Below are positions 1 through 64,000 of a stretch of DNA of 64,000 nucleotides, in pieces. A program made the translations under genes and the position numbers. The stretch comes from Calothrix sp. NIES-4105 (GTDB lineage: Bacteria > Cyanobacteriota > Cyanobacteriia > Cyanobacteriales > Nostocaceae). Position 1 is the first letter of the stretch. Every line of letters begins with the position of its first letter. The notes beneath the pieces were generated by a model. That model did no database searches. It saw nothing but the letters and a program-made list of their open reading frames with translations, and was not told the DNA's origin. Location: NCBI RefSeq assembly GCF_002368415.1, contig NZ_AP018290.1, positions 7,679,717-7,743,716 on the forward strand, in the 5' to 3' direction.

Positions 1-1
1 A

Positions 2-1336
2 AACGTGTTAGCTCAAAGCTTACAATCATGTAACCAAAATCCTAGCGAACTTAATGGATTTATAGTCAGCGCACTTATTAATTTACAAGCACGTGAAGCG
101 GCACCACAAATAAAATACGCATTCAATACAAACCAAGTAGCTGAGGATATAGTAGGTGATTGGGAGGAAGTTCGAGAAAGCTTAGGTATCAATTCAGACG
201 AAGAAGTTGAAGAGTATCAACCCCAAGCATTACAACAATTAGCTGAAACTAATATTGAAGCAGAAAAAGCAACACTTGAAGAAGAGCAACAGCGTCAAGA
301 AGAACTTAATGCTTTGATTGATATAGTCGCAGAAACTGCCGAGATAGAAACTCAAACGCAAGAAAATACACTTCCTACAACCGAGTTAGCTTCCGAAATT
401 ATTGATACAGAAACTTCTACTGAAGAAAATACACTTCCTACAACTGAGTTAGCTACCGAAGATACTGAGACAGAAACTTCTACTGAAGAAAATACACTTC
501 CTACAACTGAGTTAGGTATCGAAGATACTGAAACAGAAACTTCAACTGAAGAAAATAGACTTCCTAAAACCGAGTTAGCTTCCGAAGATACTGAAACAGA
601 AACTTCAGCTGAAGAAAATGCACCTCCTACAATTGAGTTAGCTTCCGAAATTATTGATACAGAAACTCAAACTCAAGAAAATGCACCTCCTACAATTGAG
701 TTAGCTTCCGAAATTACCGAGACAGAAACTCAAGAAAATGCACTTCCTACAATTGAGTTAGCTTCCGAAGTCAATATAACAGAACCACCAACTGGAGAAA
801 CAGCATCTTCTACAACTGAGTTAGCTTCCGAACTGGCTAATATAGAAATCCAAGCTCAAGAGAATGCACTTGCTACATCTGATAACGCTTCCCAACTTGT
901 TGAGACAGAAACCTCAACTGAAGAAAATGTACTTCCTACACCTGATAACGCTTCCGAAACTAACAATACTAACTTAGTATCAGGTGAGCCACAATTGCAG
1001 CAGGAGATTATTTATACGCAAGAAAACTTAGTTAGTGAGATACATAAGCTAGAAGACGAGATAGAAGAAGTTGCATCTGAAATTGAAGCTAGTGAGAAAA
1101 CACAAGTAACTGTTGAAGCATCAACTCAAACTGATGATTCGCACGAAAAAACCGAGGACAAATCTACCGAAGCAATTAGTGTAGAATCTTCCGAAGAATC
1201 TTCTGAAGAGTTAAACCCATTGGAACAAGAAGATATTAAAGGCTTTGGGCGCCCTGCCACAACTAAGGAAAAAACGGAGAAACCCCAGAAAGGCAAGCCA
1301 AGCAAAAAGAAAAAGCGTGGTTTCAGCGATTTATAA
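2..1336 (+). CDS. Acidic repeat-rich protein, C-terminal part (runs off the window)
   Basis: The reading frame is open to the left edge, so the true start lies upstream; the first possible start in the window is a GTG at 5. The first ~65 residues (AREAAPQIKYAF, then GDWEEVRESLGI) resemble the end of HEAT-like bacterial proteins that finish in a GDWEDV-type motif. Then come ~10 tandem 21-residue Thr/Glu-rich repeats, an acidic Ser/Glu stretch and a Lys-rich tail ending KKKKRGFSDL. The repeat part is low complexity and probably disordered and surface-exposed. Function not recognised. The GNAT gene begins 21 bases downstream on the same strand. Confidence 0.6.
   Translation, partial: NVLAQSLQSCNQNPSELNGFIVSALINLQAREAAPQIKYAFNTNQVAEDIVGDWEEVRESLGINSDEEVEEYQPQALQQLAETNIEAEKATLEEEQQRQEELNALIDIVAETAEIETQTQENTLPTTELASEIIDTETSTEENTLPTTELATEDTETETSTEENTLPTTELGIEDTETETSTEENRLPKTELASEDTETETSAEENAPPTIELASEIIDTETQTQENAPPTIELASEITETETQENALPTIELASEVNITEPPTGETASSTTELASELANIEIQAQENALATSDNASQLVETETSTEENVLPTPDNASETNNTNLVSGEPQLQQEIIYTQENLVSEIHKLEDEIEEVASEIEASEKTQVTVEASTQTDDSHEKTEDKSTEAISVESSEESSEELNPLEQEDIKGFGRPATTKEKTEKPQKGKPSKKKKRGFSDL
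347..960 (+). repeat. In-frame 63-bp tandem repeat (21-residue unit)
   Basis: About ten copies of a 63-base unit encode variants of ETSTEENTLPTTELASEDT. Neighbouring copies are nearly identical at the DNA level, while outer copies (around 780-960) have drifted and one unit is shorter. Such arrays change copy number by slippage or recombination without breaking the frame. Confidence 0.85.
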
Positions 1337-1357
1337 TTGAATACAGGGAATTAATTT

Positions 1358-1861
1358 ATGAATATTCGCTGCGAAACTTCGTCAGATTATCCAAAAATAG
1401 CAGAGGTAATTACTGCCGCTTTTGGACAGTCAAACGAAGCTAAACTTGTAGAGGCAATACGTGATTCAGAAAATTATATTCCCCAACTTTCCTTGGTTGC
1501 AGAAATTGACGGTAACATCGTCGGTCATATTTTATTTAGTTACATACATCTTATAAGTAAGGAAATTCTGCCTGTGTTAGCTTTGGCGCCAGTAGCAATT
1601 TCTCCACAGTTCCAGAACCAAGGTATAGGGACTGCTTTAATAAAATACGGATTAGAAAAAGCAGACGAATTAGGAGAAGCATTAGTAATTGTACTTGGTC
1701 ATCCCTCGTTTTATAGCCGTTTTGGTTTTGTTCAATCAACTTATTACGGTATAAAATCACCATTTGAAGTTCCAGCCGAAGCTTTTATGGTGAAACCGTT
1801 GAAGAACTACGAAATAAAATATACAGGCGAAGTTGTTTATTCAAAAGCATTTAATTTGTAG
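1358..1861 (+). CDS. GNAT-family N-acetyltransferase (YhbS-like)
   Basis: The 167-residue protein has the GNAT fold signature. Residues ~50-60 (AEIDGNIVGHILFS) form strands 3-4, and PVAISPQFQNQGIGTALIKYGLEKA carries the acetyl-CoA pyrophosphate-binding Q-x-x-G-I-G-x-A loop. VLGHPSFYSRFGF is typical of the YhbS/COG3153 branch. The ATG follows an AGGGAA ribosome-binding site at 1344-1349. The acceptor substrate cannot be told from sequence. It is convergent with the amidase gene on the other strand, 13 bases away. Confidence 0.88.
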   Translation: MNIRCETSSDYPKIAEVITAAFGQSNEAKLVEAIRDSENYIPQLSLVAEIDGNIVGHILFSYIHLISKEILPVLALAPVAISPQFQNQGIGTALIKYGLEKADELGEALVIVLGHPSFYSRFGFVQSTYYGIKSPFEVPAEAFMVKPLKNYEIKYTGEVVYSKAFNL

Positions 1862-1874
1862 GTGGGGCTATGCC

Positions 1875-3239
1875 TCACTTACCCTCTAGAAATGCTGCAA
1901 CTTGTATTAACTTAGCTTCGTTGTAAGGCGCCGCTATCAACTGTACACCTAGGGGTAAAGCATTTGGGCGTTGAATTGGGATTGATAATACTGGTAGACC
2001 AATAAAAGATAATGGCTGTGTAAACTGTCCTAAGTAGGGACGAACTAAAATTTCCTCACCATCTAATATCATCGTTTGCTGTCCAATTAACGGCGCCGTA
2101 ATTGGTGTAGTTGGGGCAATAATAATATCTATGTTTTGGAATATTTCTTTAACTTGATCGCGATACCATTTTCTGAATCTTTGTGCTTGTATATACCAGT
2201 TGCTAGGAATTAAGGCGCCTGCTAAAAATCTATCGCGCGTTGCAGGGTCAAAGTCTTGGGGACGGGAGCGAAGTTTTTGTAAATGTAAATTGGCGCCTTC
2301 TGCTGCTGTAATAATGAATGCCGCAGCGCGCGCGCGATGTGCTTCGGGAATGGTAACGTAATCTTTTACATTTAGTGCTTCGGCTACTTTTTGAACTGCC
2401 GCGAATGCTTCAAGTTCGGCTTTTTGATTAAAATAATCGTCTGCGATGGCTATTTTTATGCCATTAATGTTGCCATTAGACGCGACATGTCGCGTCTCTA
2501 CACATGGACGTTTTGTACAAACAGGGTCTTTATCATCTGCACCTTGCAATATATCAAATACTGTTGCAATATCACGAACTGAACGTGCAAACGCTCCAAT
2601 ATGATCAAAACTACTAGAAAATAACGCTACACCCGCGCGAGACAATCTACCATAAGTTGGTTTAAAACCATATACACCACACAAAGCTGCTGGTACACGT
2701 ATCGAACCATTGGTATCACTGCCTAAAGTTATTGGCACCAAACCCGCAGCAACAGCAGCAGCAGAACCTCCCGATGAACCACCAGCTACACGAGTAATAT
2801 CATTCGGGTTACGTGTGGCGCCATAATGAGAGTTTTCAGTGACAAAACCATAAGCATACTCATCCATATTTAGCGCACCTACAAGTATTGCACCCGCTTG
2901 CTTTAACTGAGCTACAGCAGTTGCATCTTGTGTAGCTACTGGGTTTTCTGCATTAATTAAGGCGCCTGCTAGTGTTGTTATACCTTTAATATCAAATAAA
3001 TTCTTGACAGCAAACGGTACACCAGCAAGAATACCCGTGTCCTCACCCTTCTCAATTTGATTATCTATTTTTTCTGCATCAGCTAAAGCAGCTTCAGTGG
3101 TAATAGTCGTAAAGCAGTTTAGTTCAGTATCGCGCGTTTGAATACGTTCAAGCGTAGCACGCACAACTTCGACTGCCGTCACTTCACGTGTTTTTACCGC
3201 AGTTGCTATTGATATCGCGTCGGTTAAATTTAAACTCAT
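1875..3239 (-). CDS. atzE: AtzE-family amidohydrolase (amidase signature enzyme)
   Basis: A complete 454-residue amidase-signature enzyme. The Ser-cisSer-Lys triad is visible: Lys79 in GVPFAVKN, the cis-Ser in GGSSGGSA (153-160) and the nucleophile Ser179 in SDTNGSIRVPA. The N-terminal block GVPFAVKNLFDIKGITTLAGA resembles the AtzE family, known for 1-carboxybiuret hydrolysis with the small partner AtzG. An AtzG-like gene lies at 6001-6189 on the same strand, cut off from this gene by a divergent exoprotein gene. A palindromic element is embedded in the frame at residues ~248-252. The substrate in this organism is unknown; amide hydrolysis is well supported. Confidence 0.85.
   Translation of the reverse strand: MSLNLTDAISIATAVKTREVTAVEVVRATLERIQTRDTELNCFTTITTEAALADAEKIDNQIEKGEDTGILAGVPFAVKNLFDIKGITTLAGALINAENPVATQDATAVAQLKQAGAILVGALNMDEYAYGFVTENSHYGATRNPNDITRVAGGSSGGSAAAVAAGLVPITLGSDTNGSIRVPAALCGVYGFKPTYGRLSRAGVALFSSSFDHIGAFARSVRDIATVFDILQGADDKDPVCTKRPCVETRHVASNGNINGIKIAIADDYFNQKAELEAFAAVQKVAEALNVKDYVTIPEAHRARAAAFIITAAEGANLHLQKLRSRPQDFDPATRDRFLAGALIPSNWYIQAQRFRKWYRDQVKEIFQNIDIIIAPTTPITAPLIGQQTMILDGEEILVRPYLGQFTQPLSFIGLPVLSIPIQRPNALPLGVQLIAAPYNEAKLIQVAAFLEGK
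2478..2497. repeat. Palindrome inserted in the atzE frame
   Basis: AGACGCGACATGTCGCGTCT is a perfect 20-base palindrome followed by CTAC. Its right half matches the 28-base intergenic palindrome at 36587-36614, which shares the GTAGAGACG / CGTCTCTAC arms. Here it encodes ETRHV without breaking the frame. Confidence 0.8.
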
Positions 3240-3406
3240 TACTTAATAATATTACGCAAACGTGCGCTTTGCTTTTTGAGCAACAGCCTTTTGCATGGCT
3301 TGCGTAACTAAAATCAAAACGTATACCAAACCTACATCTAGAGCTTTTATTTCAGTGTATATACGCAATTATTGATTTTGTATGTGCCCAAGCGCAACAC
3401 TCAAAA

Positions 3407-3425
3407 CTTATCTATAATCATTATC
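3407..3425. promoter_or_regulatory. Candidate Fur box upstream of the exoprotein gene
   Basis: The stretch matches the 19-base Fur consensus at 14 of 19 positions, with an unbroken match over ATAATCATTATC. It lies about 80 bases before the exoprotein start. This suggests, but does not prove, iron-responsive control. Confidence 0.3.
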
Positions 3426-3506
3426 GTTATAAACTTGAAAGTATTTAATGTGAAAAGTTAATTTATGACTAAAAAGGGGAATCATAATATAGTGATTTAT
3501 AAATGA

Positions 3507-5981
3507 ATGTTTATGAAATACCTTGTGTACTTGTTTTCGTTAGTATTCTTGATGTTGCCTTTGAGTGCAAACGCACAAATACAACCTGATGCGAGTCTAG
3601 GGACGCACGTGAACAATAATGTAAACATAAACGGCGCCTTAAAAGATATCATTAATGGTGGTACGATTCGAGGTAACAATTTATTTCATAGTTTCAGTGA
3701 ATTTAATATAAACAAAGTCCAACAAGTTTATTTTGCGAATCCTATAGATATTACAAATATTTTTGCACGAGTTACAGGAGTCAACCCTTCCTATATTAAC
3801 GGGACATTAGGTGTTGCTTATAATGCAAATCTTTTCTTAATAAATCCAAATGGAGTTTTATTTGGAGAGTTTGCTTCTCTTAATTTAAAAGGTTCATTTA
3901 TTGGAACTACAGCAGATAAAGTTTTATTTGCCGACAATACTGAATTCAGTTCTAGAAATCCGCTGACTACACAATTACTTTCTGTTAGCGTACCTATAGG
4001 GTTAGGATTTGGGACAAATAGTGGGACTATTAATGTAAGCGGCGCTGGACATAATTTGATAGCTAAGGATGCTGTATTGTCTCCTTATACATCGACTGGT
4101 TCTAACTCACAATTAAAAGTAGAAGCAGGACAAACACTAGCTTTGATAGGAGCAGGAGTCAATATAAATGGTGGTGTATTAAAAGCACCAGGAGGGAGAA
4201 TAGATATAGGAAGTGTCGCTGGCAGTCAGGAAGTAGTAAAAATCGATTCGACTGCACAGGGTTTAACTTTTGACTATAATAATGTATCTAATTTCGGTAA
4301 TATTAATTTTACACAAAAATCACTTGTTAGTACTAGCGGCATTAACGCTGGTAGTATTCAAGTATCAGGAAAACAAGTGAGCCTTAACGACGGTTCAACT
4401 TTATGGATACAAAATCAAGGTACTCAAGGGGCAGGCGCCATTCAAGTCAACGCAACTGATCAGATTGAAGTTAATGGTGCTGTGCCTAACTCAAACATTC
4501 GCAGCTACATATTAGCAGAAACAGTGGCGCCTGGTTCTAGCAGTAATATTAAAATTTCAACTCCAAGATTAATTGTTCAAGATGGAGGTGCAGTTAGTAG
4601 TAGAACATTTAGTAAAGGCGCCGCTGGTTCTGTAGATGTAAATACAACTGAGTCTGTAAAGATAAGCGGTTACTCTTCCACAAATCCCAGAATTAATAGT
4701 GGTATAACTTCATTTACATTTTCAAATAGTAATGCTCAAGATGTAAACATATCAACAAAGCAGCTATCTGTATTAGATGGTGCTATATTAGCTTCTGCCA
4801 CATTTAATCAAGGTACCAGTGGTAGTGTGACAGTTAACGCTGATACTATAGAAGTGAGTGGAACGACACCAGATTTTGCTTCCAACAGTGCGATAGCTGC
4901 TTCTAGTTATGGTTCAGGAAATGTTGGTAGCGTTATAATTAACACCCGTGGATTATCAGTTCGAGACAGTGGACTAGTATCAACTACTAGCTTTGGGAAT
5001 GGTTCTGCAGGTGTCGTTAAGATAAATAGTTCAGAATATATAGATGTAACAGGTAGTAAAAAAGGCTCACGTTTTCCAAGTTTAATTGTCTCAGCAATAG
5101 ATTCTCAAAGCGAGTCTTTACGTTTATTGTTAAACTTACCAAAAGTACCTATGGGAAATTCTGGAGACATAAATATCAATACACGTCGATTAAATGTTAC
5201 TGATGGCGCCATATTAGGTGTATACAACAGTGGAATTGGAAATGCAGGAAAACTGACAATCAATTCAAATTCGGTATTACTAAATAATCAAGGAGGTATT
5301 ATTGCCACAACTTTTTCTGGTAGAGGAGGTAATATTTCTGTACAAGCAAATAATATCCAGCTAAATCGTAACAGTAGTATTACATCTACTGCTATGGGTT
5401 TAGGAAACGGTGGTAATATTGACTTGAAAGCAGATACAATTGTCGGACTTAATGATAGCGATATAACAGCAAATGCTTTTCAAGGAAAAGGCGGTAACAT
5501 AAACATCAATACTCAAGGTATTTTTAGTTCCTTTGATAGTAACATCACAGCCTCATCCCAACTAGGTATTAATGGAGAAATAAAAATTACTACTCCACAA
5601 CTTAATCAACAAAACAACTTACAGCAGCAACCAACAAACTTTATTAGTACAGATGTAGATGTTGTAGCATCAAGTTGTTTAGCACAGAGAAATGCGACAT
5701 CAGGTAAATTTATCGTAACTGGGAATGGAGGATTAGCTGTTACACCAGAAAATGATTTTGACCTCCCATTATCAGTTGTAACAGTGGCACCCATTATTAC
5801 CACAAGCTCGAATAATAACATTAAGGCGCAACCATCAGCAAACCATTCAAAGCTGCAAACTTGGAAAATTGGAAACCCAATACAACAAGCAGACCAATTA
5901 GTAAAAACACAAGATGGAAGACTATTATTAGTACAATCGAAACTAGAGCAAGATATTAAAAGTATAACTTGCAACGGATAA
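3507..5981 (+). CDS. Two-partner-secretion exoprotein (filamentous haemagglutinin N-terminal domain)
   Basis: An 824-residue secreted protein. Residues 1-23 form a signal peptide ending ANA|Q. Residues ~25-150 are a TPS/haemagglutination-activity domain with its hallmark run FANPIDITNIFARVTG...NPNGVLFG. The rest is a Gly/Asn/Ser-rich series of short repeats expected to form a right-handed beta-helix. The C-terminus keeps the cyanobacterial TPS signature (SSCLAQRN...FIVTGNGGL, then DGRLLLVQS), so the gene looks complete. No TpsB/ShlB-type outer-membrane transporter is in the window. The gene runs opposite to its neighbours and separates atzG-like from atzE-like. Start chosen at 3507; a second ATG at 3513 is equally possible. 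Confidence 0.88.
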   Translation: MFMKYLVYLFSLVFLMLPLSANAQIQPDASLGTHVNNNVNINGALKDIINGGTIRGNNLFHSFSEFNINKVQQVYFANPIDITNIFARVTGVNPSYINGTLGVAYNANLFLINPNGVLFGEFASLNLKGSFIGTTADKVLFADNTEFSSRNPLTTQLLSVSVPIGLGFGTNSGTINVSGAGHNLIAKDAVLSPYTSTGSNSQLKVEAGQTLALIGAGVNINGGVLKAPGGRIDIGSVAGSQEVVKIDSTAQGLTFDYNNVSNFGNINFTQKSLVSTSGINAGSIQVSGKQVSLNDGSTLWIQNQGTQGAGAIQVNATDQIEVNGAVPNSNIRSYILAETVAPGSSSNIKISTPRLIVQDGGAVSSRTFSKGAAGSVDVNTTESVKISGYSSTNPRINSGITSFTFSNSNAQDVNISTKQLSVLDGAILASATFNQGTSGSVTVNADTIEVSGTTPDFASNSAIAASSYGSGNVGSVIINTRGLSVRDSGLVSTTSFGNGSAGVVKINSSEYIDVTGSKKGSRFPSLIVSAIDSQSESLRLLLNLPKVPMGNSGDININTRRLNVTDGAILGVYNSGIGNAGKLTINSNSVLLNNQGGIIATTFSGRGGNISVQANNIQLNRNSSITSTAMGLGNGGNIDLKADTIVGLNDSDITANAFQGKGGNININTQGIFSSFDSNITASSQLGINGEIKITTPQLNQQNNLQQQPTNFISTDVDVVASSCLAQRNATSGKFIVTGNGGLAVTPENDFDLPLSVVTVAPIITTSSNNNIKAQPSANHSKLQTWKIGNPIQQADQLVKTQDGRLLLVQSKLEQDIKSITCNG

Positions 5982-5997
5982 AACGGATGTAACGGAT
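5971..5997. repeat. Repeat arm at the exoprotein 3' end
   Basis: This 27-base arm, built from gcaacggat and gatgtaacggat, is nearly the same as the arms of the inverted repeat at 23873-23981. It supplies the last codons and the TAA stop of the exoprotein gene and marks the junction with the atzG-like gene. Confidence 0.6.
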
Positions 5998-6000
5998 AAG

Positions 6001-6189
6001 TTATGGTTCAAAAACTGGCGCCGCTTCTACCTCATCAGGCAACTCAAACTCATTCACAACTGAAGCAATATTACTTATCCGTTCAAAATTAGCAACAACC
6101 CCATCCTTATACTCATCACGTAACTTCAAATCAACCAACAAAGCCATATGCTCAACAAACACCCTCATCTCCAACTTTCTCTCTTCCAT
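6001..6189 (-). CDS. AtzG-like DUF4089 small subunit
   Basis: A 62-residue helical protein ending NEFELPDEVEAAPVFEP, the characteristic C-terminus of the DUF4089/AtzG family. In studied systems AtzG is a GatC-like small subunit that binds and supports the AtzE amidase. The ATG at 6189 follows a purine-rich AGAGAGGAAAG site. It begins 52 bases after the abgT gene, so the two are probably co-transcribed. Its expected partner, atzE-like at 1875-3239, is 2.8 kb further on, beyond an oppositely oriented gene. Confidence 0.82.
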   Translation of the reverse strand: MEERKLEMRVFVEHMALLVDLKLRDEYKDGVVANFERISNIASVVNEFELPDEVEAAPVFEP

Positions 6190-6241
6190 CTTTTCTTTCC
6201 TCTCTTCTCTTTGTGTCCTTTGTGTCTTTGTGGTTCAATCA

Positions 6242-7786
6242 TTAAATCCTCATAGCAGCACCAGGACCCAAAGGTAAACCAAACATAAACCATATTACAA
6301 ACAAAACCGACCAACCAATCAAAAACGCAATAGAATAAGGCAACATCAAAGAAATCAAAGTGCCAATCCCCAAACTCTTATCATACCTTTGCCCAAACGC
6401 CACCACCACAGGAAAATAAGGCATCAGCGGTGTAATAATATTAGTCGTCGAATCACCAATACGATAAGCAGCTTGTACCAACTCTGGCGAATACCCCAAC
6501 AACATAAACATAGGCACAAAAATAGGCGCCATAATAGCCCACTTAGCAGAAGCCGAACCAACAAAAATATCTATAGTCACACTAACCAAAATAAATAATA
6601 TCAACAACGGCGGCCCAGTAATCCCCGTCGCCTTCAAAAAATCGGCGCCTTTGACCGCTACAATAATCCCCAAATTACTCCAAGCGAAATAACTAATAAA
6701 CTGTGCAGCGATAAAAGCCAACGCGATATAATACCCCATCGAACTCATCGCATTACCCAGAAACCTCGCCACATCCTTATCATTCCTGACAGTGCCAGCA
6801 ACTTTTCCGTAAACAACACCAGGAATCAAAAAAGCCAATGCAATAATAAAAACAATTCCATCAATAAACGGTGAAGGGATAATTGTAAACTTCTGCGGGT
6901 CACGTAAAATACCCTGTGGTGGTATCACCAACACCAAAATAAAAGCAATAAAAGCCAAAAAAGCATACCCTGCCCATCGTAAAGCTTTACGTTCAGTAGC
7001 CGTAACCTCATCCATCTGGATATCAGCATCACCAGTATAGGCGCCCAAACGAGGCTCAACAATCTGAGTACAAATAAACCACCCTATCAACGTAATCAAA
7101 AACGTTGACACAGCCATGAAATAGTAATTAGCAGTAGCATTTACCTGATACTCAGGTCTTATCAACTGTGCTGCTGTCTGAGTAAGTCCCGCTAATAAAG
7201 GGTCGAGCGAACTGATAAGTAAATTTGCGCTAAAACCACCTGCTACTCCAGCAAAAGCAGCAGCTAAACCCGCTAAAGGATGGCGCCCAAATGCTAGAAA
7301 TATAACGGCGCCAAGTGGTACAAGTACAACATAACCTGCATCTGATGCCACATTCGCCATTACACCAGCAAAAATTACCACTGGGGTAATTAACTTCCTA
7401 GGCGTTATCATTACGAGTTCGCGTAAAAGCGCAGATAGTAAACCAGTAGCTTCCGCAACCCCTACGCCTAACATTGCTACTAATACAGTTCCCAACGGTG
7501 GAAACTCAACAAAATTCTTTACAGCTTGCGTAAATATGCGACGGACGCTATCAGGTGTAAGTAATGATACAGCCGCAACAGTTTTGTTAGTACCAGGGTG
7601 AACAACAGATAAATTTGTAGATGCAGCTATTGCGCTGACCACAATAACAAACAGTGACAGTATGAAAAAAAGTGTTAGTGGGTCTGGCAATTTATTACCC
7701 AGGTCTTCAATAAAAGCTAGGGACTTTTCAACCCATGTTGGCTTGGGTTTGCTTGCTGATGTGTCATTTGGACTTGTTTCCGGCAC
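6242..7786 (-). CDS. AbgT-family transporter
   Basis: A 514-residue inner-membrane protein with about 11-13 hydrophobic segments. The N-terminal block SLAFIEDLGNKLPDPLTLFF and the later GDSTTNIITPLMPYFP are typical of the AbgT family. Members import p-aminobenzoyl-glutamate or export antifolates such as sulfonamides. GTG start at 7786 with AGGG about ten bases upstream. It is followed at once by the AtzG-like gene, so the cluster may take up and hydrolyse an amide; this pairing is inference. Confidence 0.9.
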   Translation of the reverse strand: MPETSPNDTSASKPKPTWVEKSLAFIEDLGNKLPDPLTLFFILSLFVIVVSAIAASTNLSVVHPGTNKTVAAVSLLTPDSVRRIFTQAVKNFVEFPPLGTVLVAMLGVGVAEATGLLSALLRELVMITPRKLITPVVIFAGVMANVASDAGYVVLVPLGAVIFLAFGRHPLAGLAAAFAGVAGGFSANLLISSLDPLLAGLTQTAAQLIRPEYQVNATANYYFMAVSTFLITLIGWFICTQIVEPRLGAYTGDADIQMDEVTATERKALRWAGYAFLAFIAFILVLVIPPQGILRDPQKFTIIPSPFIDGIVFIIALAFLIPGVVYGKVAGTVRNDKDVARFLGNAMSSMGYYIALAFIAAQFISYFAWSNLGIIVAVKGADFLKATGITGPPLLILFILVSVTIDIFVGSASAKWAIMAPIFVPMFMLLGYSPELVQAAYRIGDSTTNIITPLMPYFPVVVAFGQRYDKSLGIGTLISLMLPYSIAFLIGWSVLFVIWFMFGLPLGPGAAMRI

Positions 7787-7874
7787 TAGTCTAACCCTGA
7801 TGTATATGTATGAATTATGACTGTACCTACTAATTTATCTATTATGTTGTAATTTGCAATACTTTTTTATCATC

Positions 7875-8043
7875 TTGTGGAACAGGCATCCTTGCCTGTT
7901 GTATTAAAAGTTGGACAGCTTGATATTATCTTAAAACTGGGACTTAAAATTAAGACTTCAAACTGGGACTCAAAACTGGGACGGGCGAGGACGCCCATTC
8001 CACTAGATACTTGTTCCACAAGAGACTTGTTCCACAAGAGACT
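7875..8043. repeat. Small-repeat cluster
   Basis: The spacer opens with tgtggaacaggcatccttgc, a diverged member of the AGCAGGC...GCCTGC family that flanks the second RAYT. Short direct repeats of aaaactgggact follow, then a repeated acttgttccacaagag. A reading frame over this DNA is repeat-derived. Confidence 0.6.
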
Positions 8044-8045
8044 TG

Positions 8046-8363
8046 TTACACAAAATAGTTATGGCGGCTTTCAAAATCGATAGTTTGATACACTGCGTCA
8101 ATATTTAAGGCGCCATAAATATGTGGAAACAGTTCGTTATCAGCAAGTTCATACTTAACTTCGCTTTCGACTTTATCCACATCAATATAAAGTATTATCA
8201 AACCAGTTTGATTTTTGAAAAATCTATCTGCTGTTTTTAATACCTGTGCAGGTGTCGAACAATGAATAAAACCCTCGGTTAAAAGAGACTCTGCTCGATA
8301 ACTGCCAGACCTAAGCACTTCTTCCCAAGCTTGGCGCCGTGTAATGTGATGAATGGTCTTCAT
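8046..8363 (-). CDS. DUF952 domain protein
   Basis: The 105-residue protein matches the DUF952 pattern throughout: IHHITRRQAWEEV near the start, then GFIHCSTPAQVLKTADRFF and the closing HIYGALNIDAV. Full length for the family, no signal peptide. Biochemical role unknown. A truncated copy of its first 15 codons lies 128 bases upstream at 8408-8491, and a REP palindrome sits between the two. Confidence 0.85.
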   Translation of the reverse strand: MKTIHHITRRQAWEEVLRSGSYRAESLLTEGFIHCSTPAQVLKTADRFFKNQTGLIILYIDVDKVESEVKYELADNELFPHIYGALNIDAVYQTIDFESRHNYFV

Positions 8364-8377
8364 TTCTCAATAAGTAA

Positions 8378-8394
8378 GGTGGGCACTGCCCACC
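8378..8394. repeat. REP-like palindrome, family 1
   Basis: GGTGGGCACTGCCCACC: eight-base arms around one base. It is in reverse orientation, since the conserved GTAT foot is on the right as ATAC. Confidence 0.8.
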
Positions 8395-8407
8395 ATACTA
8401 TCTTCAA

Positions 8408-8491
8408 CTATATAACTATCTTCATCTGTGTGGGTATGATTTGTGCTTCTTCCCAAACTTGATGCCGTGTAATATGATGAATAGTATTCAT
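8408..8491 (-). pseudogene. Truncated duplicate of the DUF952 gene start
   Basis: The minus strand reads MNTIHHITRHQVWEEA and then diverges, stopping after 27 codons. The first ~46 bases match the start of the neighbouring DUF952 gene with few changes. It looks like a partial tandem duplication whose body was lost. Confidence 0.7.
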
Positions 8492-8494
8492 GCT

Positions 8495-8905
8495 TTAAAC
8501 TCTAAACACTGGAGAGTTAGCATGTTTTGGATTTGGTATTAAACATTGGTTTTCATCATCAACAACTAAATCTAGCATTGCTAAAGCAATTCTACCAATT
8601 AACACCTCATCACCTGTAACTAACACAGATTCAGTAGTTTCACGTCCTTGAGTTTTCATAGTAACAGGTTCGCTAAGACCAATAGTCTCCTCTCTTCCAT
8701 CTAGATACTTAACTATCTGCTGACATCAAATTCTTAAATCAAGTAGCTGAATTACGTGCATTGGTACTAAAGTTCGTACAGTATTCGTATCTACAAATCC
8801 TTCTGTATCATACGTTCTTAATTGATTTGGATTGAGTAGCTCACGATTAATTAACATTTCATCCATTGAATTAATCAACTTAACTTTTATTTGTATTTTT
8901 CGCAT
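8495..8905 (-). pseudogene. Clan AA aspartic-protease-like gene with in-frame TGA
   Basis: The minus strand has a 137-codon frame from ATG at 8905 to TAA at 8495, interrupted only by a TGA at 8728-8726 (codon 60). The layout fits small retropepsin-like clan AA proteins: an N-terminal strand, GFVDTNTVRTLVPMHVIQLL where DTG is expected, YLDGREETIGLSEPV, then VLIGRIALAMLDLVVDDENQ and LIPNP. The catalytic DTG is DTN here. The TGA falls where CGA (Arg) would read through. With both defects a pseudogene is most likely; an inactive readthrough product is less likely. Confidence 0.65.
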
Positions 8906-9154
8906 GTTTTTTTCATTAAGTTATTTAACGGTCTAAAATATAGTATATGTTGTTTTCAGTATAAATACTTATTTTTATTTATAACAGTCGCTTATACTTA
9001 TATTTTACTTAAAGTTGTTTTTTTATATACAAAAGCTATCATTTGCTCAAGCGTATTTTTTATTTAAATGTTATTTTTAACATTGTTCCTGGGTAATATA
9101 AAAATAACCTATGTACATGGCTTGATCATGTTTTACTTCTAATTATATCTATTT

Positions 9155-9715
9155 ATGAAAAAACATAAGTTATTCTCAGTCACAGCATTACTAATTATGC
9201 TTTTTGGCTGTACAAATTTTATACAAAGCGAATCAAATAGCTCACTTGCCGAAGCAACTACTACAAATAAAGCTTCTGAGTTAGAAACTAATAACACAAA
9301 TACTACTAAATCGGCTTTTCAAGTAAAACAAAATAAAGTTGAACGTGATGGTTGGGAACTTACTGTTACAAATGTTCGGTATGCTGGACAAAAATACGAA
9401 ACCGAATATAGTTCATATGAAGCTGTAGATACTTGGACTATTGTCTCTATAAATATTAAAAACACTAGTGGAAAAAGACAACGAGATGATGATGCATGGT
9501 TTAGTTTTTTATTTACAGAGCTAGTAGACTCTAAAGGTAAAAAACACGATTCAAAAGAACGAAATTACAAATTTAATGGAGATTTAAGTAAACCATTTAC
9601 TCCAGGAGAAGTACGTTCTGTGGATTTACTATTTGATACTCCCAAAAATACAGTGGCTAAACAAATCCTTATTGGTACGGATGGGTTTGACCAGATTACT
9701 CTAAAATTACCTTAA
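9155..9715 (+). CDS. DUF4352-type lipoprotein
   Basis: A 186-residue protein with a lipoprotein signal: basic MKKHK, a hydrophobic stretch and lipobox LMLFGC, with Cys19 as the lipidation site. A Ser/Thr/Asn-rich linker of ~40 residues leads to a beta-sandwich domain with the DUF4352 pattern (WELTVTNVRYAG, WTIVSINIKNTS, FTPGEVRSVDLLFDTP). Probably anchored in the membrane facing the periplasm; ligand unknown. A REP palindrome begins eight bases after its stop. Confidence 0.78.
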   Translation: MKKHKLFSVTALLIMLFGCTNFIQSESNSSLAEATTTNKASELETNNTNTTKSAFQVKQNKVERDGWELTVTNVRYAGQKYETEYSSYEAVDTWTIVSINIKNTSGKRQRDDDAWFSFLFTELVDSKGKKHDSKERNYKFNGDLSKPFTPGEVRSVDLLFDTPKNTVAKQILIGTDGFDQITLKLP

Positions 9716-9723
9716 CAGGGCTA

Positions 9724-9740
9724 GGTAGGCATTGCCCACC
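9724..9740. repeat. REP-like palindrome, family 1 (left of RAYT 1)
   Basis: GGTAGGCATTGCCCACC, with one arm mismatch and GTAC on the right, so it is inverted relative to the copy at 10375. It lies 16 bases beyond the RAYT stop codon. Confidence 0.75.
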
Positions 9741-9756
9741 GTACAACCTTCAATTG

Positions 9757-10338
9757 TCAAAGAACTTCCCCAAGAAATTCTTCTATACTACTAAAATCAG
9801 GAATTTTTACTTCATTCCCATTACAAGCACAACACCAATCATCTGGATAAGCATCTTGTTTTACCCATTTCTTGAAACTTGAATAGTTCCAACAATGAGG
9901 GCAAGAAACTAAGCCATGTTTAACTGGATTATAATGGATATAGTTGAGATGATTTTCAAAATCAAGTTCGTCACGGATTGTATGCTCCCAAAAACGACGA
10001 TGCCACACATTGCTTTCACGATGTTTTTGACGAGAGTTTGAGACATTGTTTGGTAAATTTGCTGTACCGCGTAAAGATTGTGTGAATTTAACCTTTATTC
10101 TTCCAACCCTTTTGGAATAATTATCATCATCCGTGGGTAAAGTCCACATAAAATGAATATGGTCAGGTAATATAACTGCCCCATTTATCTCGAAAGGCGT
10201 TTCTTTACGAACTATTGCAACTGCATTGCGTAGTCTAGCTATATTTTCTGGGTTATTAAATATTGGTTGACGCTGATAAGTTACCAGTGTGAGAAAAACT
10301 GTGCCACCAGCAGTATACGCACGACGGTATTCTGGCAT
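9757..10338 (-). CDS. REP-associated tyrosine transposase (RAYT)
   Basis: The 193-residue protein is a Y1/HUH transposase of the IS200-like RAYT type. It begins YRRAYTAGGTVFLTLVTYQR, carries the metal-binding HUH motif in LPDHIHFMW (~residues 58-66), the WHRRFWEHTIRDE block and the catalytic tyrosine region HLNYIHYNPVKHGL. The Cys/His-rich tail is usual for this branch. The frame is intact. It is bracketed by inverted copies of the GGTGGGCA palindrome at 9724 and 10375, the arrangement known for RAYT-REP modules, and further copies are scattered through the window. Confidence 0.92.
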   Translation of the reverse strand: MPEYRRAYTAGGTVFLTLVTYQRQPIFNNPENIARLRNAVAIVRKETPFEINGAVILPDHIHFMWTLPTDDDNYSKRVGRIKVKFTQSLRGTANLPNNVSNSRQKHRESNVWHRRFWEHTIRDELDFENHLNYIHYNPVKHGLVSCPHCWNYSSFKKWVKQDAYPDDWCCACNGNEVKIPDFSSIEEFLGEVL

Positions 10339-10374
10339 TTGATTTTTAAATACTTATATTTTTGTTTTTAGTAT

Positions 10375-10391
10375 GGTGGGCATTGCCCATC
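10375..10391. repeat. REP-like palindrome, family 1 (right of RAYT 1)
   Basis: GGTGGGCATTGCCCATC preceded by GTAT. It lies 37 bases upstream of the RAYT start. Confidence 0.75.
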
Positions 10392-10490
10392 ACGCATAAT
10401 CAGTTTATCTTGTAATTTTCTTTGCTAATTTAGTGAAAATACGTAAAATTATTAATTTTTCTATGATGATTTTCTGAAGATATATAGTAT

Positions 10491-10507
10491 GGTGGGCAGT
10501 GCCCACC
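10491..10507. repeat. REP-like palindrome abutting a stop codon
   Basis: GGTGGGCAGTGCCCACC preceded by GTAT. Its last base touches the TAA stop codon of the NHL protein gene. Confidence 0.8.
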
Positions 10508-11992
10508 TTACGGGATGTTAGGTATGCAAAAGTCGGGAGCGCATAAACCTGATATTTTTAAAGTGGTTACTTCTAAGGTATTTAGGTTCACTCGTCGAAT
10601 AGCATGATTGTTAGTGTCTGCTATATATAAGTTGGAGTTTAAAATGCTTAGTCCTGAAGGTTCAGAGAACTTGATATTACTGGCACCATTACCTAGCACT
10701 GTTTTACATTCACCTGTTCTGGGATTAACTAATTTGATTTTATGGTTATAGGTATCAGCAACCCAAACATTACCTTGTGCATATTCTACACCCATACAAT
10801 GTTGTAATCTTACTTCTTCTCCAATACCGTCTTTGTCACCAAATAGATATAAGTCACCGCTACCACAAATTGTTGTAACTTTGCCAGTTTCTAAGTTAAT
10901 AGCACGAATTGAACTACTTTCACTATCTGCTGTGTATAGAAAATTACTGTTAATGGTAATACCGCTTGGTTGAGCAAACACTGAGTTTTCTAACTCTCCA
11001 TCAAAACAAGCTTCGGCGCCTGTACCAGCGTAAGTTTTAATTATATTGGTTTCCAACTCCATCATCCAAATTTGGTGTGAACCTGCCATTGCAATATAAA
11101 GTTGATTTTTGTGCTTTACTAAATCCCAAGGAGAATTTAAAGGGGTATCTAAAGCATTACCTTCAGTTGGATGTAAGTTACGGCTCTGTATACCTGTTCC
11201 TGCTATTGTTTCTACAAGTTGGCGCCGTAAGTCAATTTTACGTAAAGCATGATTTTCTGTATCGGCAACATAAAGAATTTGGTTTTCATCAAACACTATT
11301 CCTTGCGGTGCAAAAAATTCTGTACTGGAAAAATCACCATCTTTTAATCCTGATTTTCCGCTGCCAATTACATGTAGAAGCTCTCCCTCTAAAGTTGTAA
11401 CAATAATACGATGGTGTCCTGTGTCAGCTATAAATAAGTATGAAGGAGTTGCTAAAACTTTACCGGGAAAAGCTAATGGGGTAATTACAGGTTGTTGCTG
11501 CTTCTCTAAAATTAGATTTATTTTTTGAAGATTAATTGTGCCTTTGTCTTGATGCTGTTGAATGACCTTTTGTATTAACTCGTCTAAAACATCACGCTTG
11601 CCTTCTCCCATTAAAGTAGCAATTAAATAACCTTCTGGGTCTATTACCATAAAGCTAGGATAAGCGCGCGCTGCGTATTCTTGCCAGACTCGAAAATCTT
11701 GGTCTACTAAAACAGGGTGTTCGATATCATAGCGTAAAATAGCTTGACGGATATTTTGGATATCTTTCTCGTTATCAAATTTGGCAGAATGTACACCAAT
11801 AACAGTGAGACTATCTTTATATTTTTGTTCAAGATATTTTAAATCTGGCAGTACGTGTATGCAGTTTATACAGCAGTAAGTCCAAAAATCTAAAATCACT
11901 ATTCGACCCTTAAGTTGTTTTATTGATAAGGGTTTATCCGTATTTAGCCAAGTATAAGAAAGGGGTAGTTCTGGCGCCCGTACACGAACCAT
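10508..11992 (-). CDS. Thioredoxin-like / NHL-repeat protein (NHLRC2-like)
   Basis: A 494-residue two-domain protein. Residues 1-~150 are a thioredoxin-like fold of the TlpA type (GRIVILDFWTYCCINCIHVLPDL), with the redox pair in CINC. Residues ~170-490 form NHL repeats of a beta-propeller, with recurring IADTGHHRI, VADTENHALRKID, VADTYNHKIK and IADTNNHAIRRV. No signal peptide, so probably cytoplasmic. The arrangement matches the NHLRC2 family; the partner is unknown. Its stop codon is flush with a REP palindrome. Confidence 0.9.
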   Translation of the reverse strand: MVRVRAPELPLSYTWLNTDKPLSIKQLKGRIVILDFWTYCCINCIHVLPDLKYLEQKYKDSLTVIGVHSAKFDNEKDIQNIRQAILRYDIEHPVLVDQDFRVWQEYAARAYPSFMVIDPEGYLIATLMGEGKRDVLDELIQKVIQQHQDKGTINLQKINLILEKQQQPVITPLAFPGKVLATPSYLFIADTGHHRIIVTTLEGELLHVIGSGKSGLKDGDFSSTEFFAPQGIVFDENQILYVADTENHALRKIDLRRQLVETIAGTGIQSRNLHPTEGNALDTPLNSPWDLVKHKNQLYIAMAGSHQIWMMELETNIIKTYAGTGAEACFDGELENSVFAQPSGITINSNFLYTADSESSSIRAINLETGKVTTICGSGDLYLFGDKDGIGEEVRLQHCMGVEYAQGNVWVADTYNHKIKLVNPRTGECKTVLGNGASNIKFSEPSGLSILNSNLYIADTNNHAIRRVNLNTLEVTTLKISGLCAPDFCIPNIP

Positions 11993-12058
11993 AAATAAAA
12001 TCCACGTTAATTAAACTTTTTCTCTCTGTTTCTCTGTAACTCTGTGGTAAAAATGTAT

Positions 12059-12075
12059 GGTGGGCAGTGCCCACC
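12059..12075. repeat. REP-like palindrome, family 1
   Basis: GGTGGGCAGTGCCCACC preceded by GTAT, 15 bases beyond the stop of the Pro-rich lipoprotein gene. Confidence 0.8.
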
Positions 12076-12090
12076 CTACTGTAAGCATTT

Positions 12091-13674
12091 TTAATTCGGT
12101 ACAGGAATAGAAGTAACTTCAGGTAGTGGTGTTATTTCTTTTTCTGGGGTTATTTCAGGTACTGGGGTTATTTCAGGTTCTGGGGTTATTTCAGGCGCCG
12201 GAGATAATGTAGGTTCGGGTGTTGGTTGTACAGACTCGCGACGTTTGAAGTATTTACCTAATTGAACTTTTGATGGTTTTTGTGTGGGGGTTACTTCCGG
12301 TTGTGGTGTTGGAGACTCAATAATAGGCTCAACGTCAGGCACCTTTTCAAGTGTTTCCGTTTCCGGTGTTGTTGCTTCAGGGGTTGGTATTATCTCAGGT
12401 TCAGGTGTTGGCTTTTCAACCTCCGGCGCCTTTTCAGGTATATTTGTAACTTCTGGTTGGGGTGTTGGTGTAATAATGACTTCTGGCAAATTAGGAGTTT
12501 CAATTGGTGTTGGTTCTATACTTGGTGCAGGCAATGGTGCTTTTTCTCGACGTTTGAAGAAACCGCCAGATTTTGGTTTTGCTGGTTCTGTTAATGGCAC
12601 TACTTCTGGCTCTTTCGCTTCAGGTGTAGGTTCTATAGTAGGCTCTACAGTTGGTGCAATTGTTGGTTCTATAGTTGGTGTGGGTTCAGGTAAAGGTTCT
12701 TTAGCTATATAGCTTGAGTCTACAATGCTGCGTACTTGGTCAGCCGATAGTTCGCCTCTAACAATGCGAGAAAGTGCATCTTTACCTTTGGGTTCATAAG
12801 TGAAACTTCTGACTGTGCTGTTAAAGACGTTTTTAACTACTTCGCCTTTACCGTCTAAAAATTCGAGTTTTACCCAGTTTTTACCTGGTTTGAAGCCTTT
12901 TAGATATATAGACTCCCAACGGTCGAGTACAAAGCTTTCGTCGTTAATTGTGCAGCGAATTCGCCAATCGCCGATAGAGTCCTGTAATATGTCTCTACCA
13001 TTTAATTGTAACGGTGCGTTTGTTAAGTAGAAGTCTAGAAGAATTGGTTCGGCGCCATATTGTCCATTTGGACGGTTATAAGTTAACAGCGGTTGAGACG
13101 TATCTGGGTTATGTTCGTCGGTTTTTGTAAACACATGGAATTTGGTTTGCGCGTAAGCACCTTCATTTTTGTAGCTTTCGTACCAAGGACGTTCGGCAAA
13201 AACACGCAGTGTATGGGTGCCTGGAGGTAAGTCGGGCAGGCTTAAAGGCTGATTTAAATCATAAACTTCAATCCCTGCCCGGTCATCTAAAATCACTTGC
13301 AGATGCGAACCAAGATTAAACTGTGAATCTTTGAATACTGGTAAATCCTTTACCTGAAGGTTAACTTCTACCGTATCTTGTGATAAAACCTCGTCAAATT
13401 TAGGAGTAATAATTGTAACCTGCGGTCGGTAATTATCTAAGCTGCGTTGAAGTTCTTGAATAACAGATGGGGGGGCAACTTCTGAGATTTGATTAGTTAG
13501 CTGCGGGGTTTTTGAGCGTCCGCTTGATGCTGATGGTTCAGTACTAACTGCTTTATCACCACAGCTCGCTAGATTTAATACCAGCAGTAGCGCGAACAAT
13601 GATTTTACTGTTTTTACAATTATCCGGTATCGCAAAGGAAAAGGTTTTTTGGGCGCCTCTATAAGCCAGTTCAT
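12091..13674 (-). CDS. Pro/Glu-rich repeat lipoprotein
   Basis: A 527-residue protein. A basic leader and hydrophobic stretch end in LNLASC, so Cys38 is the likely lipidated residue. Residues ~80-310 hold beta-sandwich-like segments (PQVTIITPKFDEVL, LPDLPPGTHTLRVFAERPWYESY, GKNWVKLEFLDGKGE) like cyanobacterial FHA-less lipoproteins of unknown role. From ~330 on it is Pro/Glu/Thr repeats (EPTIEPT, EITPEPEITP) with two copies of a basic FKRRE motif at ~374 and ~475. The tail could span peptidoglycan. Function not recognised. Confidence 0.75.
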   Translation of the reverse strand: MNWLIEAPKKPFPLRYRIIVKTVKSLFALLLVLNLASCGDKAVSTEPSASSGRSKTPQLTNQISEVAPPSVIQELQRSLDNYRPQVTIITPKFDEVLSQDTVEVNLQVKDLPVFKDSQFNLGSHLQVILDDRAGIEVYDLNQPLSLPDLPPGTHTLRVFAERPWYESYKNEGAYAQTKFHVFTKTDEHNPDTSQPLLTYNRPNGQYGAEPILLDFYLTNAPLQLNGRDILQDSIGDWRIRCTINDESFVLDRWESIYLKGFKPGKNWVKLEFLDGKGEVVKNVFNSTVRSFTYEPKGKDALSRIVRGELSADQVRSIVDSSYIAKEPLPEPTPTIEPTIAPTVEPTIEPTPEAKEPEVVPLTEPAKPKSGGFFKRREKAPLPAPSIEPTPIETPNLPEVIITPTPQPEVTNIPEKAPEVEKPTPEPEIIPTPEATTPETETLEKVPDVEPIIESPTPQPEVTPTQKPSKVQLGKYFKRRESVQPTPEPTLSPAPEITPEPEITPVPEITPEKEITPLPEVTSIPVPN

Positions 13675-13989
13675 GGTCTAATCCACTGTTTGAACAACTT
13701 AACAAACAATTGTGGCTCAAGAACGCGCGCACGCAAGTAACAAAACTTTGGTTAAATCTTTTATTACCGTCTAGCGCTTAGTATTATTAGTGACACATAA
13801 TTGCAATAAAACGATTACGTGACGATAGATGAGGACAAGTTATGAAGAGTAGCACAAGAAAGGTCAAAAACGATAATTTTTACGAATTGTGTAGGTTTGT
13901 AAAATAAATGAAAAAAGTCTTGACAATTTCACCAGTAATATAAAGCGGAAAGTAGAATCTACGGGAAGTTGAGGGATTTTGAATTATTG

Positions 13990-14030
13990 TTAACATTCAT
14001 CTAACAAAGGGGGGTATTCGCCTTTATAAT
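13990..14030 (+). promoter_or_regulatory. Candidate psaA promoter with degenerate HLR1-like element
   Basis: A TATAAT hexamer at 14025-14030 lies ~150 bases before psaA. Upstream, TTAACATT and CTAACAAA two bases apart loosely resemble the paired repeat of the RpaB-bound HLR1 element known at photosystem I promoters. The -35 is poor. The 502-base spacer 13675-14176 also holds a TTGACA at 13920 with a badly spaced TATAAA, and no gene. Confidence 0.3.
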
Positions 14031-14176
14031 TCAGACTGAAACCACTCTCCACACAAGAGTCAGATCGCTGCCCAAATTCATCAAAATTGAGTTAGGATGC
14101 GACTAAGGTAAACTTAGCCACTAAGACGAAGTGTGGTGTTTATAATTCCTCAATCCCTTTATAGAGAGGAGGTCGA

Positions 14177-16435
14177 ATGACAATTAGTCCTCCAGAGCGA
14201 GAGGAGAAGAAAGCAAGAGTTATTGTCGATAATGACCCAGTACCAACTTCATTTGAACGATGGGGACAGCCTGGACACTTCGATAGAACTCTCGCTAAAG
14301 GCCCAAAAACCACCACCTGGATTTGGAACCTTCACGCTCTCGCCCATGACTTTGATACACATACAAGCGATTTAGAAGACATTTCCCGTAAAGTTTTCGC
14401 AGCACACTTCGGTCACTTGGCTGTTGTGACACTGTGGTTAAGCGGGATGATATTCCACGGCGCCAAGTTCTCGAACTACGAAGCTTGGTTAACTGACCCT
14501 CTCAACGTTAAGCCTAGCGCTCAGGTCGTTTGGCCAATTGTTGGACAAGACATATTAAATGGTGATGTAGGCGGCGGTTTCCACGGCATCCAAATCACTT
14601 CTGGTTTGTTCCAAGTTTGGCGCGGTTGGGGTATCACCAACACCTTCCAGTTATATGTCACCGCAATTGGTGGTTTAGTATTAGCTGGCTTGTTCTTATT
14701 TGCAGGCTGGTTCCACTACCACAAGCGGGCGCCAAAGTTGGAATGGTTCCAAAACGTTGAGTCTATGCTCAACCACCACTTAGCAGTATTGTTAGGTTGC
14801 GGTTCGTTGGGTTGGACAGGTCACATAATTCACGTATCAGCTCCAATTAACAAGTTGTTGGATGCAGGGGTTGCATTGAAAGATGTGCCTTTACCCCACG
14901 AGTTCATTCTCAACAAAGATTTGATGATTGAGCTATTCCCCAGCTTTGCTAATGGCTTAACTCCTTTCTGGACGTTAAACTGGGGTCAGTACGCTGATTT
15001 CTTGACTTTCAAAGGCGGTTTGAACCCCGTAACTGGCGGTTTGTGGATGACTGACATCGCGCACCATCATTTAGCGATTGCAGTTCTCTTCATCGTTGCC
15101 GGTCACCAATACCGTACCAACTGGGGTATCGGTCACAGTATCAAAGAGATTCTTGAGAACCACAAAGGACCTTTCACAGGTGATGGTCACAGAGGTCTTT
15201 ATGAAAACTTGACTACCTCTTGGCACGCTCAATTAGGTGTTAACCTAGCTATGTTGGGTTCGCTGACGATTATCGTCGCACACCACATGTACGCGATGCC
15301 TCCGTACCCTTATTTAGCAACCGACTACGCTACCCAACTGTGTATCTTCACTCATCACATGTGGATTGGCGCGTTCTTAATTGTCGGTGGTGCGGCGCAT
15401 TCGGCCATCTTCATGGTGCGTGATTATGATCCTGTTGTGAACCAAAACAACGTTCTGGATCGAGTAATTCGTCATCGCGATGCAATTATTTCCCACCTCA
15501 ACTGGGTATGTATGTTCCTAGGCTTCCACAGCTTTGGACTTTACATCCACAACGACACAATGCGCGCGTTGGGTCGTCCTCAAGATATGTTCTCCGACAC
15601 TGCAATCCAGTTACAACCAGTATTTGCTCAGTGGGTACAAAACCTACACACTGTGGCGCCTGGTGCAACTGCGCCTAATGCATTGCAAGTTGTCAGCCAT
15701 GCGTTCGGTGGCGGTATCGTCGCAGTCGGTGGCAAAGTGGCAATGATGCCAATTGCTTTGGGTACGGCGGATTTCATGATTCACCATATCCACGCATTCC
15801 AAATTCACGTAACCGTTCTGATTCTGCTTAAGGGCGTATTATTCGCTCGCGGTTCTCGCCTAATTCCTGATAAAGCGAATTTGGGCTTCCGCTTCCCTTG
15901 CGACGGTCCTGGTCGTGGCGGTACATGTCAGGTATCTGGTTGGGACCACGTGTTCCTCGGATTGTTCTGGATGTACAACACCATCTCAATTGCGATTTTC
16001 CACTTTAGTTGGAAGATGCAGTCTGATGTATGGGGAACTGTTGACTCAGACGGTGTGGTTTCGCACATAACTGGTGGTAACTTTGCCCAAAGTGCCATAA
16101 CAATTAACGGTTGGTTGCGTGACTTCTTGTGGGCACAAGCGGCACAAGTTATCAACTCCTACGGTAGCGCTCTGTCTGCTTACGGTTTGATGTTCTTAGG
16201 CGCCCACTTCGTTTGGGCATTCAGTTTGATGTTCCTGTTCAGTGGTCGCGGCTACTGGCAAGAATTGATTGAATCGATTGTTTGGGCACATAATAAACTG
16301 AAGGTAGCACCTTCAATTCAGCCACGTGCTTTAAGCATCATTCAAGGTCGTGCGGTAGGTGTAGCACACTATCTACTAGGAGGTATTGCCACAACCTGGG
16401 CATTCTTCCACGCGCACATCCTTTCAGTAGGCTAA
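14177..16435 (+). CDS. psaA: Photosystem I core protein PsaA
   Basis: Full-length, 752 residues. It forms the photosystem I reaction-centre heterodimer with PsaB in the thylakoid membrane and carries P700, antenna chlorophylls and half of the FX cluster. The FX loop [18 protein letters not shown] with its two cysteines lies at ~573-590. Eleven membrane helices with many His ligands are evident. A strong ribosome-binding site (GAGGAGG) sits just before the ATG. psaB follows 191 bases later and is probably co-transcribed. Confidence 0.99.
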
Positions 16436-16461
16436 CGCCAAAAAGTAATGAGTGCTGAGGA

Positions 16462-16502
16462 GCCATCGCCGTGCGGGGGTTCCCCCCGTTGAGGCGAATG
16501 GC
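16462..16502. repeat. Hairpin element in the psaA-psaB spacer
   Basis: An imperfect stem GCCATCGCC / GGCGAATGGC encloses a GC-rich GGGGG/CCCCC core. Degenerate heptamer-like gtgctgag and gctgagtgatgag lie on either side. The rest of the spacer contains more ctcagaact-type repeats. Confidence 0.65.
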
Positions 16503-16626
16503 GTTGCTGAGTGATGAGTTAGAAATAATGGAATATGTATTCCTGGCTCAGAACTTAGAACTCAGAACTCATAACTCCTAATTAACATCACACGACGGCT
16601 AAAGGTTAGAGGATTTATCAAAACCT

Positions 16627-18852
16627 ATGGCAACAAAATTTCCAAAATTTAGCCAGGACCTCGCACAAGATCCGACTACTCGTCGGCTCTGGTACGCGAT
16701 GGCTATGGGAAATGATTTTGAAAGCCATGACGGTATGACTGAGGAAAATCTTTACCAAAGGATTTTCGCAACTCACTTCGGTCATGTAGCAATCATTTTC
16801 TTGTGGGCATCCAGCCTCAATTTCCACGTAGCTTGGCAAGGCAACTTTGAACAGTGGATTAAAGACCCTCTCCACATCCGTCCTATTGCTCACGCAATTT
16901 GGGATCCTCACTTTGGTAAACCTGCTATTGAAGCATTTACCCAAGGTGGTGCAAGTAATCCAGTAAACATTGCTTATTCTGGCGTTTACCACTGGTGGTA
17001 CACCATCGGGATACGTACTAACAACGACCTTTACATGGGCGCCGTGTTCTTACTCCTGTTGGCAGCAGTGTTCTTGTTTGCTGGTTGGTTACATTTGCAA
17101 CCAAAGTTCCGTCCTAGCTTATCTTGGTTCAAGAGTGCTGAACCCCGTTTAAACCACCACTTGGCAGGTTTATTCGGTGTAACCTCCTTAGCTTGGACTG
17201 GTCACTTGGTACACGTTGCTATCCCTGAATCGCGCGGACAACACGTAGGCTGGGATAATTTCCTAAGTACATTGCCTCACCCTGAAGGTTTAACACCCTT
17301 CTTTACAGGAAACTGGGCTGTATACGCACAGAATCCAGATACTGGTAATCACCTGTTTGGTACCTCGACAGGCGCAGGTACAGCAATTCTGACCTTCTTG
17401 GGCGGTTTCCACCCTCAAACAGAATCGCTGTGGTTGACCGACATGGCACACCACCACCTAGCAATTGCAGTTATCTTTATTATTGCTGGTCACCAGTATC
17501 GCACCAACTTTGGTATTGGTCATAGCATTAAAGAAATGCTCAACGCCAAAAACTTCTTTGGCACCAAGACCGAAGGTCAATTCAACCTGCCTCACCAAGG
17601 GCTGTATGACACTTACAACAATTCCCTACACTTCCAATTGTCTATACACTTGGCTGCGTTAGGAACTGCATTGTCATTAGTTGCACAGCACATGTACGCT
17701 CTGCCTCCTTACGCTTTCATAGCTAAGGACTACACTACACAGGCAGCACTGTACACACACCACCAATACTTAGCCGTTGCCTTCATGCTTGGTGCTTTTG
17801 CCCATGCAGCAATCTTCTGGGTACGTGACTACGACCCTGAACAAAACAAAGGCAACGTACTAGATCGCGTGCTGAAGCATAAAGAAGCGATTATCTCGCA
17901 CTTAAGCTGGGTATCCCTTTTCTTAGGCTTCCACACCCTCAGCTTGTATGTACACAACGACGTAGTTGTTGCGTTTGGTACTCCTGAGAAACAAATCTTG
18001 ATTGAGCCAGTATTTGCTCAATTCATCCAAGCGTCTCACGGTAAAGTTCTGTACGGTTTACAAACATTACTTTCTAACCCAGACAGTATTGCTTACACCG
18101 CTTACCCGAACTACGCGAACGTTTGGTTGCCTGGTTGGTTAGATGCAATCAACAACGGTACAAACTCTTTATTCTTAACCATTGGTCCTGGGGACTTCTT
18201 AGTACACCACGCCTTTGCGTTAGCTATCCACACCACCGTATTGATTCTTGTCAAAGGTGCTTTGGATGCTCGTGGTTCTAAGTTAATGCCAGACAAAAAA
18301 GACTTTGGTTATGCATTCCCTTGTGACGGCCCTGGTCGTGGTGGTACTTGCGACATTTCCGGTTGGGACTCGTTCTACCTGGCAGCATTCTGGGCATTAA
18401 ACACAGTCGGTTGGGTAACCTTCTACTGGCACTGGAAGCATCTAGGTATTTGGCAAGGTAACGTAGCACAGTTCAATGAAAACTCGACCTACTTAATGGG
18501 CTGGTTCCGCGATTATCTCTGGGCGAACTCCGCACAGTTAATCAACGGTTACAACCCATACGGTATGAACAACCTGTCAGTTTGGGCTTGGATGTTCCTC
18601 TTTGGACACTTAGTTTGGGCGACTGGCTTCATGTTCCTCATCTCTTGGCGTGGTTACTGGCAAGAGTTGATAGAAACCTTAGTATGGGCACACGAGCGCA
18701 CTCCTCTTGCGAACCTAGTTCGTTGGAAAGACAAGCCCGTTGCTATGTCCATCGTTCAAGGGCGCCTAGTAGGTTTAGCACACTTCACAGTTGGCTACAT
18801 CCTTACTTACGCCGCGTTCCTGATAGCTTCCACGGCTAGTAAATTTGGATAA
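16627..18852 (+). CDS. psaB: Photosystem I core protein PsaB
   Basis: Full-length, 741 residues, starting [20 protein letters not shown]. It partners PsaA in the photosystem I core. The FX motif [18 protein letters not shown] is intact, as are the antenna His clusters (for example [13 protein letters not shown]). A GAGGA ribosome-binding site lies upstream. A clear terminator follows 30 bases after the stop. Confidence 0.99.
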
Positions 18853-18883
18853 TTCCAACACAACTAGTTGTTAGGTAAGTAAT

Positions 18884-18917
18884 AAAATCCCCTACCCATG
18901 TGGTGGGGGATTTTTTA
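18884..18917 (+). terminator. psaAB terminator
   Basis: AAATCCCC and GGGGATTT arms around a short loop, followed by a T run, directly downstream of psaB. Confidence 0.85.
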
Positions 18918-18923
18918 TTGTTT

Positions 18924-18950
18924 TGTGGAGCAGGCATAGAAAGCCTGCCT
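18924..18950. repeat. REP-like palindrome, family 2 (left of RAYT 2)
   Basis: The stem GCAGGC / GCCTGC around atagaaa is preceded by TGTGGA. The same sequence recurs at 19646 on the other side of the frameshifted RAYT. A related GGCGGCTGAGGACAGCCG hairpin lies at 19080-19107. Confidence 0.75.
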
Positions 18951-19137
18951 TCTTAATCATCTTTTAATACCACTTATCAAAGCTTTATGTAACCTCTAAA
19001 AAACTGTTACTTTTAATAAGATTGTATTTTCTGTTAGTAAATTAGAAAGATTTTTTTAGTAAATGGGAAAGATAAAAATGGCGGCTGAGGACAGCCGTTC
19101 CACAAGATTAATAATCAAAATCATTTACTAACATTGA

Positions 19138-19606
19138 ATGCAAGAAATAAAATTTAAAGCTACCCAAAGAAACTTACCTGATTGGGAATTAGACGGCGCC
19201 ACTTATTTCATTACTTTTAGCACTTGGCAAAAACAAGAACTGAGCCAAGAAGCTAGACAGATAGTTTTAAATAGCTGCCTATTCTTTAATAATAAAAGGT
19301 ATGAGATATTAGTTTTAGTTGTAATGGCAGACCATGTACACATGATAATTCAACCTTGGCTAAAAGCAGAAAATGAATATTGGTCAATCAGCGATATAAT
19401 GCATAGCATCAAAGGTTATAGTTCCAAACAAATCTCAAAAGTAATGAAATATAATGATTTCGTTTGGCATTCCGGAGCGGTACGACCGAATAGTTAGAAA
19501 CGAACAAGAATTATTAGCATTTTGGGAATACATCAGAGAAAATCCAGTTAAAGCAGGATTTTCTGAAACCCCAGAAGAATATCCCTTCTTCTGGCAAAAA
19601 TCATAA
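19138..19606 (+). pseudogene. Frameshifted RAYT-type transposase
   Basis: The first frame gives 119 residues with the RAYT start (LPDWELDGATYFITFSTWQK) and the HUH motif in MADHVHMIIQP. At ~19470 the frame breaks after FVWHS. Shifting frame restores PERYDRIVRNEQELLAFWEY and IRENPVKAGF, with the catalytic tyrosine region, up to TAA at 19606. One indel therefore inactivated it. Identical REP-like palindromes flank it at 18924 and 19646. It belongs to a different RAYT branch from the intact gene at 9757-10338. Confidence 0.85.
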
Positions 19607-19645
19607 CTCACCCTAATACCTAACCAATATACTAAAATAACCTCT

Positions 19646-19672
19646 TGTGGAGCAGGCATAGAAAGCCTGCCC
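19646..19672. repeat. REP-like palindrome, family 2 (right of RAYT 2)
   Basis: tgtggagcaggcatagaaag followed by cctgcc, identical in its core to the copy at 18924 and in the same orientation. Confidence 0.75.
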
Positions 19673-19717
19673 TTTATCCCAAGAACAGCTAAATTTTATT
19701 TATTTTTTACAAAACCC

Positions 19718-19924
19718 ATGAATACCGAGCTGGTTGAATCATTAGTAAAACGTATTTTATCTCTTTCCGAACAAGAACGCTCCTTATTAAAAGAAAAGCT
19801 ATTTTGCAACACCTCTTACCCTTCAACTCATGACATTATGACATTAGCGCAAAGAGGTGGAAGCTTTGATTTTCTAAATGAAGAACAAGATTTATATACA
19901 TTAGAAGATGGAGAGCCTATATAA
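19718..19924 (+). CDS. Antitoxin-like small protein, copy 1
   Basis: A 68-residue acidic protein, MNTELVESLVKRILSLSEQE at the start and FLNEEQDLYTLEDGEPI at the end. It is about 75 percent identical to the protein at 20293-20499, which directly precedes a MazF/PemK-like toxin. Here the next gene, three bases downstream, is not a toxin of that type. It is likely an antitoxin paralogue left after duplication; that role is inferred from context. Confidence 0.7.
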   Translation: MNTELVESLVKRILSLSEQERSLLKEKLFCNTSYPSTHDIMTLAQRGGSFDFLNEEQDLYTLEDGEPI

Positions 19925-19927
19925 ATT

Positions 19928-20239
19928 ATGCATAACCATAAACAACCATTATTAGAAGCCACTTTTCAAGAACTTGTAAATCAATGGCGCCAAGCAACTC
20001 GTGGCATATCCTCTACAGATGAAATGTCAATGCATCCTGCATATCAAAGTATTATCGGAATGGGGGAAGCTGTAATACCTTTGCTACTTAGAGAGCTTGA
20101 AAATAAAACAGGAAGATGGTTTTGGGCGCTAAAATCGATTACAAAGGAAGATCCTGTTCCTCCTGAGTACAGGGGTAAAACCCAAGAGATGACTCGAGCT
20201 TGGCTTGAATGGGGTAAACAGAGGGGTTATCAGTCGTAG
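19928..20239 (+). CDS. Conserved small protein next to antitoxin-like gene
   Basis: A 103-residue protein with HPAYQSIIGMGEAVIPLLLREL, a HEAT-like helix pair, then WFWALKSITKEDPVPPEYRG and AWLEWGKQRGY. I recognise the pattern from uncharacterised cyanobacterial proteins but cannot give a function. It starts three bases after the antitoxin-like gene, so the two form an operon. It could be the functional partner of that small protein or an unrelated passenger. Confidence 0.7.
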   Translation: MHNHKQPLLEATFQELVNQWRQATRGISSTDEMSMHPAYQSIIGMGEAVIPLLLRELENKTGRWFWALKSITKEDPVPPEYRGKTQEMTRAWLEWGKQRGYQS

Positions 20240-20292
20240 AAGACAACAATGCTTGGAATCAATCTGTAAAAAAATAGTTTTAATTACTTATT

Positions 20293-20499
20293 ATGAACAC
20301 CAAACTAGTCGAATCTCTGGTGCAAATTATCTTATCTCTTTCCAATGAGGAGCGCTCTTTGTTAGAGGAAAAGCTATTTTATGATGCTTCTTATCCTTCA
20401 ACTCGTGAGATTATGGCATTAGCGCAAAGAGGTGGAAGCTTTGATTTTCTTGATGAAGAACCAGATTTATACACATTAGAAGATGGAGAACCTGTATAA
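20293..20499 (+). CDS. Antitoxin-like small protein, copy 2
   Basis: A 68-residue protein, MNTKLVESLVQIILSLSNEE, closely related to the one at 19718. Its TAA is immediately followed by the ATG of the PemK-like toxin gene, the tight coupling usual for type II toxin-antitoxin pairs. The acidic C-terminus (EPDLYTLEDGEPV) could be the toxin-binding part. No recognisable DNA-binding fold, so the antitoxin role rests on position. Confidence 0.75.
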   Translation: MNTKLVESLVQIILSLSNEERSLLEEKLFYDASYPSTREIMALAQRGGSFDFLDEEPDLYTLEDGEPV

Positions 20500-20847
20500 A
20501 TGACCTTGCACAAGGGAGATATAGTACTCCTTCCTTTCCCATTTACAGACTTAACGACTACAAAAGTTCGTCCTGCTGTAGTACTGTGGGTAGACACTAC
20601 AGGATATGATGTAACCTCATGTTTTATATCATCTCAAAATGTAACTACGCTAAGTCCTGAAGAGTTTTTATTAGACCCTTCAGATTCCTATTTTGAAATT
20701 ACAGGGCTACGAGTTGCGTCCAAAGTTAGGGTGACTAGAATCGTTACTCTTGAACGAGGATTAATAACGAAACGTATCGGTAAATTGTCAGACGGTTACA
20801 TTCAACAACTTAATAGTGTGCTGATAAGAGCGTTGCAACTCTCATAG
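20500..20847 (+). CDS. MazF/PemK-family toxin
   Basis: A 115-residue protein starting KGDIVLLPFPFTDLTTTKVRPAVVL, the conserved N-terminal strand-loop of MazF/PemK endoribonucleases, including the RPAVVL motif. The later TGLRVASKVRVTRIVTLERG fits the family. Known members cleave mRNA to arrest growth. The gene begins right after the stop of the antitoxin-like gene. Confidence 0.85.
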   Translation: MTLHKGDIVLLPFPFTDLTTTKVRPAVVLWVDTTGYDVTSCFISSQNVTTLSPEEFLLDPSDSYFEITGLRVASKVRVTRIVTLERGLITKRIGKLSDGYIQQLNSVLIRALQLS

Positions 20848-20908
20848 CCATCAAATTAATAAAGTAGCTATGCTGTAATAGTAATAGTAGTATAAAGCCG
20901 TAAGATTT

Positions 20909-21148
20909 ATGAATATCGAAACTGAAATCATCACAAAGCTTAAATCGCTACCCATAGATAAACAGATGCAACTTCTCGACTTTGCGGAATTTTTAGAGCA
21001 AAAAAATATACTTGTTCAAAAGAAAAAAGAACAACTAAAACAGCAGTTGAAAGAAGGCGCCATTCGTCGTGCAGAACGTGACCTTAAGGTTGCCCAAGAT
21101 TGGTTTGCACTTGAGGAAGAAGCATGTCAGCCCAGCGCAGAGCAATAA
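20909..21148 (+). CDS. DUF2281-like antitoxin
   Basis: A 79-residue protein whose N-terminus (IITKLKSLPIDKQMQLLDFAEFLEQK) matches the DUF2281-type antitoxin pattern, followed by a charged coiled helix. It overlaps the next toxin gene by 25 bases in another frame, so translation is coupled. Probably neutralises that MazF-like toxin. Confidence 0.8.
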   Translation: MNIETEIITKLKSLPIDKQMQLLDFAEFLEQKNILVQKKKEQLKQQLKEGAIRRAERDLKVAQDWFALEEEACQPSAEQ

Positions 21149-21489
21149 TTCCTAAGCGTGGGGAAGTGTATTTGGTTAACTTTGACCCAACAGTTGGTGC
21201 CGAAATTAAAAAAACTCGCCCAGCTTTAGTGCTGCAAAATGATATTGCTAATGAGTATAGCCCAATCATTATTGTTGCTGCAATGAGTTCTAAGTACGAT
21301 GAGAAACTTTTACCAACAGAAATTTTAGTCCATCCTCCTGAAGGTGGAATTAAGTTGAGTTCAGTTGTGCAGCTTAATCAAATTCGCTCAGTAGACAAGC
21401 AGCGATTGATTAGAAAATTAGGTGAACTCACAGAAGCAACAATGATAGAAGTAAATGAAGCCATACAAATTAGTTTGGGTTTAATCTAA
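21124..21489 (+). CDS. MazF/PemK-family toxin (second copy)
   Basis: A 121-residue endoribonuclease-type toxin with the diagnostic GEVYLVNFDPTVGAEIKKTRPALVLQND and VVQLNQIRSVDKQRL segments. It starts inside its antitoxin gene. It is only distantly related to the toxin at 20500-20847, so the two pairs are independent modules rather than recent duplicates. Confidence 0.92.
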   Translation: MSAQRRAIIPKRGEVYLVNFDPTVGAEIKKTRPALVLQNDIANEYSPIIIVAAMSSKYDEKLLPTEILVHPPEGGIKLSSVVQLNQIRSVDKQRLIRKLGELTEATMIEVNEAIQISLGLI

Positions 21490-21617
21490 ACAAATTGATA
21501 CAAAAGCTTAAGCTGAGTAAACTTTTTGTAACTTTCTTAGCGTTTTTGAGGTATGTTGCCACGTTCTTGACGCGCGCTTCGTAACCTAAAAGAAAGTTCG
21601 CTACATAAAAATCCCCA

Positions 21618-22700
21618 ATGACAACACTCTTCGATTCGATTAAAGTCGGTGCCTTAACATTACCAAATCGTATGGTGATGGCGCCACTGACACGAGGACG
21701 AGCAGAAAGCGATGGTACACCGACTGAGATAATGGTGCAATATTATCGGCAACGTGCAACAGCAGGATTAATAATTAGTGAAGCAACTTCGATTTCACCT
21801 CTTGGGGTAGGTTGGGTAAATGCTCCCACTATCTTTAAACCCGAAGATATTACAAACTGGCAAACTGTAACTGATGCAGTCCATCAAGCAGGAGGTCGTA
21901 TCTTCTTACAACTTTGGCATATGGGAAGAGTATCACACCCTGATTTTCTCAACGGACAACAGCCAGTTGGACCATCAGCTATTGCAGCTCAAGGTGAAAG
22001 CCATACACCACAAGGTAAAAAACCTTACGTTACACCTCGTGAACTGTCAGTAGAAGAAATTCGTGCTACTGTTGCAGATTATGCTACCGCTACTAAAAAC
22101 GCGCGCTCTTGTGGATTTGATGGTGTAGAAATACACGGCGCCAATGGATATTTAATAGACGAATTTTTGAGAGATAGTGCAAATCAACGTAATGATGAAT
22201 ATGGTGGCGCCATTCCCAACCGTGCGCGCTTCATGCTCGAAGTTGTTGAAGCTGTAGTTTCTGCTTGGAGTGCCGACCGTGTAGGCATTAGACTATCACC
22301 AGCAAATCCCTACAATGATATGAGTGATAGCGACCCCATTGGATTATTTACTTATGCTGCTGAACAATTAAATAAATTTGAACTTGCCTATTTACATGTT
22401 CTCGAAGGACTTCCTGGTAGTGTGTTGGCAGGCCCAGAACCGCGCGTTACACCTCATATTCGCCGTGCGTATAATGGAATACTGATAGTTAATGGTGGAT
22501 ATAACCAAGAGTTGGGACAAAAAGCCATAGAAAATAATGAAGCGGATTTAATCGCTTACGGTACTCTATTTCTCGCTAATCCTGATTTAGTTGAACGCTT
22601 CCGCGAAGGTACAGCACTTAACACTCCAGACCCGCATACCTTCTATACTCCTGGAGAGAAAGGTTACATTGACTACCCAATGTTGACGGCTGTTGCCTAA
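21618..22700 (+). CDS. Old yellow enzyme family alkene reductase (NemA-like)
   Basis: A 360-residue FMN-dependent oxidoreductase. It has the start LFDSIKVGALTLPNRMVMAPLTRGRA, QLWHMGRVSHP, the substrate-binding HGANGYLIDEFLRD (His and Asn bind substrate, Tyr donates a proton) and the C-terminal flavin site ADLIAYGTLFLANPDL. It reduces activated alkenes such as enones or N-ethylmaleimide with NAD(P)H. Full length. No evident ribosome-binding site; it appears monocistronic. Confidence 0.94.
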   Translation: MTTLFDSIKVGALTLPNRMVMAPLTRGRAESDGTPTEIMVQYYRQRATAGLIISEATSISPLGVGWVNAPTIFKPEDITNWQTVTDAVHQAGGRIFLQLWHMGRVSHPDFLNGQQPVGPSAIAAQGESHTPQGKKPYVTPRELSVEEIRATVADYATATKNARSCGFDGVEIHGANGYLIDEFLRDSANQRNDEYGGAIPNRARFMLEVVEAVVSAWSADRVGIRLSPANPYNDMSDSDPIGLFTYAAEQLNKFELAYLHVLEGLPGSVLAGPEPRVTPHIRRAYNGILIVNGGYNQELGQKAIENNEADLIAYGTLFLANPDLVERFREGTALNTPDPHTFYTPGEKGYIDYPMLTAVA

Positions 22701-22733
22701 GTAAAGAAACTTTGATCTCCCCAACTTTTGTAG

Positions 22734-22750
22734 GGTGGGCAATGCCCACC
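22734..22750. repeat. REP-like palindrome, family 1, near a stop codon
   Basis: GGTGGGCAATGCCCACC with a GTAG foot, three bases from the stop of the GCS-like gene and 33 bases after the reductase gene. The two genes converge on it. Confidence 0.8.
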
Positions 22751-22753
22751 TTA

Positions 22754-23851
22754 CTACCGATACGTTTGCATCAGTGCTTTTTCAATTGAACCTAATCTGT
22801 TGTACGCTCGAATCATTTGATGTGCTGGAGTTTCGCGCTTTTCTAACAAATTTTTGAGCGGCGCCAGTAACTCAACATCAGGGTCATTACTAAGTGCAAC
22901 TTCGGCAGCTTGAAGAACCTCAGTTGCGGCGCCAAAAATTTCTTCATTGTCAAATGCTTCTTGTGCTGAGAGTTGATGTAATGCAGCATCGGGAACAATT
23001 GCCCGACCTGATAAAGTTGTATCCAGTACTAAACCCTTTAATAAAGCTAATATTCCAGCATAAATACTAAAATCATCGCAGCTATCACAAGCCTTAAATT
23101 CAATTCGACCTACTTCTGCTGGTAAACGCGCGATTTTTGTAAGTGCAGGAACGCTTGAAATGAGTTGTTCTTGTTCTGCTACAAATACCCGTGTTGCCGC
23201 GCGCTTTCCTGTACGAATAAATGTCCTTACTGATAATCCTTCCCATAAACAGGTTTCATAGAAAGGAGAACTATATGTAAAAGGAACAATATACGGACTG
23301 TAATAAGTTAATTTTTGACCAATATCAATTACACTTTCTACTGACAAATCAGCCATTGAAATATTTAAGTCAGGTCCATACGAAACCATGTAGATATTGA
23401 CCGTTTGCTCGTCTGGATATGCCTGCAACTCACTGATTTCATACGCATTTAACGGTGGTTGGGCTTCGTATTTTGATTGATAAGGATTGTAACTAATTAA
23501 AACTGGAGAAAGCCCAAACTTAGAAGCAACTTTGCATAATAAAGAAAAACTTTCATTAAGCTCTATAATAGTATCTTGAATGCTAGAGTGAATTGTAGTA
23601 CGTATCTCAATTCCTTTCGGAACGCATTCTACAAATTCCTCTGACTCTGAATAACGCTCAAATCCCTCAATATACCATCTTTTTTTTCTAATTCCAGCAT
23701 CACCCATATGCAGTTGTAAATAATCATCAGCATACTCTGGTAATGCTTCAATTATCTGATTAAAATCAGCAAACTTAGCACGCGAAAAATCAACAAAATT
23801 TCCTGCAAGGTCAACAAAAGCAACCTCGTGTTCTATGCCATATTTAAACAT
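22754..23851 (-). CDS. Glutamate-cysteine ligase-like (GCS2-type) enzyme
   Basis: The 365-residue protein starts MFKYGIEHEVAFVD, where GIEHE is the metal/ATP-binding entry motif of the GCS2/carboxylate-amine ligase family. RIEFKACDSCDDFSIYAGILALLKGL fits the family's conserved R-x-E-x-R-x-D block. Enzymes of this type join glutamate to an amine such as cysteine with ATP. It differs from the usual cyanobacterial GshA, so the true amine substrate is uncertain. ATG at 23851; monocistronic. Confidence 0.7.
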   Translation of the reverse strand: MFKYGIEHEVAFVDLAGNFVDFSRAKFADFNQIIEALPEYADDYLQLHMGDAGIRKKRWYIEGFERYSESEEFVECVPKGIEIRTTIHSSIQDTIIELNESFSLLCKVASKFGLSPVLISYNPYQSKYEAQPPLNAYEISELQAYPDEQTVNIYMVSYGPDLNISMADLSVESVIDIGQKLTYYSPYIVPFTYSSPFYETCLWEGLSVRTFIRTGKRAATRVFVAEQEQLISSVPALTKIARLPAEVGRIEFKACDSCDDFSIYAGILALLKGLVLDTTLSGRAIVPDAALHQLSAQEAFDNEEIFGAATEVLQAAEVALSNDPDVELLAPLKNLLEKRETPAHQMIRAYNRLGSIEKALMQTYR

Positions 23852-23872
23852 TATTTACACCTATAATCATTT

Positions 23873-23981
23873 GCAACAGATACAACAGATGTAACGGATA
23901 GTTGATTTCTTAAATTGAAGGCACCCCCTAAACGGTTACTATAACGAATAAATCATCCGTTACATCCGCTACATCCGTTGC
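23873..23981. repeat. Imperfect 27-bp inverted repeat
   Basis: Arms at 23873-23899 and 23955-23981 are reverse complements with about four mismatches, built from gatgtaacggat. The core is ~55 bases. The left arm recurs at the 3' end of the exoprotein gene (5971). The rest of the 487-base spacer 23852-24338 shows no gene. Confidence 0.65.
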
Positions 23982-24338
23982 CAATAACCTCCTACTACTT
24001 GCTAAAGATTAGCAAATAACTTGTTAATACTACTGTCTGCTTAGATACATTGATGCTTGACAGAAAAAAGTATAATTTAATACATTAATTGCTCAAAGCA
24101 TATCCAGCAATAATTAAAAATAATTGTCAATATTGGTATAAACAAATTTTATCGCAATACTTGATGTTGAGTATGAGCAAAAATTGATTAGATTATAAAA
24201 TAAGATACTTAAGCTAGGAGCTAGTGATAAAAATACCTAATAGCTAACTCCTCAATTTCCGATTTTTCATCCCTAGTTCCTTAACTTACCGTTCGTTAGT
24301 ATGGACATAAGGACAGCTTTAGCTTTAGGCGTAATTTT

Positions 24339-25025
24339 ATGATGAGTATGGTTAAATCTCCTTACAGCAGCGAACAAGTGAGTGCGTGGTTACGCGGGTT
24401 GCTCGCTATTGCTTGGGCAGATGGTGACTTCGATGACCAAGAACAGCAGCTAATTGCTAGCATTACCGAAAATGAATTAGCTCCTGGCTTAAAAATCGAG
24501 TCGCTAGAAGATATTTCGCCAGACGAACTTGCTCAGGTATTAGGAAAAGGTACACCAATAGCAGAAAATTTCTTACGAACTGCGGTAATGGTGGCAATTG
24601 CTGATGGAATGTACACGAAAAGTGAAGATTATATGCTTCACGAGTTATGCAAAGCTTTGGGTGAACCAGAAAATATCCTTGAAGCTTTACGCTACACCCT
24701 TGAACATCCAGAACAAATTGACCCCGCAACATCACAAGTTTTAGTTATAACTCCTGGTGGTCAACACCAAAATGCACTTCATCCTCTGCGTGAATGGCTC
24801 GATAAGCTCGAAATTCATGACCCCAGAGTCGCGCGTTTTTTGTGTAAAATGATTCCTTCTCACTGCCCGTTTGAACGTGATGTAACTTTATTCAAACGCA
24901 AAATAGTTCATATTCCTCCGTTATGCAAACTAAATCCCCTGTACGAACAACTAGTCGGTTTGCGTTTCCGCGCGCTTTCTTACTTAGCTGATGATTGTGG
25001 TGAGGATGTTACTCCGTATATATAG
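24339..25025 (+). CDS. TerB-like / Mo-dependent nitrogenase C-terminal domain protein
   Basis: A 228-residue fusion. Residues ~10-125 are a TerB-like helical domain (AWLRGLLAIAWADGDFDDQEQQLI, then TAVMVAIADGMYTKSEDYML). Residues ~145-228 match the Mo-dependent nitrogenase C-terminal domain (PLREWLDKLEIHDPRVARFLCKMIPSHCPFERDV, then LYEQLVGLRFRALSYL), named from nif-linked proteins of diazotrophic cyanobacteria. No nif genes are nearby, so a role in nitrogen fixation is only suggested. It is one of three TerB-like proteins in this window. Confidence 0.85.
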   Translation: MMSMVKSPYSSEQVSAWLRGLLAIAWADGDFDDQEQQLIASITENELAPGLKIESLEDISPDELAQVLGKGTPIAENFLRTAVMVAIADGMYTKSEDYMLHELCKALGEPENILEALRYTLEHPEQIDPATSQVLVITPGGQHQNALHPLREWLDKLEIHDPRVARFLCKMIPSHCPFERDVTLFKRKIVHIPPLCKLNPLYEQLVGLRFRALSYLADDCGEDVTPYI

Positions 25026-25060
25026 AAGAGTGCTGAGTGGAAAGTGCGCTCGTGCTGAGT

Positions 25061-25112
25061 GTAGAGACACGATTAATCCCTGCGGGAAAACCTCCGGTTT
25101 ACGTGTCTGTAC
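25061..25112. repeat. GTAGAGAC-family hairpin
   Basis: Arms gtagagacacg and cgtgtctgtac enclose a smaller gcggg/cctccgg-type inner hairpin. It shares the GTAGAGAC foot with the elements at 36587 and 52156. It follows directly on a degenerate heptamer stretch. Confidence 0.6.
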
Positions 25113-25177
25113 GAGTGGTAGCAATTTTAGCTAAAAATCAAATAACGGGTTAATGGTTCCAAGAATATTTATAATAG

Positions 25178-26269
<1,092 letters not shown>

Positions 26270-26355
26270 ATTACCTATGCAAATTACTGCTCTCTGTGTA
26301 CTCTGCGCCTCTGTGGTAATAATTTCAAATTACATTTTTTATACAAAACACGTTT

Positions 26356-26398
26356 GATCCCCCAACCCCCGTTCCACACGGGGGTTAGGGGGTATTTT
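26356..26398. terminator. Bidirectional terminator / C-rich hairpin
   Basis: ATCCCCCAACCCCC and GGGGGTTAGGGGGT form a long near-perfect stem followed by a T run. It sits between the convergent obgE and kinase genes. A diverged relative lies at 44054-44092, so it is also a dispersed element. Confidence 0.8.
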
Positions 26399-26404
26399 TT
26401 AATT

Positions 26405-28591
26405 TTATAAATAAAGGTTAATAAACTTTTTAATTTTTTTAACTTCATATTTTTTCGCCATTTTTTGTATTTTAGTTACAAATGGCTTGTATTTTTCATC
26501 TATTTGTTGAAGATTCTCAACTTGAGTAATAATTGCTTTAATATTTCCCTTTTGGGCGAAATTAAATAAAGTTTCTAGTTCTTTTTTAGGAGGAGCGATG
26601 ATTGCTATCTCTTCTTGTGATTCTGATGTAATTTCGCTTTGTTGTGTTTTTTGCTCGTAAACCCACTCTAATTTTAAATGTTGTTGAAGTTTATGTAGCA
26701 AATCCGAAGCTTGTATTGGCTTGGGAAGAAAATCATCGCCACCAGCATCTAAACTATTATATTGGTCAGTCTCAAATGCACTGGCAGAGGAAACAATAAT
26801 TATTATATCTTTAAGAGTCGGTGATAAACGGATATGCCGGATCATTTCTAAGCCATCCATTACTGGCATTCGTAAGTCGCAAATAATTAAGTCGGGCTGA
26901 AAATTATATGCTTTGTCTAACCCCTGCTTTCCATTGACTGCTTGGGCAATTTCAAACCCTATTGCTTCTAACAAGTTCACTAACACAGAACGATTTTCCC
27001 AACGGTCATCTACAACTAAGATTTTTTTACTGGCGCCTTTAATACCAATAATTTTACCTTGAGCAGAAGTTGCAGCAGCTTCTACCCAGTTAGACGCTTC
27101 AGCAAAATCAACATCAAACCAAAAAATGCTACCTTTACCCTCTTCACTTTTAACCTCAATGTTACTATTCATTAATCGCACAATTTTCTGACTTATTGCC
27201 AAACCCAATCCCGTCCCCTCTGACTGCTTTTTGTAGCTGCCTACTTGCTCAAAAGGCAAAAATATATTTTCGGTTTGTGTAGTATTCATACCAACACCAG
27301 TGTCGGCAATTTGAAAGCGAATTTTGTAAGTTGCTTCTTGATTATTCGTTTGCTCTATAACTTCAACGCTAAATTCAACGTGTCCCTGCTCGGTAAATTT
27401 AATTGCATTCGAGAGTAAATTAATTAACACTTGTCGTAATCTTTTCTCATCAGTGTGGATGGCACTAGGCAAATTTTGAGATGTTTGATAAGCAAAATAA
27501 ATACCTTTTTGTTCGGCTCGAATCCGACATATTTCTACTACACCTTGCAGAAATGATGCAAAATGAAAACTCGAATTGAAAAGTTCCATTTTCTGAGCTT
27601 CAATTTTTGATAAATCTAAAATGTCATTAATTAAAGTCAGCAAATGTGAGCCGCACTCATGAATTACAGTTAAACCACTTTGTTGCTTTGCTGTTAACCC
27701 TTTCTCGCGCTGAAGAATTTGAGTGTAACCTAAAATACCGTTTAGAGGAGTTCGCAATTCGTGACTCATCGAAGCTAAAAATTCGCTCTTTGCTTGATTT
27801 GCTTTATCCGCTGCTTGTTTCGCTTCTTGGAGCGCTTGAGTTTTTTCTTTCTGTTCGTTAATGTTACGAGAAGACCTTAAAAGACCTATTACTCTACCGT
27901 CGTCATCTTTTATGGCGCCTACAACACTATCCCACCAAAGTTCTCGACCCTTAGCATTAATAGAAATATACTCAATTTTGGTACGTTCCCCTTGACGCGC
28001 TTTATCTAATGCTGCATACATTTGTTCTTGATATTGCGGTTTAATGCTGCCAGCACAATCTACCCCATAAACTTCTTCTGCGCTTTTTAATTCATTAATC
28101 TCAACTCCTCCCTGGTTCATATAGATAAACTTGCCATCTAGGTCAATATGGCAAACACAGTCTGAAGCGTTTTCTAACAGAGTTCGATAAATATTTTCCG
28201 AACGTCGTAGTCTATCTTGAATTTGCTTTGATTCTGTAATATCGCGCGCTATAGCATATGCTACTCCTTGTTGATAGCGCGATATTGTCCAAGCTAACCA
28301 ATAATAACTACCATCCTGATGTCGAAAGCGGTTTTCAAATTTAGCTCCGTCTTGTTGACACTGTTTATTTATACTAATAGTTTTTGCTACATCATCTGGA
28401 TGAACAAATTCAATCCAATGTTTTGAGTATAATTCTTGAAAATTCCATCCCAAAATTTCCCACGCGGAATTGACCTTTTTAAAATATCCTTCTTGTCCAA
28501 TAATGCAGCATAAATCGACAGACATGTCAAAAAAAGCAGACTCGCTCAATTCTTGATTTGATGTTATATTTGAATGCTGAATATTATTCAT
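26405..28591 (-). CDS. PAS-PAS hybrid histidine kinase with receiver domain
   Basis: A soluble sensor. Counting from the longest frame (26 residues more), PAS domains span ~42-150 and ~155-275. HisKA follows with phospho-accepting His303 in MSHELRTPLNG. HATPase_c carries N (LLSNAIKF), G1 (IADTGVGM) and G2 (GTGLGL) boxes. A receiver domain has Asp598 in LIICDLRMPVMDG. The last ~70 residues are helical. Start set at the ATG of MNNIQHSN (28591), because the longer frame adds only a hydrophobic Phe-rich stretch. No response-regulator partner is adjacent; the signal is unknown. Confidence 0.92.
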   Translation of the reverse strand: MNNIQHSNITSNQELSESAFFDMSVDLCCIIGQEGYFKKVNSAWEILGWNFQELYSKHWIEFVHPDDVAKTISINKQCQQDGAKFENRFRHQDGSYYWLAWTISRYQQGVAYAIARDITESKQIQDRLRRSENIYRTLLENASDCVCHIDLDGKFIYMNQGGVEINELKSAEEVYGVDCAGSIKPQYQEQMYAALDKARQGERTKIEYISINAKGRELWWDSVVGAIKDDDGRVIGLLRSSRNINEQKEKTQALQEAKQAADKANQAKSEFLASMSHELRTPLNGILGYTQILQREKGLTAKQQSGLTVIHECGSHLLTLINDILDLSKIEAQKMELFNSSFHFASFLQGVVEICRIRAEQKGIYFAYQTSQNLPSAIHTDEKRLRQVLINLLSNAIKFTEQGHVEFSVEVIEQTNNQEATYKIRFQIADTGVGMNTTQTENIFLPFEQVGSYKKQSEGTGLGLAISQKIVRLMNSNIEVKSEEGKGSIFWFDVDFAEASNWVEAAATSAQGKIIGIKGASKKILVVDDRWENRSVLVNLLEAIGFEIAQAVNGKQGLDKAYNFQPDLIICDLRMPVMDGLEMIRHIRLSPTLKDIIIIVSSASAFETDQYNSLDAGGDDFLPKPIQASDLLHKLQQHLKLEWVYEQKTQQSEITSESQEEIAIIAPPKKELETLFNFAQKGNIKAIITQVENLQQIDEKYKPFVTKIQKMAKKYEVKKIKKFINLYL

Positions 28592-28806
28592 AAAAAAATA
28601 AAAAAAAAGAAACTGGAACACTTGCAATTGTGTAATAGCTAGTTTTCCAGTTCGTCTTAAATATAACACTAAGATTATGACAATCAGATAAAGCTACGGA
28701 TTAAATAAATCAAAACTTTCACATTTTGTTTCCCAGATTACAATTATCGTACTAACCTGATGGTAAGATGTTGCATAACCATATCTGGCACCTAGAGCAA
28801 ATATTA

Positions 28807-28965
28807 TTAATATCGACACTGCAAAGGAATCAACATTTTAATTCCTGGTGTTAGTACAATTACATCTGGATTAGCATCAATAATTAATTGCCAAAAGACA
28901 CGATTTCCATAAAACTTCTCTGTGATTTTTGATAAAGTATCACCTGGTTCGACAGTGTAAAGCAT
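28807..28965 (-). CDS. Minimal LysM-domain protein
   Basis: A 52-residue protein from ATG at 28965 to TAA at 28807. It is almost exactly one LysM module: YTVEPGDTLSKITEKFYGN, then WQLIIDANPDVI and LTPGIKMLIP. LysM modules bind peptidoglycan or chitin. No signal peptide is visible. AGGA lies about ten bases before the ATG. Its size suggests a self-contained small LysM protein, of the kind seen near phage-tail genes, or a remnant of a larger one. Confidence 0.75.
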   Translation of the reverse strand: MLYTVEPGDTLSKITEKFYGNRVFWQLIIDANPDVIVLTPGIKMLIPLQCRY

Positions 28966-29202
28966 TACCCCAATCCTTTATATTTTGTAAACTTTAAACG
29001 ACTAACTGTGTAATATCTTTAACTAAGTTATTAACGTGCGGCAGACGGAATATTCTCTATGCTAGCAACGGCGCCAAGTAACATCAGTCAAACAATTACA
29101 TAAATTTACGAATAGTAAGTTATGCACCTTTCGTTGTATAATTGTTATGATTGCCAACTTATGCACAAAAATTTATAACAGTTAGAGTCAGGGCTACCAA
29201 CG

Positions 29203-30072
29203 TTGATTACAGGAACAACCAAGCTTCTAGGTGTAATTGGACATCCAGTAGAGCATTCGCTATCACCTCGAATGCATAATGCTGCTATAGCACAGATGGG
29301 AATAGATTATGTTTATCTTCCCTTTCCAATCGCACCACATGATTTACAAGCTGCTTTAGACGGATTTGCGGCTATTGGTGTAGTGGGTTTTAGCGTTACA
29401 ATTCCCCATAAACAAACTATTATTCCTTTATTGTCTGAAGTATCGAGTCTGGCTCAATCTGTCGGTGCTGTTAACACAGTTGTTCGTAAAGATAATCAAT
29501 GGATTGGTACGAACACTGACGTTGAAGGATTTATTTCTCCACTGCAATCTACATATAACCGTGATTGGAGCCAAACTACAGCAGTTATTTTAGGTAATGG
29601 AGGAGCAGCACGCGCGGTTGTTGCGGGGTGCGTGCAGCTAGGTTGTGCCGAAATTCATGTAATTGGACGTAATTTAAATAAATTAGTCGCTTTTCATGAA
29701 AGTTGGGATAATTCGTTACGAGCAAGTCATTTACATGTACATCACTGGGATAAGCTTCCAAAATATATCCCACAAGCTAATTTACTCGTTAATACAACAC
29801 CTATTGGCATGTATCCTCATATAGATGAGGCACCTTTAACTAGCGAAGAAATGCAACACTTACCAGTCGGCGCCATCGCTTATGATTTGACTTATAATCC
29901 TAACCCAACAAAATTTCTCAAACTAGCCAAACTTGTCGAAACTGTAACTATTAATGGTTTAGAGATGCTAGTTCAACAAGGCGCCGCTGCGTTAAAAATT
30001 TGGCTAGAACGCGAAACGGTACCTGTTGATGTTATGCGTGAGTCTCTAATTGAAGCGCTAAGTGCTAAGTAG
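29203..30072 (+). CDS. aroE: Shikimate 5-dehydrogenase
   Basis: A 289-residue enzyme that reduces 3-dehydroshikimate with NADPH in aromatic amino-acid synthesis. Seen: substrate motif SLSPRMHNAAI, catalytic Lys in TIPHKQ, Asp in NTDVEGF, and the NADP-binding GNGGAARAV. TTG start at 29203, with no in-frame ATG before the first conserved strand (LLGVIGHPVEHS). Confidence 0.96.
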   Translation: MITGTTKLLGVIGHPVEHSLSPRMHNAAIAQMGIDYVYLPFPIAPHDLQAALDGFAAIGVVGFSVTIPHKQTIIPLLSEVSSLAQSVGAVNTVVRKDNQWIGTNTDVEGFISPLQSTYNRDWSQTTAVILGNGGAARAVVAGCVQLGCAEIHVIGRNLNKLVAFHESWDNSLRASHLHVHHWDKLPKYIPQANLLVNTTPIGMYPHIDEAPLTSEEMQHLPVGAIAYDLTYNPNPTKFLKLAKLVETVTINGLEMLVQQGAAALKIWLERETVPVDVMRESLIEALSAK

Positions 30073-30078
30073 TTGTAG

Positions 30079-30095
30079 GGTGGGCACTGCCCACC
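30079..30095. repeat. REP-like palindrome, family 1
   Basis: GGTGGGCACTGCCCACC with a GTAG foot, six bases after the aroE stop. Confidence 0.8.
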
Positions 30096-30121
30096 TTACG
30101 AGGTGCGGAGTTATAAAATAT

Positions 30122-30159
30122 ACTCAGCACTCAGCACTCAGCACTCAGCACTCAGCACT
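30122..30159. repeat. Heptamer array (actcagc)5
   Basis: Five perfect tandem actcagc units, between converging aroE and NUDIX genes and ending at the NUDIX stop codon. Confidence 0.9.
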
Positions 30160-30160
30160 T

Positions 30161-30709
30161 TTAACTTAAATATTTTTGTGCTAATAGAAAACTTGAAATC
30201 GATTTGGCATCGATAGGTTCACCTTCAAAAATAGCCTTTTCTAACTCTTCTTGACTCCAAAGCAGTACTTCAATGTCTTCGTCTTCGTCTTGTAAGGGTG
30301 GTTTTTCAAGCTTCTCTAAATCAGTTGCTAGAAATGCGTAAATAATTTCATCTGAATAACCCGGCGCCAGAAAAAATTCGCCGAGTTTCTGCCATTGGTT
30401 CGCACGATAACCTGTTTCTTCTTCGATTTCGCGTTTTACTGTTTCTAGCGGGTCTTCGTTTACTTCTAAGGTGCCAGCAGGAAATTCGATTATTCTTCCG
30501 CTTACGGCAAAACGATATTGACGCACAAGTACAAACTTACCCTCTGAAGTGACGGGAACTGCTAGGGCACCTCCTGGGTGACGAATACACTCCCAATCAC
30601 CCTCAACTTGATTAGGTAAACGCAAACGATTAACTTCAAAATCAAACTTGCGTCCCTTATAGAATAAACGCTGTTTCAGCAGTTGCGGTAATTCTCTACC
30701 TAATGGCAT
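30161..30709 (-). CDS. NUDIX hydrolase (ADP-ribose pyrophosphatase type)
   Basis: A 182-residue protein with the full NUDIX box GTLEVNEDPLETVKREIEEETGY (~residues 79-101), whose Glu residues bind the metal. FLAPGYSDEIIYAFLA downstream is typical of ADP-ribose/ADP-sugar pyrophosphatases. Probably cleans up nucleotide sugars in the cytoplasm. It lies 86 bases downstream of folK on the same strand and may be co-transcribed with it. Confidence 0.9.
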   Translation of the reverse strand: MPLGRELPQLLKQRLFYKGRKFDFEVNRLRLPNQVEGDWECIRHPGGALAVPVTSEGKFVLVRQYRFAVSGRIIEFPAGTLEVNEDPLETVKREIEEETGYRANQWQKLGEFFLAPGYSDEIIYAFLATDLEKLEKPPLQDEDEDIEVLLWSQEELEKAIFEGEPIDAKSISSFLLAQKYLS

Positions 30710-30795
30710 AATTAGTCAACTTTGTTTCAAAATACACAGACGCACCCGGAGATAAGCATATAGTAGATACTTATCTACATTAAGGTTAGGTAAAA

Positions 30796-31281
30796 TTACT
30801 TGCCTTCTTTGCGTACATCACAACAGTTTACATCTTTAATCAGCTCTTTAATCGCCAAACCTGAAACTGGGTCTATCCAATCTGGTGCAATTTCTGCAAG
30901 TGGTACTAGCACAAACGCGCGTTCTCGCATCCGAGGATGAGGAATTTGTAATTTCGATGTTTCGATTATTCGGTTTGAGTATAATAATATATCTAAATCA
31001 AGGGTACGGGCGCCCCAACGCTCATTCCGTGTGCGACCAAAATTGTTTTCAATTTTTAACAATATTTCTAGCAGTAATTCTGGTATCATTTCGACTTGCA
31101 ATAGAGCGCAACCGTTTAGATAATCAGGCTGTGGTGGACCAACTGCTTTGGTACGATACAAACTCGATTTGGAAAGTACTTCTATTCCAGGCGTTTGGGC
31201 TAGTGCATCAATCGCTCCTGATATAATCGTGTGACTATCACCAATATTGCCCCCTAAAGCAATCGCTGTATTCGCGCTCAT
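30796..31281 (-). CDS. folK: HPPK, folate biosynthesis pyrophosphokinase
   Basis: A 161-residue enzyme that transfers pyrophosphate from ATP to 6-hydroxymethyl-7,8-dihydropterin. Diagnostic segments: ALGGNIGDS at the start, SSLYRTKAVGPPQPDYLNG, RNERWGARTLDLDILLYSN with the Mg-binding aspartates, and PHPRMRERAFVLVPL. Full length. Start at 31281. Confidence 0.96.
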   Translation of the reverse strand: MSANTAIALGGNIGDSHTIISGAIDALAQTPGIEVLSKSSLYRTKAVGPPQPDYLNGCALLQVEMIPELLLEILLKIENNFGRTRNERWGARTLDLDILLYSNRIIETSKLQIPHPRMRERAFVLVPLAEIAPDWIDPVSGLAIKELIKDVNCCDVRKEGK

Positions 31282-31505
31282 TATTAACCATTCGTTACCT
31301 TTTCTCGCTTATGCTCTATTTCAAATAATTAGTAAAATTAATGTATTTCATTTTACTAAACCTTCTTGAAAAAATCATATGTAAGTGTTAAAAAACAGTA
31401 TATATTTAAACTTTAATAGAATGTTATACTAACACGAACATAGTGCTTCGATTCAAAAGTTTTAATTATCGGTTAATTAGCAACTGCTTGGTATGAGGAA
31501 CTGAC

Positions 31506-34127
31506 GTGCTTAAGTTTACCTCTTGGTTCAAAGATAAAACGAACTTGAGTGATACGCATAGAGACAATTCGGAGTCGCCATCAGGCGATGTTCAACTTCA
31601 TAATGAGGAATCATTGGAGTTGAAAACTGATGAAGAGGAACCAAGGAAGCAAGGCAAAGGTAAGCAGTTGCTTCATAAAGTCGGGAGAGTGTCATCTACT
31701 ATAATTTCCAAACTCCCAGGACACCCTAAACCGCTTTATCGTCGCTTCTGGTTCATCGCTTTCTTAGGTTTAGGTGGTGGCGCCATTGCGGTCGCTAATC
31801 AAATTTCGTCTATCGACCGAAATTTACCTCCAACTTCTGAACTCAATAGCTTAGTACGCGAGCAAACGCTGACTATTAAAGCTGCTGATGGAACGATTTT
31901 ACAACAGTCTGGACCAGCTACGCGCGAACAGTTAGCTCTCTCAGATATTCCTGAAAAACTCAAGAAAGCTTTTATTGCTTCTGAAGACCGACGCTTTGAC
32001 AAGCACAACGGTGTTGATGCTCAAGGTATCGCTCGTGCGATGGTCAATAATTTACGCTCGCAAAATGTCGTTGAAGGTGGTAGTACTATTACCCAGCAGT
32101 TAGCGCGCATTCTTTTCTTGAAGCAAGAAAAAACGATGTTGCGTAAGGTTAGGGAAGTTCGTTTAGCTCAAAAAATGGAGAGAGAACTAAGCAAAGACAA
32201 GATTTTAGAACGATATTTAAATCTTGTTTATCTTGGTTCCGGCGCCTATGGTGTTGCAGATGCTTCTTGGGTATATTTTAGTAAGCCAGTAGGCGAACTA
32301 ACTTTAGGAGAAATGGCTACTATTGCTGGTTTGGCGCCTGCACCTAGTGTATATGCTCCGGATCGAAACCCTGAAGCAGCAAAAGTGCGTCGCAATTTAG
32401 TATTGCAGCGAATGCTTGAAGATGGTGTAATTACTGCTGCCGAAAGAGAACAAGCAGTAAATGAACCGCTAACTGTTAAATCTAGCGTACCCAAACGCTT
32501 AGAAGTTGAAGCACCTTATTTTACTAGTTTTGTTCAGAAAGAACTGCCGAAGTACGTACCAAGCGAAGTTATTGAAGCTGGTGGGTTAACCGTAGAAACG
32601 ACTCTCAACCCAACGATGCAAGCAGCAGCTGACAAAGCAGTAGCTAAAACATTGCGAAATCAAGGACGCTGGGAAAACTTTAAGCAGGCAGCACTCGTAT
32701 CAATTGACCCTCGCACCGGCGAAATCAAAGCGATGGTGGGTGGCAAAGATTTTGGTAAATACCAATTTAACCGCGTCACTCAAGCGCAGCGACAACCGGG
32801 TTCAACTTTTAAGGGATTTGTTTACGCGACTGCAATTGCGACTGGCATGAGTCCTTATAATAATTTTGAAGACAGCCCGTTAGTAATAGACGGTTACGAA
32901 CCAAAGAATTTTGACGAGGGTTTTCGCGGTACGCTCGATATGCAAACTGCCCTTACCAAGTCAATTAATATTGTCGCAGTGCGAATTTTGATGAAAGTTG
33001 GTTTTAATCCAGTCATCGACCTCGCTCATAAAATGGGCATTAAATCTGAACTTCAACCAATATATTCCTTGGCACTTGGTTCGTCTGAAGTTAATTTGCT
33101 TGAGCTAACTAGTGCTTACGGTAGTTTTGCCACTGAAGGAGTTCATAACGAAGTTCACGGTATTACCCGTATTCTTAATCGTCGAGGTGAGGAAATTTGG
33201 AAAGCAAATTTCACACCTGTTCGCGCGCTTGACTCTGATAGCGCTAATATTACAACTTCGATGTTAAGAAATGTCGTTACATCTGGCACTGGTGGACCAG
33301 CACAGTTAGATGACCGTCCAGTAGCAGGTAAAACTGGAACAACTGATGAAGCTCGTGATTTGTGGTTTATTGGTTTTATTCCACAACTTGTTACCGGAGT
33401 TTGGTTAGGTAACGATAATAACAATGTTACTTACGGAAGTAGTGCTTCAGCTGCTTACACTTGGCACGAGTTTATGGAACAAGCAGTAAAGGGAATGCCT
33501 GTTGAAAAATTCCCTGCACGTCCTAAACTCGAAGGTCGTAAGGGCACTATTAAAGCTGAACCAATCAAAGGTAGACGAGTTGTCAACCGCGCATTTTCTG
33601 ATCAAGACAGAAGAGATGATGATAATTCTGGTGATGATTCTTCAAGACGGTCGAGAAGACGCAGAAGTAGCCGGGTAAGTTCTGACGACAATAATAACGA
33701 TAATAATAACAATAACAATAACAATAACGAACAATCATCAAGAAGGCGCCGACGCTCGTTCACTAGCCAAAGTTTCCAGCAAGACAACTCGGACTCTACG
33801 CCACGTCGTCGCAGACGGCGTAGTCGAAGCGATGATTCTAATTCGTCGAACAGCACCTCAAGCAGAAGCTCAGATTCCTCCGAGTCTCGTCCACGGCGCC
33901 GACTTTTCCGTTCCGAAAATTCTGATTCGTCTTCGTCGTCATCACAGTCAACAAGGTCACGTCGTCGAAGCTCAGATTCAGATAGCAGCAGTTCTAGACC
34001 CTCTCGTAGAAGGAATACAGGTGCTGGTTCGGGTTCAAGAAGTGGCAACTCAAGTGGCACCGAATCCTCACCAAGCACACCTTCATGGCGTGAGCGCTTA
34101 AGACCGACTGGCGGTTCCGATGGATAA
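31506..34127 (+). CDS. Class A penicillin-binding protein (PBP1A-type) with Arg/Ser-rich tail
   Basis: An 873-residue bifunctional peptidoglycan synthase. One membrane helix spans ~82-98. The GT51 glycosyltransferase has catalytic Glu160 in SEDRRFDKHNGVD. The transpeptidase has Ser433 in GSTFK, then SIN and KTGTTDEARD (~608). GTG start at 31506. From ~690 the protein becomes a 180-residue tail of Arg, Ser, Asp and an Asn run. The C-terminal side is periplasmic, so this basic tail probably contacts peptidoglycan or anionic polymers; that is inference. Confidence 0.95.
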   Translation: MLKFTSWFKDKTNLSDTHRDNSESPSGDVQLHNEESLELKTDEEEPRKQGKGKQLLHKVGRVSSTIISKLPGHPKPLYRRFWFIAFLGLGGGAIAVANQISSIDRNLPPTSELNSLVREQTLTIKAADGTILQQSGPATREQLALSDIPEKLKKAFIASEDRRFDKHNGVDAQGIARAMVNNLRSQNVVEGGSTITQQLARILFLKQEKTMLRKVREVRLAQKMERELSKDKILERYLNLVYLGSGAYGVADASWVYFSKPVGELTLGEMATIAGLAPAPSVYAPDRNPEAAKVRRNLVLQRMLEDGVITAAEREQAVNEPLTVKSSVPKRLEVEAPYFTSFVQKELPKYVPSEVIEAGGLTVETTLNPTMQAAADKAVAKTLRNQGRWENFKQAALVSIDPRTGEIKAMVGGKDFGKYQFNRVTQAQRQPGSTFKGFVYATAIATGMSPYNNFEDSPLVIDGYEPKNFDEGFRGTLDMQTALTKSINIVAVRILMKVGFNPVIDLAHKMGIKSELQPIYSLALGSSEVNLLELTSAYGSFATEGVHNEVHGITRILNRRGEEIWKANFTPVRALDSDSANITTSMLRNVVTSGTGGPAQLDDRPVAGKTGTTDEARDLWFIGFIPQLVTGVWLGNDNNNVTYGSSASAAYTWHEFMEQAVKGMPVEKFPARPKLEGRKGTIKAEPIKGRRVVNRAFSDQDRRDDDNSGDDSSRRSRRRRSSRVSSDDNNNDNNNNNNNNNEQSSRRRRRSFTSQSFQQDNSDSTPRRRRRRSRSDDSNSSNSTSSRSSDSSESRPRRRLFRSENSDSSSSSSQSTRSRRRSSDSDSSSSRPSRRRNTGAGSGSRSGNSSGTESSPSTPSWRERLRPTGGSDG

Positions 34128-34234
34128 ATAACGTAAATATTTGTTATTTATCGACCGATAAATAGTACAATTGGAAAATATACAAGGTTCTCGATTTTCT
34201 TCAAAATCTGGAATCTCACACCCAATAACAATAT

Positions 34235-34271
34235 ACCCGCACCAACAATATTAGTTAGCGCGGGTTTTTTA
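34235..34271 (+). terminator. Terminator after the PBP gene
   Basis: ACCCGC and GCGGGT arms around an AT-rich loop, followed by TTTTT. It lies in the 287-base spacer before the Psb35-like gene, which holds no other feature. Confidence 0.7.
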
Positions 34272-34414
34272 CTCTTCTTGTCTTCCTTAAGAAATTAAAA
34301 TCTCTTTCTACGGTACTTTTGCCTATTCACTCTCCTGGGAGATGTAATCAGAGTGTAATTTTTATACGGTCATAAGTAACTAAGTAACGCAGTTAACAAC
34401 AGGAAAACATACTT

Positions 34415-34642
34415 ATGTACTTATTCATCGAAGCAGCAGGCGCCGTATCTCAGGCACCTAGTTTTCCCACAGCCTCAATTGCAGTTTATGTAATTGGTTT
34501 CATCGCAGCTGTAACAATCGGCTCAATTGCTTGGTATAACTCAAAGCGTCCTGTAGGTTGGGAAGATAAAGAACGTCCAAGCGTTGTACCTAAAGTTGAA
34601 AAAGATGAAACCCCAGGCATTGGAGAACCCAAAGCTGAATAA
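34415..34642 (+). CDS. Psb35-like photosystem II assembly protein
   Basis: A 75-residue protein with a single membrane helix (IAVYVIGFIAAVTIGSIAWYNS) followed by the conserved NSKRPVGWEDKERPSVVPKV, which I recognise from the Psb35 (Ssl2148-type) family linked to the CP47 assembly module. An AACAGGAAAA ribosome-binding site lies upstream. A short thylakoid membrane protein is certain; the family name is less so. Confidence 0.7.
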   Translation: MYLFIEAAGAVSQAPSFPTASIAVYVIGFIAAVTIGSIAWYNSKRPVGWEDKERPSVVPKVEKDETPGIGEPKAE

Positions 34643-34679
34643 AGTGATTAGTTATGAGTTATGAGTGATGAGTTACTAC

Positions 34680-34713
34680 TCAATACTCAGCACTCAGCAC
34701 TCAGCACTCATTA
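34680..34713. repeat. Heptamer array (actcagc)
   Basis: About four tandem units between converging psb35-like and terB-like genes, ending at the latter's stop codon. Confidence 0.85.
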
Positions 34714-35142
34714 CTAATTCTGTATTTCAATCCAACGACGATAAAGTTTTTGGATTTGCTTAAGAATTGTGTCTGCTACAGGTTTCTTTGAATCATCGTC
34801 CCCAGATAATTTCAGCAGCTTACTTAATAACTTTGCTTCTTCAGTCGCAACGTCACCGTCACTATATATCAACCCGCTAATAGACTCGATTAACTTTTGA
34901 CAGTCTTCATGAGTCGGATGTTCTCCTAAGTACTCATGTACCCAATCATAAAACTCATTTGGTTTTACTGATAAGAATTCATACAGAAACGGTCTAATCT
35001 CTGGGTCGTTCGCTAAATTGTTCGCAGTTGCGATTTGGTGCAGATATTTACGTTCTTCAGGTTGAATTATACCGTCAATCCATGCGGCGCCTATCAGTAT
35101 TTTTACATGTGTTTTTACACTCGAATCTGTCATCATATACAC
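34714..35142 (-). CDS. TerB-family protein
   Basis: A 142-residue all-helical protein with two TerB-like halves: VKILIGAAWIDGIIQPEERKYLHQIA and LIYSDGDVATEEAKLLSKLL, each with the acidic D-G-x-x-x-x-E signature. TerB-like domains bind metal and act in stress or membrane-linked complexes; the precise role here is unknown. Monocistronic on the minus strand. Confidence 0.85.
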   Translation of the reverse strand: MYMMTDSSVKTHVKILIGAAWIDGIIQPEERKYLHQIATANNLANDPEIRPFLYEFLSVKPNEFYDWVHEYLGEHPTHEDCQKLIESISGLIYSDGDVATEEAKLLSKLLKLSGDDDSKKPVADTILKQIQKLYRRWIEIQN

Positions 35143-35199
35143 GATTGCCTTTATGAGTGGATTTCACCTTGATGTAATCCTAACAACACAAGCAAGCTT

Positions 35200-36531
35200 T
35201 TACTGATAATCGTTTGATTTTCTTAACCGCACTATAAAAAAGCCATCCATATTATATTGATGTGGCAACACTTTTAAGGTGCCTTGCGATGTCGAATACT
35301 TGTGTACTACAGAATTAATACTTGGCGGCTCAATTTTCCAATCAGAGTTTGCAGCTAAAAACGACTCAATCACGGCTTCGTTTTCGAGTGGATGTAATGT
35401 ACAAGTAGCATAAACTAGCACACCGCCTGGTTTTACATATTTTGCAGTGTTTGATAATAGTTCGCGTTGGAGTGTAGCCAGTTCTTCAACGCTTTGAGGA
35501 GTTTGGCGCCATCGTGCATCTGCATGACGGTGTAGAGTGCCTAACCCAGAACAAGGCGCATCAAGTAAAACGCGGTCAGCAGTATTAATAAACTGTGAAA
35601 AACTCCGGCTATCTCCAGTAATAATTTCTATTGATTTTAATTGTAAGCGGTGGGCATTTTCTTCGAGTTTACGAAGCCGCGAGGCAGTACGGTCACAAGC
35701 CCATATTTTACCAGAGTCGTGCATCAGTTCGGCGATATGAGTTGTTTTTCCACCCGGCGCCGCACAAGCATCAATTATGCATTCTCCTGGTTGCGGGTCT
35801 AGTAAATGAGCGACTAGCTGCGCGCTGCTATCTTGTACAGTCCACCAACCCTGAGCATAACCAGGTAAATTTTGGATGGCGCCGCTGCTACGAGTTAAAC
35901 GTAAAGCTTGGGGTAAACTAAGTTTTTCATATTCGACATTCGCATCTTGAAACGCTTGTTCAACTTCTGTAATAGTTGTACGAAGCAAGTTGACTCGTAA
36001 ATCAATAGTTGGTGTTTGGTTCATCCATTGGCATAACTTTTCAGTCTCTTCTTCACCAAACTGTTCTACCCACACTTCAATTATCCAATCAGGGAAGCTA
36101 TATAAAATTCCTAAACCCTTGTGTTCATCCTTTTCTCCCTCGCGTATATAAGTTCGTAACATTCCATTCACGACTCCCGCGAGTTGTGCAAAACCGTTTG
36201 TGCGTGCGAGTTCTACAGTTGTGTTAACTGCGGCAGAAGCGGGGATACGGTCTTGGTATATTAATTGGTACAAACCTATATGTAAAATGGTACGCAGGTC
36301 TTTTGGTTGTTGGTGAGCTTTCTTTTTTCCAAGTTGGTCTATTAAATAGTCAAGCGTTCGTTGGCGCCGAACACATCCATAAACTAATTCGGTGACAAGG
36401 CGCCGCTCGTTATCAGGTAAATTAGATTTTGGATTAAATTTTTTCAATGCACGGTCAAGAGCAACATCAACAAAGGCGCCGTTATGGACATCACGCAAAG
36501 CAATAAAAGCAATTTGACGAGCAGAAGACAT
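35200..36531 (-). CDS. rsmB: 16S rRNA (cytosine-967 C5) methyltransferase
   Basis: A 443-residue protein. Residues 1-~140 form a NusB-like RNA-binding domain (ARQIAFIALRDVHNGAFVDVALDRAL). The rest is a SAM-dependent RNA m5C methyltransferase with DACAAPGGKTTHIAEL (SAM site), DAPCSGLGTLHRHADARW and YATCTLHPLENE, the two carrying the catalytic and release cysteines. Full length. Confidence 0.96.
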   Translation of the reverse strand: MSSARQIAFIALRDVHNGAFVDVALDRALKKFNPKSNLPDNERRLVTELVYGCVRRQRTLDYLIDQLGKKKAHQQPKDLRTILHIGLYQLIYQDRIPASAAVNTTVELARTNGFAQLAGVVNGMLRTYIREGEKDEHKGLGILYSFPDWIIEVWVEQFGEEETEKLCQWMNQTPTIDLRVNLLRTTITEVEQAFQDANVEYEKLSLPQALRLTRSSGAIQNLPGYAQGWWTVQDSSAQLVAHLLDPQPGECIIDACAAPGGKTTHIAELMHDSGKIWACDRTASRLRKLEENAHRLQLKSIEIITGDSRSFSQFINTADRVLLDAPCSGLGTLHRHADARWRQTPQSVEELATLQRELLSNTAKYVKPGGVLVYATCTLHPLENEAVIESFLAANSDWKIEPPSINSVVHKYSTSQGTLKVLPHQYNMDGFFIVRLRKSNDYQ

Positions 36532-36586
36532 TAAATTTAATTTTTTTTAATTTATATACACCATCATAAAATACACGAAAATACAC

Positions 36587-36614
36587 GTAGAGACGTTACA
36601 TGTAACGTCTCTAC
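36587..36614. repeat. Perfect 28-bp palindrome (GTAGAGACG family)
   Basis: Fully symmetric about 36600/36601, from GTAGAGACGTTACA outward. It shares its arms with the copy inside atzE (2478). Confidence 0.9.
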
Positions 36615-36623
36615 AACAATCTG

Positions 36624-36799
36624 TAAGGGCGGGTTAACAAATATCCTAGTTATAAACAAAAAATATCTATAAACCCGCCCCAACTCCTGTAAGGGCGGGT
36701 TAACCAATATCCTAGTTATAAACAAAAAATATCTATAAACCCGCCCCAACCAAAGTAAAGGCGGGTTAACCAATATCTATAAACCCGCCCCAACTCCTG
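36624..36799. repeat. Three tandem hairpin repeats (gggcgggtt / aacccgccc)
   Basis: Two copies of a 66-base unit at 36624 and 36690 and a shortened one at 36756. Each has gggcgggtt and aacccgccc arms around an AT-rich middle with atatcctagttataaac. The third lacks an internal ~22 bases. Related single copies occur at 51774 and 61672. Confidence 0.88.
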
Positions 36800-36820
36800 C
36801 CCCAACCAAGATCCAAAATC

Positions 36821-38278
36821 CTAATACCGTACAGCATCAACAACGCTACCAATTTCAAACTCACACGCGCGTGATACAAGTTCTTGGGGTAATTCTTCAA
36901 AGCTAACCAAAGGTAAGTGTTGAGGATTTTCGATAAGTTCTTTTGCAAGCAAATAGCCGGCAATAGTCCAGGTTTGGTACTTGCGAGCTTGTTTACCAAT
37001 CAATCTTCCCTTCTTACCATCGTAGTACTCAACCCATTCATCGTTCTTCAAACGTGGAGCTGCAACAGCAATTGCTTTTTTAGCAAGGTCAATACGGTTT
37101 GTTTTCACAGCAGCAGCAGCTAACATCCACAGTAAAACAGGCCAGCTTCCTGCGTTGTGATACGACCAAGGAATATTCTTAGGGTCACATCCAGTCACAA
37201 TTCGATATTCTTCACCTTCCAAAGCAGGGAAGCAAATTTTCATCGGCATGTCTCCAACTAAATTATCCCAGCGTTGGTCTACCAAATTCATAATCGCTTG
37301 CGATTGGTCTTCAGTAGCTAGTTCTGAAATAATTGCCATCAAGTTACCGAGTGAGAAGAACCGTGTATCGAGTTGTGACGGTCCAACGTTACCTGCTAGA
37401 TAACCACCATTCATAGGTAGCCATTTGTCTAGTTCGTAATAAGGAAGCGAATCACTATATATATTGAATAAATTTACTGCCGCTTTTCCATACTCTTCAC
37501 CTTTAAAGCGGTAAATTGCATTCAGACGGTTAATATCGATCCAGTAGTGCTGACGAATATGAGCGCACAACAGTGGTAAACGATTATCAATAGCTGCAAC
37601 AATATTTTCGTTATACTCAGATACTAATAGTTCGCGCGCGGCACGTAGTGAAGCATAAAATAAAGCTTGAATTTCTAGCGGATGTCCATAAATTCCCATC
37701 CGACGGTCAATCATGCAGGCGCCATCTGGTACCAAGAGCGTTGGGTACATGTCAAAACGGTTAGCCAAACATAATTCAACAATTAATTTGATGCCAGTTT
37801 GAAATTCGGGTTGATAAGCAAAACAGTAGTCTTTGGTTGCCACTACATACGCGCGCAACAAAATAATCCACCATAAGCAGGAATCCACAGGTGTCACTCT
37901 TGCGATAGCATGTTCACCAAAGTCGGCATCAAGGTATTCTTGCCCGTCGATTGACACAACCTTAAAACTAGCGGGCATTAATCCGCGCGCTGGTTTGTAA
38001 GCGTCGAGTTCTCGTTCTTTAGGTTGCAACTTTAGAGTTTCTTCGAGGAAGTTACGAACAATATCAGTTCTACCCTTCATTAAAAATATCAGAGCAGATG
38101 ACACAAAATCGCGTACAAATACTTGGTCATAATTTAGAGCTTCTGTTGAATTATCAAAAGCCGCTACCGTCCCAATTGGGCGCCCTTGATAATAAACAAT
38201 AGATTTTTCTAAAGCGTCCCAAGCTTCGCTATCGATATCGGTGCCTTTTACTGTCGTTGTTAAGTCCTTAAGTTGCAT
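36821..38278 (-). CDS. GH100 alkaline/neutral invertase
   Basis: A ~485-residue cytoplasmic enzyme that hydrolyses sucrose to glucose and fructose. Typical GH100 segments: [64 protein letters not shown] and [17 protein letters not shown], with catalytic Asp/Glu within these blocks. Start placed at the ATG of MQLKDLTTT (38278), because AAGGAGT lies ten bases before it. The longer frame begins at a TTG that overlaps that ribosome-binding site. Confidence 0.93.
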
Positions 38279-38299
38279 CGCTAAATAACTCCTTTTCAA

Positions 38300-39884
38300 T
38301 TTGTAATTTTGTAATCTTTCTGGTAGAAGCGCCTTTTTTTACCTTGCTATCTTCATGTTAACAACTTGTTAGACAGCAGATATTATTATCCGCACTTTTA
38401 ATAACGACTATATTTACAAATCAGTCCGCAGTGAAAATTTCTACGGTTTTCATTTGTAAATTACTTGTAGCTGATGCTTGTTTAATTGTCCTTTCATACC
38501 TGAATTATTACGCAATACAAGTATAAAAATTGCTCAAACTTTAAAAACTTGTACGCTCCGCTGCAACAAGATTAAACCACTTATTTACATTACCTGGATA
38601 TCATATTTTACAAACTAATACATCAGTTTGACTTATCCAGAAAATTTTGACTTAAGTAGTTTTACTAGCTTCTAAACGCAAGATGTTCAAGTTACCAGAC
38701 ATATTATTTGAATTCATATTACTCATAATTTATAACCTTTTTTCACAATATGCAACATTATTTTCATAATTGACGCATCCCACGTATGCTTAAGCAACAT
38801 AGTTAACCAAAAATTAATTCTTGGTAATCATTTAGGCATTAATAAAAAATCTTAGAACCTTTAATGTAGTTAGCACGAGAGCAATAAAAAATTAAACACC
38901 AGCTTTATAAACTGTTTTGAAAGTGCTATTTTTTACATCCTACAAAAGTTTACAAAATTAATTAATTTGATGATTAAGATCAGCAGATTTTATTTTTTGT
39001 CAATGCCATCAACTTCATAAAATGCAGTTAAGCATCAAAAAGCACAGTTGACAAAATCTATTCCACATGATAACAACCGAGTTTCTTGGTCGATATCTTG
39101 TAATAAAAATAACAGTTTTGCGTAGAAACCCAGTTTCTTCGTAGTAAAGAAAGATTACATAGTTTGAGATTCAATGACACTTACTATTATTTTTACTTAT
39201 GAATATATATATCTGTAAATGGTTATACAAAACAAATACATATTAGAAAATTCATAACATAAACTAAAGTGTGACGTTTAGTTCCTATTGAATATTACGA
39301 CATTATTACCGTTGTATATATATTAGCTTACTTGAATATACAAACACTTAGTAAAAAATTAGTGAAATTGACCTAATTTTGAAGTTATTGTAAATTTTTG
39401 CTTCGGATGCTAAAAAATATATATCTCTACCGTAATTTGGACACCAAATAATTTCAGAGACTAGCTATGGTAACTTGTCACGCTCGGCACGTTCGTCACG
39501 ATATATATATTTTTGAGCGACTTTAAGATATAAACATCCGTCAAGATGCTTAATTATCAAAGCAAAATAGTTACTTACTCATCTCCAAGAAATTACTTAG
39601 GTAATTATTCTTATATAGATTAGCATATCTTACCTAGGCAAAGGCTAGTCATGCTAATTCATTTACAAGGGGTTAAGGCAATGTAAACCCAAGCTTAATA
39701 CAATACTGCTGTTTTCTGCGTATTATTACGTGGTAAATATGATATAATATCGTAATAATTACAGAAATTATAAAATTTTTATAACGATTAATTCAGTACT
39801 AGAACTTACTATAAACTGTATAGTATTGATACATCTACAATTAATTCCATAGCAGCACTAATGTAATACTTCTATAAATAATCT
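38300..39884. other. 1.6-kb AT-rich spacer without a clear gene
   Basis: Very AT-rich with many runs of A/T and atatatat. It contains short gaaacccagtttcttcg-type inverted repeats near 39127-39147, a CG-rich patch (cacgctcggcacgttcgtcacg) near 39480 and a TATAAT-like hexamer near 39740. Apart from the 24-codon frame at 38652-38726 I see no supportable coding region. It lies between divergent genes and contains promoters for both. Confidence 0.6.
38652..38726 (-). CDS. Possible 24-residue peptide gene
   Basis: ATG at 38726 is preceded by AAGG nine bases upstream. It encodes MSNMNSNNMSGNLNILRL then EASKTT and a stop. It resembles no family I know. The ribosome-binding site and isolation in a long spacer are the only support; it may be chance. 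Confidence 0.2.
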   Translation of the reverse strand: MSNMNSNNMSGNLNILRLEASKTT

Positions 39885-40976
39885 ATGCTTAAAACAATTC
39901 ATGTTGTAAAAACTCCATCAACGGAACGTTTGCTTAACCTTTGGGCACAGCGTTATACACTTGATTTAGGTAAAACGTCTAATACTAATCTTTTATCTGA
40001 TAGTGTGCTGCTAGACAATGCTTGCTTACAAGGTCGTGCGTCAACAGCGAAAAAGTTGAAAGATAGTATATTAACAGTCAACTGCCAGATGGGGTGGATA
40101 CAAACAAAGACGCTTTACGCTTATATTCCGAATGTAGTAGATTTGGCTGAAGCGCGTCGAATTACACAGTTCGCGTTTCGCGTATATAAGAAGTTAATTG
40201 ATGTCTACCAAACAGGGAATTATACAGACGAAGTACTGACACAAGATAAGCGTGTAGCTTTTAAACTGCCTGCAATACAAGAGTTAGCGTATGCTCTGGA
40301 ACCGACATTACTGATTTTTCAGGAACAGCATATTGCATCCAAAGACTGGCGTGCTTTAGGGTTCATGACAACACAGCTAAATTTTACTAATAAATTAATT
40401 ACTAAAAAGCTAGAACCTGTAGAACGAGTTTTGCTTGCTCCTTATTTGAAGTTCGTTGAAGAGCAAGTTGCAATACCTTGGCAAAGAGTTTGCGGTGCGA
40501 GTGAGAAACATAGTGTAGACTCGGCTGAGTTTCGCTTGGTTGAAGAAATGCTACCCCAGGCGCCATCAATTGCTTGGGCTGTTTATAATAGACTTTTAAA
40601 ATTATTACCCGACTATCGGACTCGTCGCGGGCATTTAGGTGACGAGGATATAGCTCACTCGTGCATCCGCGACTTAAACATGTTTCAAGCTTACCTTTGG
40701 CTATGTTTATTTGAAGGTAACATTGCGCCAATACAGCTAGAGTTACTACCTTTGTGCGCGATGGTCGTCCAAGGTGTCAATATTAAATGGGAACTGACTG
40801 AAAAATGGTGGCAGGTTTTGGAGCAAGAAATTTTTAGTCGCGTAACTCCCCAAGCTCAACAGCTTATAATGCCTTATAGTCAGCAAATACAAGAATTATT
40901 TTGGTCTGGGCGCGATCGTTTAGGCTACCAAGAAGATAATCTTGATGCTCGTAGGTTGGGTGAAGCGCTGGCGTAA
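39885..40976 (+). CDS. Conserved hypothetical protein
   Basis: A 363-residue soluble, mostly helical protein. I do not recognise a domain. Visible features are WIQTKTLYAYIPNVVDLAEARRITQFAFRVYKKL, PYLKFVEEQVAIPWQRVC, and a charged segment RTRRGHLGDEDIAHSCIRDLNMFQAYLWLCLFEG. No signal peptide or membrane helix. Codon use matches the neighbours. It is preceded by the long AT-rich spacer and its stop lies in a hairpin shared with the converging gene. Confidence 0.75.
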   Translation: MLKTIHVVKTPSTERLLNLWAQRYTLDLGKTSNTNLLSDSVLLDNACLQGRASTAKKLKDSILTVNCQMGWIQTKTLYAYIPNVVDLAEARRITQFAFRVYKKLIDVYQTGNYTDEVLTQDKRVAFKLPAIQELAYALEPTLLIFQEQHIASKDWRALGFMTTQLNFTNKLITKKLEPVERVLLAPYLKFVEEQVAIPWQRVCGASEKHSVDSAEFRLVEEMLPQAPSIAWAVYNRLLKLLPDYRTRRGHLGDEDIAHSCIRDLNMFQAYLWLCLFEGNIAPIQLELLPLCAMVVQGVNIKWELTEKWWQVLEQEIFSRVTPQAQQLIMPYSQQIQELFWSGRDRLGYQEDNLDARRLGEALA

Positions 40977-41005
40977 CCCAACGTTAACAAGCTTTAAGTT
41001 GGGTT
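40975..41005. terminator. Shared terminator of converging genes
   Basis: AACCCAAC and GTTGGGTT arms around ~15 bases. The stem contains the stop codons of both flanking genes. No long T run. Confidence 0.6.
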
Positions 41006-41791
41006 ATCACCCAACCTACTTGATAATTGCTGCACTGCGAGCATTAAATCACTTGGTGTACCAATATCTAAGTAACTACCATCTTCAAAAACTTCACATT
41101 CAACGCGTGTTCCTTGTTCAATAGATGCCTGTATCACGTTTCCTATTGGTAACTCTGGTAGGTTTGATAAGTCATTAGTTTGTTTTAGATTCGATACGTA
41201 CTGATGTAAAAATTCTGTAAATGTAGGCGCCCAAACTGCGATAGCCCACATATATCGTAAATTCGATTGTTGTGGTTTTTCGACGATTAGTTTAACTTTA
41301 CCTGTATCGTCAAAATCAACCATACCTGCTTTTTGCGGTTGCTCTGTAGGAAATAATCCTAGAACAACGTCGGCGCCAGTAGTCGCTTGACGCGCTAAAA
41401 TTCGCTTGAACGCATCAATCGGTTTAAACAAAATATCAGGAAAACCTAGAGCAATAATGGCATCTTGAACAAATGGGTATGCCTGGTCTAGTGTAAAAGG
41501 TACTCCGTGAGGTAGTCCCATCATTAAATACCCTAAATTCATCGACACCATTGACCCATCCCCAAAATATGCAGGAATATCCCATTTTCCAGGTCGTAAT
41601 ATAAAATATGCTGTCTCGATTCCTGCTAACTGCATTTTTTCGAGCAAATAATGCGAAACTACCTTGGGGCGTAATTTATCAGAATCATTATTTTGAAAGC
41701 CAACTGGATATAATTCTTTACTCAGTGGTAAGGGCGAAATCCGTGTTGCTTGTCCACCCGCAGGTAATAATCCAATAATGTGGCGACTCAT
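40994..41791 (-). CDS. Sugar nucleotidyltransferase
   Basis: The 265-residue protein opens IIGLLPAGGQATRISPLPLSKELYPVG, the nucleotide-binding signature of sugar-1-phosphate nucleotidyltransferases, and later has IIALGFPDILF (the metal-binding Asp region), KLIVEKP and DGSYLDIGTPSDLM. It activates a sugar phosphate to an NDP-sugar for envelope polysaccharides; the exact sugar is unclear. A left-handed helix domain, as in GlmU, is absent. Confidence 0.88.
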   Translation of the reverse strand: MSRHIIGLLPAGGQATRISPLPLSKELYPVGFQNNDSDKLRPKVVSHYLLEKMQLAGIETAYFILRPGKWDIPAYFGDGSMVSMNLGYLMMGLPHGVPFTLDQAYPFVQDAIIALGFPDILFKPIDAFKRILARQATTGADVVLGLFPTEQPQKAGMVDFDDTGKVKLIVEKPQQSNLRYMWAIAVWAPTFTEFLHQYVSNLKQTNDLSNLPELPIGNVIQASIEQGTRVECEVFEDGSYLDIGTPSDLMLAVQQLSSRLGDNPT

Positions 41792-41950
41792 ACAACTTCG
41801 CGATAAACTTTTAAGATACTAGTATCACAAATTACTTGAATATTTGCATAAATTCTGTATGAATTGGTAAAGCAAAAAAATATCCCCTTCTCAAACAGTT
41901 ACTGCCATAAGAAGAGGTTAGCTATATATATATATCTAGCTTTGTAACGG

Positions 41951-42277
41951 TTACTCAACTGAGACAGCATCCACATCAATCGTTTGTGCCTGTGAGTTGG
42001 GTTGTGTTGGTGTGGTGGCAGTATTTGTACTGTCGCTGCCTTCAGTACTTCCTTTACGTGTTTTATAACCTTCAATCACTAGTTGAGATATTTCTGATAC
42101 TAGTAAAGTCAAGATAAAAGCGTCATCGATTTGTCCGACAATAGGTAAAAAGTCTGGAGCAATATCAAATGGACTAATAAAATACAAAGCTGTACCTAAA
42201 ATTACCCACCAGCGATATTTGGGGTTGCGAATCAAATCGCGATACCATCCGTAAACAGCTTGAATTGAAAATTTCAT
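41951..42277 (-). CDS. DUF1232 (YkvA-like) membrane protein
   Basis: A 108-residue protein with WWVILGTALYFISPFDIAPDFLPIVGQIDDAFILTLLV, the DUF1232 core with its D-x-x-P-D-F-x-P motif, in one or two membrane segments. The C-terminal 35 residues are Thr/Ser/Gln-rich. Role unknown. GGAGG-like purines precede the ATG. Confidence 0.9.
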   Translation of the reverse strand: MKFSIQAVYGWYRDLIRNPKYRWWVILGTALYFISPFDIAPDFLPIVGQIDDAFILTLLVSEISQLVIEGYKTRKGSTEGSDSTNTATTPTQPNSQAQTIDVDAVSVE

Positions 42278-42446
42278 ATTGCAAACCTCCTATTACCTTT
42301 AATTTTGATCCATATTGCCCTAGACTTCCTGTGGGAATAACCGTCCGATATTGTCTGGATGATGCGAAAAATTAGTTTCCGATACTACCTCAATAGCAAC
42401 CTGGGTGAAGCTTGATATTACTTGTCGTTTATGGGAGAGGATAGTT

Positions 42447-43229
42447 TTGACCGTGGATATAATAACCGAATTTAGAAGAGGCGGGCCTGCGATGTATCCG
42501 CTACTCGCTTTGTCAATTTTGACAGTGAGCGTAGTTTTTGAGCGGTTCTGGTTTTGGCTCCGTATGTTAAATCAAGAACGCCAGATAGTTGAGCGCGTTT
42601 TAGAAGCAGCGCGCGAAGATTGGGGATTAGCTCGTGATATTGCTCAACGTGCTACTGACCAGCCAATTGGAAGATTTTTATATGCTCCTTTGAGTTTGAC
42701 AAAAAATGACCCTGAAAGTTTTCGACTTGCCCTAGAAGCAACTGCAGAAGATGAGTTAACTGGTATGCGTCGTGGTGAGAAGCTTTTGGAAGCTGTTATC
42801 GCGTTGGCGCCGCTTTTAGGTTTGTTTGGTACAGTTTGGGGTTTAATTCAGTCGTTACGCTCGATTAAAATTGGTGATTTAGGAACCGAGGCAACAGCAG
42901 GAGTGACTACTGGTATTGGGGAATCACTAATTAGTACAGCGGCAGGGTTGGTTGTGGCGATTACAAGTTTGGTGTTTTACCGCTTTTTTCAGTCATTTAT
43001 TTTTAACCAAGTTCAGGTATTTCGTAAAGCTGGTAACGAGTTAGAACTATTGTACCGCCAGTCACCTCCATCTGATTTGAACATCGTAAATTCCGAAGCT
43101 CCAACTTTATTGGCGCCTGAAACTAGCAGTAATAGAAATTCAGGGCGCCCAAGGAAGAAAGGGAAAAAGTTTGGCGAGCCTTATGAAGCTCCACCAGAAC
43201 CAAATCCTACTGATTTGGATGGTAATTAA
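42447..43229 (+). CDS. MotA/TolQ/ExbB proton channel family protein
   Basis: Three membrane helices: [45 protein letters not shown] and [20 protein letters not shown]. This is the ExbB/TolQ pattern, in which the last two line the proton path. With the ExbD-like protein just downstream it forms an inner-membrane motor. Start set at TTG 42447 after GGGAGAGGA; GTG 42453 is equally likely, and a GTG at 42405 would be longer. The tail is basic and Pro-rich. Confidence 0.9.
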
Positions 43230-43286
43230 TTGCCTAATATACTTACTAACTAACTAGCTACCAAGATACAAAATGCGGAGTTGCAG

Positions 43287-44021
43287 ATGAAAATAAACCT
43301 TAATAATTCCAAGGATGATGTTCAAGTACAAATCATTCCTTTGATAGATGTCATATTTTGTATTCTGACATTTTTCCTCTTGGCAGCATTACAGTTTTCC
43401 AGGCAGGAGGCGATACGAGGCATTAACCTTGATTTAGCAAAAGCCAATTCGGGAACAGCAATTCCAGGGGCGCCCCTGAAGTCTCCATCTGGTTCACCAA
43501 TACAACAAGGGCAAAGAATAGTATTATATCTTGATGCGCTTGGTCAGATTTTTGACACTAGCACGGACGTACAAACTCAAATTCCTAAAGACCAGTTACG
43601 TCCATATCTAGAAAATTTAGTTAAGCAAAATCCAACAAAACCTTTGGTGTTGTTCGCCGCGCGGTCAGTAAGCTACAACGATGTGATTGGAACCTTAGAT
43701 GTACTAAGACAAGTTGGTGGTGACCGTGTTTCTCTAGCAGTAACGTCTGCCGGCGCCGACCAATCATCACCCGCACCAACAGGTAACGTCATTCCTAATC
43801 AAACAATTCCGAATACTGTGGTGCCGCTTAACCCACAAATTAGCCCACAGCTTAACCCACAAGGTAACTTTAATCCTAACTTACCAACAAACCAAGCTCC
43901 CCAAATAACTGTTCCAGGTGGAGCAATACCTGGAGGTGGGCAAAATATTAATCCTGGCACTACTCCAGCACAAAAACCTGCTCCTAGAACAAATAACACA
44001 ACACCACAAACTTCAAATTAA
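43287..44021 (+). CDS. ExbD/TolR biopolymer transport protein
   Basis: One N-terminal helix (IIPLIDVIFCILTFFLLAALQF) with the functional Asp of ExbD/TolR, then a periplasmic domain containing VLFAARSVSYNDVIGTLDVLRQVGGDRVSLAV. The last ~90 residues are a Pro/Asn/Gln-rich linker-like tail (NPQISPQLNPQGNFNPNLP), longer than in most ExbD proteins. ATG at 43287 follows GCGGAG; an upstream TTG is less likely. It lies 57 bases after the exbB-like gene. No TonB gene is seen. Confidence 0.92.
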   Translation: MKINLNNSKDDVQVQIIPLIDVIFCILTFFLLAALQFSRQEAIRGINLDLAKANSGTAIPGAPLKSPSGSPIQQGQRIVLYLDALGQIFDTSTDVQTQIPKDQLRPYLENLVKQNPTKPLVLFAARSVSYNDVIGTLDVLRQVGGDRVSLAVTSAGADQSSPAPTGNVIPNQTIPNTVVPLNPQISPQLNPQGNFNPNLPTNQAPQITVPGGAIPGGGQNINPGTTPAQKPAPRTNNTTPQTSN

Positions 44022-44053
44022 TTTCAATACTCCCTGCTTCTTAGGCGCCTTAT

Positions 44054-44092
44054 TCCCCTTTCTTAGCCCCTTCCACGCGGGGGTTGGGGGGA
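44054..44092. repeat. C-rich hairpin element
   Basis: ccccttt...agccccttccac and gcgggggttggggggatt form an imperfect stem similar to the one at 26356. Placed ~30 bases after exbD it could act as a terminator. Confidence 0.55.
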
Positions 44093-44117
44093 TTAATTAT
44101 AACTAAGTAGTATTCAT

Positions 44118-44147
44118 GCACAGGCGCGCTCCTGCCTGTGCCACAAG
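44118..44147. repeat. Diverged caggc...gcctg hairpin
   Basis: gcacaggcgcgctcctgcct followed by gtgccacaag. It shares the arms of the elements at 58267-58378 and the ccacaag end of the 7875 cluster. Confidence 0.55.
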
Positions 44148-44259
44148 AAATTTAATAAAAAGCGGATAAAAATTAAAATATTTAAAATGGTTCTCTAATA
44201 GCGGAATTTATTAAACAAATTTACAAATAATAACTTTCATATTTGATGGATATGTGAAA

Positions 44260-44622
44260 ATGAATATTACATCGATTATGATTGCTTGGCTTGTAACTTC
44301 AGCCAGTTTTTTTGCCATCAGTAAACTTCCAATCGGAGTTGAGATTGATTCTCCGGACAAAACTTTTACTGCTGCTGCAGCTCTGGGTATTATAACTGCA
44401 TTAGTTAAACCGCTTCTTAGCTTTGTATTTACAATACCAAATGCTTTAACGTTTAACTTCTTTCCCGACTTTTTTACTTTTGTTATTGCTGTTATCTGCT
44501 TTTGTTTAGCTGCCTATTTCGTACAGGGTTTTTGGTTACGCTACGGCATCTGGAGCGCGATAATGGGCGCCTTAGCACTGTCGATAGTTAGTAATATTAT
44601 TTATCGAATAGTACCGTTGTAA
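44260..44622 (+). CDS. Phage holin family 4-like membrane protein
   Basis: A ~120-residue protein with four hydrophobic segments and the pattern FTAAAALGIITALVKPLLSFVFTIPNALTFNFFPDFF, matching the widespread Phage_holin_4_2 family of bacterial membrane proteins. No phage genes are nearby, so it is probably a chromosomal membrane protein of unknown role. ATG 44260 preferred; GTG 44254 in the same frame is possible. Confidence 0.82.
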   Translation: MNITSIMIAWLVTSASFFAISKLPIGVEIDSPDKTFTAAAALGIITALVKPLLSFVFTIPNALTFNFFPDFFTFVIAVICFCLAAYFVQGFWLRYGIWSAIMGALALSIVSNIIYRIVPL

Positions 44623-44629
44623 TAGTTGA

Positions 44630-44786
44630 AAGTGCTGAGTGCTGAGTGCCCAGTTGTAATTGAAAGGTGATTATTAAGAACGAGTGCAATACTATTACTT
44701 AAAACTCATTACTCAGCACGAGCGCACTCATTACTCAGCACTCATTACTCAGCACTCATTACTCAGCACGAGCGCACTCATTACTC
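44630..44786. repeat. Composite heptamer array
   Basis: Blocks of agtgctg/actcagc and cattactcagc alternate with cagcacgagcgcactcatta, which appears twice in full (near 44714 and 44766). It fills the spacer between two converging genes and reaches the thf1 stop codon. Confidence 0.85.
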
Positions 44787-44787
44787 A

Positions 44788-45480
44788 TTACTGACTAATT
44801 TGCTGCGGTTTAGCCTTCGCGCGTTCTTCACGCTTTTTACGGTCAGCTTGCAGCATATCAGCCATTACAGCCATTGCTTGCGTCATTTTATCCAAATTGG
44901 AGCGATATAGCTCTAAATCTTTATTGAGTTTATCGTCGGAGATATTCAAACCCTTGGCAATGGAGTTGAGAGCTTCAGTGCGACGCTTTTCATCTTTAAC
45001 GACTTCTGGGTCAGATGCCTCCAATAAGGAAAATATACCAATAGCAAACAATCGGCTGTATTTAAACTTTGGATTGTGCGCGATAGCATCAAGTTCAGCT
45101 TGCAATTGTGTATCGTTCTCTAAACAATTAGTTTGACTTAGCCATGCAGTTAAATCTTTTACAGGTAAACTCTTGGCTATATCAAGCAGTCGTTGAGCCT
45201 CTTGGTGATAATGATCTGGGTTTGTCTGAACTGCAGTACAAAGAGCATGGAAAATAGAAGCTTTATCGCTTTCTGGTTGATAACCTTGCATAAAGCGGTC
45301 AAATGCTGTGACAACACCCAAGGCATAAATTGAGTTGTAAGTGAAATCAACATTGACTGACAGTAGATGCATTTCTACCATCAGTTCTTCCACAACCCGA
45401 CGATAAATTGTGTTTACCGGGCGCCTGTGAAGGGAATAGAATGTTTGCTTTGTATCAGAAACCGTGCGGACGTTATTCAC
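44788..45480 (-). CDS. thf1: Photosystem II biogenesis protein Psb29/Thf1
   Basis: A 230-residue protein starting VRTVSDTKQTFYSLHRRPVNTIYRRVVEELMVEMHLLSVN, the signature of the Thf1/Psb29 family, with NPKFKYSRLFAIGIFSLLE downstream and a C-terminal coiled coil. Thf1 interacts with FtsH protease and affects photosystem II repair and thylakoid organisation. Soluble and thylakoid-associated. Full length. Confidence 0.96.
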   Translation of the reverse strand: MNNVRTVSDTKQTFYSLHRRPVNTIYRRVVEELMVEMHLLSVNVDFTYNSIYALGVVTAFDRFMQGYQPESDKASIFHALCTAVQTNPDHYHQEAQRLLDIAKSLPVKDLTAWLSQTNCLENDTQLQAELDAIAHNPKFKYSRLFAIGIFSLLEASDPEVVKDEKRRTEALNSIAKGLNISDDKLNKDLELYRSNLDKMTQAMAVMADMLQADRKKREERAKAKPQQISQ

Positions 45481-45609
45481 AACAATAGTTATTTGGGCTA
45501 AGGAATGTTTATTTTGGGAATGCTTGTATTGCGTCTAAAGACACAAGGCTTTTGTATCCTGCATCTTTATAATTATAACTGCATCTAGCTTATATTACAT
45601 ATTAATGAA

Positions 45610-46215
45610 ATGCGCTTCTCATCACAGCTACTAGTCCTCGCTGATTACCTAACAGGTGAATTTGACAACCAACAACAAGCACTCTCTGACCCTGCCTGGT
45701 ATGTTCACTTACGCTTATGGCAGGCGCCTATACCAATTTTTACAGAAGACAGCATAACTATATTCGCCGAACAGGCAAATATTATTAGTCTTGATAAACC
45801 GTATAGACAAAGGATTATGAGGTTACGTGAGACAGGTAACTCAGATACACCAATTACCGTCCAGTACTATATGCCTCAAGACCCAGGTGGATTAGCTGGT
45901 GGTGGTACTAACCCAAGCAAAATACAGAATTTAACTTCTGACCAACTAGAATTACTACCTGGCTGTGTGCTAAATGTGTCAGTTAAAGAACTAGCATCAT
46001 GTTACGAGTTTTCTGCTGTACCGCCAGCAGAAGCTAAATGTACTTTTACTTACCTTGGTAACACCGTACAAGTTTCGCTCGGCTTTGAAGTTACTCAAGA
46101 AGAATTAAAAACTTACGATAAAGGAATTGACGAAGAAACAGGAAGAGCTACTTGGGGAGCAATTATGGGACCTTTTCGCTATAGAAAAGTTAGGAGTCAG
46201 GAGACGCGGAGTTAG
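45610..46215 (+). CDS. CpcT/CpeT-family chromophore lyase-like protein
   Basis: The 201-residue protein follows the CpcT/CpeT pattern: LADYLTGEFDNQQQALSDPAWYVHLRLWQAPIP, SITIFAEQANIISLDKPYRQRIMRLRE and LPGCVLNVSV. Characterised members attach phycocyanobilin to Cys-155 of beta-phycocyanin, or chaperone phycoerythrin bilins. Which bilin or subunit it serves cannot be told, and no phycobiliprotein gene is near. It diverges from thf1 across a 129-base spacer. Confidence 0.88.
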   Translation: MRFSSQLLVLADYLTGEFDNQQQALSDPAWYVHLRLWQAPIPIFTEDSITIFAEQANIISLDKPYRQRIMRLRETGNSDTPITVQYYMPQDPGGLAGGGTNPSKIQNLTSDQLELLPGCVLNVSVKELASCYEFSAVPPAEAKCTFTYLGNTVQVSLGFEVTQEELKTYDKGIDEETGRATWGAIMGPFRYRKVRSQETRS

Positions 46216-46285
46216 GAGTTAAGATTCTAAAATTCTGATATTCTGAATTCTGATATTCTGAATTCTGAATTTAGAAGTTTATTAC

Positions 46286-46321
46286 TCAGCACGACTCACT
46301 CAGCACTCAACACTCAGCACT
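46286..46321. repeat. Heptamer array (actcagc)
   Basis: Degenerate actcagc units, including cagcacgactc, lying between converging genes and flush with the STAS stop codon. Just upstream, 46224-46270 repeats gatattctgaattct. Confidence 0.8.
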
Positions 46322-46690
46322 CTATGAAGCGAGACTGCGAGGCACACCCTCTAAAGCTTCTTCTTCGGTTTCAAATATTTCAAAAACTGTGTCCATCATT
46401 GTCACCTCAAAAACGAGTTTGGCTTCTGGATGAACGTTACAAATACGGAAACTGCCTTTAACTTTATCGGCATCCCGCATTCCAGCGACTAAAGAAGTCA
46501 GACCTGAGCTATCAATAAAGTTGACTTGACCCAGGTTAACTACAACGTGACGGCTAAGTTTCGATATGCACTCCTGTAACTTTAAGCGAAACTGCCAAGC
46601 TGTTGTAATATCTAGGCGCCCGGATGGGGTCAGAACGATTACATCATTCCCGTCTTGAATGTTATAAACTCTCTGGTCGATATGAATCAT
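46322..46690 (-). CDS. STAS-domain anti-sigma factor antagonist-like protein
   Basis: One STAS domain of ~122 residues. VVNLGQVNFIDSSGLTSLVAGM carries the conserved serine that partner kinases phosphorylate in SpoIIAA-type proteins. It probably works in a partner-switching pathway; no kinase is adjacent. Start moved to the ATG of MIHIDQRVYN (46690), because GGGGAG lies nine bases before it; the longer frame adds only eight residues. Confidence 0.92.
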   Translation of the reverse strand: MIHIDQRVYNIQDGNDVIVLTPSGRLDITTAWQFRLKLQECISKLSRHVVVNLGQVNFIDSSGLTSLVAGMRDADKVKGSFRICNVHPEAKLVFEVTMMDTVFEIFETEEEALEGVPRSLAS

Positions 46691-46778
46691 GCTTGTCTCT
46701 CCCCGGCACTGCAAAATAAAACTAATCTAGTATTTTTTATAACCTTAAATCTCGTTACTATCCAGTCTTTTTTAAGAA

Positions 46779-46818
46779 CAAAAAACCCACACCATAACGA
46801 AATCTGTATGCTGTGGGC
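46779..46818 (-). terminator. hemF terminator
   Basis: On the minus strand GCCCACAGCAT and ATGGTGTGGG form a stem followed by TTTTTT, about 90 bases after the hemF stop. Confidence 0.75.
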
Positions 46819-46910
46819 ATTATACGCTATATAAAAATAAAAACAAATGTTACGTCTTAGTAATGCGTATCACTGTTTTTATTTTGTCCTACTATTTTGT
46901 CCTACTTTTT

Positions 46911-47960
46911 TTAGCTGTGTGTCCAATTTGCCCAATCTTGAGGTTTGAGGAAAGTATTATAAAGTTCTGCTTCCGGAGTATTTGGTTCTGGCTTGAAGCC
47001 ATATTCCCAACGCACTAACGGAGGTAGCGACATCAATATTGACTCTGTACGTCCGTTTGTTTGTAGTCCAAAAATAGTTCCTCTGTCGTATACTAAATTG
47101 AATTCGACGTAGCGACCACGACGATAAAGTTGGAAATTACGTTGGTGTTCACCGTACTCAATATGATGGCGCCGTTCGACGATGGGTAAATAAGCAGGTA
47201 AAAATGCTCGACCACAGTCTTGTATAAACCCAAATAATTCTTCCCAGGTACGTTGCATCGGTTCACCGACTTCTTGACTGTAATGAGCAGCTAGACCATC
47301 AGGATGAGGACCGCGATATAAGGCGCCACGTCCATCTTGATAGTCAAAGAACAAACCACCAACACCGCGCGTTTCTTCGCGATGTTTTAAATAAAAGTAT
47401 TCATCGCACCAACGTTTAAATACTGGGTAATATTCTGAATGGTGTTTATCACAAGCTTGTTTAAAAGTTTTATGAAAATGACTTGCGTCTTCGGCAAAAG
47501 GATAGTAAGGAGTTAAATCGGCGCCGCCACCGAACCACCAAACTGGGCCTGCTTCAAAATAACGGTAGTTCAAGTGGACTGTAGGTACATAAGGGTTGCG
47601 GGGGTGCAATACCATTGATGTGCCTGTCGCGTAGAAACGGTGTCCAGCAGCTTCGGGACGCTGAGTCAGAATTGATGGTGGAAGATGGTCGCCCCATACT
47701 TCAGAGAAATTGACGCCTGCTTGTTCAAAGATTGCCCCTTCACGTAAAACGCGCGAACGTCCGCCACCACCTTCTGGGCGTTCCCAGCTATCTTCTTGAA
47801 ACTTACCTACACCATCAACTGCTTCCAAACCGTTAGCAATTTCGTCTTGTAACTGGCGCATGAAAGTGCTAACTCGCTCTTTCGCGTTATCTGGAGGTAA
47901 AAATTTTGATGGAGAAGTTTGGATAGCAGGAGAATGCGAGTTTGTCAACATAAGTCTCAA
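46911..47960 (-). CDS. hemF: Oxygen-dependent coproporphyrinogen III oxidase
   Basis: The 349-residue enzyme converts coproporphyrinogen III to protoporphyrinogen IX using O2 in heme and chlorophyll synthesis. Signature blocks: [74 protein letters not shown]. Full length, ATG at 47960. Confidence 0.98.
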
Positions 47961-48652
47961 AACCTAGATTAAAATTTCACTCTTTGTCTTTTATGGCGAT
48001 TAATCCATAGGGTAGGTGCATTTCTATCGCTTGTAATAGCACGGGTAAACGCTACACATACAAGCCGGACACTTGGTATCCACTGATAGTTGACACACTC
48101 AGTCAGCGTAATTAAGTTATTCTCTCTCAATTTGTGTATCTACTTGTATACGATTTGTTATTTTAACTAATGTTTAACATCTACTCAAAAACGCCAAAAT
48201 TAACTTATAGTAAGCAATACAGCCAATATTACCTGGCTAAACTTAATACATAAAAATACACAAATCATGAAAGTGCTATTCTTACTACTGGCGCCATCGT
48301 TCAATTAACCAGTTATGTTTACTCTTGCTGACTGCGAAACAATTTTTATATACACACTTTTAGTTTAGCAACAAGTTCTATTCTTAAAAATTTACATTTG
48401 ATAATTATTATATATATGCCGTAAGAAGGAAGATTATCTATGGTGAGAGATGTATGTATGTAACGACTACTTATTTAAAGTATTAAAGTCTGATCGAAAA
48501 TCAAGATTCTGATTAGATCAATATTGATGTTAAAAGACTTGCCATTCGTGTGGAATATTTGAGAGATTCTCATATAGAACTGATTACAACCAGATAAAGG
48601 GCAGCGCTACAACAAGATACAAGAGTGCGTATAGCGAGGAGGGTCGAATTAA
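47961..48652. other. 692-bp spacer between divergent genes
   Basis: AT-rich, with promoters expected for hemF and the SRPBCC gene. One GGCGCC at ~48291 and a 13-codon frame near 48268 (too short to support). I see no gene, terminator or clear repeat. Confidence 0.5.
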
Positions 48653-49177
48653 ATGCAAGGTTGGTTATCTAGGTTTATCCACCGCAAACGGCGCCGGATA
48701 TGCGCTTCCTTAGTACGAACATATCGAGAAATTAGCTCGGCTTCTGTTGATGAACTTTGGCAAAAAGTTGTTGATATAGCCGATGTTTCTTGGCATCCAC
48801 TTTTAAAAAGTACAAATGTACCTTACGGATTAGTTCCAAAACCAGGGTTAATATATCAAGCAGTAACGCGGTTATCACCAATTCCTATCCGTATTTTTGT
48901 GGAAAGAGTAAACCCAAGAGAATTGTTAAGTATTAGGGTATTGGCGCTTCCGGGTATTGAGGAACGCATAACTTATAAAGTCGAGTCTACAGTTTGCGGA
49001 ACTTGTTTGTCATATTCTGTGACATTACGTGGTTGGTTATCCCCCTTAATTTGGTCATTCTCGCGTCCCTATGCTGACCGTGTAGCGCGCGCACTCGTTG
49101 AGGCTGTAGAAGGAACGGCATTAAAAGCAGTGTCAAGGAAGAGAAAATCGCGTCAATTCGGTTGCTTCGATTTTTAG
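48653..49177 (+). CDS. SRPBCC-fold protein
   Basis: A 174-residue protein with a basic N-terminus (RFIHRKRRR), then a pattern of polyketide-cyclase/START-like domains (REISSASVDELWQKVVDIADVSWHP, GLIYQAV, RELLSIRVLALPGIEERITYKVE, PYADRVARALVEAVEG). Such folds bind hydrophobic ligands. Ligand unknown. GAGGAGGG precedes the ATG. The Mrp-like gene follows about 100 bases later. Confidence 0.8.
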   Translation: MQGWLSRFIHRKRRRICASLVRTYREISSASVDELWQKVVDIADVSWHPLLKSTNVPYGLVPKPGLIYQAVTRLSPIPIRIFVERVNPRELLSIRVLALPGIEERITYKVESTVCGTCLSYSVTLRGWLSPLIWSFSRPYADRVARALVEAVEGTALKAVSRKRKSRQFGCFDF

Positions 49178-49278
49178 TTAATACATTTCCACCCCCATTG
49201 ACCTTTAAAATCCGATAATTAGATAGATAGATATAAACGAATGTAAATTTTTTTGGGGCAGTAAGGGTGGAAAAAATA

Positions 49279-50349
49279 ATGAATGATGTTCTTGATACGC
49301 AGTCAGTATTGGAAGTGTTGCGACCAGTCCAAGACCCAGAACTTCGTAAAAGTCTGGTGGAACTGAACATGATCCGCAACGTCAAGATAGATTCGGGTAA
49401 AGTTAGCTTCACATTAGTGTTGACGACACCCGCCTGTCCGTTACGTGAGTTTATAGTCGAAGATTGTCAGAGGGCTGTTAAGAAGCTACCAGGTGTTACC
49501 GATGTAGTAGTGGAAGTTACGGCGGAAACACCAAAACAGAAAGATATACCTGACCGTACTGGTGTAAAAGGCGTAAAAAATATTGTTGCAATTTCGAGTG
49601 GTAAAGGTGGAGTTGGTAAAAGCACTGTAGCAGTTAATGTGGCTGTGGCTTTAGCTCAAACAGGTGCCAAAGTTGGCTTGCTTGATGCTGATATTTACGG
49701 ACCAAATGACCCGACAATGCTTGGTTTATCTGATACACCACTAATTGTTCGCCCCTCGGAAAATGGCGAGATATTAGAACCCGCTTTTAATCATGGTGTC
49801 AAATTAGTATCAATGGGTTTTCTCATTGATAAAGACCAGCCCGTAATTTGGCGCGGCCCCATGCTAAACGGAATTATCCGTAAATTTTTATACCAGGTAG
49901 AGTGGGGCGAAATTGATTATTTAATCGTTGATATGCCTCCTGGTACTGGTGATGCTCAGTTAACATTGACACAAGCTGTACCGATGGCGGGCGCCGTAAT
50001 TGTAACAACGCCACAAACTGTTGCTTTGTTAGATTCACGCAAAGGACTACGGATGTTTCAACAACTGAACGTCCCCGTGTTAGGAATAGTAGAAAACATG
50101 AGCTACTTTATACCGCCAGATATGCCAGAAAAACAGTATGATATTTTTGGTTCTGGTGGTGGTTCAAAAACAGCAGCAGAGTTGGGAGTACCATTGCTTG
50201 GCTGCGTACCGCTAGAAATTTCCACGCGCGTTGGTGGAGATAACGGTGTGCCAATTGTTGCGGCAGACCCAGATTCGGCGAGCGCAAAAGCCTTGCGTTC
50301 AATTGCACTAGCGATAGCCGGTAAAGTATCCGTTGTAGCTTTGGCATAA
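49279..50349 (+). CDS. apbC: Mrp/NBP35-family iron-sulfur carrier ATPase
   Basis: A ~356-residue protein. The N-terminal MIP18-like domain (LEVLRPVQDPELRKSLVELNMIRNV, TPACPLRE) precedes a ParA-type ATPase with deviant Walker A SSGKGGVGKSTVAVN, DADIYGPNDPTMLG and DMPPGTGDAQLTL. Mrp proteins carry and deliver Fe-S clusters. ATG 49279 preferred over the in-frame GTG at 49267, which leaves no room for a ribosome-binding site. Confidence 0.95.
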   Translation: MNDVLDTQSVLEVLRPVQDPELRKSLVELNMIRNVKIDSGKVSFTLVLTTPACPLREFIVEDCQRAVKKLPGVTDVVVEVTAETPKQKDIPDRTGVKGVKNIVAISSGKGGVGKSTVAVNVAVALAQTGAKVGLLDADIYGPNDPTMLGLSDTPLIVRPSENGEILEPAFNHGVKLVSMGFLIDKDQPVIWRGPMLNGIIRKFLYQVEWGEIDYLIVDMPPGTGDAQLTLTQAVPMAGAVIVTTPQTVALLDSRKGLRMFQQLNVPVLGIVENMSYFIPPDMPEKQYDIFGSGGGSKTAAELGVPLLGCVPLEISTRVGGDNGVPIVAADPDSASAKALRSIALAIAGKVSVVALA

Positions 50350-50456
50350 AAAAATAAAATATTTTTTATTCTGGTTCTCAGGTGATACCTGGGAATACAG
50401 ATTTTTAGTAGCGACTAAATTTAAAATCTATAAAAGCTAAAGTCTAAAATCGCACA

Positions 50457-51770
50457 ATGTTATTAAAAAAGCATTCACGCTCTCAATCACGCTGGAAGTA
50501 TTGGATTAAACCCTGGCAGCAACTCGACTGGTTATTATTTTTCTTGGTAATTGGCATCAGTTTCTTCGGTGGCTTAATGATTCGTAGCACCGAGTTGAGC
50601 CAAGGTCTGATTGACTGGTGGTGGCACTGGGCAATCTCCTTGATCGGCGCCTTTCTTGCACTAATTCTTGCCCGTGTACGTTACGAAAATCTACTTCAGT
50701 ACCACTGGTATATATATACAGCAGTCAACATTAGCCTCGTGGCAGTAATGCTTATTGGTAAAAGTGCTAAAGGGGCACAGAGGTGGATCAGTATTGCTGG
50801 TATGCCTGTACAGCCGTCAGAATTCGCCAAATTGGCAATGATTATTACTTTGGCAGCGCTATTACATAAAAGTACGGCATCAAGTTTATCTACAGTTTTC
50901 CGCGCGATGGCGTTTACCGCGATTCCTTGGGCATTAGTTTTTATCCAACCTGACTTAGCAACATCGTTGGTGTTTGGAGCAATTGTCCTAGGGATGTTGT
51001 ACTGGGCAAATGCCAATCCAGGTTGGCTGATATTAATGGTTTCGCCGATTATCGCTGCAATATTATTTAGTATTCAATGGCCTTTCACAATTGCCTTTTC
51101 CAAGGACTTGATATTTGGACCTTTAGGATTAATTTGGGCAGTGGCAATGGGTGTGATTGGATGGCAAACTTTGCCTTGGAGGCGATTTGGTGTGAGTGGG
51201 ATTGGCGCCTGGGCACTTAATATGCTAGGTGGTGAAATTGGTATTTTCCTTTGGAATCACGTTTTAAAAGAATATCAAAAAGGACGTTTGACATCGTTTT
51301 TAAATCCCGATGAAAACCTGTTAACGACAGGATATCACCAACACCAATCGCGGATTGCCATTGGCGCTGGTGAGTGGCTAGGATGGGGGTTAAACAAAGG
51401 TCCGATGACACAGCTTAACTTCGTACCAGAACAGCATACAGACTTTATATTTTCTGCTGTTGGTGAAGAGTTTGGCTTTATTGGTTGTTTGATATTACTT
51501 TCAATTCTTGCTTTACTTTGCTTGCGCTTGCTACACATTGCTCAAACCGCCAAAGATAATTTTGGGTCACTCTTAGCAATAGGTGTCTTGGCAATGATTG
51601 TTTTCCAGGTAATAGTAAATGTTGGCATGAACGTTGGGTTGGCGCCTGTTGCGGGTATACCTTTACCTTGGATGAGCTACGGACGTTCGGCGATGATAAC
51701 AAATTTTATATCTCTAGGAATTGTTGAGTCAGTAGCTAACTTCCGAACCAAAAAGAAGAATTGGTATTAG
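50457..51770 (+). CDS. rodA: Rod-shape SEDS glycosyltransferase RodA
   Basis: A 437-residue polytopic protein of the FtsW/RodA/SpoVE family, which polymerises lipid II into glycan strands during elongation. Family marks: GAQRWISIAGMPVQPSEFAKLAMII, FIQPDLATSLVFGAIVLGMLYWA, QHTDFIFSAVGEEFGFIG and GIPLPWMSYGRSAMITNFISLGIV. About ten membrane helices. Full length; it starts 107 bases after the Mrp gene. Confidence 0.95.
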   Translation: MLLKKHSRSQSRWKYWIKPWQQLDWLLFFLVIGISFFGGLMIRSTELSQGLIDWWWHWAISLIGAFLALILARVRYENLLQYHWYIYTAVNISLVAVMLIGKSAKGAQRWISIAGMPVQPSEFAKLAMIITLAALLHKSTASSLSTVFRAMAFTAIPWALVFIQPDLATSLVFGAIVLGMLYWANANPGWLILMVSPIIAAILFSIQWPFTIAFSKDLIFGPLGLIWAVAMGVIGWQTLPWRRFGVSGIGAWALNMLGGEIGIFLWNHVLKEYQKGRLTSFLNPDENLLTTGYHQHQSRIAIGAGEWLGWGLNKGPMTQLNFVPEQHTDFIFSAVGEEFGFIGCLILLSILALLCLRLLHIAQTAKDNFGSLLAIGVLAMIVFQVIVNVGMNVGLAPVAGIPLPWMSYGRSAMITNFISLGIVESVANFRTKKKNWY

Positions 51771-51773
51771 CAA

Positions 51774-51826
51774 GGGCGGGTTAACAAATACCCTGATAAA
51801 TAAGAAATATTTAGGTGAACCCGCCC
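51774..51826. repeat. gggcgggtt / aacccgccc inverted repeat
   Basis: gggcgggttaacaaatacc and gtgaacccgccc arms around an AT-rich core, starting four bases after the rodA stop. Same family as 36624 and 61672. Confidence 0.8.
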
Positions 51827-51948
51827 GTACAGGAAGCGCGGAGGCGCTTGCGTTGTAGGGTTGTCTTCGGGCGACTTTACTAACTCGTAACCCCTAACAA
51901 GCATTAAGCTATAGAAAGGAAACACAAAATATTAATAGAGTTAAAACC

Positions 51949-52146
51949 ATGATTCTGCCTGGAGCAACCGTTCGCGTAAAAAATCCCGCAGATACCTACT
52001 ATCGCTTTGAAGGATTAGTTCAAAGAGTCAGCGATGGTAAGGTTGCCGTCTTGTTCGAGGGTGGTAATTGGGATAAATTAATTACTTTCCGTTTATCGGA
52101 ACTAGAAGCAGTCGAAACCACTGCAGGACGCAAAAAAGGCAAATAA
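51949..52146 (+). CDS. ndhS: NDH-1 subunit NdhS
   Basis: A 65-residue SH3-like protein, [52 protein letters not shown]. It is the peripheral NdhS (CRR31-like) subunit that docks ferredoxin on photosynthetic NDH-1. Full length. AGAAAGGAAAC lies ~35 bases upstream, so the exact ribosome-binding site is unclear. Confidence 0.93.
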
Positions 52147-52147
52147 A

Positions 52148-52230
52148 GTTACGAATGTAGAGACGCGATACCCAAGCGTCTTTACACGGTTACGAATGTA
52201 GAGACGCGATACCCAAGCGTCTTTACAGGG
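52148..52230. repeat. Two tandem GTAGAGACG-family hairpins
   Basis: A 41-base unit (gttacgaatgtagagacgcg...caagcgtctttac) repeated almost exactly at 52148 and 52189, directly after the ndhS stop. Each unit is a gtagagacg / cgtctttac hairpin. Confidence 0.85.
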
Positions 52231-52344
52231 GTTACGAGTTAGAAGTTAATATGTAAGAAACCAAAACACCTGTATTCAATTAGAAATATGAGGTGTTACG
52301 GTTTTATATTTACAACTCCGCGCCTCCTAACTCTTAACTAAACT

Positions 52345-52998
52345 ATGCGCCTTCCTTTACCACAGTTTAATCGTAGTGACCGTGATTCCAATCATATCGC
52401 CGAGGTAATTGAGACTACAACAACAGAATTTTTAGCTCAGTGTTTAGAACCAGATGATTTGAGTTTTCCCCCGATGCCACCGTTTGGTAGCTGGGTAAAG
52501 TCACAAGATGAGGAATCAGGCAATCAAGTGTACGCTGTTGTTTACCACGCTACTACTATGCCTATTGATTCTGTACATCGCGCGCGCGCTTTGGGCATGT
52601 CACTCGCTGATTTACGTGAGGAACAACCCCAAATATTTGCTATGCTTAAAACTGAGTTTCGCGCTGCAATTGTCGGGTTTGAGCAGCCTATGAATAATAA
52701 TTCGACTGGGGCAGTATATCAATATTTACCACCTCGTCCACCGCAAATACACCAGGCTGTTTATCGCTGTGAACCCGAAGCGATAGTTAAATTTTCAGAG
52801 GAACTAGACTTTTTGAGAACTTTGTTAACAATAAGCGGCGCCCCTATTGATTCTTTAACAGCAGCTGCTATCCGCGAAGTTTTCCAATTACGTAAGGCTG
52901 ACCGTGAATGGTTGATTAAAGCTGGACGAACTCTAAGTATACTGCTCAAAGACGATTATGACCGTTTAAAATATATATTGAGCCAAATTCATATATAA
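52345..52998 (+). CDS. HAS-barrel domain protein
   Basis: A 217-residue protein with IAEVIETTTTEFLAQCLEPDDLSFPPMPPFGSWVKSQ near the start, matching the HerA/ATP-synthase (HAS) barrel domain described for HerA-type ATPases and cyanobacterial stand-alone proteins. The C-terminal half is helical (FSEELDFLRTLLTISGAPIDSLTAAAIREVF). No ATPase partner nearby. Function unknown. Confidence 0.75.
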   Translation: MRLPLPQFNRSDRDSNHIAEVIETTTTEFLAQCLEPDDLSFPPMPPFGSWVKSQDEESGNQVYAVVYHATTMPIDSVHRARALGMSLADLREEQPQIFAMLKTEFRAAIVGFEQPMNNNSTGAVYQYLPPRPPQIHQAVYRCEPEAIVKFSEELDFLRTLLTISGAPIDSLTAAAIREVFQLRKADREWLIKAGRTLSILLKDDYDRLKYILSQIHI

Positions 52999-53188
52999 AT
53001 AATGTGTAACTGTGCTTATCATAAAGGGCGCATATTGTCATTAAAAATAGCATTTCTTTACATAAAAAATATAAAAGCAACAATACTCATCAAAGAAGCG
53101 TCAGCCTTGTAATTACCCCCCCGTACCACAAACGCTTTCGCACGGACGTGTAAATTTGACCTGTTGACAGGAATCTTAACACCAACCT

Positions 53189-55312
53189 ATGGAACTGATA
53201 TCCCAAGTACTTGCTGCGCCAACATCTCAAGGTCTTGGCAGTGAACCAATTGTTTATGAAGCTATTTTACTGCTGGTCATTTTGGTCGTTCCAATCATAT
53301 TTGAACGACTGCGGCTACCTGGAGTAGTTGGTTTGCTTTTGGCTGGGATAATTTTAGGTCCACAAGGCTTACATTTTTTGCAAGATAATTCGCAAACAAT
53401 TAACTTCCTATCAAATATTGGGTTAGTGTACTTGATGTTTGTAGCTGGGCTTGAGATTGATCTTAACCAGTTTCGCCACACTGCTAATAAATCTTTGGGC
53501 TTTGGCAGCTTTACATTTGGTGTACCGATGATCGTCGGTACTATGGTTGGAAGAATTTTTGGGTTTGACTGGAATGCTGCAATACTTATCGGTTCGTTGT
53601 TTGCAACACAAACTATGCTCGCTTACCCGATTATTAATCGTCTAGGTGTAGCTGACAATGAAGCTGTTAGAGTCACTATGGGCGCCACTGCTTTTACTGA
53701 TATAAGTGCCCTACTGCTACTTGCTGTATGTATCGCAGTTCATACAACAAGTCAACTTAATGTTTTTAACTTAATAACTCTAATTGGCTGGTTGACAATT
53801 TATTCAACAGTTATTTTAGTGGGTTTTGATTGGGCTGGTAAGGAATTTTTTCGACGCTCAGGTGAAGACGAAGGACATCAATTTCTGTTTGTTATACTGG
53901 TAGTATTTGTTGCTTCGGTTGGTGCCCAGTTAATAGGTGTAGAGAAAATCGTCGGAGCTTTTTTAGCAGGTTTAGCAGTTAATGAAACTTTAGCTGACGG
54001 GCCAGTTAAGGAAAAGGTTGTATTCATCGGTAGGGTTTTATTTATTCCGATTTTTTTTGTTCACTTAGGGTTATTGGTTGATTTACCTGCTTTTGCTCGA
54101 AATATCAGTACTATACAATTAACTGCTTTGATTATTGCGGGTTTAATTGCAAGTAAATTTGTCGCGGCAATATTAGCAAAATTGCTATACCAGTACAATT
54201 GGCGAGAAGCAATAACAATGTGGTCATTATCTCTACCTCAAGTTGGTGTCACTGTCGCAGCAACATTTGTAGGGCATCGAGAAGGTTTGCTAACTCTTCC
54301 TGTATTTAATAGCATAATTGTTTTGATGCTCGTAACTTCGACAGTTGGGCCATTAATCACGAGTAGAGCCGCAGTCGGTTTAAATACCACAAAGAAAAAC
54401 TTAGTTACATCGGTTTATCCATCCGCAGATCAAATTAATAATCCGTTTACGATTGTAGTGCCGATATATAATCCTCATACTCAGCAGTATTTGATTGAAA
54501 TGGCTGCATTATTGGCACAACAAGCAAATGGCAAAATAATTCCCTTGGCAATTGCTACTGCTGCCGCTCAAATGGATGCACCACGTTTGGAAGCATCGTT
54601 ACAGCGCAGTGAAAGGTTACTAGCCAAGGCAAACGCTCTTTCAAAAGCTTTAAACGTCAAGTCAGAACCGCTTTTACGTATTGATGATGCTTTTGCACAA
54701 GGAATTAGTAGAGCTGCGCGCGAGCAAACAGCCAGTTTAATTGTGATGGGATGGGGAAAGCGTACAGGTATAAGGGCAAAGCTATTTGGAAATGTAATAG
54801 ATAGTGTACTTTGGGCATCACATTGTCCTGTTGCTGTCACACGCTTAGTTGAGTCACCGAGAAAAATTCAGCGTATTTTAGTACCAGTTGAAAATTTAAT
54901 GGCGCCTGTACTACAACCCGTACATTTCGCGCATATCTTAGCAGAAGGTTTGCAAGCGCAAGTAACAGTTTTAAATGTATGTGAACGTCGCACAAGTTCG
55001 AGCAAAATCGCCTCACTACGCTCACAGCTAGGATTAGTCGTATCTAAATTATCGCTTTCCAATCCGCCAGAAGTTCAGATTATTGCCCACGAAAACGTTG
55101 CACAAGCAATTCTCCAAGCCGCACGGCTTTATGATTTAGTTGTACTACCTTTTATGCGTAATCATACAATTTCAGGTGGTTTAGCCATTAGCGATGTTAC
55201 AACCCAGCTAGCACGTCAACTTACATGCTCAATAGTCATGCTTGGAGAGCCACAACGCAGTCAACCTGCTACGGCAACTGCTGGAGTCGCGAGTAAAACA
55301 GCAGTAGTGTAA
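53189..55312 (+). CDS. CPA2-type cation/proton antiporter with USP domains
   Basis: A 707-residue protein. Residues ~20-400 form 12-13 membrane helices of a KefB/NapA-like antiporter (LPGVVGLLLAGIILGPQGL, FLFVILVVFVASVGAQLIGVEKIVGAFLAGLAVNE). Residues ~425-690 are two universal-stress-like cytoplasmic domains (SLIVMGWGKRTGIRAKLFGNVIDSVLWASHCPVAV). It probably exchanges Na+ or K+ for H+. The stop codon is directly followed by a heptamer array. Confidence 0.93.
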   Translation: MELISQVLAAPTSQGLGSEPIVYEAILLLVILVVPIIFERLRLPGVVGLLLAGIILGPQGLHFLQDNSQTINFLSNIGLVYLMFVAGLEIDLNQFRHTANKSLGFGSFTFGVPMIVGTMVGRIFGFDWNAAILIGSLFATQTMLAYPIINRLGVADNEAVRVTMGATAFTDISALLLLAVCIAVHTTSQLNVFNLITLIGWLTIYSTVILVGFDWAGKEFFRRSGEDEGHQFLFVILVVFVASVGAQLIGVEKIVGAFLAGLAVNETLADGPVKEKVVFIGRVLFIPIFFVHLGLLVDLPAFARNISTIQLTALIIAGLIASKFVAAILAKLLYQYNWREAITMWSLSLPQVGVTVAATFVGHREGLLTLPVFNSIIVLMLVTSTVGPLITSRAAVGLNTTKKNLVTSVYPSADQINNPFTIVVPIYNPHTQQYLIEMAALLAQQANGKIIPLAIATAAAQMDAPRLEASLQRSERLLAKANALSKALNVKSEPLLRIDDAFAQGISRAAREQTASLIVMGWGKRTGIRAKLFGNVIDSVLWASHCPVAVTRLVESPRKIQRILVPVENLMAPVLQPVHFAHILAEGLQAQVTVLNVCERRTSSSKIASLRSQLGLVVSKLSLSNPPEVQIIAHENVAQAILQAARLYDLVVLPFMRNHTISGGLAISDVTTQLARQLTCSIVMLGEPQRSQPATATAGVASKTAVV

Positions 55313-55373
55313 AGTGCTGAGTGCTGAGTGCTGAGTGCTGAGTGCTGAGTGCTGAGTGCTGAGTGCTGAGTGT
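55313..55373. repeat. Heptamer array (agtgctg), ~8 units
   Basis: Begins at the base after the antiporter TAA. About eight near-perfect agtgctg units. The spacer to 55779 (467 bases) continues with further actcctaact and ctcagcacgagcgcact repeats, then AT-rich promoter DNA for the decarboxylase gene. Confidence 0.92.
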
Positions 55374-55779
55374 TAAGTATAAAGTGTTGGGTGCTAAGTT
55401 TTTATTCATAACTCCTAACTCCTAACTTTTAACTTCAACTCAGCACGAGCGCACTTTCTACTCAGCACTCCTTTGTCAACCACATTTTGGCATGTATTTA
55501 TCGTTGCTTCAGCATATAGTGGAAATTAAGCTTTTTTGAAGATTTTGTAAATCTTTAATTTTCCTTTATTTACACCTAGCTATATTTGTTATTTTGCAAG
55601 TGGCATTTACAACAAGTGAATCAACACGTGTAAATCTTACCTAGCAAAAAATATAGTATTGGGCAGGTAAGCAAAAAAATACTGGCATTTTGCAGTGTGA
55701 TGAATTTTTGGGGTTTGTGCTGGGTACCCTAGATACAAGCGCATCTTGAATTGAAAATATCTCTAACCATAGGAAAAGT

Positions 55780-56739
55780 ATGAGAATTTTGGTGACGGGC
55801 GGAGCTGGGTTTCTTGGTTCCCATTTGATTGACAGACTTATGACCGCTGGGCATGAAGTCATTTGTTTGGATAATTTTTACACGGGCAACAAGCGTAATA
55901 TCCTGCAATGGTTGGATAATCCCAACTTTGAACTCATTCGCCACGACATCACAGAACCAATTCGGTTAGAAGTAGACCAAATTTACCACTTGGCTTGTCC
56001 TGCGTCTCCTGTACATTATCAGTACAATCCTGTGAAAACGGTGAAAACCAATGTCATGGGAACTTTAAATATGCTGGGACTAGCGAAGCGTGTCAAAGCT
56101 AGATTTTTCTTGGCTTCGACTAGTGAAGTTTACGGTGACCCTGATGTACATCCACAAAGTGAAGAGTACAGGGGTAATGTCAATCCGATTGGTCTACGCG
56201 CGTGCTATGACGAAGGAAAGCGTATTGCTGAGACTTTAACATTTGATTACTATCGTCAAAATAAAGTTGATGTACGAGTAGTTCGTATTTTTAATACATA
56301 CGGACCACGAATGTTAGAGAACGATGGTCGTGTAGTTAGTAACTTTATTGTCCAAGCTTTACAGGGTAAACCTCTAACCGTATACGGTGATGGTTCTCAA
56401 ACTCGTAGTTTTTGCTACGCTTCAGATTTAATCGAAGGATTTATTCGGTTAATGAACAGTGACTATGTTGGCCCTGTAAATATCGGTAATCCTGGAGAAT
56501 ATACGATTTTACAGTTGGCAGAAGCGGTCAGAGACATGATTAATCCAAATGCAGAGATTAATTTCGAGCCTTTGCCTTCTGATGACCCACGTCGGCGCCG
56601 TCCTGATATTACTAAAGCTAAAACATTGCTCGATTGGGAACCAACGGTTGCTCTTGCTGAAGGATTGAAGCTAACAGTGGAAGATTTCCGTCAGCGCATG
56701 GGTAATACTGACTCAGTTTTGGTTGGTAGTCAAGCTTAG
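55780..56739 (+). CDS. UDP-glucuronate decarboxylase (UDP-xylose synthase)
   Basis: A 319-residue short-chain dehydrogenase. NAD site [14 protein letters not shown]; catalytic YDEGKR (YxxxK); [28 protein letters not shown] and [14 protein letters not shown] are typical of UDP-glucuronate decarboxylases. It turns UDP-glucuronate into UDP-xylose. AGGA lies eight bases before the ATG. The UDP-glucose dehydrogenase gene downstream supplies its substrate. Confidence 0.94.
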
Positions 56740-56867
56740 TGGTTTTTACCCAAAAGTACTGTTAATGTACTGTTAATAAGTTTACATATCTATCTGATTG
56801 CTACGCCAGGTTTGGGTAGTTTTCAATAATACCTCACAAAATTCTACAAAATTAGGAAGCGAACGAA

Positions 56868-58253
56868 ATGCGTGTTTGTGTAATTGGTACTGGTTACGTT
56901 GGATTGGTTACAGGTGCTTGTTTAGCACATATTGGTCATGATGTTGTGTGTATCGATAACAACGAAGAAAAAGTCAAGATCATGAAAGCCGGTCAGTCTC
57001 CGATTTTTGAACCGGGACTTTCGGAAATTATGCAAGGTGCGATTCAATCAGGAAAAATTGAGTTTAGCTCCGATATTGAGAAAGGTGTTGCACACGGCGA
57101 AATTTTATTCATCGCAGTTGGTACACCTCCACTACCTAATGGTGAAAGTGATACCCGCTATGTAGAAGCAGTTGCCCGCTCCATTGGTGCCAATTTAAAT
57201 GGTGGTTACAAAGTTATTGTTAACAAATCAACAGTACCCATTGGTTCCGGTGACTGGGTGCGAATGATTGTTCTTGATGGTCTTGCTGAACGTCAAAAAC
57301 AATTAGTTACAGCAGGTGGAGGTCCTGCAGAACGGTTGCCCGAAGTTGCAGACTTCGATGTTGTTAGCAACCCCGAATTCTTGCGCGAAGGTTCTGCTGT
57401 TTATGACACCTTCAACCCTGACCGAATTGTACTTGGTGGCAACAGCCAAAGAGCTATCGGCTTAATGAAGCAGCTTTATGCTCCTATTGTCGAGCGTCAG
57501 TTCGCCGAAAATAAAACTTCTGCACCTGTTCCTGTTCTTGCGACAGACCTCAGTTCGGCGGAAATGATTAAATATGCTGCTAACGCTTTCCTAGCAACTA
57601 AAATTAGCTTTATTAACGAAGTTGCTAACATTTGCGACCGCGTAGGCGCCGACGTAACCCAAGTTGCGAAAGGCATTGGTTTAGATTCGCGTATCGGTAG
57701 CAAGTTCCTTAATGCTGGTATTGGTTGGGGTGGTTCATGTTTCCCCAAAGATGTTAGCGCGCTAATTCATACTGCTGATGACTACGGTTACGAAGCTCAA
57801 TTGCTCAAAGCTGCTGTTAGCGTTAACGAACGTCAACGTTTAATTGCATTAGAAAAACTTCAACAAGCTTTGAAAATTCTTAAAGGTAAGACTGTAGGAT
57901 TACTAGGTTTAACATTTAAGCCTGATACAGATGACTTACGCGATGCACCTGCACTCAATTTAATCGAGCAACTCAACCGTCTCGGCGCCAAAGTCAAAGC
58001 ATACGACCCTATTGTTTCTCAAACCGGAATGCGTCATGGACTTTCGGGTGTGTTAGTTGAAACTGATGCTGAACGTCTTGCTGATGGCTGTGATGCATTA
58101 GTATTAGTTACAGAATGGCAACAATTCAACACGTTGGACTTCAACAAAATGGCAAAGTTGATGAGCCACCCTGTAATTATCGATGGTCGTAACTTCTTTG
58201 ACCCTCAAGAAATGAAAAAAGCTGGCTTCCAATATTTCGGTGTTGGACGATAG
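56868..58253 (+). CDS. UDP-glucose 6-dehydrogenase
   Basis: The 461-residue enzyme oxidises UDP-glucose to UDP-glucuronate with NAD. It has GTGYVGLVTGACLAHIGHDV (NAD site), SNPEFLREGSAVYD, the catalytic Cys in GIGWGGSCFPKD and GLTFKPDTDDLRDAPAL. An insert rich in Gly (TAGGGPAERLPEV) precedes the DVVSNPEF block. It lies 128 bases after the decarboxylase gene; the pair feeds UDP-xylose/UDP-glucuronate into surface polysaccharide. Confidence 0.96.
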   Translation: MRVCVIGTGYVGLVTGACLAHIGHDVVCIDNNEEKVKIMKAGQSPIFEPGLSEIMQGAIQSGKIEFSSDIEKGVAHGEILFIAVGTPPLPNGESDTRYVEAVARSIGANLNGGYKVIVNKSTVPIGSGDWVRMIVLDGLAERQKQLVTAGGGPAERLPEVADFDVVSNPEFLREGSAVYDTFNPDRIVLGGNSQRAIGLMKQLYAPIVERQFAENKTSAPVPVLATDLSSAEMIKYAANAFLATKISFINEVANICDRVGADVTQVAKGIGLDSRIGSKFLNAGIGWGGSCFPKDVSALIHTADDYGYEAQLLKAAVSVNERQRLIALEKLQQALKILKGKTVGLLGLTFKPDTDDLRDAPALNLIEQLNRLGAKVKAYDPIVSQTGMRHGLSGVLVETDAERLADGCDALVLVTEWQQFNTLDFNKMAKLMSHPVIIDGRNFFDPQEMKKAGFQYFGVGR

Positions 58254-58266
58254 ATTTAATCGTGTT

Positions 58267-58378
58267 GTAGCACAGGCGTCCCCGCCTGTGTGGTGAAAAA
58301 TCCCCGCCTGTGTGGTAAAAAATCCCCGCCTGTGTGGTGAAAAAATATAGGCATAGCACAGGCGAGACGCCTGTGCTA
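58267..58378. repeat. Nested caggcg hairpins and 22-bp tandem repeat
   Basis: A cacaggcg / cgcctgtg hairpin, three tandem 22-base units (tccccgcctgtgtggtgaaa), then a perfect TAGCACAGGCG / CGCCTGTGCTA hairpin at 58354-58378. A relative of the last lies at 62702-62726. Confidence 0.88.
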
Positions 58379-58384
58379 CAAAAA

Positions 58385-59179
58385 TCAGCTAGTGCGCGGA
58401 ATTCTTTCAATTTCTGCGTAACCGCTAAAAATTAAATTTTTACCTTCGGTTTCTAAGCGATTTAGCCGCATTTTGACCCCATCTAAGTCAAAGCGGTCCA
58501 AATCAACCATATTATCTAGAATTTCTGCTAGTACTAATCCTAAAGTTTTTGAAAAATCCTTTTGGCTTTCTGGCACTGCATCAAGCTCTATTTCTGGATT
58601 TTGAAACGAAACACGGCGCCGTCTTTCAATACCAATAGTAACGGTCATAATAATAGGTATCACTGTACCGTCGTTAAAGTCAGCTTTCGCAATTATCTTC
58701 AAGCGGTTTTCTGATAAAAGCTCTACTTGAACATCTTTAAACGAAACGGGTTTACCACCTGATAATTCAGTTAATTGTGGTAATGACAGATTGTCTAAAC
58801 GTTTTCTGACAAGTTCCGCACCGAAAGCTTGATTTATACCAGCTTCCGATAAAACAACTTGTGCAACAGCTTGTGTTGGTTGCTTAAGTTGTAGCTTTCC
58901 ACTCAATACCGAACTAAAATCAATCGCGACTGCATCGGTTTCAAATGACATTTCCTCGACGGCAAAATCCCGACGAATCATTAAACCGCGTCCACTCATC
59001 TTAAAGCTGTCAATACTACCTTGCAAAAGCTTGCTGCTTGGAAAGCAACGCACAGAGACTTCGACCGACTCGCTTTTTGTAAACAAATGGCGAATAGTCT
59101 GACTCGCTACTGTGTTGAGCATTCGCTCTCCCCAGTCAGTGCCTTTTGGATCTGTGAAACCAGTAAGTCCGCCGAACAT
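58385..59179 (-). CDS. DUF2993 (LmeA-like) protein
   Basis: A ~264-residue protein with FTKSESVEVSVRCFPSSKLLQGSIDSFKMSGRGLMIRRDFAVEEMSFETD, the DUF2993 pattern related to mycobacterial LmeA. Probably associated with lipid or membrane; role in cyanobacteria unknown. Start set at the ATG of MFGGLTGFTDPKGTDWGE (59179), which fits the usual family start; the frame extends 28 residues further to 59263 with a hydrophobic stretch. Confidence 0.85.
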   Translation of the reverse strand: MFGGLTGFTDPKGTDWGERMLNTVASQTIRHLFTKSESVEVSVRCFPSSKLLQGSIDSFKMSGRGLMIRRDFAVEEMSFETDAVAIDFSSVLSGKLQLKQPTQAVAQVVLSEAGINQAFGAELVRKRLDNLSLPQLTELSGGKPVSFKDVQVELLSENRLKIIAKADFNDGTVIPIIMTVTIGIERRRRVSFQNPEIELDAVPESQKDFSKTLGLVLAEILDNMVDLDRFDLDGVKMRLNRLETEGKNLIFSGYAEIERIPRTS

Positions 59180-59274
59180 TTGCGTTTGGTATTTATACTT
59201 CCATGTATTTTTGTAACAAAATATTAACAATACAGCAAGCGCCCGTAGAGTTATATAAAACAATTTGCAAGTTT

Positions 59275-59961
59275 TTACAAGCGCTGTAATAAACTTAAAC
59301 CATGTGTATCAGTACCGCATGTAGCATATAAACCATATTCCGAGGCTAGGCGAAGCACTTGTTCGGTTTCAATCGTGCTGGGTTTCCAAGGTTTAGGGTT
59401 GTTGTAAGCATAGAAAGCTTCTACTGCGTCGATTCCAAGCCTAGCTGCTTCTGGAATCAGGTCAAACAATGGTCTTCGGTAGCGCGCGGGGTGGGCAAGT
59501 ACTGCTAGTCCTGAAGCTTCATGAATCGCAGCAATCACATTTTGCGCTTCGTAATCGGAACCCGTGACACATCGTCGCTGGATATATGGTTTCATGCTTG
59601 GGTGTTCTGTATCAAACGCATAACCCAATATATGAACTTCAGCGTCTAACAAATTCGCGTTGATTTCTACACCACTCCACAAATGCGGCGTTTTAGACCC
59701 CTGGTTCTTCCATATAAAATCGGATAGCCACGACATTGCAGCTTCATAACCGCCAATTGCATGATGGTCAGTAATTGCTAGCCCTTTCAAGCCATATGCT
59801 ATTGCTTGTTCCATTAATGCATCCGGTTGCAATTTACCATCTGAATAAACTGTATGCATATGGAAGTTATAAAACTGAGGACACGATGAAGCGTTGATGT
59901 TTTGAAACACTCCTTCTAAAAGCCCTTTAGATGCAACGGTGCAAGCGAAATTTACAGTCAT
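59275..59961 (-). CDS. PHP-domain phosphoesterase
   Basis: A 228-residue protein with metal-binding motifs of the PHP family: FHMHTVYSDGKLQPDAL, LAITDHHAIGGY, GVEINA, LAHPARYRR and TCGTDTHG. Members hydrolyse phosphate esters, for example 3',5'-nucleoside bisphosphates. Likely monomeric and cytoplasmic; substrate unassigned. Confidence 0.92.
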   Translation of the reverse strand: MTVNFACTVASKGLLEGVFQNINASSCPQFYNFHMHTVYSDGKLQPDALMEQAIAYGLKGLAITDHHAIGGYEAAMSWLSDFIWKNQGSKTPHLWSGVEINANLLDAEVHILGYAFDTEHPSMKPYIQRRCVTGSDYEAQNVIAAIHEASGLAVLAHPARYRRPLFDLIPEAARLGIDAVEAFYAYNNPKPWKPSTIETEQVLRLASEYGLYATCGTDTHGLSLLQRL

Positions 59962-60315
59962 AACCTCTTCTATTTAAGTTAAATAGTATTTATTTTTACT
60001 TTTTAGATACACCTTTTTTGTTTCTGTCACCTCTAGCACTATTTTATAGTGTCAACAGTGATTTTGTAATAATGTGTGGCAAATTTTTTCGATATGTTAA
60101 GACTACGTTAGCAAATTTAAAACGTTATAGTCATGAGTATTTTCGATTGGTCATATCAAATAAAGTGAAAATTCTATCTGTTGATACTGAGTAAAATCCA
60201 CATGAGTAGAACTTACTTAAGTCCGCATAAAAACTCAACTTCAGAATAAAACTGTAATCCAAAATACCAAGTTGGCAAATTTGGAAAAATATTATTTTGT
60301 ATAAAAAATACAATT
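59962..60315. other. 354-bp AT-rich spacer
   Basis: Between two minus-strand genes. No gene with usable signals, no clear hairpin. It probably holds the PHP gene promoter. Confidence 0.45.
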
Positions 60316-61341
60316 TTAAGTAGGTATACCGATTAATTCACCAGAACCAGAAATAACTTCTCCAATTGTAAAAGCTGTAATGTTGTGTGAAGCAAAGTAA
60401 CTTATTGTTTGCTCTGCTTGCTTTGGTGGCACTATAACCACAAAGCCAATACCCATATTAAAGGTGTTATACATTGCCACTTGACTAACATTGCCTGTTT
60501 GTGCCAACCATTCAAAGACAGGTGGAATATTCCAATTAAGTTCGATTTTAATTGCTTGACCTGCGCCTAAACATCGCGGTAAATTTTCTGGCAACCCGCC
60601 ACCTGTAATATGCGCCATCCCATGAATTTCTAAACCTGAAGCGCGCGCTGCTAGTATTGGCTGAACATAAATTTGAGTTGGAGTCAGGAAAGTTTCGCCT
60701 AAAGTTTTGCCTCCAAGCATGTTTGGTTTATCATCCCATGACAGGTTATTATCGCTGATAATTTTTCTGACTAAGCTATAACCATTGCTATGAACACCAG
60801 TGCTTGGGAGTGCAATTGCAATATCTCCTATTTGGACTTGTGAAGTATCGAGCAAAAGACTTTTTTCGACAATTCCCACACAGAAACCAGCTAAGTCATA
60901 TTCACCTGCTTGATAAAACCCTGGCATTTCAGCAGTTTCACCACCAAGTAATGCACAGCGTGCTTGCTTACATCCATCTGCTATACCTGCCACAACTTGA
61001 GTTAACTGTTCGCGCTCTAGCTTACCTGTGGCTACATAGTCTAAAAAAAACAAAGGTTCGGCGCCGTTGGTTAAAACATCATTGACGCACATCGCGACTA
61101 AATCAATACCGACTGTATCATGACGGTTAAGAGTGTGTGCGATTTTGAGCTTCGTCCCAACTCCATCGGTACCTGATACTAGTACAGGTTCAAAATACCC
61201 ACTGGGTAATTGAAAGCAACCACCAAAACCACCTAACCCACCAAGAACTTCTGGTCGAAACGTGCTGTGAACCAAATTACGAATTTGATTTACAAAAGCT
61301 CGGCCAGCTTCAACGTCAACTCCTGCCTCACGGTAATCCAT
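60316..61341 (-). CDS. purM: Phosphoribosylformylglycinamidine cyclo-ligase (AIR synthetase)
   Basis: The 341-residue ATP-dependent enzyme closes the imidazole ring in purine synthesis. Conserved segments: [56 protein letters not shown] and [12 protein letters not shown]. Full length with ATG at 61341. Confidence 0.97.
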
Positions 61342-61428
61342 GTGTTAAAACACCGTTATCAATCCACCGACTTACTAGGCTATCATCAGATGCATACAAA
61401 ATTTTATTTTTTTTTAATAAATCAAATT

Positions 61429-61635
61429 TTAGAAGACTTCGCTTTCTCTTCCACGCCACCATTCACCTAGTTTCATCATGTCTTGGTGAATGTCTTCTAG
61501 TTCTCTGATGTATTCTTCGTAGGATATTTCCGTGCGACGTTCTTGGAGTTTTTTGAGCCGCAACTGAACCAGTAGCCAGGGTTTTGAGGCGCCGTTTGTG
61601 GCGTTGATGTAGTGAGCTATGTCTTTACTATTCAT
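61429..61635 (-). CDS. Small conserved hypothetical protein
   Basis: A 68-residue soluble, charged protein (NGASKPWLLVQLRLKKLQERRTEISYEEYIRELEDIHQDMMKLGEWWRGRESEVF), predicted helical. The composition and codon use look genuine. I recognise no domain. It lies between sodB and purM on the same strand. Confidence 0.65.
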   Translation of the reverse strand: MNSKDIAHYINATNGASKPWLLVQLRLKKLQERRTEISYEEYIRELEDIHQDMMKLGEWWRGRESEVF

Positions 61636-61671
61636 TATTTTGGATTGTACGTTTGGGTTGGGGCGTTGGTG

Positions 61672-61726
61672 GGGGCGGGTTTACAGATATCTTAATGGGA
61701 AACGAGGATATTTGTTAACCCGCCCT
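61672..61726. repeat. gggcgggtt / aacccgccc inverted repeat
   Basis: ggggcgggtttacagatat and tatttgttaacccgccc arms. Same family as 36624 and 51774, in the spacer after sodB. Confidence 0.8.
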
Positions 61727-61744
61727 TACTAGTCCCCGCCCTTA

Positions 61745-61786
61745 CTAGATGGCTGCTTGGACTAGATGGCTGCTTGGACTAGATGG
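61745..61786. repeat. 17-bp tandem repeat
   Basis: ctagatggctgcttgga repeated twice, plus a third partial copy, five bases before the sodB stop codon. Confidence 0.88.
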
Positions 61787-61790
61787 TAGG

Positions 61791-62393
61791 TTAGGCAGCT
61801 GCTAGGTTGTGAGCTACGAAGTCCCAGTTGACTAGTTTTTCGAGGTAGTTTTTGATAAACGCAGGACGAGCATTCTTAAAGTCGATGTAGTAGGCGTGTT
61901 CCCAAACATCGAGGGTTAATAATGCTTTTTTGCCGTGTGCAAGTGGGTTTTCTGCGTTTGGTGTTTTCATGATGGAGAGCTTACCACCATCATCGACTAA
62001 CCAAGCCCAACCACTACCAAATTGAGTTGCTGCTGCATTCGAGAATTCTTCAGCAAACTTGTCGTAGCTACCGAAATCTTTCTCTATTCTGCTGGCAAGA
62101 TCTCCTGAAGGGGCGCCACCACCGGCGGGTTTTAAGGAGTTCCAGAAGAATGTGTGGTTCCACACTTGGGCTGCATTGTTGAAAATGCCTGCTTTGGAGG
62201 AATCTTTGAAGGAGATTTGTATTACTTCTTCAAGTGGTTTATCAGCTAAATCAGTTCCTTCAACCAATTTGTTGAGATTATCTACATAAGCCTTGTGATG
62301 CTTGCCATAGTGATATTCAAATGTTTCGGCTTTCATACCGTATGGCTCAAGTGCATCCATCGCGAAGGGAAGTGGTTGTTGTTGAAATGGCAT
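61791..62393 (-). CDS. sodB: Iron superoxide dismutase
   Basis: The 200-residue cytoplasmic enzyme disproportionates superoxide. Metal ligands: His27 in EYHYGKHHKAYV, His in QVWNHTFFWNSL, and Asp/His in DVWEHAYYIDF. The Gln before WNHTFFW points to the iron form. AGAGAGGA lies ten bases before the ATG at 62393. No signal peptide. Confidence 0.95.
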   Translation of the reverse strand: MPFQQQPLPFAMDALEPYGMKAETFEYHYGKHHKAYVDNLNKLVEGTDLADKPLEEVIQISFKDSSKAGIFNNAAQVWNHTFFWNSLKPAGGGAPSGDLASRIEKDFGSYDKFAEEFSNAAATQFGSGWAWLVDDGGKLSIMKTPNAENPLAHGKKALLTLDVWEHAYYIDFKNARPAFIKNYLEKLVNWDFVAHNLAAA

Positions 62394-62754
62394 TTTGTGA
62401 AATCCTCTCTTTACGGTTTCTAGCTTAGGGTTTCTAGACTAATCTTGAATACGGACATGGCGAATCGGTTGCTAATCGGACTCGACATGCTTGTGATAAA
62501 ACTTAATATTTTGATTCTACAAGCTTTTGTGCAACCAGGTCATTTTTTGCCTTTTACACAACTAAACTCACACAAAAACTGATTTTTTGAATGCCTCTGT
62601 GGCATGAGAAACCGAAGATTAATTATTAAGTAATTGTTATTTCAATTTGGTTTATATATTTTAAATACTTATGTTAAAATTTGGTTATATCAGGGTTAAT
62701 GATAGCACAGGCGAGAGGCCTATGCTACAAAGGTACTAAAATTAATGACGCGCG
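62394..62754. other. 361-bp spacer with a caggcg hairpin
   Basis: Promoter region of sodB; the rest is AT-rich. A tagcacaggcg...gcctatgcta hairpin at 62702-62726 is a diverged copy of the 58354 element. A plus-strand frame here is a shadow of the next gene. Confidence 0.55.
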
Positions 62755-63822
62755 TTATGTTAATTCTGAACCGTTGGTAAATTCGATGTCGGTAAATTCG
62801 ATAGTGTCGATGAAGGCTAGTACATTGGCTTTCATTGTCTCGGCTTCGGTATTGATGGAGTCGGGAATTTTATCATTTAAGAAACTTCGTTGACTTGTAA
62901 CGATGTATATAAAGTTTTGTTGTTGAAACGCGATGATACCGCGATATGCATCGAGTCTCTGAGGATGACCGTTGTTTTCCTGCTTGGATATTGTTGAACC
63001 ACCAGGCATGTTTACTAAAGCAAAATAGGCGCCTTGCATTTCCAAGTCCAAAAATTCAGTATATTCTACAGAAGCGGAAGGTAAATTGGCTACTATCGCT
63101 TGTGGAATATATTTGTCTAATAAAACTGATTCAAAATATTGTTCCCTTCCTGCGATGTTAATTTCGTCTCGCTGAGATGGAGGAATAAGGTAGTAGTCAA
63201 TTCTTAGTAAAGTTCCGTAGTCGTCAGAAAAACCTACCATTCCTTCTGAAGAATGAATTTTTCCGCCAGCATCAGGAGTTACGGGGATAGAAACAGTAAA
63301 ATTACCTTCTGGAGAAGAGTAAGTATCTTCGTCAAGCTCAGTTGTTTCATCATCTAAAATATCTTCGTCAAGTTCCTCAAACGCAGTTAACACTTCTTCT
63401 ATTACTTCGTTTGCTTCTTCCTCTTCGACTTCTAGTACAGATTGTAATTGTTTGAGCAAAGGCATTTTCGCTTTAGGAATAGCAATGTCATCCTCGGACA
63501 CTAAAACGCTAACTCCTGCTGCAAACCCATCTAGAACTAGTTCATCAGTAAGGAACTCGTTCGCAGCGTTAAATAAAGCACCTAATCCATCAGTCTCCGC
63601 AATTGCTATTAATTTACTGATGATTTCTGAAAGTGCATTGTCGTCATATCCCTCAAACACCTCAAAACCCCAAAGGGTATCAATAAGCATTTCGATATCT
63701 ACATTTTCAAGCGTTAAGTCTGCTGCTGTCGTCACAACGGCAATAGCTGCAACTGCTTCTTCTGGACTTAAAACCTGTTCAGATAAATCATCCGAGTGAA
63801 AAATTTCATCGTACTTACCCAT
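62755..63822 (-). CDS. Acidic TerB-like N-terminal domain protein
   Basis: A 355-residue protein. Residues ~15-150 are helical with a TerB-like layout (SPEEAVAAIAVVTTAADLTLENVDIEMLIDTL, then SVLVSEDDIAIPKAKMPLLKQL). A strongly acidic linker (~150-175, EELDEDILDDETTELDED) joins a C-terminal beta-rich domain (FTVSIPVTPDAGGKIH, YFALVNMPGG, RGIIAFQQQNFIYIVTSQ) of the kind seen in PsbP/DUF1795-like folds. No signal peptide. Function not recognised; the third TerB-like gene in the window. Confidence 0.75.
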   Translation of the reverse strand: MGKYDEIFHSDDLSEQVLSPEEAVAAIAVVTTAADLTLENVDIEMLIDTLWGFEVFEGYDDNALSEIISKLIAIAETDGLGALFNAANEFLTDELVLDGFAAGVSVLVSEDDIAIPKAKMPLLKQLQSVLEVEEEEANEVIEEVLTAFEELDEDILDDETTELDEDTYSSPEGNFTVSIPVTPDAGGKIHSSEGMVGFSDDYGTLLRIDYYLIPPSQRDEINIAGREQYFESVLLDKYIPQAIVANLPSASVEYTEFLDLEMQGAYFALVNMPGGSTISKQENNGHPQRLDAYRGIIAFQQQNFIYIVTSQRSFLNDKIPDSINTEAETMKANVLAFIDTIEFTDIEFTNGSELT

Positions 63823-63934
63823 ATTTACCCCCTTTTTGTCAGCTATCCACTATCTATTCTTCACTATCTGCATCCCCGATTGGCTAATTCATTAGATAAT
63901 ATGGATTCGGTATTTCTGCCAATTGGAGAAACGA

Positions 63935-64000
63935 ATGGGTCGCGCGAAGAAGGTTATTTTGGCATATTCAGGTGGGGTAGATACTTCGGTATGTATTCCC
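63935..64000 (+). CDS. argG: Argininosuccinate synthase, start only
   Basis: The last 66 bases encode [20 protein letters not shown] and two more residues, the ATP-binding P-loop start of argininosuccinate synthase (citrulline plus aspartate to argininosuccinate). GGAG lies eight bases before the ATG. The gene runs off the window. Confidence 0.9.

Follow-up and report, generated by a model that had tools for sequence, protein, structure and literature searches.

GGCGCC in the place of HIP1: a probably methylated iterated palindrome and a solitary GRCGYC-type methyltransferase in the genus of Calothrix sp. NIES-4105

Introduction

HIPs, in the sense of Elhai 2015, are palindromic, GC-rich words in extreme genome-wide excess, generally at 1,000–2,000 copies per Mb (PMC4390886). 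Cyanobacterial HIP1 (GCGATCGC) occurs about once per kb in genes and spacers alike and is linked to an m5C methyltransferase. It has been reported as selectively maintained (Xu 2018, as cited in PMC6604393). For Calothrix PCC 7103, Elhai described GGCGCC as an alternate HIP, working from one genome together with 19 kb from another strain, and considered such alternates sporadic (PMC4390886). The replacement of HIP1 by GGCGCC is thus already known from that strain.

The palindrome of Calothrix sp. NIES-4105 shares with HIP1 its symmetry, GC-richness, approximate density, location and link to an m5C methyltransferase, and differs from it in word and enzyme. The case of PCC 7103 and the present one agree in the word, in the near-absence of HIP1 and in the presence of GRCGYC methyltransferases. 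What is new here, and goes beyond that case, is the swap in seven of seven genomes of the genus, a methyltransferase without its nuclease (in two genomes as a single copy), the missing methyltransferase group X, and the measured maintenance and C-to-T decay of the sites.

Results and discussion

The window, i.e. the whole stretch of 64,000 bases that was analysed, contains 100 copies of GGCGCC where a first-order Markov model predicts 6.1, and not one GCGATCGC (Table 1). A preliminary description had estimated about ninety sites against about four by chance, had found HIP1 missing, and had placed GGCGCC in genes, spacers and all reading frames. All of this is borne out: 45 sites are read in frame as GGC GCC, the two remaining frames account for 16 and 25, and 14 lie outside ORFs of at least 150 aa. 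In the entire 12.04-Mb genome GGCGCC occurs 18,131 times, compared with 7 for the control string read backwards; this amounts to 1,506 per Mb, a HIP density as Elhai uses the term. The corresponding numbers for GCGATCGC are 125 and 75, so that HIP1 is near background, not entirely missing. Hence neither of the outcomes that the preliminary description had named as contrary to its reading, genome-wide enrichment of GCGATCGC or GGCGCC close to the Markov expectation, was found.

Table 1. Positions of the features in the window
Feature	Position	Strand	Remark
GGCGCC site set	1..64000	.	100 sites across the entire window, one per 640 bp
CGATCG	40913		sole copy in the window
GGCGCC site outside ORFs of at least 150 aa (example)	6017..6022	.	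between ORFs 3507-5981 and 6242-7786
Stretch for locating syntenic regions in six sister genomes	21001..41000	+	44-51 kb of the window subsequently aligned
GGCGCC site present in 7/7 genus genomes	11015..11020	.	one of 15
Other 14 GGCGCC sites present in 7/7 genus genomes	starts 13051, 15655, 25466, 25898, 33895, 36363, 40559, 41372, 42806, 50646, 56594, 57645, 61060, 61588		

In a chromosome sample of 424 kb (18 pieces of 20 kb plus the window) we counted 650 GGCGCC, 16.5-fold over the first-order expectation; two plasmid samples gave 73 in 40 kb, a 24-fold excess. One could argue that the word is common simply because Gly-Ala pairs and GC-rich codons are common, and its density is indeed higher in coding than in noncoding sequence (1.71 vs 1.11 per kb). 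The counts nevertheless refute this explanation, to which we give practically no credence. When the sites are masked and a second-order model is applied, the excess in the 424-kb sample is 31.9-fold, the word is also abundant between genes and in each of the frames, and 249 of 543 Gly-Ala pairs (45.9%) are written GGC GCC where codon usage predicts 2.1%; in the HIP1-type relative G330 it is 5 of 920.

Other palindromes were considered as well. GCGCGC, previously put at about twenty copies and called enriched, was counted 31 times in the window, and CGCGCG, which had gone unmentioned, 45 times. The latter is enriched 3.2–6.5-fold in seven of seven samples; we rejected it as a second iterated palindrome, as it is not conserved among the sisters (8–17 of 37–42 copies kept).

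The suggestion of a swap at the level of the lineage stands. Seven of seven genus genomes, PCC 7103 among them, carry 7,475–20,380 GGCGCC at 1,150–1,711 per Mb together with only 31–163 copies of HIP1, i.e. the low HIP1 content of an alternate HIP. C42, the most divergent of the seven, has the lowest density. Among the 210 other genomes of the family the GGCGCC maximum is 1,053, in a genome with 1,270 copies of the backwards control, and 206 have more than 1,000 HIP1. The change from HIP1 to GGCGCC is therefore well supported as a clade trait, found in 7/7 genus genomes and 0/210 others. Loss of HIP1 also occurs by itself: G522 has mostly lost it, and in 60 kb of its sequence no replacement palindrome has arisen.

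Independent cases were sought by count. In family f9, G008 (2,493 GGCGCC) and G170 (3,403) were rejected, as they show only distant methyltransferase matches (32–40% identity), and G170 in addition shows a mere 1.6-fold excess with abundant HIP1 in four samples of 20 kb. G136 (872 sites) encodes a 61% relative of the genus enzyme described below, yet its GGCGCC stands at 0.5-fold in the surrounding 34 kb. G008 and further candidates by count, namely G037, G060, G193, G001, G116 and G194, lay outside the sequence samples. As a separate observation, G059 carries a 53% relative of the enzyme and shows GGCGCC at 3.6-fold in 16 kb.

We surveyed m5C methyltransferases (PF00145), the scope to which the following applies. 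All seven genus genomes encode a full-length cytosine methyltransferase of the HindV/BsaHI type, with a predicted specificity for GRCGYC, and hence the enzyme predicted to recognise the word that belongs to the definition of a HIP. It resembles M.HindV and M.BsaHI in its 54.5% identity to a gene that is carried on a plasmid and annotated as hindVM, in retaining the FAG, PCQ, ENV, TI loop and NAVP stretches in 7/7 sequences, and in a recognition loop with few differences from that of the enzyme adjoining RE_HindVP in G309. The full-length copy of NIES-2101 has substitutions beside PCQ and NAVP. The depletion of GGCGTC, GACGCC and GACGTC in the genome sample is compatible with GRCGYC specificity. 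Since the central C of GRCGYC is the target base of M.BsaHI (PMC2413257), the genus enzyme, judged by this similarity, probably methylates the central cytosine, GG-mC-GCC; its specificity is likewise predicted from similarity, and its activity in vivo is an inference.

In contrast to the HindV system, the genus enzyme has no HindVP nuclease as its partner and is encoded on the chromosome, at a locus conserved in six of the seven genomes. In NIES-2101 the copy at this locus consists of two pieces at the ends of two contigs, 97% identical to the sister copies, and was probably cut by the assembly. No RE_HindVP (PF09519, E <= 0.001) was detected in the seven genomes, and it occurs in 43 of the 210 others (42 above the curated cut-off, some being fragments). 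The enzyme alone is not sufficient: in genus g16, four of five genomes have it without RE_HindVP, have kept HIP1 and contain only 144–277 GGCGCC.

A second methyltransferase is missing. Group X (L134, L135, L137, L140) is present in all four HIP1-rich relatives examined and absent from all seven genus genomes, and on this distribution it is the candidate CGATCG methyltransferase of the HIP1-bearing relatives. Another candidate for this role, group L009, was dismissed, as no more than about 40 of the 217 family genomes have relatives at 75% identity or more. Thus, of the link to methyltransferases proposed in the preliminary description, the presence of an enzyme predicted to match is supported; nothing indicates, however, that one enzyme switched its specificity, the missing one being a different enzyme.

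The sites are maintained across the divergence of the genus. In five sisters 76–82% of GGCGCC sites are retained, compared with 38–46% of other all-GC hexamers, and C42 has kept 41 of 77. Synonymous codons are retained at 89–93% inside sites vs 51–54% elsewhere in the five sisters (Fisher p 4e-12 to 7e-18), and at 72% vs 40% in the sixth (p=1e-8). Conservation by itself fits selection and biased repair alike. The sites did not replace HIP1 one by one: none of 38 GGCGCC lies within 3 bp of an old HIP1 position (20 HIP1, 71% identity), and an origin of new sites at such positions is therefore not supported; within 10 bp there are 3 of 38 where 0.7 are expected (P=0.03), a weak excess in a small sample.

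How the sites decay is informative. Among 41 single-base variants of GGCGCC, 24 are GGTGCC/GGCACC, i.e. C-to-T at the central C, vs 4 in the second class of transitions, which has equal synonymous openings (p=1.8e-4). GGTGCC/GGCACC alone among the near-misses is over-represented in this genome (1.55 times expectation), and it exceeds expectation in the five sisters (1.32), together with two further classes, and in C42 (1.74). As decay falls mostly on the very base that M.BsaHI methylates, this hints at methylation of GGCGCC in vivo.

Conservation between species, and high density in genes, spacers and plasmids, would also be expected of an uptake signal spread by biased uptake, like those described as marking self DNA for natural transformation in Pasteurellaceae and Neisseriaceae (PMC1939737). 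We consider this highly improbable, as it leaves both the methyltransferase pattern and the C-to-T signature unexplained. Very short patch repair, in which a Vsr-like nuclease would mend T:G at deaminated sites and also turn GGTGCC into GGCGCC, accommodates the visible decay at the central C and has a parallel in Caulobacter, where a solitary m5C enzyme is described as stabilised by an unlinked Vsr-like protein (PMC12907096). It should, however, deplete GGTGCC/GGCACC, the class found in excess in all three comparisons above, and no restriction or Vsr family occurs among the 18 ORFs neighbouring the enzyme at its 20-kb locus; hence we regard it as very unlikely.

More weight is due to the ratchet of Elhai, in which G-mC-directed mismatch repair converts one-off words to GGCGCC up to a density of about one in 1,000 bases, and in which the sites themselves need not have a function. 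The terminal one-off words AGCGCC, CGCGCC and TGCGCC, with their complements, are indeed below expectation here (0.63, 0.60, 0.73), in the five sisters (0.31, 0.51, 0.46) and in C42 (0.73, 0.67, 0.50), but not in G330 (1.10, 1.25, 1.17). Methylation at the central C, as by M.BsaHI, would supply the G-mC that Elhai required and listed as unknown, and the densities of the genus lie within the range given there. On the other hand, saturation predicts regular spacing, and the gaps are near random (CV 0.95 vs 1.00 ± 0.04), with 3.6% above 2 kb vs 4.3% expected; the sole deviation is a scarcity of gaps below 50 bp (2.9% vs 7.6%). Elhai moreover argued from a second enzyme copy, which does not hold as a requirement: PCC 7102 has a single one at 1,701 sites per Mb, as does C42, although the latter, at 1,150 per Mb, is the sparsest genome. 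Altogether, the ratchet appears possible but rather unlikely.

We thus favour, as the probable explanation, that GGCGCC is the genus's iterated and probably methylated palindrome in HIP1's place, accompanied by a solitary GRCGYC-type methyltransferase and held against deamination. Its steps would be as follows. The HindV/BsaHI-type enzyme, free of its nuclease, would methylate the central cytosine. A likely CGATCG methyltransferase would have been lost in the genus, and with GATC strongly avoided, HIP1 would have decayed as a consequence. GGCGCC could accumulate because the HindVP nuclease is absent. The sites would then be held against 5mC deamination. The likeliest force is weak selection, acting genome-wide, in favour of the methylated palindrome; the alternative is a repair bias guided by methylation, of equal effect.

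Conclusions

A more far-reaching statement, which we put forward only tentatively, is that a whole genus swapped HIP1 for another methylated palindrome, at 7,000–20,000 copies per genome, with purifying selection resisting 5mC deamination. If true, the HIP role would be transferable between sequences, and would reside not in the octamer GCGATCGC but in the methylated cytosine, present as G-mC in both strands roughly every 650 bp. The natural swap has lasted through a genus with seven sequenced members, four of them with PCC or NIES culture numbers. It sets the shared traits, a dense palindrome and a matching cytosine methyltransferase, apart from the letters of HIP1, and as such bears on the role of HIP1 itself.

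GGCGCC and HIP1 in the genus, the family and the order

The window holds 100 copies of GGCGCC, against 6.1 expected from a first-order Markov model, together with one CGATCG and no GCGATCGC (HIP1, the iterated palindrome of related cyanobacteria). In a 424-kb sample of the 12.04-Mb source genome (18 × 20 kb plus the window, which lies inside the 11.06-Mb chromosome), the 650 copies found exceed the first-order expectation 16.5-fold and a site-masked second-order model 31.9-fold; two 20-kb plasmid samples contain 12 and 61. The whole-genome totals for GGCGCC and HIP1 in the source genome (table) stand against 7 and 75, respectively, for the reversed-string control.

Whole-genome palindrome counts in the seven genomes of the window's genus
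Genome	Organism	GGCGCC	HIP1
G000	Calothrix sp. NIES-4105	18,131	125
G388	Dulcicalothrix desertica PCC 7102	19,393	58
G389	Calothrix PCC 7103	17,704	163
G380	HK-06 NIES-2101	15,449	88
G390	MAG C42_A2020_038 (C42)	7,475	147
G353	MAG FI2-JRJ7	14,889	31
G391	PCC 7716	20,380	66

Among the 217 family genomes counted, the explosion of GGCGCC is seen only in this genus: in the other 210, the maximum is 1,053, with 1,270 for the backwards control there. HIP1 falls below 1,000 in four of these 210, namely G511 (30), G522 (535), G519 (574) and G513 (990). In G522, a 10.7-Mb family member (L307–L309), the erosion of HIP1 has left no successor palindrome in the 60 kb searched. When 388 genomes from the order were scanned, more with raised GGCGCC came up, and three of these were sampled. 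G170 and G136 were set aside, as their sampled GGCGCC was just 1.6 and 0.5 times expectation. G059 (L263), with 9,489 copies in 3.8 Mb against 2,450 for the backwards control, a 3.6-fold excess in 16 kb at 53% GC and a 53% relative of the group A methyltransferase described below, may be a weak independent case.

Elhai had already reported an alternate HIP, GGCGCC, from Calothrix PCC 7103 as well as from 19 kb of Calothrix D253 sequence, and termed such exceptional HIPs sporadic (PMC4390886); our literature search found no other paper combining GGCGCC, methyltransferase and Calothrix.

Other palindromes also deviate. The window contains 31 GCGCGC and 45 CGCGCG, the latter being 3.2–6.5-fold over the masked second-order model in samples of all seven genus genomes and 0.5-fold in the HIP1-type relative G330. 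TTCGAA, TGCGCA, GCATGC, GTGCAC and CCATGG are absent from the window (9–20 expected each), and GATC and GGCC are strongly depleted. Since the first four are likewise at zero in 80 kb of G330, avoidance of these words may predate the swap.

Conservation and decay of GGCGCC sites

About 44–51 kb of the window was aligned to six sisters at 83–87% identity; the conservation figures come mostly from one syntenic region, and the six comparisons, which all use the window, are not independent. GGCGCC is kept at 68/89, 73/89, 69/88, 74/91 and 60/75 sites in five sisters and at 41/77 in C42, against 38–46% and 27%, respectively, for other all-GC hexamers, and the flanks of the sites show about average conservation. 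Within genes (ORFs of at least 150 aa), the codons GGC, GCC, CGC and GCG at positions with a conserved amino acid retain their spelling in 89–93% of cases within sites versus 51–54% outside in the five sisters (72% versus 40% in C42). CGCGCG, although enriched, is kept at just 19–40%, and hence enrichment alone does not bring conservation.

Among 88 columns aligned in all seven genomes with a site in at least one, the site is present in seven genomes in 15 columns, in six in 33, in five in 15, in four in 10, in three in 2, in two in 3 and in one in 10. Where at least five genomes keep it, the single-base variants are GGTGCC/GGCACC (24), GACGCC (5), AGCGCC (4), CGCGCC (3), GCCGCC (2) and three singles; 20 further variants carry multiple changes. 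By codon-position reasoning, GGTGCC/GGCACC and AGCGCC/GGCGCT have equal synonymous openings, two frames each, yet they occur 24 versus 4 times (p = 1.8e-4). GGTGCC/GGCACC stands at 1.55 of expectation in the source genome and at 0.41 in G330. The remaining eight near-miss classes lie at 0.21–0.85 in the source genome; four of them are also low or nearly so in G330 (0.53–0.55 for three), and two are above 1 in sisters. From these sequence patterns, we read the GGTGCC/GGCACC excess as deamination of a putatively methylated central C. The same excess of GGTGCC argues against very short patch repair as the process behind the sites.

A predicted GRCGYC-type methyltransferase shared by the genus

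Clustering of 89 PF00145 matches across the seven genomes, 13 of them short, yielded two groups reaching all seven. Group Y (L019 and others) also occurs in all four HIP1-rich relatives examined. Group A (L010 and orthologues, 80–99% mutual identity) shares 54.5% identity with a plasmid gene annotated as hindVM, and its recognition loop closely resembles the loop of a relative adjoining RE_HindVP (PF09519, the nuclease partner in HindV-type systems) in genome G309. We thus predict from sequence that group A is a GRCGYC-type methyltransferase. GRCGYC is on the list for Haemophilus influenzae Rd (PMC8565308) and is the BsaHI site, whose methyltransferase modifies the central C (PMC2413257); Elhai gave central-C modification by the GRCGYC enzyme as unknown and credited PCC 7103 with two such methyltransferases (PMC4390886). 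Extra copies at ~60% identity are found in G000 (two, plasmid-borne), G353, G380 (incomplete), G389 and G391 (a whole copy and a fragmented one), and G388 and G390 have a single copy. Relatives at 55–59% (L207–L211, L213) occur in six contigs labelled Candidatus Poribacteria.

RE_HindVP has no match in the seven genus genomes and is found in 43 of the 210 others. Outside the genus, 55 of 210 genomes have the group A enzyme (E <= 1e-60): the median GGCGCC count is 5 in the 39 with an RE_HindVP match and 61.5 in the 16 that lack one (p = 1.8e-4, uncorrected for relatedness), so avoidance accompanies restriction. In genus g16, four of five genomes carry the enzyme without the nuclease, have kept HIP1 and hold 144–277 GGCGCC; the enzyme is therefore not sufficient for the rise.

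In six of the seven genomes, the enzyme has a RuBisCO-like protein on one side and an S-layer/GHL10 protein on the other. In the NIES-2101 draft, the full-length copy (L041) is distinct and its contig lacks these neighbours; residues 1–85 and 209–313 of another copy, 97% identical to the PCC 7103 and FI2-JRJ7 copies, sit at the ends of two contigs, which fits a shared locus split by assembly. Among the 18 other ORFs of at least 90 aa in the source genome's 20-kb locus, Pfam returned no restriction or Vsr family; six match no family, and ~8 kb away is an SfsA protein carrying what Pfam describes as an RE domain. A BrnT/BrnA toxin-antitoxin pair beside the methyltransferase (L304:9116-9654, G000:C1) has no match among six compared sister loci.

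Probable loss of the HIP1 enzyme and maintenance of the new sites

HIP1 is accompanied by a CGATCG enzyme (Elhai, PMC4390886), and for M.Ssp6803I the methylated base of this site is its first C (PMC6604393). Group X (422–445 aa), found in all four HIP1-rich relatives examined out of the 210 and the best match for none of the 89 genus PF00145 hits, is by distribution the best candidate for this enzyme. GATC lies at 0.07–0.31 of expectation in the seven genus genomes and at 0.76 in G330, in line with Elhai's idea of GATC restriction in the past.

GGCGCC sites were not found at old HIP1 positions; what was swapped is thus the genome-wide pattern. The saturation step of Elhai's repair ratchet is disfavoured by the near-random spacing of GGCGCC. 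Mutation tends to erase the sites, yet they persist, so some process must restore or preserve them; both selection on the putatively methylated palindrome and G-mC-guided repair would fit the data.
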